Assembly: GCA_963971425.1 (NCBI GenBank)
Contig: OZ020515.1
Location: 32,499,856-32,563,855 of the forward strand
Length of the DNA stretch: 64,000 nucleotides
Reading direction: 5' to 3'
Source: Bryoerythrophyllum caledonicum
Taxonomy: Eukaryota; Streptophyta; Bryopsida; Pottiales; Pottiaceae
Shown: positions 1 through 64,000 of the stretch, in pieces
How positions within the stretch are numbered: position 1 is the first letter of the stretch
How the letters are laid out: every line of letters starts with the position of its first letter
Translations under genes and position numbers: made by a program
Notes under the pieces: model-generated
Database searches by the model: none
Told to the model about the DNA's origin: nothing
The model's input: only the letters and a program-made list of their open reading frames with translations

Positions 1-2760
1 TATGCTATGTAGGATGGATGTGCATTTCTTTCATAGTTTCACATGATTGGGCAAGCTACCAAAAACATTTCTTCTTTTCCAAATAAACTTATAAATATTC
101 ATATTTCTTACATTCTATTTTTCAACTAGAAGATGTGGTGTAACCTTCTTATTGACCGTTTAGATTCTTTTCCTAGAAGATAATAGTTCAAAAAACATTA
201 TAAAGTGGCTTGGCAATTTTTTAACCTCCACTCCTTGCATAATTGTTTTGAATATGCTTCACTCTGTTTTTACCTCTCAAATTTGGATTACGAGTAACTA
301 ATATCATGCTAGATATGATGGTATTGAACTTAGACCTTGCGTGTGCAAAGATTTGACACTATGTGGCGTTAAGGTCTTGCTAATCTACTCAATTTAGGGA
401 AGAAAATGAATTGTTTTCTCTATTCCAAGCACCATAATCTTTCAACATCTGCTGTCAATGAGTATGAAATATTTTGAGTATGTGACTTAATAAGTTTTTA
501 ATTGAGGTTAATTAGGATTCTACGGTTAGAATTATAAATAAGAGGTTCTCTTTTCTTCCTTACTCATTGCACTAGATCGAGTAGTTCTGAAGTGTTTTTG
601 GTGTAAACGAACCTTGGAAATTTAAGGGCTATGGAGAGGGGGAAGAGATGAAAGAGAGTGGTTGAGAGACAGTTTGAATTAAAGTAGGGAAGAGAGTGGG
701 TGAAGAATAATCTCAATTACAAAAGATAGTTTGAGAGAAGAGAGGAAAAATCTAAATTAGAATTTTAAAACATAATAGAAGGGGGAGGGAGGAAGGAATG
801 AATCATAAAAGTAAGGAGGAAATCCTATGAGGAATTCAAGGAAAAGAATTTTCTTAATAGTGTATAATTAATTAAATAAGGGGCAACAAAGACTTTAAAA
901 TCAAAATAAAACAAGATATAGAGAGGGAAACGGAAGGAGATATGGAATTCCTTTCTCAAAAACAAAAATTAGAGAATTAATGGAGAGAGGTTTAGAGAGG
1001 GACAATGACTTAAAGGAGGAATAGAGAGCCCCGATGACATGGCGATTCAAATTCATTGAGCTTAACAATAATGCATATAAGAGAAGGGATAAACTTTATA
1101 AAGAGGAACAAATCTTTTTAAAAGAAAGACAAATTATAAATCCTTAATGATAATGTGGCGCTGCAAACTAGTTGGACTTAGAAATAATGCATTAATTACC
1201 AAAGCTCATCATCAATCTCCCCATTAATAATAATTGATGTTATTTAGTCCGATCAATTGAGCTCCAAGGGTACTCTCAATGACGTGTTTATTTATATTTC
1301 TAAAGCATAAAAAATACTTACTAAGAATAGGGCCACTTGAAAGACCAAAACTAAAAATTAAATAGAAATAGTGAGGATGAAGGGGGGAGGAAGTAGGACA
1401 ACTTTTCAAAGAAAATAACTTATTCATTGAGGGGCAATAGGAAAGAAAAATATGTATAAACATCAAATTAAAAAACAAACACAATTTTTATGAAGGAAAT
1501 TTGAAATTCTACGTGGGATCTAAGAAAAATATTCAATACTTTTAGAATCGAGTGGTAGAATTATTATCAAAATATGAGAAAATCCAAAAATGATGTCAAA
1601 TCTATAATAAAAATAGATAAAGAGGATAATGGAAGAGAAAGACAATTTTTCAAAAACAAAAATTTATTATAAAAGAAAGGAGAGAGACTATGGAGAATGA
1701 AAGGAAAAAAGTGTGAGACAAGAAGAGGAAAGATGGCACGAAAAGGGATGATCCCACTCCAAAAATTGCCATTAAAAGAATTAGGGAGGTGGAGGAAGAA
1801 GGGTTGATGCTTTGGGACTCCAAAGAGCTTCCATATGGAACCAAATGCTACATGAAAAGACAAATTGGATATCCATACAAACTATTAATGCCAAAGATGG
1901 ATCTTACATGATTCATATGGGTAAAAAGGGAGCTCCATAAAGACTAATGATTGCAAGGATTTCACAAATTATCTTTAGAAGGTTGTATCAACCATAAAGT
2001 TGCTTCAAACTAATTGGTTGGTAGAACTAAATTTGAATGCCATATGGATATTTTAAAGAACATACTTCATAGAAGAAGCCTACCGTGAAACACTAGAATC
2101 AATGATTGAGCATTTAACCATTTTAAACAAAAAAATAAAACACCAAGCTATTAACTAAGAATAAAAACACATGAAAAGAATAGAGCAAGAAGGATTTCAA
2201 TAAGGATGAAATTTAGAAAAGAGATACTTGTTTATTCGAAAAACAAAATCATGAAGTCTAAGTTGAAAATATTCATATCCACAAATAAATGAATTTAAGA
2301 AAAAAAAACAAGAAAAGAAAGATATTGAGAAAGAAATAACAAAAGAGAGAGGGGTAGGAAGATGGAGAGCAAACAAGGAGGGAAAGGGAGTGGAAGGAGG
2401 GGGGGAAGGAGATGGAGACGGAGTAGGAGGGAAGGAGAGGGCAAGAGAGGAAGTGGGAGTGAGAGGGAATAAGAGGGAGGAATGAGGAAGAGGGAGAAGG
2501 CCTCAAAGTTGGATAGATAGTGGAAGTAGGGTGGGAGAATATGGCCACATTTAGGAGGCTCTAGCAACCTCACATTTTATTCAAATCACATAAAGAAAGA
2601 CGTTCTTAACATCCCTATTAAATGTTGATGCCAAAAGTGTCTTCACAAGAAACAATGAAGGAATAATTATTCCGCCACAACCTCCAAAATAGAAGGAGTT
2701 GGATGGGGTCCGATAGAGCTGTAGACAATCAGTCTAGCTATAATAACCCTGATACTCAAA
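1..2760. other. AT-rich, purine-rich intergenic DNA without a gene
   Basis: No convincing coding region is seen. The plus strand is strongly purine-rich from about 600 to 1,050 and again from about 2,290 to 2,500, where GGAGGG/GAAGGAG runs dominate. The open frames on the opposite strand there are Ser/Pro/Leu-rich by-products of this composition. No terminal repeats or retroelement motifs were recognised. Confidence 0.6.
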
Positions 2761-4210
2761 TCAAACTACACTTTTAAGGACAATTTTGACATCCTTGTGA
2801 AACGTAGATACCTACGATTTCCTCAAATGAAAGATTTGAGCAAGAACTCCGTGTGCTATGTCCGCTCAAAGCTGAGGGGGTACGCAGAATGGCTGCGGAC
2901 AGCCCGCGGGCTACCCGCGGACAGGAGGCCATATCAGCCTAATAACTTGCTCAAAAGTCAAGTATGAGGACGTTTTTGACATCCTTGTGAAACGTAGATG
3001 TCTAAAATGTCCTCACACGTAAGATTTGAGCAAGGATTCCGTGCGCTATGTCCGCTCAAAGTTGAGGGGGTATGCAGAATGGCTGCGGACAGCCCGCGGA
3101 CTGCCCGCGGACAGGAGGCAATATCATCTAGATTACTTACTTGAATGTCAAGTTTGAGGACATTTTCGACATGCTTGTGAAACGTAGATGTCCAAAATGT
3201 CCTCACACATAAGATTTGAGCAAGAATTCCGTGCGCTATGTCCGCTCAAAGTTGAGGGGGTACGCAGAATGGCTGCGGACAGCCCGCGGACTGCCCGCGG
3301 ACAGGAGGCCATATCAGCTAGATTACTTACTTGAATGTCAAGTTTGAGGACATTTTCGACATGCTTGTGAAACGCAGATGTCCAAAATGTCCTCACACGT
3401 AAGATTTGAGCAAGAATTCCGTGCGCTATGTCCGCTCAAAGTTGAGGGGGTACGCAGAATGGCTGCGGACAGCCCGCGGACTGCCCGCGGACAGGAGGCC
3501 ATATCATCTAGATTACTTACTTGAATGTCAAGTTTGAGGACATTTTCGACATGCTTGTGAAACGTAGATGTCTAAAATGTCCTCACACGTAAGATTTGAG
3601 CAAGAATTCCGTGCGCTATGTCCGCTCAAAGTTGAGGGGGTACGCAGAATGGCTGCGGACAGCCCGCGGACTGCCCGCGGACAGGAGGCCATATCATCTA
3701 GATTACTTACTTGAATGTCAAGTTTGAGGACATTTTCGACATGCTTGTGAAACGTAGATGTCCAAAATGTCCTCACACGTAAGATTTGAGCAAGGATTCC
3801 GTGCGCTATGTCCGCTCAAAGTTGAGGGGGTACGCAGAATGGCTGCGGACAGCCCGCAGACTGCCCGCGGACAGGAGGCCATATCAGCTAGATTACTTAC
3901 TTGAATGTCAAGTTTGAGGACATTTTCGACATGCTTGTGAAACGCAGATGTCCAAAACGTCCTCACACATAAGATTTGAGAAAGAATTTTGTGCGCTATG
4001 TCCGCTCAAAGCTGAGGGGGTACGCAGAATGGCTGCGGATAGCCCGCGGACTGCCCGCGGACAGGAGGCCATATCAGCTTGACTACTTGCTCAAATATCA
4101 AGTGTGAGGACATTTTTGATATCCTTGAGAAACACAGATGTCCAAAATGTCATCAAACATAAGATTTAAGCAAGAATTTTACGCGCTATGTCCGCTCAAA
4201 GGTGAGGGGG
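2761..4210. repeat. 190-bp tandem repeat array, about 8 units
   Basis: The anchor tccgctcaaa recurs at 2861, 3051, 3241, 3431, 3621, 3811, 4001 and 4191, exactly 190 bp apart each time. Each unit has an AT-moderate half (TTTGAGGACATTTTCGACAT, AAACGTAGATGTC) and a GC-rich half (GTACGCAGAATGGCTGCGG then AGCCCGCGGACTGCCCGCGG). The middle units are nearly identical; the first and last are the most diverged, as expected for an array kept uniform by unequal exchange. The 82-residue open frames on the minus strand in each unit follow the repeat and have no other sign of coding. Confidence 0.95.
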
Positions 4211-4530
4211 TATGGGGAATGGCTGCGGACTGACCGCGGAATGGCCGCAGACTGGCTGTGGACTCGTTCCGGAGTGTCCACGGACTGTCCGCGGACTGAC
4301 CGCAGACTGAACGCGGAATGGCCTCGGACTGGCTGCGGACTGGCCGCGGATTCGTTTGAATTGCTCGCGGACAGACCGCGGACTGGCCGCGGATTGAACA
4401 CGGAATGGCCGCGGACTGGCCGCGGGCTGAATGCGGAATGGCTGTGGAATGGCCGTGGACATGGCGCGGACAAGTCGCGGACAACATTAGAAAACGGAGT
4501 GAGCGCGGATTGGTGCGGACACCCCTTTTA
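4211..4530. repeat. GC-rich degenerate minisatellite of GCGGACTGGC-type units
   Basis: Directly after the last 190-bp unit the sequence becomes a chain of short units of roughly 10-20 bp (gcggactgaccgcgg, gcggactggctgcgg, ccgcggattga) for about 320 bp. The same words occur in the GC-rich half of the 190-bp unit, so this block probably arose by local expansion of that half. Because the units contain almost no stop codons, several frames are open on both strands; these should not be read as genes. Confidence 0.85.
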
Positions 4531-4729
4531 CCCATGCTGAAAATTACAGAGACATGAATTTACCGTAGTTGATGACATGTCTGCACATGTGGCATACAGA
4601 TTCCTTTATGAATCCAACGTGTCTCTCTCGAGGTAATTGTAAATATTGTGTTTTCTGACGTCAAAATGGTCTTGTCACAGTAAAGTCACGATCCGTCAGA
4701 ATGTCATGCCGTCATTGTGTCGTGACATC

Positions 4730-4777
4730 GTGACATTGTGACGGAATCTGTCCGTGACATTGTGACGGAATCTGTCC
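4730..4777. repeat. 24-bp perfect tandem duplication (2 copies)
   Basis: A 24-bp unit starting gtgacattgtgacggaat occurs at 4730-4753 and again immediately at 4754-4777. It lies in a short region (4,660-4,800) rich in GTGACA/TGTCAC words just upstream of the retroelement remnant. Confidence 0.85.
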
Positions 4778-4800
4778 CTGTCACGACACAATAGACAACC

Positions 4801-5948
4801 CTGCCTATTCCCGCCGCCGACGCTCCTTGGAAAAAAGTAACAGTGGATTTTATTGTTAAACTTCCTATGAGCAGTGGTTATGATTCTATATTAGTGGTGG
4901 TGGACAAAAATACCAAGCTGGCTCACTTTATTCCTACGACAGAAACCGTTGGTGCTAATGGCACGGCGTCACTATATTTACAACACATATGGAAACTTCA
5001 CGGTACTCCCCAAGACATTATTTATGACCGGGGGACTGTTTTTATCTCAAAGTTCATGCGCCGCTTATGTCAACTCCTATGTATTAATCCTTCTACAACT
5101 ACAGCGTGCCATCCTCAATCCAACAGGAAAACATAAAGAATAAACCAAATCTTGGAACAATATTTGCGTATGTTCACTACTCGTCGTCAGGATGACTGGG
5201 CCGACTTGCTTCCGTTCGCAGAATTTGCATATAATAACTCCACTCATTCATCGACCGGCTTCTCCCCGTTTTATGCAACATACGGGTATCATCCTGTATT
5301 ATCTTTCACTACTCCGACCTCGACCACCGTTCCGGTAGTAGAGGACCGCATAAGGCACCTTCAAGAGGTACACAACGAGGTGAAGACTATGATCGACCTT
5401 GCAGGTGTGCGAGCCCGACGCTATTACAACCAAGGAGTGCAGGTTCAACCCACATTCCAAGTTGGTGAGAAGGTATTCCTACGACATGAAAATATTTCAA
5501 CGACAGCTCCTTCCAAGAAATTGGCATCACGATTCCTCAGCCCATTTCCAATTATTGCCAGGCTTTCTGACTTGGTTTACAAGCTTAAGCTCCCCAAGAC
5601 CCTCCGAATTCATGATGTATTTCACGTCAATCTTCTACAGCGGCACCACAAGGACACCATTGACAGGCAGCGTCAACAACCTCCTCCGCCAATTATTACG
5701 CCCCACGGGGATGTTCAGTGGGAGGTTCATGCTGTCTTGGACTCTCAGCTGCATGGCCGACGGCGGAAGCTACACTATTTAATCAGTTGGGAAAGATATG
5801 GGCCCGAGGAAAACTCTTAGGAACGAGTGGAGAATCTACAGAATGAGGCTGACGCGGTTCGGGATTTCCACCGCTGGCATCCGGATGCGGTAGGATCAGC
5901 CCCGCTTAGGAGGAGGGCCCGCACCCTTCGACCTTATGGGGGGGGTAA
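4801..5948 (+). pseudogene. Ty3/gypsy chromovirus pol remnant: integrase core and chromodomain
   Basis: This is the 3' end of a chromodomain-bearing Ty3/gypsy retrotransposon polyprotein. The integrase core reads from the TVDFIVKLP segment near 4,840 through the first catalytic Asp (VVVD, about 4,900) and the second (YDRG, about 5,020), then a HPQ motif near 5,110. The codon where the family has the catalytic Glu is a TAA stop (about 5,134-5,136). The frame continues through FAEFAYNNSTHSSTG, the C-terminal integrase part and the HDVFHVNLL motif to a chromodomain (YLISWERYGPEE). There a conserved Trp codon is TAG (5,818-5,820), and the chromodomain helix continues in frame after it. gag, protease, reverse transcriptase and RNase H are absent upstream. 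The copy is therefore 5'-truncated and dead. Family knowledge: the chromodomain targets integration to heterochromatin. Confidence 0.92.
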
Positions 5949-6152
5949 TGTTACGAGTAGACACTCGTCTGGACTTACTTGTGCTTAGCAAAGAGGTAGT
6001 TAGAACGGTTGTGGTGTCTTCCTTATAGCAAGTGAGAGGAGGCCTTCCCTCTCACTTGTCATCTTGTGTACTTATGAATATTACTAAAGAATATCCTGTA
6101 AGAAACCTTGGTTCATGATGTAAGAGCGTCGACATGAATGGATCTCTAACAT
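5949..6152 (+). repeat. Probable LTR of the chromovirus
   Basis: The region follows directly after the GGGN end of the polyprotein, as in chromoviruses. It starts TGTTACG and ends TCTAACA, giving the usual TG...CA boundaries with a short terminal inverted repeat (TGTTA/TAACA). About 204 bp would be a short LTR. The partner 5' LTR is not in the window, so identity between LTRs and the target duplication cannot be checked. Confidence 0.6.
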
Positions 6153-9100
6153 TGCCCCTACCAAAAAAAATTAGTTAAAATAGGATTTTTATTGTTAATT
6201 AGATAGAAAAGTAGTTAGTGTTGTGTGGAATTAGATTAGATAACAAATAGCGAAAGTAGTGAAAAGCTTAACTCGTTAATTAGCATTATAGTGGTGATAA
6301 AATCGGGTCTTAAATTAATTAGTTTTGGTGCCCGGAAAACCTTAAAGAGGATGTCTGGGAAAGTCTCCGGGACAAAGTTCCAAATCACTACTTAGTGCTA
6401 AATTAATTAGTAAAGTCTTTGCCAAATACATAGACTATTTAGTAGTGTTTCTTTGTAGTTTAGTTATTAGGTTTTCTTTCTACTTTAATTGTTGTAGAAA
6501 ACTTAAATTCTTATTTGAAAGAGTAATGATTTAATTTTATATGAGACAAAAATATAAAAAGGAGAAAAGAAAAATAAGAAAAGAAAAAAATATTAAAAAA
6601 TACATACCCGGGTATGAACTAGCCCGGGTACCAACCCGGGTATGTGCTGATATCCAGGTACCAGGGTATCACCCGGGCAGCATCCCGGGTAGCTCCAGCC
6701 GCCTCCAACAGTCCTTCCCAAAATTCCCCTCCCCGAATTTTTCCTCCTTCCAGAAGTTTTCCTCTCTCCTCCAGGGACTCTCCTCTCCCCCTCCTCTAAA
6801 ATCTTTCACCCCCCCCTCTCAAATTTTCTCCTCAATCTCCCTCTCTAGTTCTCTCTCTCTCTCATAATCTCTCGCTCTCTCTCTCTATTTGTTTGTTTTG
6901 GAGTTGGGGTTTTAAAGAAGAAGAGAAGGAGGTGCAACAAGGATGTAAGTTGGAGTTTCAAAGAGAAGATTTCAAGAGGAGGTAGCGCAAGAGGCTTTGG
7001 TGGAAGAGGTGCGCGAGCTAAGGTTTGGTGGAAGAGGTGCGCAAGCTAGGGTTTAGTGGAGATTTTAGGGTTTGTGGAGGTGGAGGAGATTAGTGGCCAA
7101 AGCGAGAAGATAAAAGAGACAAAGGAAGGAGGTTGCGGTTGCAACAACAAAGGTGACTCTTGCCCATGTTGGGTTTCTTTTGTTTGTGCAAATTTCTTGT
7201 TTGTGTTTTCCTCTCTTGTCTACCGGGGTGACTCCCCGGTAACATCCTCCCTGGTCTAGAGAAAAAGTCCCCCCGAGGACTTCATCTAGACCTCATTGTG
7301 TTGTTTACATGTATAGTTGTTGTCGATTGTCCTAGCCGTGTGGCAAGTTGTTATCTTGAGTTGTCTTCCTCCTCCTATCATTTTAGGTCTTACCCACAAT
7401 TCCTATCTTTTTTCCGGTCTTCCCAGTCAACCAGGAAGAACCTCTTTCTAAGTCCTCGTCTCCAAAGTCCTCTCCTCGTTATCATTATATGTAACCTTGT
7501 GTTGTTAGTATGTTGCTAGATGTGTGAGACATTTATATCCACATATTCTAGCAAAGTGTTCCGGAGTTGTTTATCGGTTGACCGGTAGACTTGTGTTTCG
7601 AAGCCAGACCGGAGTTTGTGACAAGTTAATAGGGAGATTGGTAGACCTCCCTTCCTCAACCCCGGAGTCTTTGGTGGAGTCCTCTGTGGCTATACTAATC
7701 GAGCTTAAAGAGACTCCGCATGTATCTATAGATACACCCAACCTTCCGGTGGATACCGCCACTCCACCGGTAGACCTCCCGGTGGATGTTCCCAATCCAC
7801 CGGTAGACCTCCCGGTTGAGACATCTGACCTCCCAGGGAATTCTCTTGACCATGTTGGTACTTCCAGACGTAGTTACAATCCCTATGTGTCTCAATCGGA
7901 AGAGTCTCCCGGTTGAGTCTTCGTTATATGTTATGTGTTGATTTACCTCACCGGTTGGTAAGATGTTGTTTTAAGTTGCTAGAACTACACACTAGGGTGA
8001 GAGTAGTGATGTCGATGGGGCCCCATTGCGCATCCGGTCACTACGATTTGAGTGGTTTCTCCGGTTACTTAGTTTTGTTAGGCAAAGGTTCACCGGTTCC
8101 GGGACTGGAAGTCTTCCAGTTTACCGGTCTACCGGTAATCCGCCGGTGACTAGGCTACCATTGATTTTAGGATCTAGATGTTGTTTTGTCCTATCGTGGG
8201 GCTACTTTTGGAGGGTAGCTATTGACTTTAGTGCACTCCTTAGATGCCGTTTTGTCCTTTTGGGGTCTAGTTTTGGAGCGTAGCTATTGACTTTAGTGCA
8301 CTCTTTAGATGCCATTTCCATCTTTTGGAGATCTAGTTTTGGAGGATAGCTAGTGGCCTTTGTGTACTTAACGGCTTTGGGCTCTTGTGTTATGTACTCT
8401 TCTCTTTGTTGATCTCCTCGTATCTTGCCTTCATTGCTTGTGTCTAGAGTCTTTGTTGAGCTTGTATGAGTAGACCGGGAGAGAGTTGAGTCCTCCTAGT
8501 GTGTCTTTGCTAGGTGTACAAGGTTGTGACTTGTTGTGTGTTAAGTGATTGAGTGTGAGTAGAGACATCCGGAAGAGCTAGGATATCCGGGTTAGATAGG
8601 TAGAGTGAGGTCCAGGACTTATGCTCTAGACTTTTCACCGGTGGGACCGGGAAGAGTTGTTTTATCGGATGGGATCCGGGAAGCCCACGGCTATTTATGA
8701 TAGCTTGCCTTAAGTGGGAAATATTCGGATTGGTGGAGAGTAGAGGTTGACATCCCCCTTCTCTCGGTACACCGGGAGACATCCCGATTAAGCATGAGTC
8801 CGGAGAATTCTGGGATTATTACCCTTGTAGTGGATGAGTTCCGACGATCCCTGTGGAAGGTTGTTTTGCTCATATGATTTGCTTAGTACTAACTTGTTGT
8901 GAGTCTTGTATCTTCTTGCTTTGATTCATTGGGTGTGGTTGTAGTTGGAACCCGGGCTTGCGTGCCCGGTTTATCGGGACAAGTTCCCGACAGATTGTGA
9001 AGACCGGTGAACCGGCTGCGACCTTTTTAACTCTTTCAAGGTGTAGGATTAGATTGTGGATATTGTGGCCTCTGGACTGCGAGAACGGAGGGCAGTGACT

Positions 9101-9328
9101 TTCCGGGCACTGTAAAAACTTACCGGAAATCTACTCTCACGCTCAACAGAGTTTAACTGAAACACATGTGGTTACTTGTTACTGGTTACTGAGGTACCCG
9201 GAGAGCCATCCTCCGGGATGTGCCGAGGTATTAAGTGTGAATTGTTGTTAAGATTTAAAGAGTTTAATGCACGATAAAAATCCCTGGAAACGATCTGGTA
9301 AGGTGGGCTTGCTTAAGGTTAATTTCGG
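6153..9328. other. Repeat-like non-coding region with CCCGGG, CT and CCGGT blocks
   Basis: No gene was recognised. From 6,600 to 6,700 the palindrome ACCCGGGT and variants recur five or more times. A CT microsatellite lies at about 6,830-6,890. From about 7,200 to 8,160 the pentamer CCGGT/ACCGG is very frequent, giving a repetitive Pro-Val-Asp-Leu frame near 7,740-7,820. From 8,600 to 9,240 there are further CCGG-rich words. The layout (CT run, purine stretch, GC-rich words) could be the leader and LTR of another retroelement, but no boundaries or primer-binding site could be set. Confidence 0.45.
6830..6890. repeat. CT-rich microsatellite
   Basis: An imperfect run of CT dinucleotides with short interruptions, visible directly. 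It lies in a stretch that is pyrimidine-rich from about 6,710. Confidence 0.8.
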
Positions 9329-11398
9329 TTAATTTTGAGAATAACGAACCACTTGACTACGACAATGGGCGATAAACTCAACGTACTTGTTGAGCATTTT
9401 CTCACATTTTTTGAGGTATTTCTTGTAGACTGCAGCGTTTTTACACTCCACATTGCAAGACCCAACATGCTTCTCATTCTCAAGTCTAAAATAGGTACTA
9501 ACAACATTCTCCTCTCCCATCAATTTTTTGATGGTTGCCTCTAACTCGTTGGTGGATTTGGTTTTGTTCAAGTTTTGGGCAATTAGAACTATGGCATTTT
9601 TCTTGGCTTTCTCATCTTCCGTCATTCTCCCTCGTTTGGCAAAAATTGGTACAAACACCTCATTATCCGTGTATATTTTTTGTTCTTTTATCTTATTTGC
9701 CTCTTACGGGTTGGTGCTTTCACCCATCAAAGTCTGCCACTTCTTTTTTCGTGACCGTGGTTATTTCGTACTTTATTCCCCTCTTGAATCCCTCATTAAC
9801 TATTTCAAAAAGGACATCAAACCATTTTCTACTCTTGCGGGAAGGGCTGCTAATCCTAACTGATAGGAGTCTTTGGATAGCAATGGAGTCAAAGGATTTG
9901 CAAACCTTTCCTCTCACAAGCACAGTTTCATCTAGTTTAAGAATGTAGGGGCGGATCCCCGTGAGGTCACATGCATCTCTCTCAGGGTTTTTTAGATGAA
10001 TTTTGACTACTCCGCTCCAATTCTCCAACTTGTGAAGACACATGACAACTATTGGTTGAGCCATACTCTCTCCTAGTGGGATGTTCATGTGTGCAAGTCT
10101 TTCTCTTACTAGCCTTAACACTGTGTCCTTTGAGACAATGCTTTCACCAATCTCAAAAGAGATGGCGATTGGGTAATCAAGGGAGAAGCCAAATTCATCC
10201 ACCTCTACATCACGTGGAAGTTGTGTGAGGTTTAGATGGTTCCCCTTTTTCCCATCAGCTCTAGTGTTAGGCCATTGTTCTTGTGTGACATACGGAAAGG
10301 AAACAATTGCCTCACTTGCTTCTATTGCTTCCAATTCGTTCATCCCTCCCAACTCCATTTCACTGACACTAAGGTGTTTGACACGAGGACCTTCACGAAT
10401 TTGTCCTAGAGCATTTAAAGCATCAAATCCTAGCCAGAAAGGAGGTCTCGCACGTTTTACTGCCATTGCCTCAAGAGAAGAAGATGGTGCAACATCCATG
10501 TCTAGATGTTTGATAGGTAATACGTCCATGTTGTTGGAGTCCTCTTTGTTGGAGTAGGATGATGCTTCAACTTGTGGCGTAATCATTCTATATGGCAAAA
10601 AAGAAAAGTGTAAAGAGATTTTTCTAAATGGGGGGGCACTTCCAATGATATCACTACTCCAACCATTCCACAATTTAAGTTGTGGGCCGTGTAGGATAGG
10701 AGTGTGAGGTTTGAAGTGATGTTTTAGCAAATATGTTGAGGTACAAAAGAATATCAAGTGTGATACCTCTTTCACCACTATTGCAGAATGAGCAATATTT
10801 ACAAGGGCAGAGATTACTGTAGTAGTAATACTGCCTTGTTGTTATTGCTAGACATTTAAGACTTAAGACATGTTCTAAGCATTGTGTACGTCCTAGTAGT
10901 GAAGTTTCATGACTACAACAAGTAGAGCAATTTATACTAGCATTTCTATCAACATGCATTTTAAATTGTAAGCAAGACATTTGGCACACATCTTTACACC
11001 ATTTGTTACTTTTACATCCTAGTGCAAAGAGACACATAGTAGATACACCACTTAAATGTGTGGTGTATCTTTCTATTTGGCATAGCTTCATATTAAGTGC
11101 ATAAAACCTACATGATAGAGGGTTTACACAATAAACCGCACTATGTAACATATCAACAGAAACAAACCAATACCAACCTTGTGGGCTTCTTGGCTGCTGG
11201 CTGACTTCCTTTCTTCCCTCCTTGTGCAATTCTCTTGTCGTTGTTGACACCAAGGGGGTCACTTTTTCTTCTAGCTGCCGAGTTGACCTCCAAAAGCTCA
11301 GACTGCCTCTTGCCAACCTTTCTTGTTGAAGACGCCAGTTTAGCTCCTGAGGTGTTCGTGTACTTGCGAGGAGGTTGACGGGCCCGATCATCGAACAC
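9329..11398 (-). pseudogene. Unrecognised spliced gene, broken; possibly a mobile-element ORF
   Basis: A plausible first exon runs from ATG at 11,398 to about 11,176 and encodes a basic Ser/Arg/Lys-rich leader (MFDDRARQPPRKYTNTSG...), ending at a possible donor AAG|GTTGGT. After an intron of about 590 bp, a large exon starts after TATAG near 10,586 (MITPQVEASS...) and stays open to a TGA near 9,720. Shifting by one base there restores a continuous frame (DFDG then ESTNP), which passes one TAA and continues to a TGA near 9,329 (AKRGRMTEDEKAKKNAIVLI...). One frameshift and one stop thus break it. No known domain was recognised. The C-terminal Lys-rich part with VSTYFRLENEKHVGSCNVE could be a small nucleic-acid-binding fold, as in retroelement ORF1 or gag, but this is a guess. 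Confidence 0.5.
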
Positions 11399-11639
11399 TC
11401 TTCAGGTCCGCCTAGGTTGCTATTGCGGGTTGATGTAGTGTAGGGGTTGTGGTGGACTTATTTTCGAGGCAGGTTCTGTGTCGGCAGCGTCTCGGGTTTC
11501 TCCTAGGTTTAGGTGCTGCACTTGAGTTGCTGTATGTTGGTGCTCTTCTCGTTCTTACGGACCTGTGTCGTATGCAGGTTCTCACTTCTCATTGGTTCCT
11601 TGGGCTGTGGCGCGACTCTTCTTTAGAAGAGCACGTTGT

Positions 11640-11975
11640 GCAGGTCTTGCACGTTAGGTGGGCACCTCTGCCAGTGTCGTGCGAATCTGGACGTTGTCCA
11701 AGGTTGGCAATCCAGCTTTGGGGCTCTTGATCTTCCTCTGTACATTACACTTCACAGGGGTTGCACATTACGAAGGCACCTTCTCATCTGTCGTGCGAAT
11801 CTGGTCCTTATTCGAGGTTGACAATCCAGCTTCGGGGCTCTTGATCTACTTCTGTGTGGGACACTTCGCAGGGGCTGCACGTTGCGAGGACACTACCCCC
11901 ACTGTCTCGGGACTGTGAGCGTTGCCCACGCTCGACACACCAGGTTCGGGGTTCTTGGCCTTCTTCTGCGCACTA
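11640..11975. repeat. About 115-bp tandem repeat, 3 diverged units
   Basis: cgtgcgaatctgg occurs at 11,678 and 11,792, with a diverged third unit near 11,907. Shared neighbours include AATCCAGCTTTGGGGCTCTT versus AATCCAGCTTCGGGGCTCTT and ACACTTCACAGGGG versus ACACTTCGCAGGGG. Units diverge progressively. No coding role is apparent. Confidence 0.75.
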
Positions 11976-13752
11976 TTGGAAAAATGGACAGTATAGGCAG
12001 GTGGGGAGAATACATCGTACACAAGAGATACAAACAACAACAACTAAATGAGGGATTAGACGGAGAGTTCACCGAAGTGGCGACGCATGGGGTCGGCCTA
12101 CTGTTCCACGCTCTTCGACCACCTAGTACTCTTGCAGCTCTGTTGTCCCAGTATGCTTCCTCCACGAGCACTCCAGCTCATGAGCAGGCGTGAGGTGCAT
12201 TGAAGGGCAACGTGACCCTTATTGTGTGGACATGAGAGGGGGACGAAGCTATTTTGCGCGCCGTGAGCGGTGAGCGGAGAGCGGTGAGCGGTGAGAGGTG
12301 AGCCTAAAGTAAAAAAGTCAGGCATTTTTTGTGAAAAGTTATTGATAAAGTTAGAATTAATATAAATGAGAAAGTGAAAATTAAAGCAAAAGGTGACGGT
12401 AGAGGGCCTATAGCCGTGGATTCCTAGTCTTATATGATTTGTTTGTTTGTATACCAAAGTTCCTAGGGAGGTACTTTTTAAGATGGGGTGCTGAATGAAT
12501 TTGGTGAAGGTTGTAGGAACCCTATGACCGTGGATTTCCAAAACTCTCTTCAATAAGTGATGTTGCATAAATATCCCTATTATTCAGCATCATGTTTATA
12601 TGAAACCATTTTGTGTGTTGATTTTTACATTTTATCAGCATTCATGGAAAATGCAATGCCTAGTTACGTTGCATGATCGTACATAATAGAAATAAATAGT
12701 ATATTTTAAATTTCAGAATACCCGTAGAAAACATGGAACTTTTTAGGATTCAAATTATAATGATTAAAGATACCTCATATATATAGTGGAAAATGTGGAC
12801 TTGGGAGAATAGAGTGCTCGTGTAGGAAGAGATGATAGGAAGGATTTTTGTATATTAAATTACAGGTCAAATTAGCAGCTAGATAGACAATTTTGCAGTG
12901 GCATATTATATACAAAGTAAACTTTATTCCAGAGCATTGTTGAATTTTTACATTGCTCAACTTGTTGGTACATGATAAACTTAGTAAATTTAAATGGCCT
13001 ACAATGAAAGTCTTCATGCATTGACAAATTTTTTAATCCGAGGAACAAATTTAAATCTCGCAATCTGAAGGACGACAGGGTTCAATCAAAATTCCAGACA
13101 TTAATCTTATTGAATATGAATGAAACCAAACAGAGCAAAAGGCATGCAACTCACAGTACTTTAGTGTTTCTCATGGGTTGTTCATTGTATTCCTTACTAT
13201 TGCATGAGTTTTAGAACTATGAATCAGGTTAATATATTCCATGGGTGCTTACACTTGAACAAGCATATATATGAACTTCAAATTTCACAAGGACACTCTT
13301 CATGGAAGATACAACAAGTTGGGTAATTGAAAGCAAAACTTTCACAATGTAAATATGTTGTTAAATTTGTACTTGTCTTTAACGTTCCAAGAGTTCAAGA
13401 TATGGAGATCACCAAATGAAGGAAGATTAAAGCAAATAATGTAATAGGATGAAGATATATTGGGCTATAGCACTAAAGGAATAGCCAAGAAGTGTAGCAT
13501 GAAATTTGGTTGTGAGGATGACAAAAAGAAATATACATTTTGTAGGCCACATTATGTTAGCAGCCAATGAAACAATCGTGCACTGAATTACAAAATGGCG
13601 GGAATTCAATAATTGACCAAAAAGAAGTTTGAATTGAGACTGATAACATGGAAACAAAATATGGAAGTTTTAAAGGATAAGGATCGTTTACAAACAGATC
13701 ATAACATAAACGCCAAAGAAAAAGGAGAGTCCACAGAAAATATAAAAAGTGC
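11976..13752. other. Intergenic spacer, no gene seen apart from a dispersed repeat
   Basis: Between the tandem repeat and the 3' end of ParB-methyltransferase locus A there is mainly AT-rich DNA. The dispersed heptad element at about 12,228-12,570 is annotated separately. No splice-consistent exon or terminal inverted repeat was found in 12,600-13,750. Confidence 0.5.
12228..12570 (+). repeat. Dispersed repeat with TGAGCGG heptads, copy 1
   Basis: The element begins around GACGAAGCTATTTTGCGCG and is followed by a short tandem run of gtgagcg-type heptads (about 12,268-12,304). It ends near AACCCTATGACCGTGGATTT. The same start, heptad run and CCCTATGACCGTG end recur at 52,436-52,790. The start plus heptads occur inverted at 37,365-37,430. 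Three copies in one window mark it as a mobile or amplified element; its class is unknown. Confidence 0.7.
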
Positions 13753-16700
13753 TCACGCAGATGCAGATGAACTAGAGGCCGAGGAGGAGGATAGGACATG
13801 TCTTTTGACGTCTGCTTCTACATCTAGAAAATGGAGCACATGGGAATCATATTGCCGATTGTGGGTATGGATTTGAGGAGACGAGGTAGTCGCCATTAAG
13901 TCTGCAACATGTGCGGCCCAAGGTGGTAGTAGGAAATCTTTGGTTGGGGAAGCCGCCCTGGCAATCAGACTGCAGAGTCCATAGAGAAATTAGGTTATAA
14001 AATGAAGGAATTCTTCACAGAGAATGGCAAAGAATTTCAAATTTAACAACTTTGAACTTACGTACTTAGTCTATTTCTTTTAACGATCTTGCGGATAGGA
14101 ATGTCTTCATCTAAGAGAGTTGCCATTGGAGGCGCCTCACTAGGGATGGTCGAATCGACTGATGGCGATGATAGGGCCTTCAACTTCTCGTTGAAGACAA
14201 CGGTGTCGCTTTCCAAAGCAACGATATGACGGCCAGACATCTGGCATGCGCGCACAGAATTTCCTGCAAAGGAATAACAAAATTAGTTATGACTACAACT
14301 ATCTACCTTGCTTAAAAAATGAAGAAGACTCACCGATAGAGGCAAACGCATCTAGAACAACCGCTTGAGGCTGTGATAAAGCCTCGATCAACATGTGGAG
14401 GAAGGTAGCGTCCTTCTCACGTGGCCCCCTCCATGGAATGGGTCCGCACATGGACTGAGATTCGGCAGAGGTGAAATTGAAAAGAACATCGGATTCTTCC
14501 ACGTCCATTCCCATCTCACAGAGGGCGTTGTTTTTATTGAACTTGAAGTTGGCAACTGCCACATTCTGTCGAACAAGGAACAAAACACGGAACCTACGCA
14601 ACTGTAATTGCAATGCACGGCAAATCCAGTAGAGACAGTTAGAATGAGATATACAATAAAATCAACAAATGAAACATCTGAAATGTAAGGAGGATCGGTT
14701 AAGCGCACCTTCAGCAAAGCATCAATGTGCGAGGTAAATGAGAGGTCGTTTATTGCCCACCAGTCTCTGAGGATTTTGAAACCGTATCCGCCCGCATAAG
14801 ACAGCACATCGGACCGGATAGAAGGGACCTCGGGCAAGAAGATCAGCATCCCGCCCTTGTCGTGGAGGAAGAAATCTGAAAACTCAAATAAGCTCTCCAC
14901 GACCGGAATCGAATACTCGTTCCAGGTTGGAATATCATTCGTATGCTTCGAGATGGATGGAATCGGCATCCCGTCAGGGATGTCTGCCAAGATCAAGTCG
15001 AATCCACTGTGAGGGCAATGAGCTGAACGACCTGTACTCCAAGCTTCCTTCCTCGCCTGGACAAGCACAAGTCAGTAATAGTGTTTTGAAACAATGGCAT
15101 TGGGTGTTTTGTTACAATGAAGAGGATAATTTATAGTTGTAGTTGTAAAACAACCCTATTCTTTTGGGACAACAACAATCAATAAGTACAGGAAAAGAAA
15201 TAGACATATCTTGGAATTGAGATGTGAAAAACTAGCTTAAGTACCTGGAGGACAAACTTATTCATGGCAAGAAGCGTGGAATGCTTGTCAGGGAAAGAAT
15301 CCATGATCATAGAGATTGATGAGTTGTCTACATAGACACTCGCTGGTGGAGGTGGCGAGGTTCTCCCAGCCTTCACCGTCATGATAAGCATGTAAGAGTT
15401 CTGTGGAAGGGGACTTGAAGCGTTCGAAGCTTCGGGTGCTGATCGCTTTGATCTCCTCCGAGACTGCAAGGGCGCCACTAAGGACTCTGAATCCAACATC
15501 TCAATGTCATCAATACGAGCGGTGGAGGCCAAAGTGATCAGCTGAGCATGTTGTGAGGCTAGTTCCGCCTTCGTGGCGACAAGTGCTTTGGCCACTTCCA
15601 CTACTGCAGCCTCCAATTCAGCCTTCGCGGCAGCCTCTGACTCTACTTTTGCTTTAGCAGCAACTTCAGCATCAGCGGTAGCATTTCTCTTGGAGACACG
15701 GGTCTTCTTGGCACCAAGTTCTGTAGGAACAGAAGGAAGTATTGTTTCCGTACCCAATAGATCTGGCTGGACATTGTTTCGGAGTTCAACATCAAATAAA
15801 GGAGGCCTCTTAACGGGACAATCCAAATACCAACCACAACGCTCCCAATGCTCACGCCCCCATGTCTTCATGATATCATCAGTGAACATGAGCATATCAC
15901 TAGTCTTCTCCAAGTAATTGGAGAAGGATGGTGGAGTACGAGAAATTGCCTTCCTCGGGAATAGAATGTACATGAAGTACCTGTAGAGAGTCCGATTGAT
16001 GGCTTGCTTAAGTCCCACTTGCTTCTCGGGTGGATTATTCTTATGAACTCCCTTCCCCTTAAATTCGTTATGGAAGGCAATATCCCAGAGCTGCACGCGC
16101 ATCTGTTCAACGTATTCGGGTATTGTTTGGATCGGCATACCATGCTTAGGAAAGTAGTCAATATAAACCTCCATGTCAGATAATATCCCTTGAAACAATG
16201 ATTCAGTCTCCGCTGAAAGCTGCAATTACCATTCAAACAATGGTAAGAAGTAAAAGCACAATGAAATAACACTATCTAAGAATGGTAATTCAGATTGTAC
16301 CTAAGCCCACCATGTGGCCTTGTGAAGCCATTCTGGAAAGTCATGGTCTGAGAACTTAGACTTTGGAAAGCGAAGGTCTGGGAACTTGTTCACAAAGGGA
16401 AGATGGCTTGTTCTACCTCTCCAACCATTTCACCTTCATGCTTGGGACCATAGCGGAGGTGGTGAGGTAGTAGAGCTTTTCCTGAGACATCTCAGGATCA
16501 TCTTCGCGGTCCTCATAGTGGATTCGAACTTGTTGAAGAAACTCGGAAGTGTGCTTGGGGTCAGCAATTGGCAATTGCTTCTTGAGCTCGGATGTTAGTT
16601 GAACCTTCACTTTCTCAATTGCAGCTGAAACAAAGTCATGAAACTTGGCAGAAGTCCAAAGAGAGTCATCTGGAAACTTCTCCTTGAATTTTTGATTAGC

Positions 16701-19141
16701 ATGAGCAGCTGCCTCCCCCAACTCTTGCTACAAAACCAAGCAAGGTGTCCATTCAACAACACTTCGATCAACACACCAACAATTGAAGTAGGGAAAAGCA
16801 TCCACTAGAACATTGATGAAAAATGCAAGTATATTGAGTAGATGTTATAGAAGAGCTAGAATACCTCATAAAAAATTGCAATTAGAGACTTGAATGTCAA
16901 GGTATACCATGTTCTGTCCTTGAACTTCTGCTTTGCCTCGGCAGCTGAAATTTCATCCTTGCTCACCAAGGACTCAAAATACTCAAGTGGCTGCCCGGCA
17001 ATGCCTTGAATGCGATATAATTTGTGGACAAGGTTCATGGTGACGTGAGATTTCTGGTTCCTCCTGCAAGCTCAAATTCATAAGTTAGAATTTAATTTCA
17101 CCGATTAACTGAAAGCAAATGATAATCATACGAGTTAACCTAGTGAAGAGCTGTTAGTAGAGGAGCCACTTGACCCTCCACATTAAGGATAATAGATTCC
17201 ACCGCATAATGCCACTTGGCATCGTTGGAATGGTCTCGATTGATTATTGGCATCCAGTCTTGTAATCTGTGGTTCCCATCCCAAATATGAAACATTCTTC
17301 CAGAAAACTGCTTTAAATCCTCATCCATCTCCAACTCAATCTCAAATTGCTCATTTGCTTTAGTCCACAATGGACTCCAAGAATCCATAATGGCTTGGGT
17401 GATAGTTACCATCTTGCCCTCGTTGTCCTCCATAGCCACGTAGAACACACCGTGGCCATCCATTTATCCCGTGCTCACAAAATGTGCATCCAAACCCATC
17501 ACATCATTCTTCAAAGAAGGTCGAACTACCGGTAATGAAATCAATCTGCATAGAGGAATATTTAACTTTGGTTTATGCCTTGGTGTAAATCGGAGCCTTT
17601 CCAACACAAGGTTAGTATTCACAGATTCTTTGATGACCAGTTCATCCATCTCCTTTCCAAGCTTGTCGGCGGACATGAGCTTCAAATTCTCATCTGGGTC
17701 CTCCAAATCAATGTCTGCCGTCTCTATCAACGGCTGGATTTCTACAATATCATGGAAAACCACATGAGATTTTGAAATCAAAATGGAACAAAACTAAAGT
17801 ATGTCAAATCACATTACCAATACCTTCGTTCTCCTGATCATGTTGAGTGGACTCTAGCATCTCATTGAAAGAAGAATCTGAAATCATCACCACGGAAAGA
17901 AGGGTGGTGAATATCTAAATGGTGCGCTAATGGTTCACTCAAACTTGAAAAATAAAAAATCAACATCCCGTAGGAGGTGCAGCAGTGGGCACCTCCCTTG
18001 CGGGTTGCGACTTTGGAGCAAGGTGGGCAACCCGTAGGGGAGGAGGCGACAGCTGCAGGTCTTTGCGGGCGGGGCTGTCAACATTGACAAAGCCTTCTCC
18101 GAGGGGGTGCCGCCGTCGGCACCCCCTCGGAGAAGGCTTTGTCAATGTTGACAGCCCCGCCCGCAAAGACCTGCAGTTGACGCCTCCTCCCCTATGGGGT
18201 GCCGACCGTGCTCCAAAGTCGTGACCCACAATGGGGTGCCGACAGCGGCACCCCCTTGCGGGTGGCGCCGCAGATATCGATAGAAAAAATAACGAATAAA
18301 CTCAAGGATTGCAAAGAAGAGGAGGAAATACATGAGATGCTTACCCTCCATGTCGAGTCTTCGAGGATCGCAACTTCCCTCAGTCTCGAGGCTGTGGGTG
18401 TTGCTCTTTCGATCAGATTGAAGCCCTTTGTCCTCGGCTGCGATAACTTGCGTCCAAGACTCACGTTAGATTATGGATTTTGTGAACCCATCAAGCAAGC
18501 ATGTGAGTGCAATCGGTTGCGCACTATCGTGAAACCCTACACCCAATGAAATTGTTCCTCCTCTCTTCTTCACTGCAAATGCCTCGAAACCCTAAGCAAA
18601 TAGAAATGGTTCTTCCTGTCTACCTCATTTCGGCAGCAATAAAACCCTATTTTCTCAAAATGGCAGGTAAGGGCGGGTATGGGCAGGAACTCACGACGAG
18701 ATTGGACGGGAACAAGACTTGACCAGATGTAACAAAAGACTATTGACTTAACGGCTTTAGGGTCTTTTCAGCCCTTGACATCTTGGACCTCGCTTTAAAT
18801 GATAAAATCACAAAGACAAATATAATTTGGGCTTGAATTAACTCACATTGATTGCAATCCATGGCCGACCTCGGGGGGGTGCAAATTCCTTTGCCGTTGA
18901 ATTGCACATCGAAGTTGGGTTGCTTATCCTCCGTAACTTGCTCTGCAATTCTCTGAAGCTCCGGACTACTCGGACAACTCATAACTGGACTCAAGTCAGA
19001 TGCATCCTCAAAATTTAAAATCCTTGCGGTATTGCCAGAATCGACCTCCCTCGGCATCGACTTCTTCTCTCTCATTTGCCTACTCCGTTTTAGCGTCTTT
19101 GCATCACTAAAGTACAAAGCTTTTCTCTTTTGCCTTTTCAT
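13753..19141 (-). pseudogene. ParB-like/N6-N4 DNA-methyltransferase-like fusion gene, locus A
   Basis: Eleven exons can be placed with GT-AG borders: 19141-18847, 18437-18345, 17877-17824, 17741-17132, 17063-16865, 16727-16301, 16219-15245, 15056-14709, 14601-14334, 14263-14062, 13901-13753. The start is ATG MKRQKRKALYF; a basic/acidic leader follows. Exon 4 carries a ParB/sulfiredoxin-like domain with the motif IWDGNHRLQDW. A middle region of unknown type and an Ala/Glu/Lys-rich coiled coil (exon 7) follow. Exons 8-10 form a permuted N6/N4-type DNA methylase: FDLILADIPDGMP stands where DPPY is expected, then WRGPREKD and VLDAFASIG split by an intron, then GRHIVALESD. In-frame stops lie at 17466-17464 (TAA), 17142-17140 (TAG), 16415-16413 (TAG) and at the end of exon 6. 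A frameshift in exon 6 and probably one at exon 11 also occur. Exons 8, 9 and 10 have exactly the same lengths (348, 268, 202) as at locus B. Probably a pseudogene. Confidence 0.8.
17999..18233. repeat. Foldback: near-perfect inverted repeat with about 115-bp arms
   Basis: The two arms meet at about 18,116 in GGGGTGCCGCCGTCGGCACC. The inner 70 bp or so of each arm match perfectly, including CTGCAGGTCTTTGCGGGCGG and GTCAACATTGACAAAGCC with their complements. The outer parts match with a few differences. It lies in intron 2 of locus A, is far more GC-rich than its surroundings, and gives near-identical translations on both strands because it is a palindrome. Confidence 0.92.
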
Positions 19142-19227
19142 AATTTGTGAATTATGATTCTACTTGCATTCAACTCCTCTTTCACCACCACCTTTAAGGG
19201 GCAATTCTTTCAAGGTTTCAACGTAGT

Positions 19228-19493
19228 TGATTCAAGTCTGCTCATTTTTATTCAAGTTTTGATCTGGCAAAGAATTTGGCCAACACTAACATGACTCTGA
19301 ATTAGCTGATCTAATCTCAGAGCCGCCTTCGCACGGTTTTTCCTGGAGATGGATATGTTTAAATTGAAATGGCTGCCACATAAAATTATAAGAAATTGAA
19401 AATTTGAGTCACTTCCACGATCTGAACACATAATTGGTGGGATATTCACAATAATTTAGAAAAACTTGAATAAAAATGAGCAGACTTGAATCA
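19228..19493. repeat. 33-bp inverted repeat flanking about 200 bp (small MITE-like element)
   Basis: TGATTCAAGTCTGCTCATTT and the bases after it (19,228-19,260) are the reverse complement of 19,461-19,493, with no mismatch over 33 bp. The spacer is about 200 bp. The next element (19,494-19,851) starts exactly at the outer edge of the right arm, so it probably inserted at this older element. Confidence 0.8.
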
Positions 19494-19851
19494 CACTATA
19501 AGAAACCCGTGTTTTTTGTGATGTTCCAAAAAACGCAGAAAATGTCAAAAAAACAGGGATGATGTCCATGAAAGCATCACCTAAAATTTGGATCAACCGA
19601 AACATGCAAAAACATGGCAAAAATTGCAGTCAACATGACAATGTTTACGTTAACGTCTTTGCCAACATATACGCGTGTCCTTGCTAACATCCCCATGTTT
19701 GGGAGCTAACATGCCCACGTGTCCCAACTAACATCTCCATGTTTTTTACAACGTCCTGTTAATTCTGATGTTTTTCTAGATGTCACTTTTCAAAATGTAT
19801 ATGTTTTACGATTTTAGGTGACATCACAAAAAACACGGGTTTCTTATAGTG
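19494..19851. mobile_element. 358-bp CACTA-type MITE with 31-bp TIRs
   Basis: The left end reads CACTATAAGAAACCCGTGTT and continues for 31 bp that match the reverse complement of the right end exactly. A 3-bp target duplication TCA flanks it (19,491-19,493 and 19,852-19,854). CACTA termini and a 3-bp duplication fit a non-autonomous CACTA element. Its TIR differs from that of the large CACTA element after the first seven bases, so it belongs to another subfamily. It lies 80 bp upstream of the SWIM-type gene start. Confidence 0.92.
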
Positions 19852-21000
19852 TCAACTCTTTCAATGTCGTCTTTGTTAGAATTCAATTCACTTTGTCTTT
19901 GTTAGAATTCAATTCAATTGTCCTCTAAATTATGGCTGACCTTGAGGATGAACTGAGCAATAGTGTCTTGCTTCGAGGAGATGGTCCTGGAGTCCCTGTT
20001 TCATTTGTAGTTGGTGAAACTGGCTTTGCTTCTGTGAGTGGAAGTCGTCTTGCATTGAGGTTCAAGATCTGTGAGGAAACGGTTCATGTTGACCGGGAAG
20101 TGTTTGATGTAGTCACGGGTGAGCTTACTCATTCAATTGCTCAGATTAGTACTGGCCGTGGTGAGGACGAGATTTGGTTGCTGTAGGCAGGGAAATATCG
20201 AGCTTATGGCAGGTTCGATAGCATCAATGGAACACCCTTACCTTCGTTTACGCCGCGTCTGTCATCTAGTACTACTGAGGTCACACCACTGCTTTCAAAG
20301 GTCAAATTAGAGCCAGTTAATGACAATGTTTTTGTTTTGAGTGACGACTCTGATTGCGAGTGCCTTCCATTGAATCCTAGCATTACTTCGTTTCAATCCT
20401 CATCTCTTTCTTCTAATCCTCGTCCATCGTCCTCTTGCTTTGCTCCCGATCCTAGATCTAAACCCCCTCTCGCACCATTTGCCTCGTCTCCACTCAGCAT
20501 AGTAGATTGCCTCCAAAATTTGAGTTCCCGGCGTAGATCAAAGTCAATCCTTAGTAGAATAGATTTAAATTCCATCACCATAGAGAAAGTGGACTTTTTG
20601 CCTCCCACTTTTGATGGAGACATCGTGTTTGAACTACCTCCTCTTGGAAACACTCTTCCTTCTTCCAAGGCAGGCCACCTCCATGGTATGGATAAGAAAC
20701 ATGATGGTCATGCTTGGACTCGTACCGTCACTTCTCACATCAAGTCTGATCATCAGCTCACGTTCCGGATGTCTTCTTGCTTGGGACACCTAAGGTGCAC
20801 TAATAGTCTCTGCGACTATCTCAAACGTCCCAACGAACATCTCCTTCTAATGAGACAGAGTGGGAGGGTACCGCCTCCTCTTCATTTCTCCTTGGCTGTG
20901 AGTCACCTTTAAATTCTTCAGTCCTTTGTGCCATTTGTCTCCTTCCCCCGACATGCATAGACAGTTGTATGGCAAAAGTCTATTATGTTGTGGGACAGAG

Positions 21001-21300
21001 CACTACTAGGAAAACAGTGGAAATATGACTACGGCCATATGACTACAAGCTCCTTTTGGTTGGAATGCAGTCATCAGTAACAACTTTGATGACTAAAATG
21101 GCTGTAGTCATCACATGACTATGATTCTAGTCATATTTTCTCGGGACCTCAATCGGAACTCCGTAGGGAACGTATTTTTCCTGTTATTATTTCCGTAGGC
21201 AGCCATAGGACTAGATTTAGTCGTTATGTGACTACGGTTTTGGGCAGCAATATGACTACATATAGTCATTATTTGACTATGCTTTTGGGCAGCCAATTGT
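21001..21300. promoter_or_regulatory. Left TIR and subterminal repeat region of the CACTA element
   Basis: After the 30-bp TIR, words such as ATATGACTA, TAGTCAT and GACTACAG recur in both orientations every 10-40 bp to about 21,295. In En/Spm the TNPA protein binds short subterminal repeats to bring the ends together; these motifs are the obvious candidates here. Confidence 0.75.
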
Positions 21301-22327
21301 GAGAGGGTTTTAGAGTGGGGCCTTTATGATATTAATTCAAATTTATATACATTTGTTTATGTTTGATCCATTCTTTCAATTAGACTTTTCTTTCTTTAGT
21401 TTACACTCTTTTTGGGAATTTATTTCGTTCCTTTAAGGTTTTAATCTTTTCTATATTGTATTTTTAAAACTTCTTTTAAAAAACAAACTAGCCTGTGCCT
21501 TTTTTTAATATTTATTCATTCCATAATTATTTTTCTTCCTAAGTTTTCATATCATATTATCAATTCAGATGTCGTGGATATTTTTTCCAGTTACCCCTTT
21601 CACTGTCTACAATCACAGCAGTTCTCTTTGCACCTTGTTCAAGTACTTGTCATTTATATACTTTGCGGTGATGTTTTGTTTTTCTCTTTTTTAAAATGGT
21701 AATTTTATTTTGACTACAACGCTTCTTCCCCTCATGTATTCTTTGCACTTTCGTTTACTCTACCTCCCTACTTTTTACCAGTTTTTTTTTTTTTTTTTCA
21801 ATTTGTGCCCATTTCACGTCCATGCTGAATTTTTTCACAATAATTGTTTTAGATTTGCTTTGATGACTAATCTTGAATTTTAATTTGAGGTAGTGCACAT
21901 GCATGTTCTTTAATCAGTCAATGACGTTGAAAATAATTATAAGGCAACTCCAATTGTATACGTTGGCAATGGAGAATTAGCAACGTGGATTGAGCTTGTT
22001 ATTGCACTTCAAAAACTACTCTTAGACACTATGGACACTAATGTCGTACGAGTGATTTGTATTAGTCATGCATGTAAAATCACTGACTGAGTATAGTCAA
22101 TGTGATTATTGAGACCAATGCTACTGCATATCATAGTATGTTTCCTACTTGGTCTACTAATATGATGGATTATGCCATGCATGCTACCTCATTTTCTATT
22201 GTGATAGCACATCATGTCCCTATTCTACATCCTCCTCTGCAACAGCCAAAGATTGGTTTAGACCTTCTGTAGTTAGTCTCCTGCCAGATCTCAAATCAGG
22301 AGTGTCCATTTCCCTTTCCATAATAGT
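21301..22327. other. AT-rich non-coding part of the CACTA element
   Basis: About 1 kb between the left subterminal region and the stop codon of the transposase gene. It is T-rich with a poly-T run at about 21,783-21,800. No exon is seen. It probably holds the transposase 3' untranslated region. Confidence 0.5.
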
Positions 22328-25300
22328 CTATGGAGGCCGTAGCCCTGCATACTCCTGGTCTCTACCTAACCGCACACTCTGCAGTTCATGTCTTCCGCCA
22401 TCACTTGACTCGACTCTTGCACCGCGCGGCTGACGTTGCAAAACTATCTTCCATCCACTGTTCTCCTCGTCGTCTACAAAAAATACTTGCTGTATGTGAA
22501 GGGGAAATGCAAAGGAGTCCGCTGAATATGGAATCAACCGATCAAATCTGAACAATGTAAATCCATATTCGTCACATTTCATTGTAGCCCGAGCTTCCCT
22601 CTTGTTTGCTTGTGCCCATGTACAATACAACACCACCACTTCAAATTTCCCGTAGTCTACGCTGATAATTTCGTCCACCCACCCCACATACTCCACATTT
22701 GTTGTCGTCAAGTTCCTGTCACTAGAACTAGCGCGACAAGATTGGAGAAATGTAGCCGCTACTCCACTGTCACATGTGAATATATCTGCTTCTGCTCCTC
22801 GTACTCGTATATGAGTGCCGTATGCATACATTGCCTTGTATCCCTTTGCTTCTCGTGTAGGAGGCAGTAACAGTGCGAGTATATCCCCAGAGACATCATT
22901 CCCCATCGCAAGGTCTTCAGATACAACAATAGTGAACCACGTATTGAAGGTCTCCTGTCGTATTTCTATGGGATAATCAATGTGTCTTCTCCTGCTTCGT
23001 CTTCGGAATTCTAATCTGGCCTCTTTGCATTGACTCATTTCACTCGCATACCGCCTGCAGTATACAAATCACCTCGAGTACGTTATTTTTCCTAAACTGT
23101 AAGAATAGAACCTCATCACCTCTTTTAGTCATCTGTTAGTTGACTATACTTGGTTGCTTCCTTCACTCTCTTGACTGTTTTGTCTGTCTATTGCTAATAG
23201 CTAGTCCTTAAATCTAAAATGATGACCACACGTAGTGCTTTTTTAATCTTATATTACTATGTAAGAATTATATTGCTTGGGTGCATACTCTCTGTAATCT
23301 TGAAGGATTTTGGCGTTGTTAAGCACGAATTCATGAATCCATTGTTGCAGTTCCATCGACAATATGCGTCGTCTCTCCTTCCCTTGCAATACTTCGTCAT
23401 TCATACTGGGCTCCTTTTTGTCGTCCCATACACGACGTGATGTCATAGAACAATTTTGCATGTACTCAGTACAGAATCCAAGCGCCTCCTCCATGACGTA
23501 CCCTCTTGCCATCGACCCCTCCGGTTGTGTTCGTTGCCGTACGTAGCCCTTCAACATTTTCAGATACCGTTCCACAGGGTACATCCAACGCATGTGGACC
23601 GGACCACAAGTGTCTAACTGTTGCACTAAGTGAATCGGCAGATGTGACATGACATCAAAAAACGGCGGTGGGAAGACCTTCTCCATCACACACATAGTGA
23701 CTGCTGTTTCTTCCATCAAGTCTTCCATTGTTGAAGGATCTACAGACCTCGCACATAAACGCTGGAACACTCTACTTATCCAAATTATTGCTGCCCGAAC
23801 TTCCTTTGGTAGAAGTGTTCGCACACATACATGAAGAATCTGCTGCATCATTATGTGGTAGTCATGTGACTTAAGGCCACAAAGGTCTCCGTCAATGGTT
23901 ATCCTCTTGGACAACTGCCCCACGTAATTGCTGGGAGTCTTTAGGTTGCGGATAGTTTTGATGAATTTCGCCTTCTCCACCTTTGACAGCACGTAAGGAG
24001 GAATTGGTAGTATGATGGTATTGTTTCCAGCATGTTGAGGGTGGAGTTCAGGACGTATTTTAGCCTCCTGAAGGTCAAGTCGGACTTTTAATGTATCTTT
24101 CAATCCCCATATTGTCTTCATGATGTTTTCGCACAAATTTTTTTCGCAGTGCATTGGATCTAGCACATGGCGGATCATGAGAGACTGCCGAATGTGCGAA
24201 ACATGAGTGTTAGAACATTTACAAACACTCTTACTACGGCATGTAGTCGTACATTCGGATTGCATGACAAAAAATAGTCATACCAGCCTTGCTCAGTCAC
24301 TACCTAGTCGTTCATTTGGTTTGCATGACTAAAACTAGTCATATTATCCTTCCTCAGTCACTACCTAGTCATGTGCTGAGTGCAGAATTAGAAACGTATA
24401 CTCAAATACATTACTTCTGTAGTCACATAATAACACAAGAGCAGGGGAACAAATAGTAAGGTCTTCATTTCATATGGTAGACTAACCTGCCAATACGGAA
24501 GACTGTACAGGGCTGACAACCTCTTCACTCCAGTTTCATGCACTGGATCATTCTCCCCCCCTTCTCTGATCTCAATAGGTATATTCAGCCATTTTTCCCT
24601 TGCTTTAGCATGGCGCACAATATCTCGACCAGTTAGAGAGCGCGGAGGAGCTCTAATTTCCTCCGTGCCATCAAATGCTCTTCGGAGTCGTCGATACGGG
24701 TGATTCCTTTCTAGGTATCTCCGATGTCCCAAATATACATTTTTCCCCAGTGCAGTTGATCTACGAGTACTAACATTCGGGCCACATTCAATACATCCTC
24801 TATAACCCTTTGTCACCTGCCCAGAGACAAGACCATACGCAGGATAATCGTGAATGCACCACATCAATATTGCTTTGAGGATGAAATTCTTGTTTTGACT
24901 GTCATCAGAGACATCAACAACATTCACACCATGCCAGAGTTGCTGCAGTTCTTCAATAAGTGGGGCCAAGTACACATCTATATTTTCCGATGTGACGCTT
25001 TCTTTTCCAGGGATGAGGAGGACCAGCATTAGAAAGAAACGTTTCGTGATTAGCCAGGGAGGAATGTTGTAGTTCAACAATATTACTGGCCATGTTGAGT
25101 GGCTTAATGATTGGTTTGAGAAAGGATTTACACCATCTAGAGCCATCCCCAATCGTATGTTCCTCTTCTCAGCCGCAAATTCCGGATAGCACGCATTGAT
25201 GTGTTTCCAAGCTTTTGAGTCTGGAACACTCTCCATATTTCCGCTCATGTCTTTTCTTGATGTGTGCCACTTGTTTAACTCTGCGAACTTGGTACATCGA

Positions 25301-27183
25301 TACATTCGCAATAGCCGGGGGATAAGTGGAAAGTGCCTTAGTATCTTCACTGCCCTTGTACTACTGTTTGATGTGTACCGTAGCTCGCCACATTTTGGGC
25401 AGGTCAACGCATGAGCTAACTCTCCTCGGAATAAACAACACCCATTTCTGCAGGCATGGATTGAGTTGTAATTCAGCCCCAAATGGCATAGGAATTTCTT
25501 CCCTTCCCAGTGAGATTTGGGCAGTTTATTACCCTTGGGGAGAAGTTCGCTGATCACACTCAAGATTTCATCTGCACAAGTATTTGAGACTCCAAATACC
25601 GTGAAGCAATTGAATAGGAGAAGCACTGCAATTAGAAGCTTTGTCTGACAACCTTCGTAGAGTGGAATACTTGATTCCTCAATGAATTTTGGGAGGCCTC
25701 CGTCATGGATGTCATCGTCCTTGAAACCAAAGTCATCTTCATCCTCATCGGTTCTGTCAGTAGTAGCGGGAGGGATATTGTCGTATCTTTCAAGGCACTC
25801 TGTGATCATTCGGCCCACATTGAATTCTGCTGATTCGGTTTGCGTTATCGGGTTTTCCTCATGCCTTTCGTTTGATTTGTGAAGGTTCTCTCTATCTTGC
25901 TCTATTTCGTACACAAAACCAGTCTACTCAAAAGAAATTTACAACCGCCCAATTATGTGTTAGTATGTGACGTTTCTTGCAAGCTTACGAGTATGTACAC
26001 AAAGTATCCTCATTGTAGTTATTCATCCATATGTACAATAGTCATGTATTTCATAAATATGACTACATATTGTCATCCCAGTAAAAATAGTGACTATGAT
26101 ATAGTCATCTCTGCAAACACGGTGACTTCTATATAGTCATATCTGCATAATTAGTAACTACAGCTAGTCATCTCTGCAGAAATTATGACTACATTTAGTG
26201 ATTGACATTATTTAGCAAACAAAGCAATCACTGAAGTATTACAACAGTTTCTTGTTGTGTTTTTCCAAATCCTTACTGCAATCTAAACGACCTATCAATT
26301 AAAAGGATAATATGTGAAAAGTTCCTCTCCGACTTCAATGTCACGTGTTGCCATAGTCATGATATACCCCCAAGTTTTCGGATCCCATGGGGTAGGCAAT
26401 GACACGTATTCCCAAAGAACATTCCCTATATGCTCTCTTCCAATAGAACTGTTAATAAACCCTGCGACATTTCCATTCAACACATCTCCATCTTGGTAAA
26501 CATTTTTCTTCACACGTAATGCATACTTTTTAAATCGTTGATCTGCCTGACGCTTACGGTGGAACTCTGCCTCTGATAAGAATTTCCCAACAAATGGCAA
26601 TAACTCATCACCAGATTTGGCTGCTTCCATGGCATATAGGCCCCATCCCATGTGTGGATGTATTGACACTCTAACCTCCCACTTTCGATTCCAAAATGTG
26701 AAGGGTTTGAGCTTTGGGATGGGGCCTATGCACCAGTGCCCATTGGAGCTCTCTGTCTGAACAATATCCACAGACGCTTGCTGGTTGGGATATAAACTAC
26801 TCTCTCCGCTCCAATGAAGCGGTAGAGGGGCTAAAATTACAAACTTTAATGCAGCAGCTGCTGCGGCCAGTAGAAAAGGCCTCTACGTTTCCTACATGTA
26901 TCATTGCAACAAAGTAAGACAGGCTTATTGGATCCCCACATATGTCATACACAACATATCAGACTAAAATTGTAAGATAACATACCAGTATGGATGTCTT
27001 GAATTCAGGATCTCGCTTGAACTTCCGTAGATGTTTGCGGATGGTTTTCCTTAATACTATTCTTGCACCCATGCATTTCTTACATGGGCAAGGGTAACTT
27101 GTTAGACCTTGTTTGTCTGCTTCTTTCTCTTCAATTTCCCACAGTTGCAAATGCAAAAGATCCTCTCTGGATGTCGGATCCAT
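22328..27183 (-). CDS. TNPD-type CACTA transposase, intact, 4 exons
   Basis: Exons are 27183-26986, 25923-24487, 24184-23289 and 23054-22328, giving 1,086 codons in frame with no internal stop. The start is ATG MDPTSREDLL. Exon 1 holds a transposase-associated zinc motif (YPCPCKKCMG...KTIRKHLRKF). Exon 2 and the start of exon 3 hold the Transposase_21 (tnp2) core, including HACRNGCCLFRGE, CPKCGELRY, MALDGVNPF, CIHDYPAYGLVSG and, across the splice, RHVLDPMHCEKN. Exon 3 also has the DUF4218-type segment HMRWMYPVERYLKMLKGYV. Exon 4 holds the DUF4216-type segment YVGWVDEIISVDYGKFEVVV...DEYGFTLFRF. This is the usual domain order of plant CACTA transposases. The protein should cut the TIRs with a TNPA partner. 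Intron 1 contains a separate SET-domain exon. Confidence 0.93.
26295..26756 (-). CDS. SET-domain exon inside transposase intron 1
   Basis: The exon starts after TTGTTCAG| and stays open for 154 codons to a TGA at 26,297-26,295. It encodes an almost complete SET (lysine methyltransferase) domain: GWGLYA near the N-terminus, DELLPFVGKFLSEAEF, GNVAGFINSS where most SET proteins have R-F-I-N-H-S, and ATRDIEVGEELFTYYPF at the C-terminus with the catalytic-type Tyr. No post-SET cysteines are present, and His of NHS is Ser. Acceptor phase is 0, the same as that of transposase exon 2, so splicing from transposase exon 1 (ending 26,986) would join the zinc motif to the SET domain in frame. It could be an alternative terminal exon of the transposase gene or an independent nested gene with further upstream exons. 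Activity and target are unknown. Confidence 0.82.
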   Translation of the reverse strand, partial: TESSNGHWCIGPIPKLKPFTFWNRKWEVRVSIHPHMGWGLYAMEAAKSGDELLPFVGKFLSEAEFHRKRQADQRFKKYALRVKKNVYQDGDVLNGNVAGFINSSIGREHIGNVLWEYVSLPTPWDPKTWGYIMTMATRDIEVGEELFTYYPFN

Positions 27184-28488
27184 CAGCAATTCTTCAATCC
27201 ACCAACACAGAATAACCACTATTTTCAGTCCGAGCTGCTACATTATATGCACTCCAAAAGCAATGTAAAATGAGTCATTCCCACTGCAAATCACTAAGTG
27301 CTTATGGTCAACGAAGGCATAGTAGTCATTGAAGTCGCACGTCTGACTAATATTAGTCTCCAAATAGTCATAGTGAAAACATTTGTTCGAAAACGTTTAC
27401 AGTACCAGCATATGAGCACATTAACATCAATTGTAACACACTTACCCAACTAATATAATGTTGGATTGAGTTCTGGCACGACCTACAAACGGGCGCTTCT
27501 CTTGTAGTTGCTACTTCACAGCCCTTGTCAAACCAATTTTATTGAACTTGTATCTGAAAAAAGCGTAAATCCTTCGTTCAGGAATTTTGATTTTAACAAG
27601 ATCGTAAGATGAATCTTCTAACTTTCCTAACCCTTCCTTCTTCTAACCTGAAAAAATCAAATGCCAGCTCCATAGATAAGAAAAACGGAAATATTCAACC
27701 ACGAAGCCAGATCACACACACTCACCATTAGAAGCTCAGGGGTGATGTACTGGTCATTCACTTCTTCAGGCTCCAAGCATTCAGATACAACTCCGAGCTC
27801 CCTTCCCCTGGTTTTGGCTACAAAATGGTACAAAATGGTTAGATATGGTTAGATATGGTTAGATATGGTAAGATATGGTTAGATATCAGTAAACTGATGG
27901 GATATGATAGGTCCCTCCCCCTTGTGTTGGCTTAACTCCTATTCAACATGTCCTATTCAACATGTCGTTGAAAGAAGAGCTCATGATACTCTTTTTAGCA
28001 ATATGTCAACATCGTCACAGAAGTGCCGACATCTAGTCATAGATGTAGAACTAACGACTACTAATAGTCATAGTAGCACCTATGAGTACACCTACTTTTT
28101 GTACAGAATTTATGACTATAATCAAGAGGTGGCGGCGGCCATAATTTTGCAGTTATTGCAGAGCCGCCACCCATTCATGAGCAAACCCTACCTGATTTCA
28201 AAATCAGATGCACTCCACTTCCCTACTCCCTTAGCCATTGTGAGTGGCCAAAATGTGCCCCTCATTGTTTTTCTTCATTTTCCTAGTTTTGTACCATGTG
28301 ACATTAGGACCTTGTGGGTTTTAAAATTAATCGTCTTAGGGGGTCAATTTTGGGCTTACAGCCATCCTTTTCCATCATCATTGTTTCGAGTTGTTGTACA
28401 GACCACTTAGTTGCTGAAATTTTTAAAATGGAGACCATTGCGCAAAATTGTCTTGCATCTCGTCATCAAGCGAGCAACCACCGTCGCC
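27184..28488. promoter_or_regulatory. Divergent promoter region between the two CACTA gene sets
   Basis: This 1.3-kb stretch lies between the leftward transposase start (27,183) and the rightward acidic ORF (28,489), so it should hold both promoters. It contains TGACTA/TAGTCA words (27,310-27,380, 28,030-28,110) and a short tandem repeat. On the minus strand two short exon-like segments (27,819-27,725, with a GTGAGT donor, and about 27,545-27,460, encoding a CxxC-rich stretch ending CRSCQNSIQHYISW) could be upstream exons. The second has a stop just before it, so I do not include them in a gene model. Confidence 0.45.
27837..27886. repeat. 10-bp tandem repeat GGTTAGATAT, about 5 copies
   Basis: GGTTAGATAT is repeated head to tail with one variant unit (GGTAAGATAT). 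It sits in the divergent promoter region of the CACTA element. Confidence 0.9.
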
Positions 28489-29389
28489 ATGGCCAAGTCA
28501 AAGAAGCCCACGCTGCCGGAAAGTCAACCATCGAAGGTGGAAGAATTGAGTGAGCATGAGTCAAAGGACCAGGAGCAGGAGAGCAGCGAAGATTCGAAGG
28601 AGCAGGAAAGTAGCAGCAGCGGGGAATCAGAGTCGGAGGCGGAGGCGGCAAAGACTACACCGACGTTGGATCTGAATAGCGCGTCGTCGGCTACAGCGGA
28701 GGAGGGAGAAGAAGACAACAAGGAGGAGAGCTCGGAGTCCAGCAGCGAAGAAAGCGGAGAATCCGAAGAAAGCAGAGAGGAGGCAGAGGTCCCGGAGAAA
28801 CCGAGAGCGGCAAAGACGGCGGCCGCCACGTTGACAGCAGTTGCGACGTCGGTGAAGACAACCGTGCCTGCGGCCAACAAAGTAGCGGGAGGCCAGCGAA
28901 TGAGCACAAGGAAAGCCGAAGCAAGCGCGAAGAAGAGGAAGACCGTTGCCGCGACTGTGGGGAAGGCCGTCGTAGCGACTGCGGAGACGCCGACAGCTGC
29001 GACTAAGGAGAGCGACGACCAGGACATCAAAGAGAGCGACGACGAGGAGAGCGAAGAGAGCAACGAGTCGGCGAGCAGCAACGAAGAAGAGGCCAGCTCC
29101 GACTCCGAAGCGAAGGCGCAGCCGGCAAAGTAGAAGCCCTCAGTTGCTTCGAAGAGGAAGGTAAGAAAGGGCACGTCGTCCGTCGCCAAGCACGGCACAG
29201 GGAAACTGTATGAAGTTGCTCGATCGGAGAATATTGAGCGTAATCTCGCAGTGTTTCGCAACTTGGGGATTAGAAGCCTTGCTACACAGCTGACGTCAAC
29301 ACAGAAGCCAAAGCCGGAGGTCACGAAGTCTCGAGCTCCAAAGAAGAAAGGGCGTTGTGGTACTTCTTCTTCTGAGTGCGTACATTAGT
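28489..29389 (+). CDS. Acidic Ser/Glu-rich protein of the CACTA element, interrupted by TAG
   Basis: From ATG 28,489 (MAKSKKPTLPESQPSKVEE) a frame runs 214 codons to TAG at 29,131-29,133. It is dominated by Glu/Ser clusters with two basic Ala-rich patches. After the TAG the same frame stays open to about 29,388 and contains GTGKLYEVARSENIERNLAV then FRNLGIRSLA, a motif resembling the Y-E-x-x-R...N...LG segment seen in plant transposon accessory proteins. The stop may be a mutation, or a splice that skips it may exist; no clear donor was found. It could be the N-terminal part of the TNPA-type gene that starts at 29,450, but no frame joins them cleanly. Confidence 0.55.
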
Positions 29390-29449
29390 GATGTCATTGT
29401 TTGTCGTTAGCTCTTTCTCCAGGTGCAGAAAATTTTTTAGTGAAAGCCA

Positions 29450-32400
29450 ATGAGTAATCCCTATACTACCTCTGTAGATAAAATAATGAGGTTGGTGGCA
29501 AACTTACCGGACGATCGTGTGGAAGAGGTATTCCAAGGAGTTGGTAGAATGCCACAAATAACGAGTCATGTCTTGAATCACATGGCAAAAGTAATGTCTG
29601 ACATTTTTGAGAAATCCAGGGAGGCTCCAATTCCATGTAAGCGGAGGTCCACCCGGCAATCAGCAGGGGTTTCCCATCCTACTTTGCGGACAACAAGGTC
29701 AAGCACAAAATCAAAGAAGAAGGCATCAAATTCAGAGTCTTTTGTAGACATAGAGGAGACGGAGACAGAGGACGAGGACACTGAGTCAGAGCAAGAGGAG
29801 TCTGTACAGGAACCGGCGGCTGTAGTACCTCCTCAGCCGAAGACTAGGGTATGTAACCCTAAAACTCCAAGTGCTTGTTCTCAATTCTGACTACTTTTAG
29901 TGATGTTCTTTTGTTATACCTGACTAGCTGCTGTCACGTAGTCCCTACATCTGACCAGTTTTTGTCACGTAGTCCCAACATCTGACCAGTTTTAGTCACA
30001 TAGTTTCTAAACCCTAAACGCTTTCGTCATGTTGTCCTACTGTCCATATTTGATCTCTAATTGTCTACTTTGAGAATCAAAAATCCGCATCGAAGGCGTT
30101 TGATAAGGAAGCGCCAGCACAAGCACCTATTAAGCAATCAGCAGGAAAGGTAAGTAATTTCTGGTTGATTTTAAACGCACCTAAGTGACAACAAATGACT
30201 AGATTAAGTCACGTAGTCTCAACATTTCAGTATCAGTCCTCAGGTTACTCTATCTGATTATATTTTGTCATTGGCAAAGGAAATCTAACTACGTATACGT
30301 ATATTTGATCTCTAATTTTCTACTCTGAGAATCAGAAATCGGCATCGAAGGGGTCTGATAAGGAAGCGCCAGCACAAGCACCCATTCAGCAGCCAAAAGG
30401 AAAGGTAAGTAATTTTTGGTCGATTCCAAACGCATCTAATCCGCACCTAAACCGCATCTAGTCAATGATTATGATTTTGGCCTTAGTCAGTGATTTTAAT
30501 CCCTATTTTGACGATTATCATGTCAGCAGGAGAAGTTGCAGACGTCAAAACCACTACAGTGGAAAGTAACAAAGCGTCATCATCCATCGAAGGCAGAGTT
30601 CAAGGTTCCAAAACCCGTGACCAAAGATTTGGCAGCCCCGACAAGTGCACCCATCGTGAAGATGTCGCAGACATCATGGCATGGCGATGCAATGGAGCAC
30701 GACTTCTATAAAGACGAACTTCCCCTGGAGAATGTGGCGATTCCATCTTCAAATATCTCAGATAGCGAGAGTGACTCTGAAAGTGACGAGGGCGATGATG
30801 CAACCAAGTCATTGGACCGCAAAATCAAGAAGTTGGAGCTGAAGAAGAAGAAGTTGTTAGGCTCAAAACGTCGTCCTCAAAGTGGAGAGTACTCAAGAGG
30901 TGACGGACAGACAGAGGACTCAGAGCAACGTAGTCGCAGACGAAAGGTGGAGCGGCAGCAGCAATTGGAAGCTCCGGAAAGAGAGCACCGGGGCAAGCAG
31001 AGGTACACGGTGGAGGTTGACATGAAGGGCAATCCCTGCGGTCAAAACCGGCCTTTGTGGATGACATGCTTGCGAGGCCATGCCGCAGATGTGGACTTCA
31101 ACGTCGACAACTATAACAAGCACCCAACGACGATGCTGCTATCCATCAAGCGACGTGTCGACAACACCTTCGATTATGAGGGGGGACTTGGATGTGTGAC
31201 GGAGTCGGCCTTTCACTCGTTGTTGAAGACCCAGCTAAAGACTAAGAGATATCAGCTGAAGAAGGCTTTGGTGGCCGGGAAGATTAAGCCTAAGCATATT
31301 CGTCAAGACCATTGGCTAAACCTCTCAAAGTTGATCTCTAAAGACAGAAAGATAAAGGAGGCAAAGAAGCTACAAGAGAACCGAGCACAGTTCAGGCCGC
31401 CTTCGACATCACGACAACATTCAGATGAGCTTGCAGAAACAGGCGTAGAGCAAGGAGGAAGCAGATATGATCGCAGCTCTCTGTGCAGCAGGCATTCGAA
31501 GATGGGGCCGGACCGGTCCATACAGAGACATATGGACGGATTAGAGGAGAACATCAAGTTGATCCTTGATGCCTTGAAGATTGAGCAAGTTGGCCGCGCA
31601 CCTCCTCCAACTATGCCGCCAAGAGCCAGAGCTACGAGTAGTTCATCAGAGAACGTGGACAAGGAATCTGGAAGTGACAGCGGGGGTGACAAAATGAAGG
31701 TAGATGAAGTTAGTCATGAGTCATTGAACGTATGACTAAAGCTAGTTATGTACTTAACATTTCAGACTAGAAGTAGTCAAAGAGTTCCCTGTTCACTGCG
31801 TTTAGTTGCCATGACTGACGGTTGTTGTTTTTAATTTTCAGGAGGGGGAAGAGGAGCCTGAGGGAATTGAGGACGTGCAGATGAAAGAAGACAACAAAGT
31901 GGAGAAAGTACCGGATGAAACTGCCTTGTTGCTATTGCTGCAGGAGCCTCGTCCACCTAGTGCGGAGAGGACGAGGCTTATGGATTTTATGACTGAAGTT
32001 AGTCACTTGTTTTACATTGCTGACTATAATTAGTCATAAATTCCCCCTTTACCCTACGTGCCTTCATTACTGATTGTGGTAGTTGATTCTGGGATAAACA
32101 GGAGTCTGAAGAATGCGACGATGTGCAGATGATAGAAGTCAGCAAAGGCAAGGAAGTCAAGGCGGACACCACCTTGCCATCATTGCTGAAGCATCGTCTA
32201 GCTGGTGAGAAGAGGAAGAGGATTACCGAGGTACAGAAGCTCGAAATCAGCGGGGGTGAGCCGAAAATAGCCCGGATAGAGAAGGGTACCGCCGGCGTTT
32301 ACAAGAGGAGAGAGAAGGGGTCCCTTGATTTGCAGGATCAGGTGAGGACAGAGAAGGGATCCCCCGTTGCTGAGGAGAAGAAGACACGAGGAAAGGGTGG

Positions 32401-32857
32401 CAAACAGAAGAAATCAAGGAACCCTGCTGTCGTGGCAAAAGATAGGAAGGAAGTCAAAGTGGGGGCTCAGGTGGACAAGAGCACATCAAAGGTAAGGAAA
32501 GCCGTCGCACTACCCACTTGGTTCTTTTCTAAACTGCATGATTAGTTTTTGTGGGAGTCCTTATTCCATTATTTTCAAGTGATCGTGGAATTGCAGACAA
32601 GTGGACAGAAGGTTGAAGCCTCAGTGCATTCAAAATTTAGCAAAGGGGACGTTGTGGAAATCATGGGTGTTGCAGAAGGTGAAGAAGAACAAGTGGTTGG
32701 TATTGGGAAGGTGATTAACTGCGAGGGGGCCAGATTGCATGGAGCCACAATTCCAGAAGGCTATGTCTCCATGGAGGTGCAGAAGAGCAACAACGACGAC
32801 TACATTGTCTACTTCAGCGTAGAGTTAGACGACCCTCCCATCACGAAGATGGGATAG
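29450..32857 (+). CDS. TNPA-type DNA-binding protein of the CACTA element, 7 exons
   Basis: Exons 29450-29848, 30075-30149, 30330-30404, 30530-31729, 31842-31997, 32102-32491 and 32597-32857 are all phase 0 and give 852 codons. The N-terminal part has MSNPYTTSVDKIMRLVANLP and acidic runs. Exon 4 has a Lys-rich coiled-coil-like stretch, then a segment like the plant transposase_24 family (ESAFHSLLKTQLKTKRYQ, DHWLNLSKLISKDRKIKEAK, ENRAQ). The last exon has the conserved end seen in these proteins (KGDVVEIMGV...GARLHGATIP). Such proteins bind the subterminal repeats and assist the transposase. Exons 2 and 3 are near copies of each other. Exons 5 and 6 begin with similar acidic segments (EDVQMKEDNK, DDVQMIEVSK). 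The start is the first ATG after an in-frame stop, so upstream exons remain possible. Confidence 0.8.
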
Positions 32858-33841
32858 GCAGTAAATAGCTTTATATTGTGGCCCACACAATTCTTAAAGC
32901 ATCCATTGTAATCATCAATGTCTATTAGCGGACTTGTATTAGTCACTTACGCTCATGAACGTTTTGATTCTCATGACTATATGTAGTCATTTGATGTAGT
33001 CACATTTTTGAAAGCAGCAACTATTCATAGTCAGATTATGAGCATTTTTGACCAAAAATAAAGCTTTTATTCAGTCATATCATTGGGCGGATACTTAAAT
33101 GTATGTGAACTTCTGACTACAACTAGTCATACAATGCAGTAAGGTATATGGGAATGATAACTAAATGGGACCAGAAATTGCAGTAGAATGTACTAAGTTG
33201 ATGACTATTCCTAGTCGAGTTTCTTAATAAAAATCCGTGGAGAATCAGTTGGGAACCAGTCGGTTGTTGTTACATGTGACTAAGTCCAGTCATCCAAGAC
33301 TAGAATACACAGTCATCACATCTCAAACACAAACTAGTGGATGTGAATGACTGACGGACCTTCACCAATATCTAAACCGAAAGAATGACTAATTCTAGTC
33401 ATCACAACCATTCCATCCAACTACTGCTAGTCATATTATGACATCATTAAATTCCAGCATTTCAGTCATGTACTTGACAAAGCTGACTAAATGTAGTCAG
33501 ATGGTTTAGACTATCCATAGTCGTATACATATACACATATATGACTATTTATAGTGATGGAGTTGAATACGCTGACTAAATATACGCAGATGGCTGTGAC
33601 TAGTCTTAGTCACATACATATGACTAACAACAGTCACATTTATCGGGCTGCCGAGAACGGAGGTCCCAAAAATCTTTTGGGAACGCGCCTGCGGGAACGC
33701 CTGCTCGCAGATCTGACTACAGAATCTGACTTGTCCGTTATGATTGGCTTGAGGACTAAAATGGGTAGTAGTCATCACCCAGTCATATGACATTTGGTAG
33801 TCATAAAACCCAGTCATATTTCCACTGTTTTCCTAGTAGTG
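32858..33841. promoter_or_regulatory. Right subterminal repeat region and TIR of the CACTA element
   Basis: From about 32,930 to the end the palindrome-like unit TGACTA-(3-4 nt)-TAGTCA and its halves recur about every 30-60 bp, for example TGACTATATGTAGTCA, TGACTAATTCTAGTCA and TGACTAAATGTAGTCA. The 30-bp TIR closes it at 33,841. By analogy with En/Spm these should be TNPA-binding sites. Confidence 0.8.
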
Positions 33842-34985
33842 GAGTCATATGTCACGTGCATGTGTGCATTTGGGATATCATCGTCATGCGGTGAAGAGAG
33901 GTAATTGTAGAGAGTCAAACGCAAAACTTAGGGCCTTGATTGGGGAACAAGTTGAACGGACTCCCAGTGCGACAAACTCCTCCATCATCTTGGAAGCAAG
34001 TAAGGATTACCTTGGAGAATTGCTCCTCTGCCCTGACGGTGTTCCGCACAAGACCTTGGGATTAGATGAACTTGTCCCTGTCTTGAACAAGGTGAAGCAG
34101 ATGACCTCCCCTAGTCTCCGCAATGAAGTCACAACATTCCGTTACTTGCGTCGATTTGGAGTGGACAATATCACAAAATTGAGAGGCTCTAGCAATTGGG
34201 CTTTTGTTCAAGAGAACCGTTTTCCGGGACAAGGTGCAGACGCAAACAAGGTCTTTATCTTTAAGATGGCAGAGATTGGACCAGGGAGTGGTGTTGATTT
34301 AGTACGCCGAATGCAGCCTGGCGGTGATTTGCAAGACTCTTGGATGATGTTCGATCATGTGAAGCGCATCAAAGGATGGACTACAATGGCTTCCCATGTG
34401 TATGATTCCACGTATTGCCGTGTTATGACCATTGCTATTTGCGACATGCAATCCGAGGATGTCGCTACGCAACGAGTATTCTGGAACAATTTGAATGCAG
34501 TGGCGGGTAGGCATGATATGCCAAATGTGAATTTTAAAGGCTTCATGGCCGACAGCGCACATGCAAATTGGAATGCTATACGTATTACTTACGGAAGTGG
34601 AGACGCAAATATCCGAATGGACAATCGGGAAAGGACCTGCCTCTTTCATTGGACGCAATCATTGGAAAAACATACAAAGGCAGACATCAGGGCAGACTTG
34701 CAAGACCAACACAAGCGACTTTGCAAACAGTATAAGATTTCCACATCCATGGAGGAGGCACAGACTAAATACCTCACCATTCGATCATGGTGGTTATCTT
34801 CTGGAGCAACGACGGATGATGGCCTTGTCCGACTCGACTTATGGCTTGCCTTTTGGCATTTCCGCTATCGACAGTGGGGAGGCTTCATGGATCATGTAAG
34901 CTACCCATACTTCACTTTTATTTTATCTGACGTGTCCGTCTACCATTTTTTTCATTTGTTGAATATTGTCGAAGTCCTTTTTTCC

Positions 34986-35290
34986 TTCCTGCTACATGGA
35001 GGTGCCGCCATCGGCACCCCCCTAAGTCTCGGAAATTAATAAATCACATTTTACTCGTCAAATGTCACAATTAGCGGCACCCTTCCTGGATGTTGTACCT
35101 CTGAAATCTTTGCTCCACTCCAGAGTGGGTGCCGCTGTCGGCACCCCCTTGGGGTCGTCGGCTTTTGTATTCAGAGTTCCACACGGAAGGAGGTGCAGTT
35201 GTCGTCCCCTCCTTCTGAGTCAAGCAATGATTACTTCTGCCAACCACCCCTAAGTGGGAGCCGATAGCGCCATCCTTTTCTGCTAAGGAT
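34986..35290. repeat. GTGCCG-N4-CGGCAC hairpins in the SWIM-gene intron
   Basis: Two clear palindromes, GGTGCCGCCATCGGCACC near 34,999 and GGTGCCGCTGTCGGCACC near 35,129, with decayed copies near 35,190 and 35,255. They lie in the intron 34,896-35,369 of the SWIM-type gene. The same family occurs in introns of both ParB-methyltransferase loci. Confidence 0.8.
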
Positions 35291-37364
35291 ATTCACAACT
35301 CTATTTCGATTAGATTTTTTTTATAGTGCCAAATTGACATATTGACGTAGAATTGTTTATGTCTTCCAGGCTTTATCCGAGTCGGAATTAGCTGAGATGC
35401 CTTCATGTAATCTGGCGGAAACTGTTCACAACAAGTGGTTGCAGCAGTCAGGCAAGAGAGGCAACGACTTATATGTGGCAACCGTAGATGACATGGTTCG
35501 TGCCTTCATGCAAGTTGTGGCCTATTATGGATTTCTGAAGGGTGAGAAGGCTGGAACTGGCCCAGGAAAAGAAGAACTTCGACTTCGTGCCGCCCAACGA
35601 ACTGCGCAACAGTCTGGTAATTCAAAAGTACTTCACGAAGCGTTTTCCAACATGCCTGGGGCCGACGAATTTTGCATCCGTGACCCTCATCTTGAAGGTG
35701 AAGAAGTCTTTCTCTCATTGAAAAGAAAGGCTGATCTACCGCCGGGTTCTGAATTTGACTCTCACCGACCCGACAAGATCAGTATCTCACGCCCTTGTGT
35801 GAAGACTGGACGGATAAATCGAGAAATTGGTGTCCTTCCAATCGAGGGTGACGTCCAATATCCGGGTCAAGAACATGATGCAGCTCAAGCCCTTGATTCC
35901 CCGACTCCGCCATCCTCCTTACGAGTACAACACACCAAGAATGTTGTGGAATCAGATTGCGATGAAAGACAATGGCACATTGCTAGACTTCCGAAAACCT
36001 CTACAAAAGCGTGTTTTGCTCAACATGCCATTACAAAGAAGAAATGTGTTGCCAAGATCGTACAAGGCGGGAGAAGTACCGCTGCCCCGACTTACACAGG
36101 TATGATGGACAGCTACAAGAAGAATAGGCATGAGAAGATGCAGTTCTTCTTTTGCAATGACAACATCGAGCGTTGTGTCAAAGGCAGTCGAAGGAAGTGG
36201 GTTTTGTCCAAACCTGAAATCCCAGATGTATGGCCCGTTAAGATGGGCACGAATCTTGTGAGTAAGGAAATATTAGCACTTGAAAACGCTGGGTTCCACC
36301 TGGCCGAGTGCCTACAGCTGTCTCTGAGGAAGCTTTTTAGTGACATCGCCGCGCCCGTGGACTTGGAGGAATATTCTTCGCCCCTAAACCCATCAGAGCA
36401 TCCAACAAGGAGGTATGGAAAGAATATCCGCAGAAATCCGCAGGCACCGACTACAAAACATCATAACAGTTGCGCCTCTGCACTCTCCGTGGTTGGCAAA
36501 ATTCGCAAGATCCTTATGGTGCCGCGACCAGCTCTAGGATGCATTGTGAATTTGGAGTCCACAAGCATTTCCAAGGTCTCCACATATTTGGTGGTGATTG
36601 GTCAGTTTCCGAGTTGTAGTTGTCCATCTTTCAAGGAGATGTCTGACAAGTCGCTTGGCAAACGCGCGCAATGGACGTACTGTAAGCACCTCTACTTCAT
36701 CCTGAATATTGTCTGTGGATTAGATCCTGAGGTTGATGTATTTATGCATGCTCCTAGTTTCAGCTGGAATGAGACCAAACAAGTTATTCAACTTTTGATT
36801 CTCAAACAGTACACTCCGTAGTTATCCGTATGGGCATTTCAACACTGTGTTACATTTCTCTTATATTATTCAAAAACGGTGAGACTACAAGGGCCACCGG
36901 ATGTGTTTCTAAATTGGCAATTGTTTAGATAGGGCGCAACCTCATGTATATACAATCAAATGCACGCCACCTTCCATTTGAGATATGAACAAGTATTTAA
37001 ATATCTGGAACCCAAAACTACATGGAGAAGTCCAGGAACTGTAAGGGCATTGTCTAAGATGTCAAATGCTTTGTACTCAAATAATAAACCTTCGTTACAT
37101 TATTTCACAATGAAATACTTCAAGTCATTTGTAAGTTCACAATTTACTTGTCTAAGGTCCTACACTTCCTGTATTGCCAAGTTGAATGAACCCATGCGTT
37201 CATGGAATCACACCCTCGTATACAGTATGTTTCTCCCAAAAAATTTAGCCGCCTTTCCATGGATTTAGGTCACACATATTTTACTAATTTTAGATATTAT
37301 ATTCTACAATTATTCCTAAACTTTTTATTTTCCAAAAAATCTCAGAACAAATTTTAATTTTTCA

Positions 37365-37430
37365 GCTCAAGGCTCACCGCTCACCGCTCACCGCTCTAGG
37401 CACGCAAAATAGCAATCCCCCATGAGAGGG
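37365..37430 (-). repeat. Dispersed heptad repeat, copy 3 (partial, inverted)
   Basis: Read on the minus strand it has GCTATTTTGCGTGCC followed by GAGCGGTGAGCGGTGAGC, matching the starts of the copies at 12,228 and 52,436. Homology fades soon after the heptads, so only the start is recognisable. Confidence 0.65.
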
Positions 37431-37899
37431 AGTTTCTGTTCTTTGTTCCTAGCTTATATGGTTGTTCTTCACTGCTAGGGTTTCACACTCCCCATGGCGG
37501 CTTGGTGGTTGGTCGCTTGGCCTCTTAGGGTTTCGAGCTGTCGTTGGTACTAATTTTAGTGTTGAGGATGGTGCCGTTGGAGTGGTTGCAGGGATGGACG
37601 TCGGATGAGGTGACTTCATGGGATCTTAGACGGTCCCACCTTCAAAGGCCTTGTATGCGGCGGGATCTTGCTTCCGGATGCTCTATCGCAGTCTTCTTGG
37701 GCTGAGGGCTGTTGGAGCATGCAGAGGCGCTCTTGTTCTTGTGCGCTTCTTGAGGTTTCTGTGCTTGAGGCATGTGTTGTAGTTGTTGTAAAGACAGGTT
37801 GTACGCTGAGCTTCTCTCGGGCGGGGAGGCTCCTCTAGATCGACTTGTTTAGCTTGTCATGTAATTGGAGGCCAGCGACTTGTCTCTAGTTGTTTGATC

Positions 37900-39120
37900 C
37901 GTCTGTGTTTTTGTGTGCAATAATCTTGCAGGGACTTGTTTTGTGGTTCGCTGATGCAGCGTGGGTTTGTGTCGTGCTCCGGTTCCACGGCGTTGGCATC
38001 TCGGTAAGGATCTTTGAGTGTTGGTGTCTGTGCGCTACTCGATGGTTGTATGTTGATGCTTCTATTTGTTGCTGAGTTGGTTTCTTGTCTTGTTTTACTT
38101 CTGTCTAGGTCGGCTACTAGCATGTTGTTTTGATGCTGATTATTCTTTAGTGGTTGATCTGTTGGTCTTGTACTTGCAGTCTCTTTGGCGCGGCTGGGAG
38201 CTTGATTGCGCATAGCTGCAGTTTCCATCTTGCAGCTGCAAAGCCATTGCTTCCACGGACAAAACATACAGGCTAGACTAGTGGATCTAGGTCCAATGGT
38301 TAGTAGATTAATGTATATGTTCTTGTATGTTACAAGTGTGTTAGATCTGGTCCTGTTGTGTAGTGTGCTAGTTAGTTGTGTGTTGTGTAAGCTTAGGTGA
38401 TTTTGTGCTGCTGCCATGCTATTATGCAAAATAGGAGCACCTGCGTTGTCACATTGTCTAGTCTAAGTAAATGTGTTCATGCAACAATTATAGTTTTTAT
38501 AATGGAGTAAATTCAAGCAGCAGTGGAGGGAGTTCGGGGAGTGCGTTACTGATCTGGATAGGGTCGGTGAGGATCTGCCGTCAAGTAGCTTCCCAATCTT
38601 CAGGTGTTCGATGTTGCTGCCGGTTGCTAGTACTGTTGAAGGGTGCTCTATCTGCTGCCAGTGCCAGCTGCTGCTGTTGTCGATTGGTGCGGCTGAGAGT
38701 TTGATTGCGTATGTCTTCAGTTATTGTGCATTGTCCACCTTGTTGAGCGTTATTTCTTGAATTACTTGCTCTTTTGTGTGGATTCATCCTGCAGTTGCAT
38801 GGCCATTGTTTCCACGAGCAATACATGTAGGCTAGATTGGTAGATCTAGATCCATGGATAAGTAGGTTAATGTATAGGTTCGTGTATGTTAAGAGTGTGC
38901 TAAATCTGATCTGGTTGTGTAGTGTGCAAGCTAATTGTGTGTTGTGCAAGCTTAGGTTTTTTTGTACTAATACCATGCTATTATGCAACATAAGAGCTCC
39001 TGTACATTCTCTAGCGGTAAAGGTATACATGTAGTAAATATGGTTTTTATGATAACATACATTCAAGCCGCAAGGGAGGGAGTTCGGGGAAAGAGTAACT
39101 GATCTGAGTGAAGTCGGTGT
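37900..39120. repeat. Diverged tandem duplication, period about 550-560 bp
   Basis: TAGTGTGCTAGTTAGTTGTG at 38,361 matches TAGTGTGCAAGCTAATTGTG at 38,920. CCATGCTATTATGCAA near 38,417 recurs near 38,983. GTTCGGGGA at 38,534 recurs at 39,081. Local spacing varies from 547 to 566 bp through small gaps. Only two units are seen. Outer borders are approximate. Confidence 0.7.
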
Positions 39121-42100
39121 GGGGTTGTTGACAGGTATCTTTTCAGGCTCCGGATGTCTGCTTCCTCTGCAAGTTGTTGTTGGTGTTGTTTGATGTTCTA
39201 CCTGTTGTCGCTGCAGCCGAGTAGTATTCTGTTTTGTGTCATGTCGTAGGTTGTTGTGGGTTTCCACTGTTGTGCTCTAGTCTTCATGCGTCGTTTAAGT
39301 TCTTCGGTGTTTGCACGGGTTTTGAAGGCGTCGTTGTCGATGTGGTTGGGCTTGTTGTTGTTGTAGAGAGTTGCGTGACATGTTTTGGCAGTATCTTGTT
39401 CACTTCTATCTCTAGGACCAGAAATTCTGCTGTCTATGCTATGAAAGAAGTTTTGAAACAATGGAAAATAACAAATGATGAAGTAAATCTTAGTTGTTTT
39501 TGTGACGTGCTTGCCTCTTTGTCTCAGGTACATGTGTTGTGATTTGTGCATGCGGTTGTTGCTTGATTCCGGCGTGGGGGGACTTGGGGCGTGTAGTGGT
39601 TTAGCATTGCGTGGTAACTAAGATCTAGATCTGGTGTCTGAGATTTGAAAAAGAGTGTGCACCGAACGAGATCTAGGGTTGTTCCAACACCAAGCTAGCT
39701 TCAGATCCTTGCCAACACTATTTTCAAGTTCATTGCACTCCCTATTTACTTCAGCTCAACCAGATCTAAAGCTTTTGATCCCTCCCATCATTTTCTACAA
39801 TGCTAAAGTCCACAAGCATCAAAAAAGGGGTGCACAAAAGGGATCTACAATGAGGGCCAACAACTCTCAAAGTTCTTGTGTCCCATATTTGCGCCTAACA
39901 CCCAAGTCCCTCCTCACCAGAAAATGCGGAGCTACTCTTCTCTCTCCATCGTTGTTTGGGCAATTCCATGACGGCACGGGCCTATCAACCCTTTAGAGCA
40001 ATTGACTAATGCACTTTAAATGCATAAAATGTTCTTAAATAAAGAATGTTTCTCACTATTTACTGGTTTTTGTATTTTGTCAAGTCATGAAATTTTTATG
40101 GCTCAAAATCTCAAATTGTTATGATAAAATTGGAACAATTCCTTGAAAGTTTGAGGTATGAGGCAATTTATGATGAACAATTAGATGTTTTTTGATTCCA
40201 ACAAGTTTTTCTCAAGTATTTTATGTTCAATTTTTAAAAATTTAGTATCTTACTATTGAACATGTCACTACCAATGCTGAAAATCCTACTTTGGTAGAAT
40301 GAATGTAGTAGAAATCAGACATTAGAATGTAGTAGAAATGCATTGAGAAAAGTGCAATTTGTAAGAGCCGAAATTTTTTAGAATGTATTTCATGAGAAGA
40401 TTACTTCATCTAAAGTGCAAGTACCATTCCTTCAACTCCTGGAATGTTTGATAATGTGTTAGGCTTTCCTTCAACCTCAATGTATACTTGGAGAACATGG
40501 AATGTCAATTCTCCAAAAGCACAAAAAGCCAATTTTTATAAAACACATTTCTAAAGAATTGGACTACTACATATATTATATAGATATGGCAAAATTGTTG
40601 AGAACATAGTACAGATACATTTTAAAGAAGAAATTTTATGTCTTTGACAAAGACTAGCATGTATAGGGTATTTGTGAATCCAAACCATTTGGATCATACT
40701 ACGTGTAAAATAGTAATCAATAGAACAGACTTGTTGCTTTCTCATTGGCACGCATGTTCTATGTATTTTTACTCAATTTAATACTAGGATAGTGAAAGTA
40801 GGTCAAATTCTATTTTAAATACATGTATTGACAAGCTAGAACTCAAATTTATTGGATAGAGTTAATGTATCTAACAAAATAGTCCTTGTTTGAAATCCCA
40901 TGTAGTCAATTGAATAATTCTATAATATATGACTTGAAACTACTAGCAAGAATGTATAGATTAGAAATGAATAAGGTAGAGGCACCCAATTCCCATCACT
41001 TAAGCCAATTGGAGACTCAAATGACATTGTACGTAAAAAAACATTTATGTAGAAAGGTGCGGAATCAGTAATGAAACTCAACAAATACTTTTTCAAATTT
41101 AATCACAAAGATCTGGAATTGATATAGAATTTAAAAGCCCAAAAACCACCGGAGCTCATAATCAAACTCTAGAGTAGGTGAGATTTGGTGCCCTCCTTTA
41201 CCCAATGCCAATAAGTGAGAGTGAATAAAAGAGAGAAGATATGCCATGGATAACCAATTGATGAAGGGTACCCTATACCGATCGGCCTTGTTCGACATTT
41301 GAGGCAATGCCACCAATGAGAGCTCAATTGAGGTGGAACAACCCAAGATTGCACACATCATGATCCAATGCCCATAATGACTGGTGTTTTCAGATTTTGA
41401 GTTATCGATTTTGGATCACTTCATGCAACATTTCAAGCATTTGCCATTTTTATGCACCATGCCATGCATACACTACTGATCGGAATTGGGTGGCCGATCG
41501 AAATTAGGTGCCTCTATCTTGGTTCCAATCAACAAGGCCTACCAATTCTTTAGAAGTAACATCATTGAAGATGAAGTGATGTGAAAAGATATAATATTAA
41601 TATTTTATCAACGTTTAGATACAAGTTTCGTAAGTAGAAAACACTTGATATCAAGACTCATCAACTTAAAAACATGGTCTTCAGAGTTATTTTTTTAAAC
41701 CACTTGCAGTAACTTCGGTGCCTTACTTTGATTTGGCGCAATATCCTATCCTGACATCTTCTCCTAATTGATAGTACCCTATCTTGTCTTGTAATGCTTG
41801 GTCAATGTGATACCCTATCGGCTTTACCAAACAAGTATCTAATCAATTTTTATTATATATAAAGATATATAGTACATAGAATACATGTATATACTACCCT
41901 ACGTGCAAGTTGGTTTTGTTCATAATTAATTCAAAATGGAGATGTCCAAACTCTTTGGAAAATTGAATGGATTTTCCTAAGTGATACATATGTAATGCCA
42001 AGGTGACATTCACGTGTCGCCGAGGTGATACCCGTTGTGTTTGAATGCCTACGGAAGGGAAAATAATTATTTTGGCAACTAGGTGCCGAAACCCACTCAA

Positions 42101-43090
42101 ATGTATGATGTATATACCACAATATATATACATACATACTACAAGATGTACAATATGCACAATATATTATAATATAATAGATCCCCGTTGTCTTGGATGG
42201 GGCAATGACAATCCTCAATTCGGTACACAAATGTAATTGCAATAATCAAGTGTACTTGTTATATACATGGTATTTACATTATATACCAACCAATTTCTTT
42301 ATATACCTGGCGTACCGTAGTTTTGACTTCTCAAATTGTTACGTGAAGGCAATGATTTGTGTCATAGAGTATCTCCAGACAAATTTAAAGATCTCGCCGA
42401 GGACTAACACGGAGCTCCCTCTGCACAATGCCGTGAAGCTCCCTCACACAAAGTTCCTTCACCAAGAACCTCACATTTACATCTACACTGATACAACGTG
42501 TATCTACCACGAGACCTTGTCTATGTCTGTGTGTTGCTCTCCAGCAAGACCTTGTCTAGGCAAGTCTGGGCCACCACCCGGTATGTCGCCGTATTCTTTT
42601 ATGTTGATAGATATTTTTAAATATATACTATATACACTATATATAAAATCAATACTCTACATTGAATCTCAACAATTAAATTTTTTGATATCTTAGAGTT
42701 GACAAATATTTCTTAGAATTGACAAATATTGTTAGAGTTGCCATTCAATATAGGATATTGTTCCAACAGGAATTGCAAAGTTCACATTTAGTGTCAGGGT
42801 TTCTAATTAGTGTTGGAAACAATAACCATCAATTTTTTTGATGTCGCCTCAACATACATGGTTAATCCTTAAAAGTCAAAAGGTGCCGCTCGTGGCTACA
42901 ATATTCTACATGTACGGTGTCGTATTGAAACATGATAAGGTTGAGATGTTGAAATGACCTCCAAATGAGAGATGTTAGTTGAAGAATTTTCAATTGGAAG
43001 GTGTAAGTCTTCCTAAACTTTAGTTCATTTTTTGTATTCCACCTTAAAAGTAAAATGCGTCCCTGTGTATACGGTTCCCAATTGACGTTT

Positions 43091-43468
43091 AAGAGCATCT
43101 TCACTGGGGCACGAGGCCCTGGTGGATTCCCCCGTTATGTCGTCAAAATATTCCACACCGTAGATCGTAAGCCAGTACAACGGTCAGCCGAGGAAGTGGG
43201 ATTTACACCTTGCGACGGCGAAGGAGCTCCCAATGCCGGGCCAACTCCAAATTCAACCATCTGCCTCCTCCACTCGCCGCCCGCCACGTGTCATTCCGGC
43301 ATCAAAACGGGAACGCGTCTCTCCGCGTGTGAGCTGCCATTTCCGCGGCCCTTTCTTTCTCTACTATGGGTGCACTCCCCGCTTGACTAGTGCTACTCTC
43401 GTCCCCGCTCTCCACACAGCTTTACCGCCCTAGCATAGAAAATTCCCCGCCAAGGGTGGAGATGCTCT
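43091..43468. mobile_element. Candidate MITE upstream of MRE11
   Basis: GAGCATCTTCACTGGGGC near 43,092 and the reverse complement of the right side, GAGCATCTCCACCCTTGG, form an imperfect inverted repeat bounding a GC-rich block of about 375 bp in AT-rich DNA. GAGCATCTCC-type ends are common in plant MITEs. A target duplication is not clear. It ends about 330 bp before the MRE11 start codon and may contribute promoter sequence. Confidence 0.55.
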
Positions 43469-43796
43469 ACTCCATCTCCCCTGGAATCTACCGATTTAGT
43501 AGAGCGGGCAAAACGAAAAAGTAAAAAGCTATATACATGGAATGTCCTGAACCCTTTTCAGACTGCCAAAGGGGTTGAAGTGAGGGAAGACGACGTTTCA
43601 AGCGTTTCTTTGTGTGACGACGCTGTCGTCGTCGTTTCCTCCTCGGCATGGTGCAAGCTCTGCCATCGCCACCAATTTAATATTATCATGTACCATTTCT
43701 TTCCCAATCTCTTCTCCAATCCCTAATCCGCACAGAAAACGATTCCTAGGTGTAAGCTCTGATGGATAGATTGTCAGGGTTCCGAGTCTCTGGAGC
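43469..43796 (+). promoter_or_regulatory. MRE11 promoter and 5' untranslated region
   Basis: About 330 bp between the candidate MITE and the start codon. A TATA-like CTATATACAT lies near 43,530. The start site cannot be fixed. A telo-box-like GGGTTTAGGGTTTAAG sits in intron 1 near 43,912; such boxes are common near plant housekeeping and DNA-repair genes. Confidence 0.4.
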
Positions 43797-46700
43797 ATGA
43801 GCACTAACTTTCGAGGTAGCTTTAGCATCGTGTGGTTTGTAAGAAAATGGCGCGCTGATCTTGAGGGTTTTGCCTAGAACATCCTACAAAGGTGCACTTC
43901 TGAGGGTTCAGGGTTTAGGGTTTAAGGTTTTCAGAAAGAATATGGTTCCCATTTTTGGCAGCGAACATGACATTCGAGGTTATTTCCTGCATGTCACTTA
44001 TGAATTTTTTTTTTTTGCAGGGCGGCAGATATTGACACTCTGCGCATTCTGGTTGCGACTGATTGCCATGTGGGATATTTGGAGAACGATGAGATTCGTC
44101 GGTACGACTCCTTCAATGCATTTGAAGAGATATGCTCGATCGCCTCACAGCGTCAGGTTTGATTGAGGCCTTCATCTCGTGTCATTGTTAAGACTGTGTG
44201 TTTGGAAATGACTGACGAGGTTGTGACTTCAGGTGGATTTTCTTCTTCTGGGAGGAGACTTGTTTCATGAAAATAAGCCGTCGCGCTCCACCCTAGTGCG
44301 CACCATTGAAATCCTTCGGAAATATTGCATGAATGATAAGCCGATTCAGTTCCAAGTTGTTAGCGACCAGACTATCAACTTTCCTAATAAGTATGTGATG
44401 TTTCTCTGCACATGCTCTTTACTCGGTCCGTCGTATTATGCTCATTCTATCTTTTAAGGGGTCATAAGTTCGTCACCTGAATTCATAGTAACATATTACA
44501 TGACACTTACATATCATATCCTGGCATGTGGTTGTTGATGGTTAAGATGTGGTATAAGCTGACAGATTTCTGCTGGCGATTTTTAAGGTTTGGACTTGTC
44601 AATTATGAAGATCCGAATTTCAATGTGGGGCTGCCGGTTTTCAGTATTCATGGCAACCATGATGATCCAGCTGGTGTGGTATGTTTTTCGATTTCTGTCC
44701 ACCAGTTCATTACTTGTTATTCTTTAGGGAGCCTATTGATATTCTGGTCTGTGGTTGCAGGATAATCTGTCTGCTATTGATATCTTGGCAGCCTGCAATC
44801 TTGTGAACTACTTTGGAAAAGTTGCGCTTGGGGGTAGTGGCGTAGGCAACATTGCCTTGCATCCAATCCTATTGCGAAAGGTGAGTTTCGAGTGCCATGT
44901 GTGTTAGTTATCCATCAGGGTTCGCTTACTGTTGAGTTTTGTGTTCAGGGCTCCACCAATGTTGCTCTATATGGTCTTGGAAACATTCGAGATGAGCGCC
45001 TCAATCGCATGTTCCAGGTGAGTTGAAAGTTGACTGCCTATTGAATCTTTAGTATTCCAAAACTTGGCCTACTTGTGGACAGCTGATGTATTCAACCTAA
45101 CTTCAACTGCAATTGGTTCAGTGCAGACTCCACATGCTGTTCAATGGATTCGCCCTGAAAGTACCGAGGATTGTCCTATTGGAGACTGGTTCAACATCTT
45201 TGTTCTGCATCAAAATAGGTGACCCAAACTCTAAGCTTGCTACTGTGTTCTGACAATCCTGCTCTCTGCTGCTTTGTGACATTATTCCATGTGCAGGGTG
45301 AAAGCTAATCCAAAAAATGCTATCAATGAGCACATGCTGGCCAAGTTTTTGGATTTCGTTATCTGGGGCCATGAACACGAGTGCCTTGTGGATCCACAGG
45401 TATCGTTGGCTCAACCTCTAGGCAGTGAACACATGAATTTCTCGCCAAATGTTGTTAGCTTTTGGACATGCAAGTTACCATTTTAGCTGATTGTTAGTCA
45501 ATTTACTGCTACAGAGCAGCGTTAGTTTTAAATGTTTTGGAAACGTGTAGGAAGTATTGGGGATGGATTTCCACATCACACAACCTGGATCGTCAGTGGC
45601 CACCTCGCTTATTGATGGGGAATCTAAAGCTAAGCATGTTCTCCTTTTAGAAATCAAGGTACGTGGAATATGCAAATTTATTCATGTTTTTTTGCTGTTG
45701 TATACGACCAAGGACTCCCAGGATTCTGAAGACCTGGTATGTGCCATTTTTGCTGCAGGGTAATCATTATCGACCAACAAAGATCCCTCTAAAATCTGTG
45801 AGGTCGTTTAAATACAAAAACGTGAGTGTAGACATCGTGTGATATACCTTTAACCGGAAGACTACACTGCTCTATTATTGTTGGCTTTGGTTGCTTCATT
45901 GGTTCAACAATTCCTATTCAGGAGGGAACAGTTCTAATTTCTTCAGATGTGGCTTGAACTCAGGTTTCTCTGCAAGATGCTGCTGATCTGGACGCCAATG
46001 ACGCAACAGCTGTTTTGGAGTATCTTGGTCAAGTGGTGAGTCGAATACACTTTTTCAAAATGGTGCCTTCGTATACATATTTCCACAAATGGCAGTATTA
46101 TCAAATATGATCTTTGGTTTCATGTAATTTTCCCTTAGATTGCATAATGTGAAATTTGGATTTATCCTGTTGGTAGGTGCAAGACCTAATAGCAGAAGCT
46201 GCTGAGGAGGCTCGCCCTGATCCCGTGTTGCCCTTGGTCCGTCTAAGGGTGTGTAATTTTTATGACTTTCTGATCTGATTCTGTTTGTAGTGACAGTGTT
46301 AATTTAGCGATGGCAGATACCAGGGTCTAGGAAAATGTTGAGGAATCGGGTGAATTTGTTTCTTTATATTCTTTAAGCACATACACCGATGTTGAGTTTT
46401 TCCTGGATGCGTCATTGATGTGTGGATATTTCTGTGTTTTCTTGCATTTGTGACAGGTGGACTACACAGGCTTCACAACAATCAATCCACAACGGTTCGG
46501 ACAGAAATTTGTTGGAAAGGTTGGTGATTTTTACATTTGTGGTTATGTTTTCCTTATTGCAGTCGCTTTGTCTGGTGGAAAGACATCCACATTACTAGGA
46601 TATCATAACATTTTCTGCTGGTTTTTACAGGTCGCTAATCCTCACGATATCCTCCTTTTCACAAAAGCTTCAAAAAGGCGAACAAATGCCGATGGTCTGA

Positions 46701-49531
46701 TTTTGATCCTCTTATGACCCTGATTATTGAAGTGATTCATTCAAATGCAACCTGCCTTCATAAATAGACTATTTGGTAACGGACATAGGTATATCCAGAA
46801 AGAATGCGTTAAAAAGAAGTTTGAATGTGGTTTTCATCTAGTCATAAGTCCTGTTGTTGGTGTTGCTTTGTCAGAAACTTATATGGCTATGTTTATCAGG
46901 AAAAATTGAAGAAGAGGAAAAGCTTCGTCCTGAAGAGTTGAACCAACAAAATATTGAGGCTCTTCTTGCTGAGAGCAATCTGGTGAGAATCGTCATAAGT
47001 CCTTATCTACCGCATAGCTCTTACGACTATTTCAACGATGAGCTTCACTGTGGCTTCTTTGTCTTTCAAAAACAACATCAATTTCCGTGGCCAGGTGGTC
47101 GTTATGGCTCATTACGTACTTCGGCTGATGTAATTGGTTGAGTACCTTTTGTTTTGATACTGCTCGGTGTTCATCTGGCAGAAAATGGAGATTCTGCCAA
47201 TGTCAGAGCTGGGTTTGGCGCTGCACAAATTTGTAAACAAAGATGACAAGCTTGCGTTCACTGACTGTCTTCAAGAAAATCTGGATGATACACAGGTATA
47301 TCATTCAAGACTAGTTAGTTTGGCTGGAGCCTGACAAAGAAAGAGTTCGCTCTTGCTTTCATTTCAAGTGACAAGATAGAATTAAAGACGGCATTGGCAT
47401 TTAGTTGAAGTTGCTGATTAAATACCTTGGCGTTACAGCACAAGCTTGTGGAGGAAGCTCTCACTGATAAACTACAGGAGGACGATGTGGTTGTGAAAGT
47501 GAGCGAACACATGCAGGTATAACTTAATATAACTCATTCTCATTTGGATATGGATTGTGTCGTCTCTGCTTTTCCAAGATGTCTACTGCAATTGACTCGT
47601 ATGTTTCGCCGGTTATCATTCATATGTACATTTGCTTCGCTCAAGTAGACGTGTCTGGACCCTCATGTTAATTCTGCAGCAACGTGAGAAAGAAGCAATT
47701 CCCAAATTCAAAGAGGCCTCATCTTCCACTCCCACCGATGACCGGTTTTCACGCCTAGATCAGCGCACATCTCAGGTAAAACCAAATCTACAACCAATCC
47801 AATTTTCAGTTATCATCGGCTGCAGTTTTACTCTGTCAGATGGTTCAACATTACCTTTTGCACTTTTTTTACTCTGGATCTGGCACGTCCACTCTTTTTT
47901 TTCAGCAGGGAGGCCCAAGCAGGAGCGACGCCGATGAGCCGTTCAGTGACGACGAGAGAACCACAGCAGCAGTGAAACGAAAAGCACCTGCCAAAAGAGC
48001 TGCACCCAAAGATACTGAGAGCGCCCGCGGCCGAGGGAGAGGCAGAGGCAGAGGCAGAGGCTCCCAGGGAGGTCTCACCCAGACAACGTTGAATGTGATT
48101 GCAGCGCCTCGGCCTCCCAAACGGTGAGATCCTTCATGTAATCCCTGTCTGAAAATCAAATTTCTATGTACGAAGTTTCACAATATTCCACTGGCATATC
48201 ATCTGGATGTACTCAAAGTCTGGTTAAAAGTATCATACAACTACACTTGTCAATGAAGGCTCGAAAAGTCGTGGAATGTGCATCTCAACCCTGGAGTTTT
48301 TTTCCGAATAGAGTTATTTGTTAATTCACCTAAAATACCCTTTTCTAAAAATTTATTGTACGACTCTTTCCTCAATTAAAATAGTTATCACATCAAAAGA
48401 AGAGCTTGGTGGTTTCATCATCCTTCAATGAAGTTAATGAAAGGGCTTGGTGGTCTTTGGTCTTTCCTTTAGAATCCCTCAATTCAGTCGATGGAAGAGC
48501 TTGGTGGCTTCTACACTCCAGTCAAAGTAGCTGTAGCCGACTTTGAGAGTTGAGGACTTGTTTGCATGAAACAATACTTTTCTTGATTGACTGAGAGCTG
48601 TTTGGAGGTGAATTTGATTATTAAAGATGATAAAAGGGGGGTTGTCTTTCTCAAACTCCGAATGACTTTACAAATAACTCTATCCCTGGAGTTTCTGAAT
48701 TTCTTACCTATGCCTAATGTTTTCCTTTTGTTTAGACCTGTTGCGGCTTCAAGAGCGAAGAGCGTCAGCGACGATGACGCTTCTGAACCTGACGAGGAGA
48801 GCGAGGACGAGGTTGAGGAACCAGCACAGAAAATTGTACGTAAAGCACATGCTGGATCGTACAACTTCTTAGAAAGTGTTGAAATGAATCTAAGGAGTTG
48901 GTCTATCTATGAATATGCAGAAGAGAACGTCCGCCAAAGCGTCCCAGAGGGGAAGGAAACCTGCGGCTGCTGCCTCGAAGCGTGGCGCAGCATCCAGCAG
49001 TGTGAGGGGGACACGGAGCACTTACGTCATCGACGACGATGTTGAGGATGATGACGAAGATGATAATGCGGGTCCAAAGAAAGCAACGCAGTCTACACCA
49101 TCATCTCAAGTAAGTCAGCTTATCTTCTAACTGAAGCTTTATCTCAGGAAATCGACCCTCGTGTTTCTACAAAGAGTTGTTGGTAAGAGTCAGTAGCTAC
49201 CCTTTTGATTTTCTTAGTCTTATCAAATCAGGAGGAATTATACTTATAATCTCAAATAATGCGGGTTTCTAATATACATAATGATTCATGACTTACAAGG
49301 ACATGTTCTAACTTAAGTTTTCATATTTAATTGAAGTGGCCCACTTTATTAGAGGGATTTTTCAATTTTATGTATATTGCTCCCACACGGAGGAGAATTT
49401 AAAGTGTATTGACCCTAAGATTCTCCAACTTTCTTGTCACACCAACTTTTATATTTTCAAGTTTTAGCCTCTGAAATTCGTCTTTGCTTGGACTTCAGAA
49501 ACGGTCAAGCTGGGGATCTTTACGAAGTTGA
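43797..49531 (+). CDS. MRE11: MRE11 double-strand-break repair nuclease, 22 exons
   Basis: MRE11 is the nuclease subunit of the MRE11-RAD50-NBS1 complex. It senses and trims DNA double-strand breaks in the nucleus and acts at telomeres and in meiosis. Exons: 43797-43815, 44029-44156, 44233-44390, 44588-44678, 44761-44880, 44949-45017, 45127-45218, 45297-45399, 45551-45658, 45759-45821, 45964-46035, 46177-46248, 46457-46519, 46631-46694, 46900-46982, 47182-47295, 47439-47516, 47680-47775, 47906-48123, 48736-48835, 48921-49109, 49499-49531. They total 711 codons in frame, close to the usual plant length. Phosphoesterase motifs are intact: ATDCH (D18, H20), [11 protein letters not shown] (D58), HGNHDDP (N125-H126-D127), LHQNR (H223), WGHEHE (H251, H253). 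The C-terminus has a [11 protein letters not shown] stretch (GAR motif) and two acidic Asp/Glu runs. An alternative first exon ending in the same phase starts at ATG 43,941. Confidence 0.97.
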
Positions 49532-49983
49532 AGTAAAGGTTTAGTGTCGACTACACCAAATTTGAGCATGACGGTATGATATGTGTACAAACTGCGACAA
49601 CGATGAGCACTGCTGCAATGTTCCTACATGTTGCTGCTTGTGAAGGATATTTTGCACGAGGATGATGAAGGACCCATTTCATAGTAGCGAATGGAGTTTC
49701 TGGTAATGTCTTCTCAGCTACACATCCACTCCCTCATTTTGCTCATCAACCAATCTGTAATTGTTTTTAAGCCTGAATTACAGCTACTAGTTTGTACTAT
49801 TCTTCACCCAGGTTTTCGTGCATGTTAGTGAATTATTCTCAAGTTTCATTACTTTACTGATTACATTGTTTTCTCTTGCAATGAGATGTGGAACGTGCTT
49901 ACAGTGAGATGTGGTGATTAGATGGCTTCTAAGTTTGTGCTTGTATTCCTCTTCAAGTAATTAGAAATTGTGGAATGTGGATA
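49532..49983. other. MRE11 3' flank
   Basis: Follows the stop codon; likely contains the 3' untranslated region. No further exon or element was recognised before the first TTAA-flanked element. Confidence 0.4.
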
Positions 49984-50599
49984 TTAACCCTTTAAGGCCT
50001 ACGAGCTTAGGAGGCCTAGGAAGAATCTACGAGTGTACTAGGAAGAATCTATGAGTGTAATAGATCATGCAGAACATCATCTATATATTGGGTACATTTC
50101 ATTGCAGCCCCACTCCATGGAAATCACCATAGTTTGCTCTTCGGACTCCGACGCACGATGTCACTACATTCATCAGAAGTGCATACATCCTCAAAAAATT
50201 TCCATAGTTGGAAGTTTTTCCAACAAAGCACTATAGGCCACCCTTGCCGATTGCTTGTGATCACAACAACCCGTTTTGGGTTGCTCGGCCTTAACCCTTT
50301 AATGCCTACGAGGCTTTGGCAGGGTTGTTTTTTGTGCTTTTTCTCTTGTAACTCATTCTACAATACTCTATTGTCTCTTGTGTACTTTAAATGCATTTGG
50401 AGCTCCTCATTAGCTTTCCAATGGATTATTTTGATCTTTAATCCATGTAAGCATCAACAAACTATGGTGATTTCCATGCAATGGAGTTGCAAATTTTTGT
50501 ATTGAAATGTATTCATTGTGTAGATGATTTTTTGTTTGATCTACTGTATGCTTAGATTGCCTTTGACTCTCGTTGTCCATGTAGGCGTTTAAGGGTTAA
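49984..50599. mobile_element. piggyBac-like MITE, compound copy
   Basis: TTAA at 49,984-49,987 precedes CCCTTTAAGGCCTACG; the right end is GTAGGCGTTTAAGGG followed by TTAA (50,596-50,599). A third terminus (TTAA then CCCTTTAATGCCTACG) lies inside at 50,291. The interior has an inverted repeat: 50,040-50,130 matches the reverse complement of about 50,455-50,545, including GGAAATCACCATAGTTTG. This is best read as two copies in opposite orientation, one possibly truncated. TTAA duplication plus CCC termini is the hallmark of piggyBac elements. Confidence 0.7.
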
Positions 50600-50749
50600 A
50601 GAGTTAACTTGCTAGAATATCAATCATTAGGTGCTTTTTGTGTACAATAGAAACTCAAATTGCCATCCTAGGCTCAATAATGCTTCAGATTTCAAGATTT
50701 TTTTTATTGAGAAGGTATTAGAGTTTTTTTGTAAAGTTAGGCAAAGGTA

Positions 50750-51044
50750 TTAACCCTTTAAAGACAAGAGGTCCATAGGTGGTCACATTTGAAGTAATTT
50801 TTAAAGTTGGTGGACCAATATTCATCTCTCTTAAATCCGCGGCCTAAGTTAAGTTCCTTGGATCAGTGCGCTTCCAACAAATTTGGTGAGAATATTTAAC
50901 CGAAGTTTAACGGGCAAACTATAGTGATGTCTGTAGTGACTAGTTGTGATGAAATGTACCCATTCTATAGATGATGTTGCACATGATCTATTACACTTGT
51001 GGATTCTTCTAGACCTGGTCACTCCGTCCTCTTTAAAGGGTTAA
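50750..51044. mobile_element. piggyBac-like MITE, 287 bp
   Basis: TTAA (50,750-50,753), then CCCTTTAAAGACAAGAGG; the right end reads, as reverse complement, CCCTTTAAAGAGGACGG and is followed by TTAA (51,041-51,044). No coding capacity. Confidence 0.8.
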
Positions 51045-51182
51045 GAGTTTTTACCTTCTTATTCACTTGTAATTATTAAAAATCAGCCCTGAATAGTTAT
51101 CAATTTTTTGAATAGTTCGTAGACAAAGAAGGTGGCTAAGATTCATAGTACAACTTGATGTCTCCTTCTTTATGAAAGGTGG

Positions 51183-52055
51183 CTAAACCCCTGAAGGGCC
51201 GTGCATTATACTTCACCAAAACCACTCCAAAACTACCACTTTGAGATGAGATATCATAAGATTAATTCAATCAACCATTTACTGCTTCTAACCATGGGAT
51301 CTTCAAGCTAACTACTACAAGAAGACACCCAAAAAATCTTGTAAACTTTGAGTGTGTGGATTGTACAATACATGCATTTGAAGAGTGCAATATTGTTATA
51401 GTCCACCATGCCCGGACAAGGCCAACGTACTTTGACTCAAGATAATGGCATATTTTATCAGTACACATTTCATATACTCAATGGGTTTATGTTCTACCTT
51501 GTGTTAGATCAATGCATGCCAAAAAATCACAAGTAATGGAGGTGTTTACGATAAGAAAATGGACCTGCAATTACTAGTGGTATAGAAAGTGACCCTTCAC
51601 TCAAGAAAACAATTTCAATTGTTAAATAGAGAAATAATTGTTGGGTCTAAAATCCAAACAATGAAAAGAATTATTATGACTTATTCTAACAATAGTTTAA
51701 AATATTTATGAAAAAAAAGTAAAATTCTTGATTTCTATGCATTTTGAAGTGAAAGCAATGAAGGTTGCCAAGTACTTTCCTTCACTACTACCCGCCTCAA
51801 AAAATTGCAATTGTCAATTGAACAGTGCTCTTATTCACCTCTATAGTACCCTGTCTAGGTGCCAAAAGAGTCAAGCTTTTTGTGTTTGAAGCACCATAAC
51901 TTTTTTATAAGTCCACAAAAAAGTGCTCTTATTCACATGTATAATGTATCCTATTCACACTAAATATTTAGAAATTATCTTCAAGATTAGATTTTTAGGA
52001 AATAATCCAAAATTGATTTGTACCCCGCAAATAGAAATGGTCCTTTAGGGATTAA
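51183..52055. mobile_element. piggyBac-like MITE, decayed, about 0.87 kb
   Basis: Left end CTAA-A-CCCCTGAAGGGCC near 51,184; right end, as reverse complement, TTAA-TCCCTAAAGGACC (TTAA at 52,052-52,055). The termini resemble those of the copies at 52,886 and 54,838. The left target site is CTAA rather than TTAA, so one side has mutated or the pairing is wrong. Confidence 0.5.
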
Positions 52056-52435
52056 CATTACTTCTCATAAGTTCAGAAACCACTAAGTTCTTCTAGCTAT
52101 TAAGAGTAAATAAATAATATCATTAAATTATTAAAATGAAAAGATATCAAATTCAAACTTTATAAATATTTTAATTATAATTCACCTTTTTACATAAAAT
52201 GAATATTGGTAATTTTTAAAAAATTATTCAACATTATAGTCTTTTGTAAGGCACATTTTAATACCATTTTGACAACCATGATCACCTCCATGTAATATGG
52301 CATCCTAAAAATGAGAGTATAGTACCAAGAACTACTTGACTCACATCTTTCCATACTCTTTTGATGGTTTTGATAAAATCTCTTACTAAAAAAATGCGGT
52401 TGGATACCCGTTTAGTGGCTAAGACCCGCCTAAGA

Positions 52436-52790
52436 TGGGGACGAAGCTATTTTGCGTGCCTTGAGCCGTGAGCCATGAGCCGTGAGCCTTCATTCGCGAG
52501 CCTTAAGCAATTAATTTGGACCGTTTTTGGAAAAGAATATCATTAAAGTGGAAGTAAAAGTAAACAAAAAGTTGTTAAAAAAATGAAAAGTAAAAAAATG
52601 AAAAGTAAAAAAAAAGTAAAAAAAAAGTAAAAGTTTTCCATAAATTAACATTTCAATTGAAAGTCTGAACCATCATCTGAGGATAAGGGCCTACTATCGT
52701 GAAATTCCTTAGAAAGTATGGGTTGTTGTCCAAATAATGAATTGTCATGAAGATGATAGGTACCCTATGACCGTGTAAGGGTTACACAAC
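52436..52790 (+). repeat. Dispersed heptad repeat, copy 2
   Basis: Starts near GGGGACGAAGCTATTTTGCG, then GAGCCGTGAGCCATGAGCCG heptads, and ends near GGTACCCTATGACCGTG. Matches copy 1 (12,228-12,570) in order and orientation with substantial divergence in the middle. Confidence 0.7.
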
Positions 52791-52885
52791 ATATTGTAAT
52801 AGAAGGCGTATCTATATCATATGTAGTATTAAAAACTAGGAAATTGATTCCACACTTCACTAGAGCAGACGAAGAAGCCTTGAAT

Positions 52886-53701
52886 TTAACCCATAAAGGA
52901 CCAAGACATTTTCCCCTCAAAGTCAATCCAAAATTGCCATTTTCAACGCATTCAACACGAAATGATACAAAATGTTTTTTCTGAAAATTTAACCGTAGGA
53001 TCTTGTACTATAGTTGTATGAGAGTGTGTGGTGAAAAGTTTGGTAAGTTTGACAGCACGGATTGAAAGATATCAGCCTTTAAAGTGAGACATAATCTCTT
53101 TTTGAGGTCATCCTAAACACCTTCTACAAACTTCGACCACCTTCTATGGCAACTTTTTGCACTACGGGCCGTGAATTTATTATGTTGGCTTGAAAAGGAT
53201 CATGTTAAGCACATATGCACCAAATTTTAGAAGTAGAAGAGGTGTAGAAGATGTCCTAAAAAATCCTACTTTGCAGCTATGTGCTGAGAATCAACAATAC
53301 ATTTTATATTTTGCATATATCATATCCTTCTCAAATTTTTGAAATTCACAAATCCGTACGGTAGATGCAAAGATCTCAATTTCTTTTCGAAGAGGACATT
53401 TTCTTTCTTTTATATGGACAAAAACTCGAATTTCTATTGAGTTTAGAAGTTATTAAAGTTTAGTGACAATATTTGTGATATGTCACACTAAACTGCTGCA
53501 CTATTTGTATATATAAGTGAAAATAAATTGTAACTTTTGAACCGTAAGTCGGAATTCTAAGAAATTTGTGTCTACGCAAAGTTCATCAAAAGTTGTCCAT
53601 TCAATAAAAATTCTCAGAAAATAATGCCTAGAATTTAGAACGTGGTACCTTACCCAAACTCAAAATGTCCCCCGAGGAGACTTTGGTCCTTTATGGGTTA
53701 A
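52886..53701. mobile_element. piggyBac-like MITE, 808 bp
   Basis: TTAA (52,886-52,889) then CCCATAAAGGACCAAGAC; the right end as reverse complement is CCCATAAAGGACCAAAGTC followed by TTAA (53,698-53,701). The first 16 bp of the TIRs match exactly. It shares interior words with the copy at 54,838 (for example GCACGGATTGAAAGAT). Confidence 0.85.
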
Positions 53702-53785
53702 ACATGCTTTTACTCAAATATGACCTAGGTTTCTTAGAAGATGTGAAGCTTCCTTGACCCTACGCCTCTTCAGTAAGGGAGGTCC

Positions 53786-54142
53786 CTAATATCTACATGT
53801 CATGAGCACTGATTCGGAATGAATAGGGCGGTGTATAGGCATGTCGGATCTTTCTTCCTCTCCAATGGAATAATCTTGGTGTTTGGAAGGAATGCTATAT
53901 GCAGTACTCTTCTTGAGAAGAATTGTTCCCTCACAATCACACTTGGGCTCTACAACGACCACTACATTGTCTTGCTTCTCCGCATTGCTCGCATCGGCCA
54001 TACCTGTCAGAAGTGCTTCATCCGTACAACCTTGCTCATCCTGATCTTCCCTATCAAACTCGTCTAGCAATTGCTCTAGCAACCCTGATGGGATGTAGAC
54101 ATCTACGAGGGTGACAATCTCATCTTCACAAAATTTAGCCAT
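53786..54142 (-). CDS. Hypothetical small protein, 118 residues
   Basis: ATG 54,142 opens a single-exon frame (MAKFCEDEIVTLVDVYIPSG) to a TAG at 53,786. The protein is acidic with a Leu-rich start (LLEQLLDEFDREDQDEQG) and a Val-rich centre. No domain is recognised. It may be a small gene, an exon of a larger one, or a chance frame between mobile elements; composition is the only argument for it. Confidence 0.3.
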   Translation of the reverse strand: MAKFCEDEIVTLVDVYIPSGLLEQLLDEFDREDQDEQGCTDEALLTGMADASNAEKQDNVVVVVEPKCDCEGTILLKKSTAYSIPSKHQDYSIGEEERSDMPIHRPIHSESVLMTCRY

Positions 54143-54837
54143 TTATACAAAACTAGTACGTAATGTTCCTCTAATACATTGTTGTAAACCGTCACACTAG
54201 CAATTAAGGGAAGGGGATGCAATCCTTATAGGTAGGGAGTCTTTTAATTTGAGGTAGACATTTATTTTAGGTCAAACCAATGTAGTACAAATGGAAGGAT
54301 CCTTACACCACAACTAAGGTGGGCCAATAAAACCTTATCGATTATGCCACATGGACTTGCAAATTAGTTAAATGTTAAAAAGGAACACAAACAAGACTGA
54401 CAACAATCCTAGGAAGTTGAAAATCAAGTGTCGGGGGGAGGGGCGGCGACACTCCAACATAGAGTGTTTTTTTTATCAACATCACGTCCACCGGGTGCAC
54501 CTACCTTGTGGAAATTTTGTTGACGTGGACAACACCACGAGCGGCGGTGCTATTTTCATTGAAAGCAACCGAAGAAGGAAACAACTCAACACTATCTTTG
54601 TTAACCCTGAAATCCTAAACCATGTCCACGATTCCAGGGATTGAACTATCTCGAACATCGCCACTAGCTACCTGCTATAATACAATAACATGGAAATACA
54701 AGAAGGCAAAGGGAAAAAATTAACATAGAAGGTGACTAAATCTAGGTGAACAAAATAAGTATGTAAAGCGGCCCGACGGGGGCGCTGATAAGCAAGGCTG
54801 TTGAGGCCTGTGAGGAAGGAAAATGAAGACGCACAAT

Positions 54838-56051
54838 TTAATCCCTAAGGTACCGTGAGAGTTTCACATCAAAAACACTTCAAAACTGTTTAATTCAAAT
54901 GCAATGAATCAAGAAGGAAAAAAAAACTTTCATTTCTAGTTTTGACCAAAGGCTCTCAAATATGACTTAATAAGCAACATACTCACAGAATTTCATAAAC
55001 TCTGTCCGCACGGATTGAAAGATTATAATGTTGAAAGTAAAACAAATGGTTCATTTCCTTTCTTGCGTTGAGTGGATCAACAATGTTTGACTTCACTTGG
55101 TGTCAAATATTTGCACTACTCAAAGTATAAATCCATTACCATTGTGTTGAGCATGATGTTAGGGAAAAGAAGATTTTTTTAATGTGGAAAAGAAGAAGTT
55201 TTTTTGGTACCGACAATGTGTGACAATAGAGTTTTCATGAAAGTACTTAGGGTTTAAACCCTGACTGTCATCCCAAAACGCTGATAGGGGTTGTACACGT
55301 GAAAGTCCACTTGTTTTTGAGAAACATGGTGGTTTGGTTAACTTTGGGATTTATTCCATAAATTATGGTCCTTTGTCAGCCAACCAACATGCTACAGGGT
55401 TAATCATCTAGGCCCAATCGCCGTCCAAACATAGATGCAAGGTGGCATTGGTGACTCCAAGTTACCCAATTATAGTGGGGGGTCCCAAGGCCTCGTTGTA
55501 TGGGGACCCACAAAGCCCTTGGGGGAGATGACATGTCGGTTGTCTCTAAGGCAATTAGTGTAGGGAACCACTTAGATTAGAAAAGTACTTATCCTTGGGA
55601 GGGGGAAGTAGTTCTATTACACTAGCCTATGTCCCGTGGCCATATGCATAGTGAAGAGAATGAACAAAGTTCACTATATTCATGACAATCTCCTTTGGAA
55701 ACCGGAGTTCTTCTTCTTCTTGCTATTTTTCAATAAAGACAAAAATGTATTTTTACATTATGAAGGGAAAAATATTACTTGGTAGAATTGAAAATCTCAC
55801 ATTCAATAGAGAGTCCATTCAATAAAGTTTTTTGAGGTGCCCAAAGTGCCTGCTCGCCCCATTTCAATTTTGAAACCCTACAACTTTTTCATTAAATGTC
55901 GGATTTACTCAAAAATTGATCTCCCACTGAGGACTTAGTAATATCCTTCTACAGTAAATCTTTCAAAGTAGATGGTTGGAAATTGACACCAAAGAAACCT
56001 AACCAAACTTTCCAGAAGCCTATTTTTTATACTTGGTCCTTTAGGGGTTAA
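54838..56051. mobile_element. piggyBac-like MITE, about 1.2 kb
   Basis: TTAA (54,838-54,841) then TCCCTAAGGTACC; right end as reverse complement CCCCTAAAGGACC followed by TTAA (56,048-56,051). Termini and interior words tie it to the 52,886 copy. No transposase remains. Confidence 0.7.
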
Positions 56052-56666
56052 ATTGGTCTTGAAACCGTGGCATATTAGAGTACAATTCTAGATGAACGCA
56101 CCATGTATTTCACGGCTTATTTTATTTGTGGAGGAACTCATATGTTGAGATTTTAGTATGCTTTACACTTATAGTTAGAACGGGTGGTAGTAGAGATAAA
56201 TTGTCAATCCATTTCCTTGCTGAAATTCTGTCAAAATTATTTGACTTTCAATAAATTGCAATTCGTTGATTGGCATAATATATATTTCTCGACATCATTA
56301 TAAAAGGTCATCATCTCCATTAGCACTCAATTATTACATGTGTTCTTCATGAATTGTTATGGATTTTATTGTATAAACATATGTAAGGACAAAGATTTGA
56401 AATCGAATTGTGTAGGTTGGAGTCCCAACTCTATTTCGACCAAGTTATGTCTTATAGTTACCATATTTATTTGACCAATGATAAGGCTTTAAATGACAAC
56501 CCTACAACTTATGCAAACCAACTACAACGACAACGGCTTTAGGTTGAGTAGAGCAAAGAACAAGGAAAAGAAGGGGTATCGAATGAGAGTATTAGCAAAG
56601 CAAATAGAATATCTACATTAGTGGTTGAAAAATATTGCAAATATCTTGGATTATAGGAATGTTTGT

Positions 56667-59600
56667 TTAACATGACATGTCCTCAGAGCTTCCGCACGAC
56701 GTAGAAATTACATGCAGCTCTACGTCAGCCTCATCGTCAATGAATTGAAGAACACGCAGATCAAGTGAACGTTTTCTACTTTTAGAACACGGGGATGATG
56801 CAGCTGCCTGCCTAAGGGCCTCTTCTGCATGCCATGGAGCCATAATGAAGTCTCTAGACGGGGAACAAACATTGGCCATCATTCTGCAAATGCCACAACC
56901 AAAGTAGAGGAAACGTGAGGTGTCATTAGAGGTTAAAATATGAAACATGAGAACGTGACATTAGAGTCCACATTACTCTACACATAGGGCTAGAAATTTT
57001 AGCACAATAAGGTACAAACTTTGAGAATATTTCCAAATCAAAGATGGTAATTGATTGAAAGATAGAAGGAGCTTACGTACTGAATCTATTTCGCTTCGCC
57101 ACCGGTTGGATTTGGATCTCGTCGGCAAGGCAGGGACTAATGGACGAAGACGTAGTAGGCATTGGAGTATCACGCGGAACTGCACGAAGAGGCTTCAACA
57201 TGGCCTCAAAGATGTCATTGTCTTGCTCCAAAGCCACAATGTGGCGCCCAATGTCCTTGCATGCCTGAATAGAATTTCCTGACAAAAATGAAGTTAAGAG
57301 AATTGTTATTGTTTAAAATCGTGGATGCAAATTTAATGGAATAAAGCATATCAAAAGTATTACCTGTGGACGCGAACGCATCAAGGACAAGTGAGCCCCG
57401 CTTAGTAAGAGCTACAATGAGCATTCGGAGAACGACAGTATCTTTTTCGCGGGGACCCCTCCATGGGACGTTCCCATTCATAGACTGCGACTCCAGGGAG
57501 GTGTAATTGAAAATAACATCAGAATCAGAGACGTCGACGTTTAATGCCGAGAGTGTCTCATCTGGCGCAATGATGAAATCATCCGGCTAAACTACCTTGG
57601 GCACGAATAATTGAACCCTAAACCGCCGTGACTGCCAAAAATGAATGATAAAAGTGAGAAGAGTGTACAGAAGTTGAGAGGAATGTGTAGCAACTAAAAA
57701 TTGATGATAATGAAGTTAGTCTGTTACCTTTATTTTAGGATCCACACTCGAATGCAGCGGAAGCTCGTTTATACCCCACCACTCCCGCAACATGTAGAAA
57801 CCGTACGCATCGGCGTAGCTCAAAATATCGGTTCGGACCTTGGGACATTCAGGTGCAAAGGCTAGAATACTACCGTGACGGTGAAGAAATTCATGCCCAA
57901 ACTCGAAAACAGACTCAACATCCTTCTTGTTGTAGTTGTTCCATGTAGGAACGACAGAAGGCTGTATGGATATTGAGGGTACGGGCATCCCATCAGGGAA
58001 GTCTCCGATGATGAGATTGAAGCCACCGTGCGGGCAAGCCTCCGAACGTTCCAAGGTAGTGGTCAAAGCTTGTTTCTGCAAGTAGGATTAAATCGAGGAT
58101 TAAACCATGCATGGAAACAAAAGAACAACAATTGAACATTGGTAGTCTTACCTCCATGCAAAACTTGTTCATGTTAGCTAGAACCGGGTGCACTTGCGGT
58201 AGAACATCCATTATCTTTGTGAGGCTCGTGTTCTCAATAAGCGTTGAGGACACGAAGTCCACGCCACGCTGTTCGGTGGATTTTCCAGTGGCCATCTTCC
58301 TCTTCAATCTTTTGAAACCCATGGATATAGGACTAGTCGAGTCTATAAGCTGAGTATGAGTAGCGGGGGAGATAGAGAAACCTTGCTGAGTCTCGGGGAG
58401 TGTCGCAAAGAAGGATGCCTCTTGAACATCATGATCATCGTTGCCATCGAAGGACAAAGCAGCATGTACTTGTCGTCGTCTTGGTGCTGAGTCTCTTGCT
58501 GCGAGCTGTGCTTCCAAGGCTGCTGCTTTGCGTGATGTCGTTGCCTCCGCCGCATTTGCCGCCTGTAGCTTCCGCGCCACCTCTTCTTCGGCCTCTTTCA
58601 ACTTCCTAGCGACCTCTTCCTCAGCCGCTTTCTTCTTCTTTGCATCTTCCTCGGCTGCCTTTTTCCGTGCCCCTCTAGTCATCTTCATGGGTTCTGTCAC
58701 AACCGAGACCAACTCTGTTCCTGCTAGAGCAGGCTGAATCGAATTCCGTAGTGGAATGTCAAACAAAGGAGGTCAACTCTTGGGACAATCTAAGTACCAT
58801 CCACATTTCTTCCAGTGCTCCCTATCCCAGTCTTTCATATTCTCCTCAGTGAACATGCAGCTGTCACTAGTTGGATCCAGGTAGTTTGCAAAGAAAGGGG
58901 GAATTCTTGAAACTGCCTTCCTGGGAAGCAACACATAGTGGAAATACCTGTATAAAGTTTGATTGATAGCCTCAGCCAAGAATTTTTGCTCATCTGGAGT
59001 GTTGTTTTTAGAGACACCCTTGGTTGCCAACTCAGTGTTGAAAGCAATCTCCCAAAGCTGAATGCGCATCTGCTCAACCCAGTCAATAATAGTTGGAATG
59101 GCATCCTCATCAACTGGGTGATAGTTGACAGTCTCGTTCGGTTCAACCAATGTTCCATGAAGAAGATCGCTTGTTTCAGAAGAGATCTGAAATCCCACAT
59201 AAGGCATAATTTTAAGACACATGAAAGTATCAAACATGTGAAAATTGAAAAAGGTATCTAAGTCAACACACCTGTGCCCACCAAGTAGCGCGAGTTAGCC
59301 AAATGGGGAAGTCGTGGTCGTTGAATTTGGTCTCAGGAAATATTACAGCTTTTCGAACAGAGGGCTTCATGTTCCACCGCTCAAGCCACTTAACCTTCAT
59401 CGCTGCGGACATCGTGGATGTTGCCAAGTAGAACAACTTCTCTTGCGACATCTCCCGATCATCTTCCCGCTTTTCGTAATGGATTTTAACCTGATTGAGA
59501 AAATCAGGAGTGTGCTTTGGATCAGAAGGTGGCAACTGCTTCTTCACCTCAGTGACATAGTCCTTCTTCACCTTCTTCACCTTTTCCAAAACTTCGTGGT

Positions 59601-61491
59601 GCAAATCCTTCATGTTCCACTGAGCTGTCTTTTCTGGATACTTCTCAATGAACATTCTATTGGCATGCGCTGCTGCTTCACCAATCTCTTGCTGTACATT
59701 TCCACGAAAGATGTCAGGAATGAGACACAAAAATCATTAGAAAACCCTATACAAGAGACTAGAGAACTACTAGAAGATTCTCCAACACATAGTGCCGCCA
59801 ATTGTACCATCCTTGAAGGGGGTTAGAGGGAGGAACCCCTTGTCACTCCAACAGTGGCGCCGCTAGCGGCACCCCTTTTCAGACTACCCCAGGGTACCTA
59901 GCAGCCTCTAAAATAGTTAGTGCCGCCAGCGGCATTTACTCTACAGGATGCCTTGAACAAATCACTTGCACCTCTAAATGGGTGAGTTGCTGGCATCACT
60001 CCTTCTAAAGTCTGTCTCAAAGAAGCCATTTATACCAGAAAAAGAAGGTGCTACCAGCGGCACTCTGTATAACGGATGCCTTGAGCAAGAAACTTGAACC
60101 TCGTAAAGGGTGAGCCGCTGGCAGCGCTTCCACGAGAGGCTGCCTCAAGAAGCCATCAACACCCCAAGGAGAGGGTGCCGCCAGCGGCACCCTCTTTATG
60201 GGATGTCTTCAGCAAGACACTTGCACCTCCAAAATGATGAGCCACTAGCAGTTCTACCACTGGAGGCTGCCACAAAATAGCTTTAAGCATTCTGTAAAGG
60301 GAGTGCCGTTGGCGGCACTCCCTTCAGGAGCTGAAGATGGCATACATCTACCTCCACAAGCCATTTTCAAGGAGAATGATCAAACATTTGACTAATAAAA
60401 GTTGCCAGATAAATAAAATGTAGATCTAAGAAGTGAATAGTACCTGATATAGTACTCCAACAAGTCCCTTAACAGTAAGCGTGTACCATGTTGGAGTTCT
60501 ATCCTGTTTTGCAATCGCATCATCAATTTCAGCTTTGGTCACAAGGTTCTCAAAATATGAGAGGGGTTGCCTAGCAATTCGTTGAATTCTATAAAGCTTG
60601 TGGACTAGATTTGATTTCACGTGGCACCTCTGGTTCCGCCTTCATATGGAGTGGGTGGAGTTAGAGGACAAAATAGACAAATTTAAAAATATTTAAAATT
60701 TCAAGAAATCAAAACTTACCAATTGACTTGGTGGAGTGCAGTTACGAGAGGTCCTGTCGAACCTGTTGGAACATCCAAGATAATCGACTCCACTGCGTAA
60801 TGCCAATCTTTGTCATCACCGTGGTCTCTATTGATGATCTCCAGCCAAGCTTTGAGACGATGGTTCCCATCCCAAACATAGAACATCTTACCCGAATACT
60901 TCATCAAGTCTTCATCTGCGAGCAACTGTGCCTCAAACTCTTCATTCTTCTTCTTCCACAATGGACTCCATCCAAGAATAATCTCCTCGCTAACGTCAAG
61001 TGTCTTTCCCTGATCATTTTGCAATGCAACATAGAAAACGCCATGACCCTCCATGTATCCGGTACTCACGAAGTGAGCCCCTAAAGAGCTGACGTCGTTT
61101 GAGAGGGGCGGCCTCACCGCCAATACTTCCTTCATTCGACACAGTGGGATATCAATCTTGGACTTCTTCCGTGGCTTCATCCGTAGCTTCTCCAGAACAA
61201 GACTTGTGTTCACAGATTCCTGCAATACTAGTGTATCCATCTCTCTCCCCAAATCCTCAGCTGACATTTCCTCCCGAAGATCATCATCGACGTTCTCATC
61301 CTCCAAATTGATCTCATTGTCTTCATCTTCATTGTGATTGACCCCTGCATCTAGAGATTGGTTAAACAAATAGTGGAGAATACTGAACCGCTTCCAACAA
61401 TTTAGTTGCATTTGATACCTGAATTTTCTCGAATTGGAGGTTGCTCGTCGTCTACTTGGTCGACTTCGCGTTCCACGCCCTCAAGCTCCAT
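56667..61491 (-). pseudogene. ParB-like/N6-N4 DNA-methyltransferase-like fusion gene, locus B
   Basis: Nine exons: 61491-61419, 61344-60720, 60639-60444, 59691-59272, 59186-58152, 58075-57728, 57631-57364, 57278-57077, 56883-56667, together 1,128 codons with consistent phases. Exon 2 holds the ParB/sulfiredoxin-like domain: LAVRPPLSND, then FVSTGYMEGHG, then VWDGNHRLKAW (about residues 182-191). Exons 3-4 and the start of exon 5 are conserved with locus A but unrecognised. Exon 5 ends in an Ala/Glu/Lys coiled coil. Exons 6-8 are the methylase-like part: GGFNLIIGDFPDGMP (about residue 808, where DPPY is expected), ADAYGFYMLREWWG, WRGPREKD, VLDAFASTGNS (about 980) and GRHIVALEQD. Only two lesions are seen: TGA 58,775-58,773 and TAG 57,589-57,587, each where locus A has a sense codon. 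The first exon begins after an AG, so an upstream exon like those of locus A is probably missing or outside recognition. Confidence 0.82.
59840..60330. repeat. About 127-bp tandem repeat of GTGCCG-type hairpins in intron 3 of locus B
   Basis: Palindromes with core GTGCCG-N4-CGGCAC or decayed forms lie near 59,860, 59,930, 60,052, 60,118, 60,180 and 60,306. The stronger hairpins at 59,930, 60,052, 60,180 and 60,306 are spaced about 122-128 bp. Between them recur GATGCCTTGA(A/G)CAA and ACTTGCACCTC-like words, so the whole unit, not just the hairpin, is repeated. Confidence 0.85.
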
Positions 61492-63260
61492 ATCTGCAAC
61501 AAAGCATTCAGGTTAACTATAAATTTAACAGTGGGACAAACAAATAGTCATTGATGGTATGATTATATGAAGGAATAAGTGCATGCATATTCGTTAACAT
61601 CAAATCACAAATAAACATCACTGGTTGCCTAAATATTCTACATGCATGCAGTTGAATTTAATCATTAAGTGGTTCAGCTCTCTAATTGACAATTCAAAAA
61701 CCTGAAAGATCTCAAGTGAAGTGACCCTGAAATGAAAGAAGGTTGAATAATCAGCAAACCCAAGGTACGAGCCTTGCTGAACATGCCTACAAATATTAAG
61801 TGAAACAGTGCCAATATGCCAAACACATGCATATTGGGAACACTCACAAGTTTGGAAGGACCCCGTGAAGGAGGTGCCGTTAACGGCACTTGCTTTACAG
61901 GAGTCCTCGAATAATTCACCTGCCCGTCTCAACAGTGATCTCAAAATTAATAACCTTGAAACTTATGATCTCGAACTTGTGATCTCGAACTTATGATCTC
62001 GACTCATCTCATCTTGAAGTTATGACCTTGAACTTATGAACTGAAACTTATGTTCTTGAACTTCTGTAATGATCATAAACTTATGATTTGAACCTCGACT
62101 CATCTCAACAAAGCGTTTCAAAATTCCAGTTCACAAGCTAGATGCTATGGTATCTGACTTCTACTGCAGTATCTGACTTGCACGATAATCTACATAAAGT
62201 CCTCTACTCATCTCATTGCAGTATTATCAGTATTATCAGTATTATACATGACGAAGTATCCTACAGTATCATGAATATCAGAAGTACTCAATATCAGAAG
62301 TATCATGAAGTATCTTCAGTATTGCAGATGAAGCAAGAGCCGAGAACACAATGTTGGAAATGCACATGACCATATAAAAAACGGTAACAAAAAAGTTCAA
62401 GATGCACAGCATAAACTTCTAGTTGTAACTTGAACTTCTACTTCTAGAGTGGACTTCAAGTACTAGTAGTTGACTGTGACCGATTGATTTATGAATATGA
62501 GACAGAAAAATACGTCACTCTACTCAGTATCAACTGCAAACTTGTTAGGTAGGACCCCGTGAAGGAGGTGCCGCCAGCGGCACTTGCTTCACAAGTATCC
62601 TCGTACAATTCACCAAACCGGTCATCAAACCACTACTCCATTAATCCATTGCTCCATTAATGATTTCTAAACGAGAGGCATATCATCCCTGATTTAAGTG
62701 AAAGTTGTGGCAACCACGACTTAATTTCAGTCGTGGTTTTATGTATCTGAAGCACTGTCACCGTAGGTGTCATGACTCATAAAGTTCGATATCTCCTTCA
62801 AGACATGCCAGAAAGCAACCTGATAGTTGAAACAAACGGAGTGTGTCTTCCACAACACCGCGACCTCTCACTCTAATGTAGACCTTACGGTGACTCAAAA
62901 TAATTATACATTCTTCAGGTACAAAAATAATATAAGTTTCAGATCATAAGTTACAAAAGTCTCATAAGTTATGCAGTATCATCAGTTTCAGATCATTGTA
63001 GCCTCGACTCAACTCAACAGTGCGTTGCACTAGAATCTGAACTCAACTCAACGTTGGACGATAATCAGAACTCAACGTTGCACGCCCAACTCAACAGTTA
63101 AGGTATGTGACTTCTACTACAGTATCTCACTTGCTACACGATAGTCCACTACTCATCTCATTGCAGTATCATCAGTGTTGTTCATAAAGATGTAACATGA
63201 AGTATCATGAATATCAGAAGTTATCAATATCATAAAGTATCTTCAGTATTTCACATGAAG
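61492..63260. repeat. Repeat-rich flank with a duplicated hairpin block and a duplicated CAGTATC block
   Basis: GACCCCGTGAAGGAGGTGCCG at 61,860 and 62,551 begins two copies of a block that includes the hairpins GTGCCGTTAACGGCAC and GTGCCGCCAGCGGCAC. Around 61,950-62,080 the word GATCTCGAACTTATGA and variants repeat. 62,150-62,340 and 63,100-63,262 share a block rich in CAGTATC/AAGTATCATGA with the same order (CTACTCATCTCATTGCAGTA). No exon was found here, including the expected upstream exon of locus B. Confidence 0.65.
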
Positions 63261-63261
63261 C

Positions 63262-64000
63262 AAGAGTTTGTATCATGAGTTTCTTCCAAAACACATTATT
63301 TCTAGAGCTCCAGATTCCTGTCAACCTAGGCTCAGAGTTCAAGAGAAAAAAAACGATAAAATAATCTTCACCATCATCGCCGAGAAACTAGCTTCTTGAA
63401 TCATGTCAAGTATGTCACCGCAGATTCATGAGTTTGAGTCATGAATTTCTTCCGAAACACATTATTTTAAGAGCTCCAGATTCTTGTCAACCCAAGCTCA
63501 GAGTTCAAGAGAAAAAAAACGATAAAATAATCTTCACCATCATCGCCGAGAAACTAGCTTCTTGAATCATGAGTATCTCACCGCAGATTCATGAGTTTGA
63601 ATTATGAATTTCTTCCGAAACACATGATTTCTAGAGCTCCAGATTCTTGTCAATCCAACCTCAGAGTTCAAGGAAAAAAAAAACGATAAAATATTCGACA
63701 CAATCATTGCCGAGAACCTAGCTTCTTGAATCATGAGTAACTCACCGCAGATTCATGAGTTTGTATCATGAGTTTCTTCCAAAACACATTATTTTAAGAG
63801 CTCCAGATTCTTGTCAAGCCAGGCTCAGAGTTCAAGCAAAAAAAAACGATAAAATATTCTTCACCATCATCGCCGAGAAACTAGCTTCTTGAATCATGAG
63901 TATCTCACCACAGATTCATGAGTTTGAATCATGAATTTCTTCCAAGACACATTATTTCTAGAGCTCCAGATTCTTGTCAATCCAACCTCAGAGTTCAAGC
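63262..64000. repeat. About 164-bp tandem array, truncated by the window end
   Basis: The anchor ttcttcc within ATGAxTTTCTTCC occurs at 63,281, 63,447, 63,610, 63,774 and 63,937, spacing 163-166 bp. Each unit contains AGAGCTCCAGATTCTTGTCA, an A-run before CGATAAAATA, and CGCCGAGAAACTAGCTTCTT. At least four and a half units are present and the array continues beyond the window. Confidence 0.93.

Follow-up and report, generated by a model that had tools for sequence, protein, structure and literature searches.

Genes A and B are copies of one transposon gene

The window that we analyzed, a stretch of 64,000 nt from Bryoerythrophyllum caledonicum (GCA_963971425.1, OZ020515.1 32,499,856-32,563,855), contains two paralogues, A and B, which are transposon genes: they are old copies of one gene of a large, numerous element. 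Both lie on the minus strand (gene A, 17887-13753; gene B, 61491-56667), and both have the architecture that a preliminary description had reported for two same-strand loci, namely an acidic leader, a DGNHRL segment, a long middle, a coiled coil, and a methylase-like part whose catalytic region precedes VLDAFASxG, with ~550 aa between the DGNHRL and methylase parts. Each gene has nine exons. A putative first exon of gene A, read by eye (17887-17824), is followed by exons 2-5 (17741-17132, 17063-16865, 16727-16301, and 16219-15245) and exons 6-9 (15056-14709, 14601-14334, 14263-14062, and 13969-13753). The corresponding exons of gene B are at 61491-61419, 61344-60720, 60639-60444, 59691-59272, and 59186-58152 (exons 1-5) and at 58075-57728, 57631-57364, 57278-57077, and 56883-56667 (exons 6-9). 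The introns are of the GT-AG type and, as first described, exon lengths agree between A and B across exons 2-5 (A/B, 610/625, 199/196, 427/420, and 975/1035) and exons 6-9 (348/348, 268/268, 202/202, and 217/217). Over 1026 codons, pS was 0.81, which is saturated, and pN was 0.33; given these values and the agreeing exons, the likeness of A and B is not due to chance.

Both copies are damaged. Gene A is degenerate, with four in-frame stops and one frameshift, and gene B has two in-frame stops. We rejected RNA editing as a means of restoring the reading frames, since some of the stops are of the wrong kind and nuclear genes are not known to undergo such editing. Local duplication was also rejected as the origin of the pair, as likeness in a self-comparison of the window was limited to exon pieces and the terminal repeat.

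The genes lie within elements with inverted ends and target-site duplications

Gene A belongs to an element at 12241..37420 (element A, given the minus orientation of its methylase-like gene), which measures ~12.3 kb after a nested insertion is discounted. It is flanked by a 10-bp target-site duplication, CATGAGAGGG, at 12231..12240 and 37421..37430, and its terminal inverted repeats contain GGTGAGC-type heptamer repeats at the low end (12241..12310) and GCTCACC heptamer repeats at the high end (37350..37420), with approximate inner limits. Two further copies elsewhere in the genome, on C1 and C4, have the same end points, carry their own 10-bp duplications (CTTCGTGTCT and GGCGGTCGAG), and are 98.9-99.9% identical to each other; because of this ~99% mutual identity, copies of this type must have moved recently. 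The C4 copy reads open through all eight exons that were checked. Upstream of gene A, the element holds a small ORF (18743..19159, minus strand) that is also present in the C1 copy and had no match in a Pfam search; element B contains a look-alike of this ORF, as judged by eye. A divergent transposase-like gene on the plus strand, whose reading frame is broken up in the copy from the window, has its first part at 19929..21000 and continues at 33842..36818, where it encodes a SWIM-like C-x-C...C-x-H finger. Its two parts are separated by a nested CACTA (En/Spm) element of 12.8 kb (21001..33841) with a 3-bp duplication, GAG, and with TNP2, DUF4218, DUF4216, and a SET-domain ORF among its contents.

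Gene B lies in a second element (element B, minus orientation) that likewise has ends and a target duplication. It occupies 52439..64000 of the window and terminates 7 kb past the window edge, at a position equivalent to 71117 (C2:32570972). Its duplications, CCTAAGATGG and CCCAAGATGG, match at 9 of 10 positions. It also carries a divergent transposase-like gene, and the transposase-like ORFs of A-type and B-type elements are 68-71% identical. Thus, element ends with 10-bp duplications were found in all four copies examined (C1, C4, and the two in the window), with the duplication exact in every case except window B, which has one mismatch. The suggestion that the loci form part of a large mobile element was borne out by these ends and duplications, although the true units exceed the 13753-61491 interval originally delimited.

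A survey of Mutator-like elements (MULEs) describes target duplications of 8-11 bp and extra ORFs (PMC6446971), and the duplications here are 10 bp long. The A and B elements fit Mutator-like transposons in their ends, target duplication, and layout. The label rests on these features since Pfam searches of the transposase-like ORFs detected no transposase domain (MULE DDE); the SWIM finger scored below threshold (E = 0.47) and for the C1 copy alone, and Pfam did not find it in the element B ORFs. The undetected transposase domain would be compatible with a DNA transposon of another superfamily as the carrier of this accessory gene, a reading that assigns the gene the same role and differs from our preferred explanation by label only. 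We consider it quite unlikely, as the 10-bp duplications, the inverted ends, and the extra ORF beside a transposase-like gene fit MULEs as that survey portrays them (PMC6446971).

The family is numerous and its N-terminal domain is constrained

The 437-Mb genome contains at least 150 dispersed matches to the methylase exon, and at least 205 matches to exons 2-5, where one copy can yield several matches. The inverted ends of the A and B elements are related and share a core, GCTATTTTGCGTGCC, that occurs in 470 exact copies (226 forward and 244 reverse), compared with 0 + 0 for a reversed-pattern control. The terminal inverted repeat is imperfect, and ~60 bp can be aligned without gaps. Among the matches listed, 43 of 67 gene matches lay ≤20 kb from a listed end (random mean, 2.5; maximum in 1000 trials, 8). 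Only 44 of the 100 listed ends, however, had a listed gene match at up to this distance, though both lists were incomplete.

These counts bear on the initial view of A and B as an old plant gene family. Its age stands, as that of an old transposon family; its status as an ordinary gene family does not, in the face of at least 150 dispersed matches. It is extremely improbable that A and B represent an ordinary plant ParB-methylase family, acquired anciently from a bacterium or phage and locally duplicated. Conserved introns, saturated synonymous with low non-synonymous divergence, and the existence of fern relatives would all suit such a family, but the copies are many and dispersed, near-identical ones lie on different large contigs, and the element ends and target duplications refute it for loci A and B. 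Instead, the shared introns would owe their age to that of the transposon family, as the pS and pN values suggest.

We observed strong purifying selection on the N-terminal domain of the methylase-like protein between copies, with dN/dS values of 0.03-0.1 (e.g., 0.007/0.28 and 0.028/0.27). Such constraint argues against a captured host passenger of the Pack-MULE type with no role for the element, as does the presence of a gene match, among the matches listed, inside 19 of 24 inverted-end pairs spaced <30 kb apart (drawn from the first 100 of the 470 ends). MULEs often hold captured host fragments (PMC6446971), and 5 of the 24 pairs had no gene match among those listed, three of them spanning only ~6-8 kb. 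On balance, we regard the passenger explanation as very unlikely.

The C-terminal part has a permuted methyltransferase fold with a changed active site

Sequence comparisons indicate that exons 6-8 of gene A (14062..15056, minus strand) and gene B (57077..58075, minus strand) encode a permuted amino-methyltransferase fold with a changed active site. As far as the fold and the order of motifs are concerned, the claim of a permuted methylase held: comparison with a methylase profile gave E = 7.7e-11 over 226 columns (0/40 decoys), the region before the SAM motif alone gave E = 0.0036 (0/40 decoys), and a second set of phage methylases gave E = 4.4e-6 (0/30 decoys). The SAM-type motif follows the catalytic region within one fold, which is the beta-type (permuted) order. 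At the catalytic position, DPPY is replaced by DIPDG in gene A, followed by VLDAFASIG, and by DFPDG in gene B, followed by VLDAFASTG. In a scan of 52 rows, of which 45 were readable and B was counted twice, D-x-x-D-G occupied this position in 44 of the 45 readable rows, and the (D/N/S)PP(Y/F/W) motif, DPPY included, occurred in none.

An active DNA amino-methyltransferase, producing N6-methyladenine or N4-methylcytosine on element DNA with D-x-x-D-G as a tolerated catalytic variant, is a rather unlikely alternative. It would account for the permuted layout with its SAM-type motif and for the near-invariance of the motif, which implies that this position matters, and ParB-methylase fusions are known in phages (PMC12704722). 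However, both prolines are lost in 13 of the 45 readable rows (DLKDG and DLQDG), and the aromatic residue at the fourth motif position is missing from A, B, the readable copies, and the fern relatives. DNA modification by the protein is doubtful because DPPY is found in none of the readable rows; judging from the motif, N6-adenine or N4-cytosine methylation seems less likely than SAM or DNA binding without that chemistry.

The identity of the N-terminal domain

Exon 2 of gene A (17132..17741, minus strand) and of gene B (60720..61344, minus strand) encodes the N-terminal domain, which is conserved and contains WSPLW and DGNHRL motifs. The DGNHRL box was present in 25 of the 27 loci in which a box was found (35 were scanned, some being overlapping views of one copy). 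It corresponds to the G-x-H/R-R box behind a hydrophobic strand that is a feature of ParB and sulfiredoxin (Srx) domains, and the domain had originally been assigned to that class. We examined this assignment with Pfam, PHROGs, and PDB scans and with hhalign against several ParB sets: 12 phage and E. coli ParB-type domains, 14 de-replicated ParB-methylases, YbdM (47 loci fetched, one left out as too short), and merged sets. Pfam searches of the domain returned no ParB match, and the ParB_N profile had 0 matches across the genome. In PHROGs, a ParB family ranked first at the DGNHRL box of gene B (E = 0.35 and 0.073) and was not returned for gene A or one fern sequence. Profile comparisons with the ParB sets gave E values of 0.009-0.58, versus 0.004-0.1 when that query was compared with control profiles of methylases, and the results for shuffled decoys were mixed (9/40 and 28/30 reached the score; elsewhere, 0/20 to 0/30). 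As the control profiles score equally well or better, we do not claim ParB by profile. A ParB/Srx identity is thus unproven, although the conserved box and a weak co-linear alignment are consistent with it; the profile check originally suggested for exons 2 and 6-8 recovered the methylase fold but no significant ParB/Srx match. A match between a 65-aa stretch of gene B around DGNHRL and the abscisic acid (ABA) receptor PYL5 (E = 0.0092) was attributed to chance, as a five-sequence family profile lists no PYL.

A possible role in escape from silencing

Few worked examples, VANC among them, exist of how plant transposons escape silencing, and the question is open. We think it rather probable that the methylase-like protein is an accessory protein of a Mutator-like transposon, perhaps with an anti-silencing function like that of VANC. 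Elements with related inverted ends and a 10-bp duplication carry a transposase-like gene, a small ORF, and a methylase-like gene, as seen in the A and B elements. The encoded protein combines the N-terminal domain (perhaps ParB/Srx-like), the long middle, and the permuted amino-methyltransferase fold with its SAM-type motif retained, and it is useful to the element, given the strong purifying selection that acts on its N-terminal domain. The protein most likely resides in the nucleus and binds non-coding repeats or the ends of its own element, and it would either protect the element from silencing, as VANC does for Arabidopsis VANDAL, or aid transposition; the altered motif favors SAM or DNA binding without classical methylation chemistry. 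The binding targets of VANC proteins lie in non-coding parts of their own elements and form tandem repeats (PMC10398659).

Candidate targets are offered by palindromes of the form GTGCCG(N)4CGGCAC, all eight of which, within the window, fall inside the two elements. They are located at 18107 and 18236 in a non-coding part of element A (18107..18251), at 35002 and 35129, also in element A (35002..35144), and at 60175, 60303, 61874, and 62568 in element B (60175..62583). Those at 60175 and 60303 lie in a 127-bp tandem repeat in intron 3 of gene B, and those at 61874 and 62568 are upstream of gene B. However, no palindrome was present in the rest of element B (L182) or in 6 of 30 partial loci (L170, L172, and L174-L177). 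ParB reads parS. By analogy, a ParB-like domain might read these palindromes and the D-x-x-D-G fold might draw on SAM to modify the element's DNA, to sense its modification, or to block it, allowing sub-families to escape host methylation; the protein would then be a self-encoded recognition and anti-silencing factor built of prokaryotic parts. We consider this specific scheme unlikely. For the accessory-protein reading in general, the family yields at least 150 matches to the methylase exon in this one genome, and its frequent companion gene encodes a methylase fold of bacterial type whose active site is conserved yet altered. The palindromes, the recently moved copies, and at least one copy open over the exons checked make the question directly testable.

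Related systems and fern relatives

Among the papers listed by our literature searches, there was no described plant ParB-methylase and no MULE with a methylase, and a wide-ranging survey of MULEs has 0 occurrences of the string "methyl" in its main text (PMC6446971). MULEs with accessory genes (MuDR with mudrB; VANDAL/Hiun with vanB and vanC) resemble these elements in their inverted ends, 8-11-bp target duplications (10 bp here), a transposase-like gene with at least one extra gene, and many copies in a plant genome; what sets the present elements apart is an accessory protein with a permuted amino-methyltransferase fold. ParB-N6_N4-methylase fusions of phages and bacteria, such as that of Streptococcus phage Javan486 and Bce_0392 (PMC5512222; for phage fusions, also PMC12704722), share the permuted methylase class and possibly a ParB-like segment N-terminal of the methylase. 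However, the phage proteins, of which three were examined, measure 388-428 aa and have DPPY, compared with D-x-x-D-G and a ~550-aa spacing here. Dinoflagellate and charophyte retrotransposons encode cytosine methyltransferases (PMC5890265) and are likewise eukaryotic transposons with a DNA-methylase-type protein. Those enzymes are of the C5-cytosine type and belong to retrotransposons, in contrast to the amino-methylase fold here, which is carried by a DNA transposon and probably lacks the usual chemistry.

A viral origin of the family is not supported: two family-alignment scans of viral contigs yielded pattern matches (47 and 254), none of which was confirmed as a relative. In the first and third homologue searches, the best 7,999 and best 7,997 candidates were scored; a search with a three-row alignment failed to recover even the third of its own rows and had no hits at all, so that its negative outcome carries little weight. 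Plant proteins that resemble methylases or ParB may be transposon genes, perhaps including fern models. The sequence relatives in ferns are four Adiantum hypothetical proteins (P0001-P0004), all partial gene models, of which P0001 aligned with B at E = 1.2e-7 (21% identity over 48%). They have WSPLW, as in the moss family (in the three models covering the site), DFPTG or DFPIG, and PTWN (PEWK in P0004), but any counterpart of the DGNHRL box that they contain differs in sequence (EGNHHL and ERNYQT).

Genes A and B

Two genes of the same architecture, with matching exon lengths, had been described within 13753-61491, and both were found there on the minus strand (gene A, 17887-13753; gene B, 61491-56667). 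When GT-AG exons were joined, gene B comprised nine exons and gene A eight recognized exons, to which a first exon (17887-17824) was added by eye. The two genes agree exon by exon in length and phase, exons 6-9 being of the same length (348, 268, 202, and 217), and their amino-acid identity is 41-63% per exon. Synonymous differences are saturated (pS 0.81) and nonsynonymous differences low (pN 0.33; 1026 codons), and mismatches predominate at third codon positions (652, compared with 401 at first and 288 at second positions; 1031 codons). The A/B split is ancient, and constraint acted during most of the time since. Both genes are now broken, gene A by a frameshift and four in-frame stops and gene B by two in-frame stops; under neutral decay, the stops correspond to ~0.034 and ~0.017 substitutions per site, respectively.

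Both genes lie within transposons, probably Mutator-like

The C1 and C4 copies, A-type elements on two large contigs of the same genome, share 99.9% identity across 4.5 kb and 98.9% across 7.8 kb; their homology breaks off sharply at the same points. Their inverted ends start GGGGATTGCTATTTTGCGTGCC and GGACGAAGCTATTTTGCGTGCC, with a separate 10-bp duplication bordering each copy. Matching ends bound element A at 12241 and 37420, with one core base differing at the low end, and its target duplication, CATGAGAGGG, is present on both sides. Element B starts at 52439 and finishes 7.1 kb outside the window, with flanking duplications alike at 9 of 10 bases. The preliminary description had guessed at a mobile element, and the inverted ends, 10-bp duplications, and dispersed copies bear this out; its reading of a plant gene family was wrong, since both genes are inside transposons with many dispersed copies. 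Nested in element A is a CACTA element (21001-33841; 12,841 bp, with its own 3-bp duplication). Besides TNP2, DUF4218, and DUF4216 it contains a same-strand SET-domain ORF (26298-26882; Pfam E = 2e-9), and it is possibly a transposon with a histone-methylase-like gene.

Searches of the same genome (437 Mb, 894 contigs) gave at least 205 matches to exons 2-5 of gene B, tallied per exon so that a single copy may yield several, and at least 150 to the methylase exon, both counts being lower bounds because candidates were scored only in part. Among the matches listed, those to exons 2-5 are spread over 13 large contigs and a single small one and include a B-like group (86-99% identity) and many at ~45-65%, with a near-identical copy set among the latter; most of the listed methylase exon matches are stop-free. 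Genome-wide, the terminal core was found at 226 forward and 244 reverse sites, and a reversed control pattern at 0. The first 100 listed ends form 24 inverted pairs of <30 kb. With gene matches taken from those listed in the exon 2-5 search, at least 19 of the 24 pairs enclose a match, at least 44 of the 100 ends have one within 20 kb, and at least 43 of the 67 matches in the region of the listed ends have such an end no more than 20 kb away, compared with a mean of 2.5 and a maximum of 8 in 1000 random placements. The five pairs that enclose no listed gene match measure 5.9, 8.0, 8.0, 16.5, and 17.5 kb. The two ~8 kb pairs are of near-equal length (C1:41949839-41957836 and, on the contig of the window, C2:14262397-14270388), and with the 5.9 kb pair (C2:514891-520828) they are perhaps a subfamily without the methylase-like gene.

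From one end, the elements carry a divergent transposase-like gene, a small ORF, and the methylase-like gene, which points to the opposite end. The transposase-like frames of the C1 copy are open over 491 and 690 aa, the latter reaching past the fetched sequence, and are 68-71% identical to those of the B type. Pfam detected no MULE transposase domain in the transposase frames of the C1 copy or element B; it matched a SWIM finger in the terminal part of the C1 frame (E = 0.47) and none in element B. In both element types, the small ORF (18743-19159, minus strand; 1553-1930, minus strand, in L182, the locus holding the rest of element B) includes a basic stretch, MREKK, a likeness judged by eye, and has no significant Pfam match. 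Its placement recalls that of a third MULE gene. According to PMC6446971, MULEs have target duplications of 8-11 bp and extra ORFs including mudrB, vanB, and vanC. The 10-bp duplication, inverted ends, and additional gene of the moss elements fit this pattern, and we therefore label elements A and B Mutator-like, with reservation, as Pfam finds no MULE transposase.

A methylase fold with an altered catalytic motif

The Pfam N6_N4_Mtase model recognizes exons 6-9 of gene B at E = 7.6e-6 (26.5 bits; curated cut-off 26.7) and those of gene A at 2e-4. The methylase exons also match NCBIfam CcrM (1.5e-6, well below the model cut-off), a PHROGs DNA methyltransferase (3.7e-8), and the solved DpnA methylase structure (6.6e-4), and all these matches take in the SAM-type motif. 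We also built a profile from A, B, and three Adiantum relatives, which matched nine phage methylases at E = 7.7e-11 over 226 columns, a score reached by 0 of 40 column-shuffled decoys, with DFPD aligned onto DPPY. The segment upstream of the SAM motif by itself gave E = 0.0036 (decoys, 0/40), and a second phage methylase set gave E = 4.4e-6 (decoys, 0/30).

We surveyed the catalytic position in 52 rows: A and B themselves plus 50 loci, of which 30 were the best matches (B appearing again among them) and 20 were diverged loci chosen by hand. The position was legible in 45, with a gap in five and two unaligned. Legible rows read DFPDG, DIPDG, DLKDG, or near variants, with D-x-x-D-G kept in 44 of the 45 and DPPY in none, and the fern relatives read DFPTG or DFPIG. 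These comparisons indicate a permuted DNA amino-methylase fold whose catalytic signature is consistently different. The DNA-methyltransferase-like domain first proposed holds as to fold and motif order, with D-x-x-D-G in place of DPPY.

Against a database of 5.8 billion proteins, gene B had a single match among the best 7,999 candidates scored, a hypothetical protein of Adiantum capillus-veneris (E = 1.2e-7), which as query retrieved itself and three Adiantum nelumboides proteins (best 7,997 candidates scored); all four appear to be partial models. We read the find as a Mutator-like transposon carrying a methylase-fold accessory gene with an altered active site.

We computed dN/dS on ~120 codons of the N-terminal domain in loci of this genome. 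Copies with measurable synonymous divergence gave ~0.03-0.1 (dN/dS: L148/L151, 0.007/0.28; L148/L159, 0.025/0.26; L151/L159, 0.018/0.17; L151/L163, 0.018/0.26; L176/L177, 0.028/0.27), very close pairs gave higher or uninformative values (L174/L175, 0.017/0.03; L173/L178, 0.010/0.06; L178/L179, 0.003/0.01), and four distant pairs were saturated or almost so. The C4 copy is open across exons 2-9, the eight examined (1077 codons and the final stop), and the C1 copy has a single internal stop. Judged from these codon patterns, the methylase-like gene has been kept functional during the family's spread.

The N-terminal domain

A conserved DGNHRL-type box was found in 27 of 35 scanned loci, some of them overlapping views of a single copy, and reads exactly DGNHRL in 25 of the 27; the other eight stop short of its exon. 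Pfam returned no ParB match for these genes, and ParB_N had 0 matches in the entire genome in a search that came up positive for 10 of the 14 genomes serving as known controls. In PHROGs, a ParB family ranked top at the correct place in gene B (E = 0.073, short search), a different family was top at the DGNHRL region of gene A, and one fern sequence had no match in that region. Some profile comparisons placed WSPLW onto the first ParB box and DGNHRL onto the G-x-H-R box, in a plausible order; methylase control profiles reached equal scores, as did shuffled decoys in several of the comparisons. With no Pfam match and profile scores no better than methylase controls, the ParB-like domain of the preliminary description is unproven, and ParB identity is possible. 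The DGNHRL stretch of gene B exon 2 (60720-61344) locally resembles the ABA receptors PYL/PYR (best E = 0.0092), probably by chance.

Possible role and neighboring features

What is established is that the methylase-like gene belongs to a transposon, that its product has a methylase fold with a changed catalytic motif, and that it is under selection; the protein is probably a nuclear accessory protein of the transposon. By analogy, its closest functional model would be VANC of Arabidopsis VANDAL elements, whose binding sites are in non-coding DNA of the elements that encode it, with targets in tandem repeats (PMC10398659), and which strips silent marks (PMC10398659; PMC5735166). We counted eight occurrences of the palindrome GTGCCG(N)4CGGCAC in the window, four in element A (18107, 18236, 35002, and 35129), four in element B (60175, 60303, 61874, and 62568), and 0 in the other 63% of the sequence; some of them are part of 127-bp tandem repeat units or of a 118-nt inverted repeat. 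All eight palindromes of the C1 and C4 copies are within the element, with none in 11.5 kb of flank. None occurs in L182, and the palindrome is missing from 6 of the 30 loci L148-L177, the other 24 having 92 in total; we count the palindrome-free L182 and six loci against VANC-like repeat targeting.

Retrotransposon-borne methylases offer a precedent for transposon-carried methylases, but those described in PMC5890265 are of the C5-cytosine type, whereas the moss gene has an amino-methylase fold. Fusions of a ParB-type fold with an N6_N4 methylase are common in phages, according to PMC12704722 and PMC5512222, in whose main texts the word "plant" has a count of 0 each.

The window also contains a Ty3/gypsy integrase-end-like fragment (5137-5817, plus strand; Tf2-1-like SH3, E = 1.8e-17, with a chromodomain under its cut-off) and two tandem arrays, one of 190 bp in 7.8 copies (2773-4252) and one of 163 bp in 4.5 copies (63264-63999).
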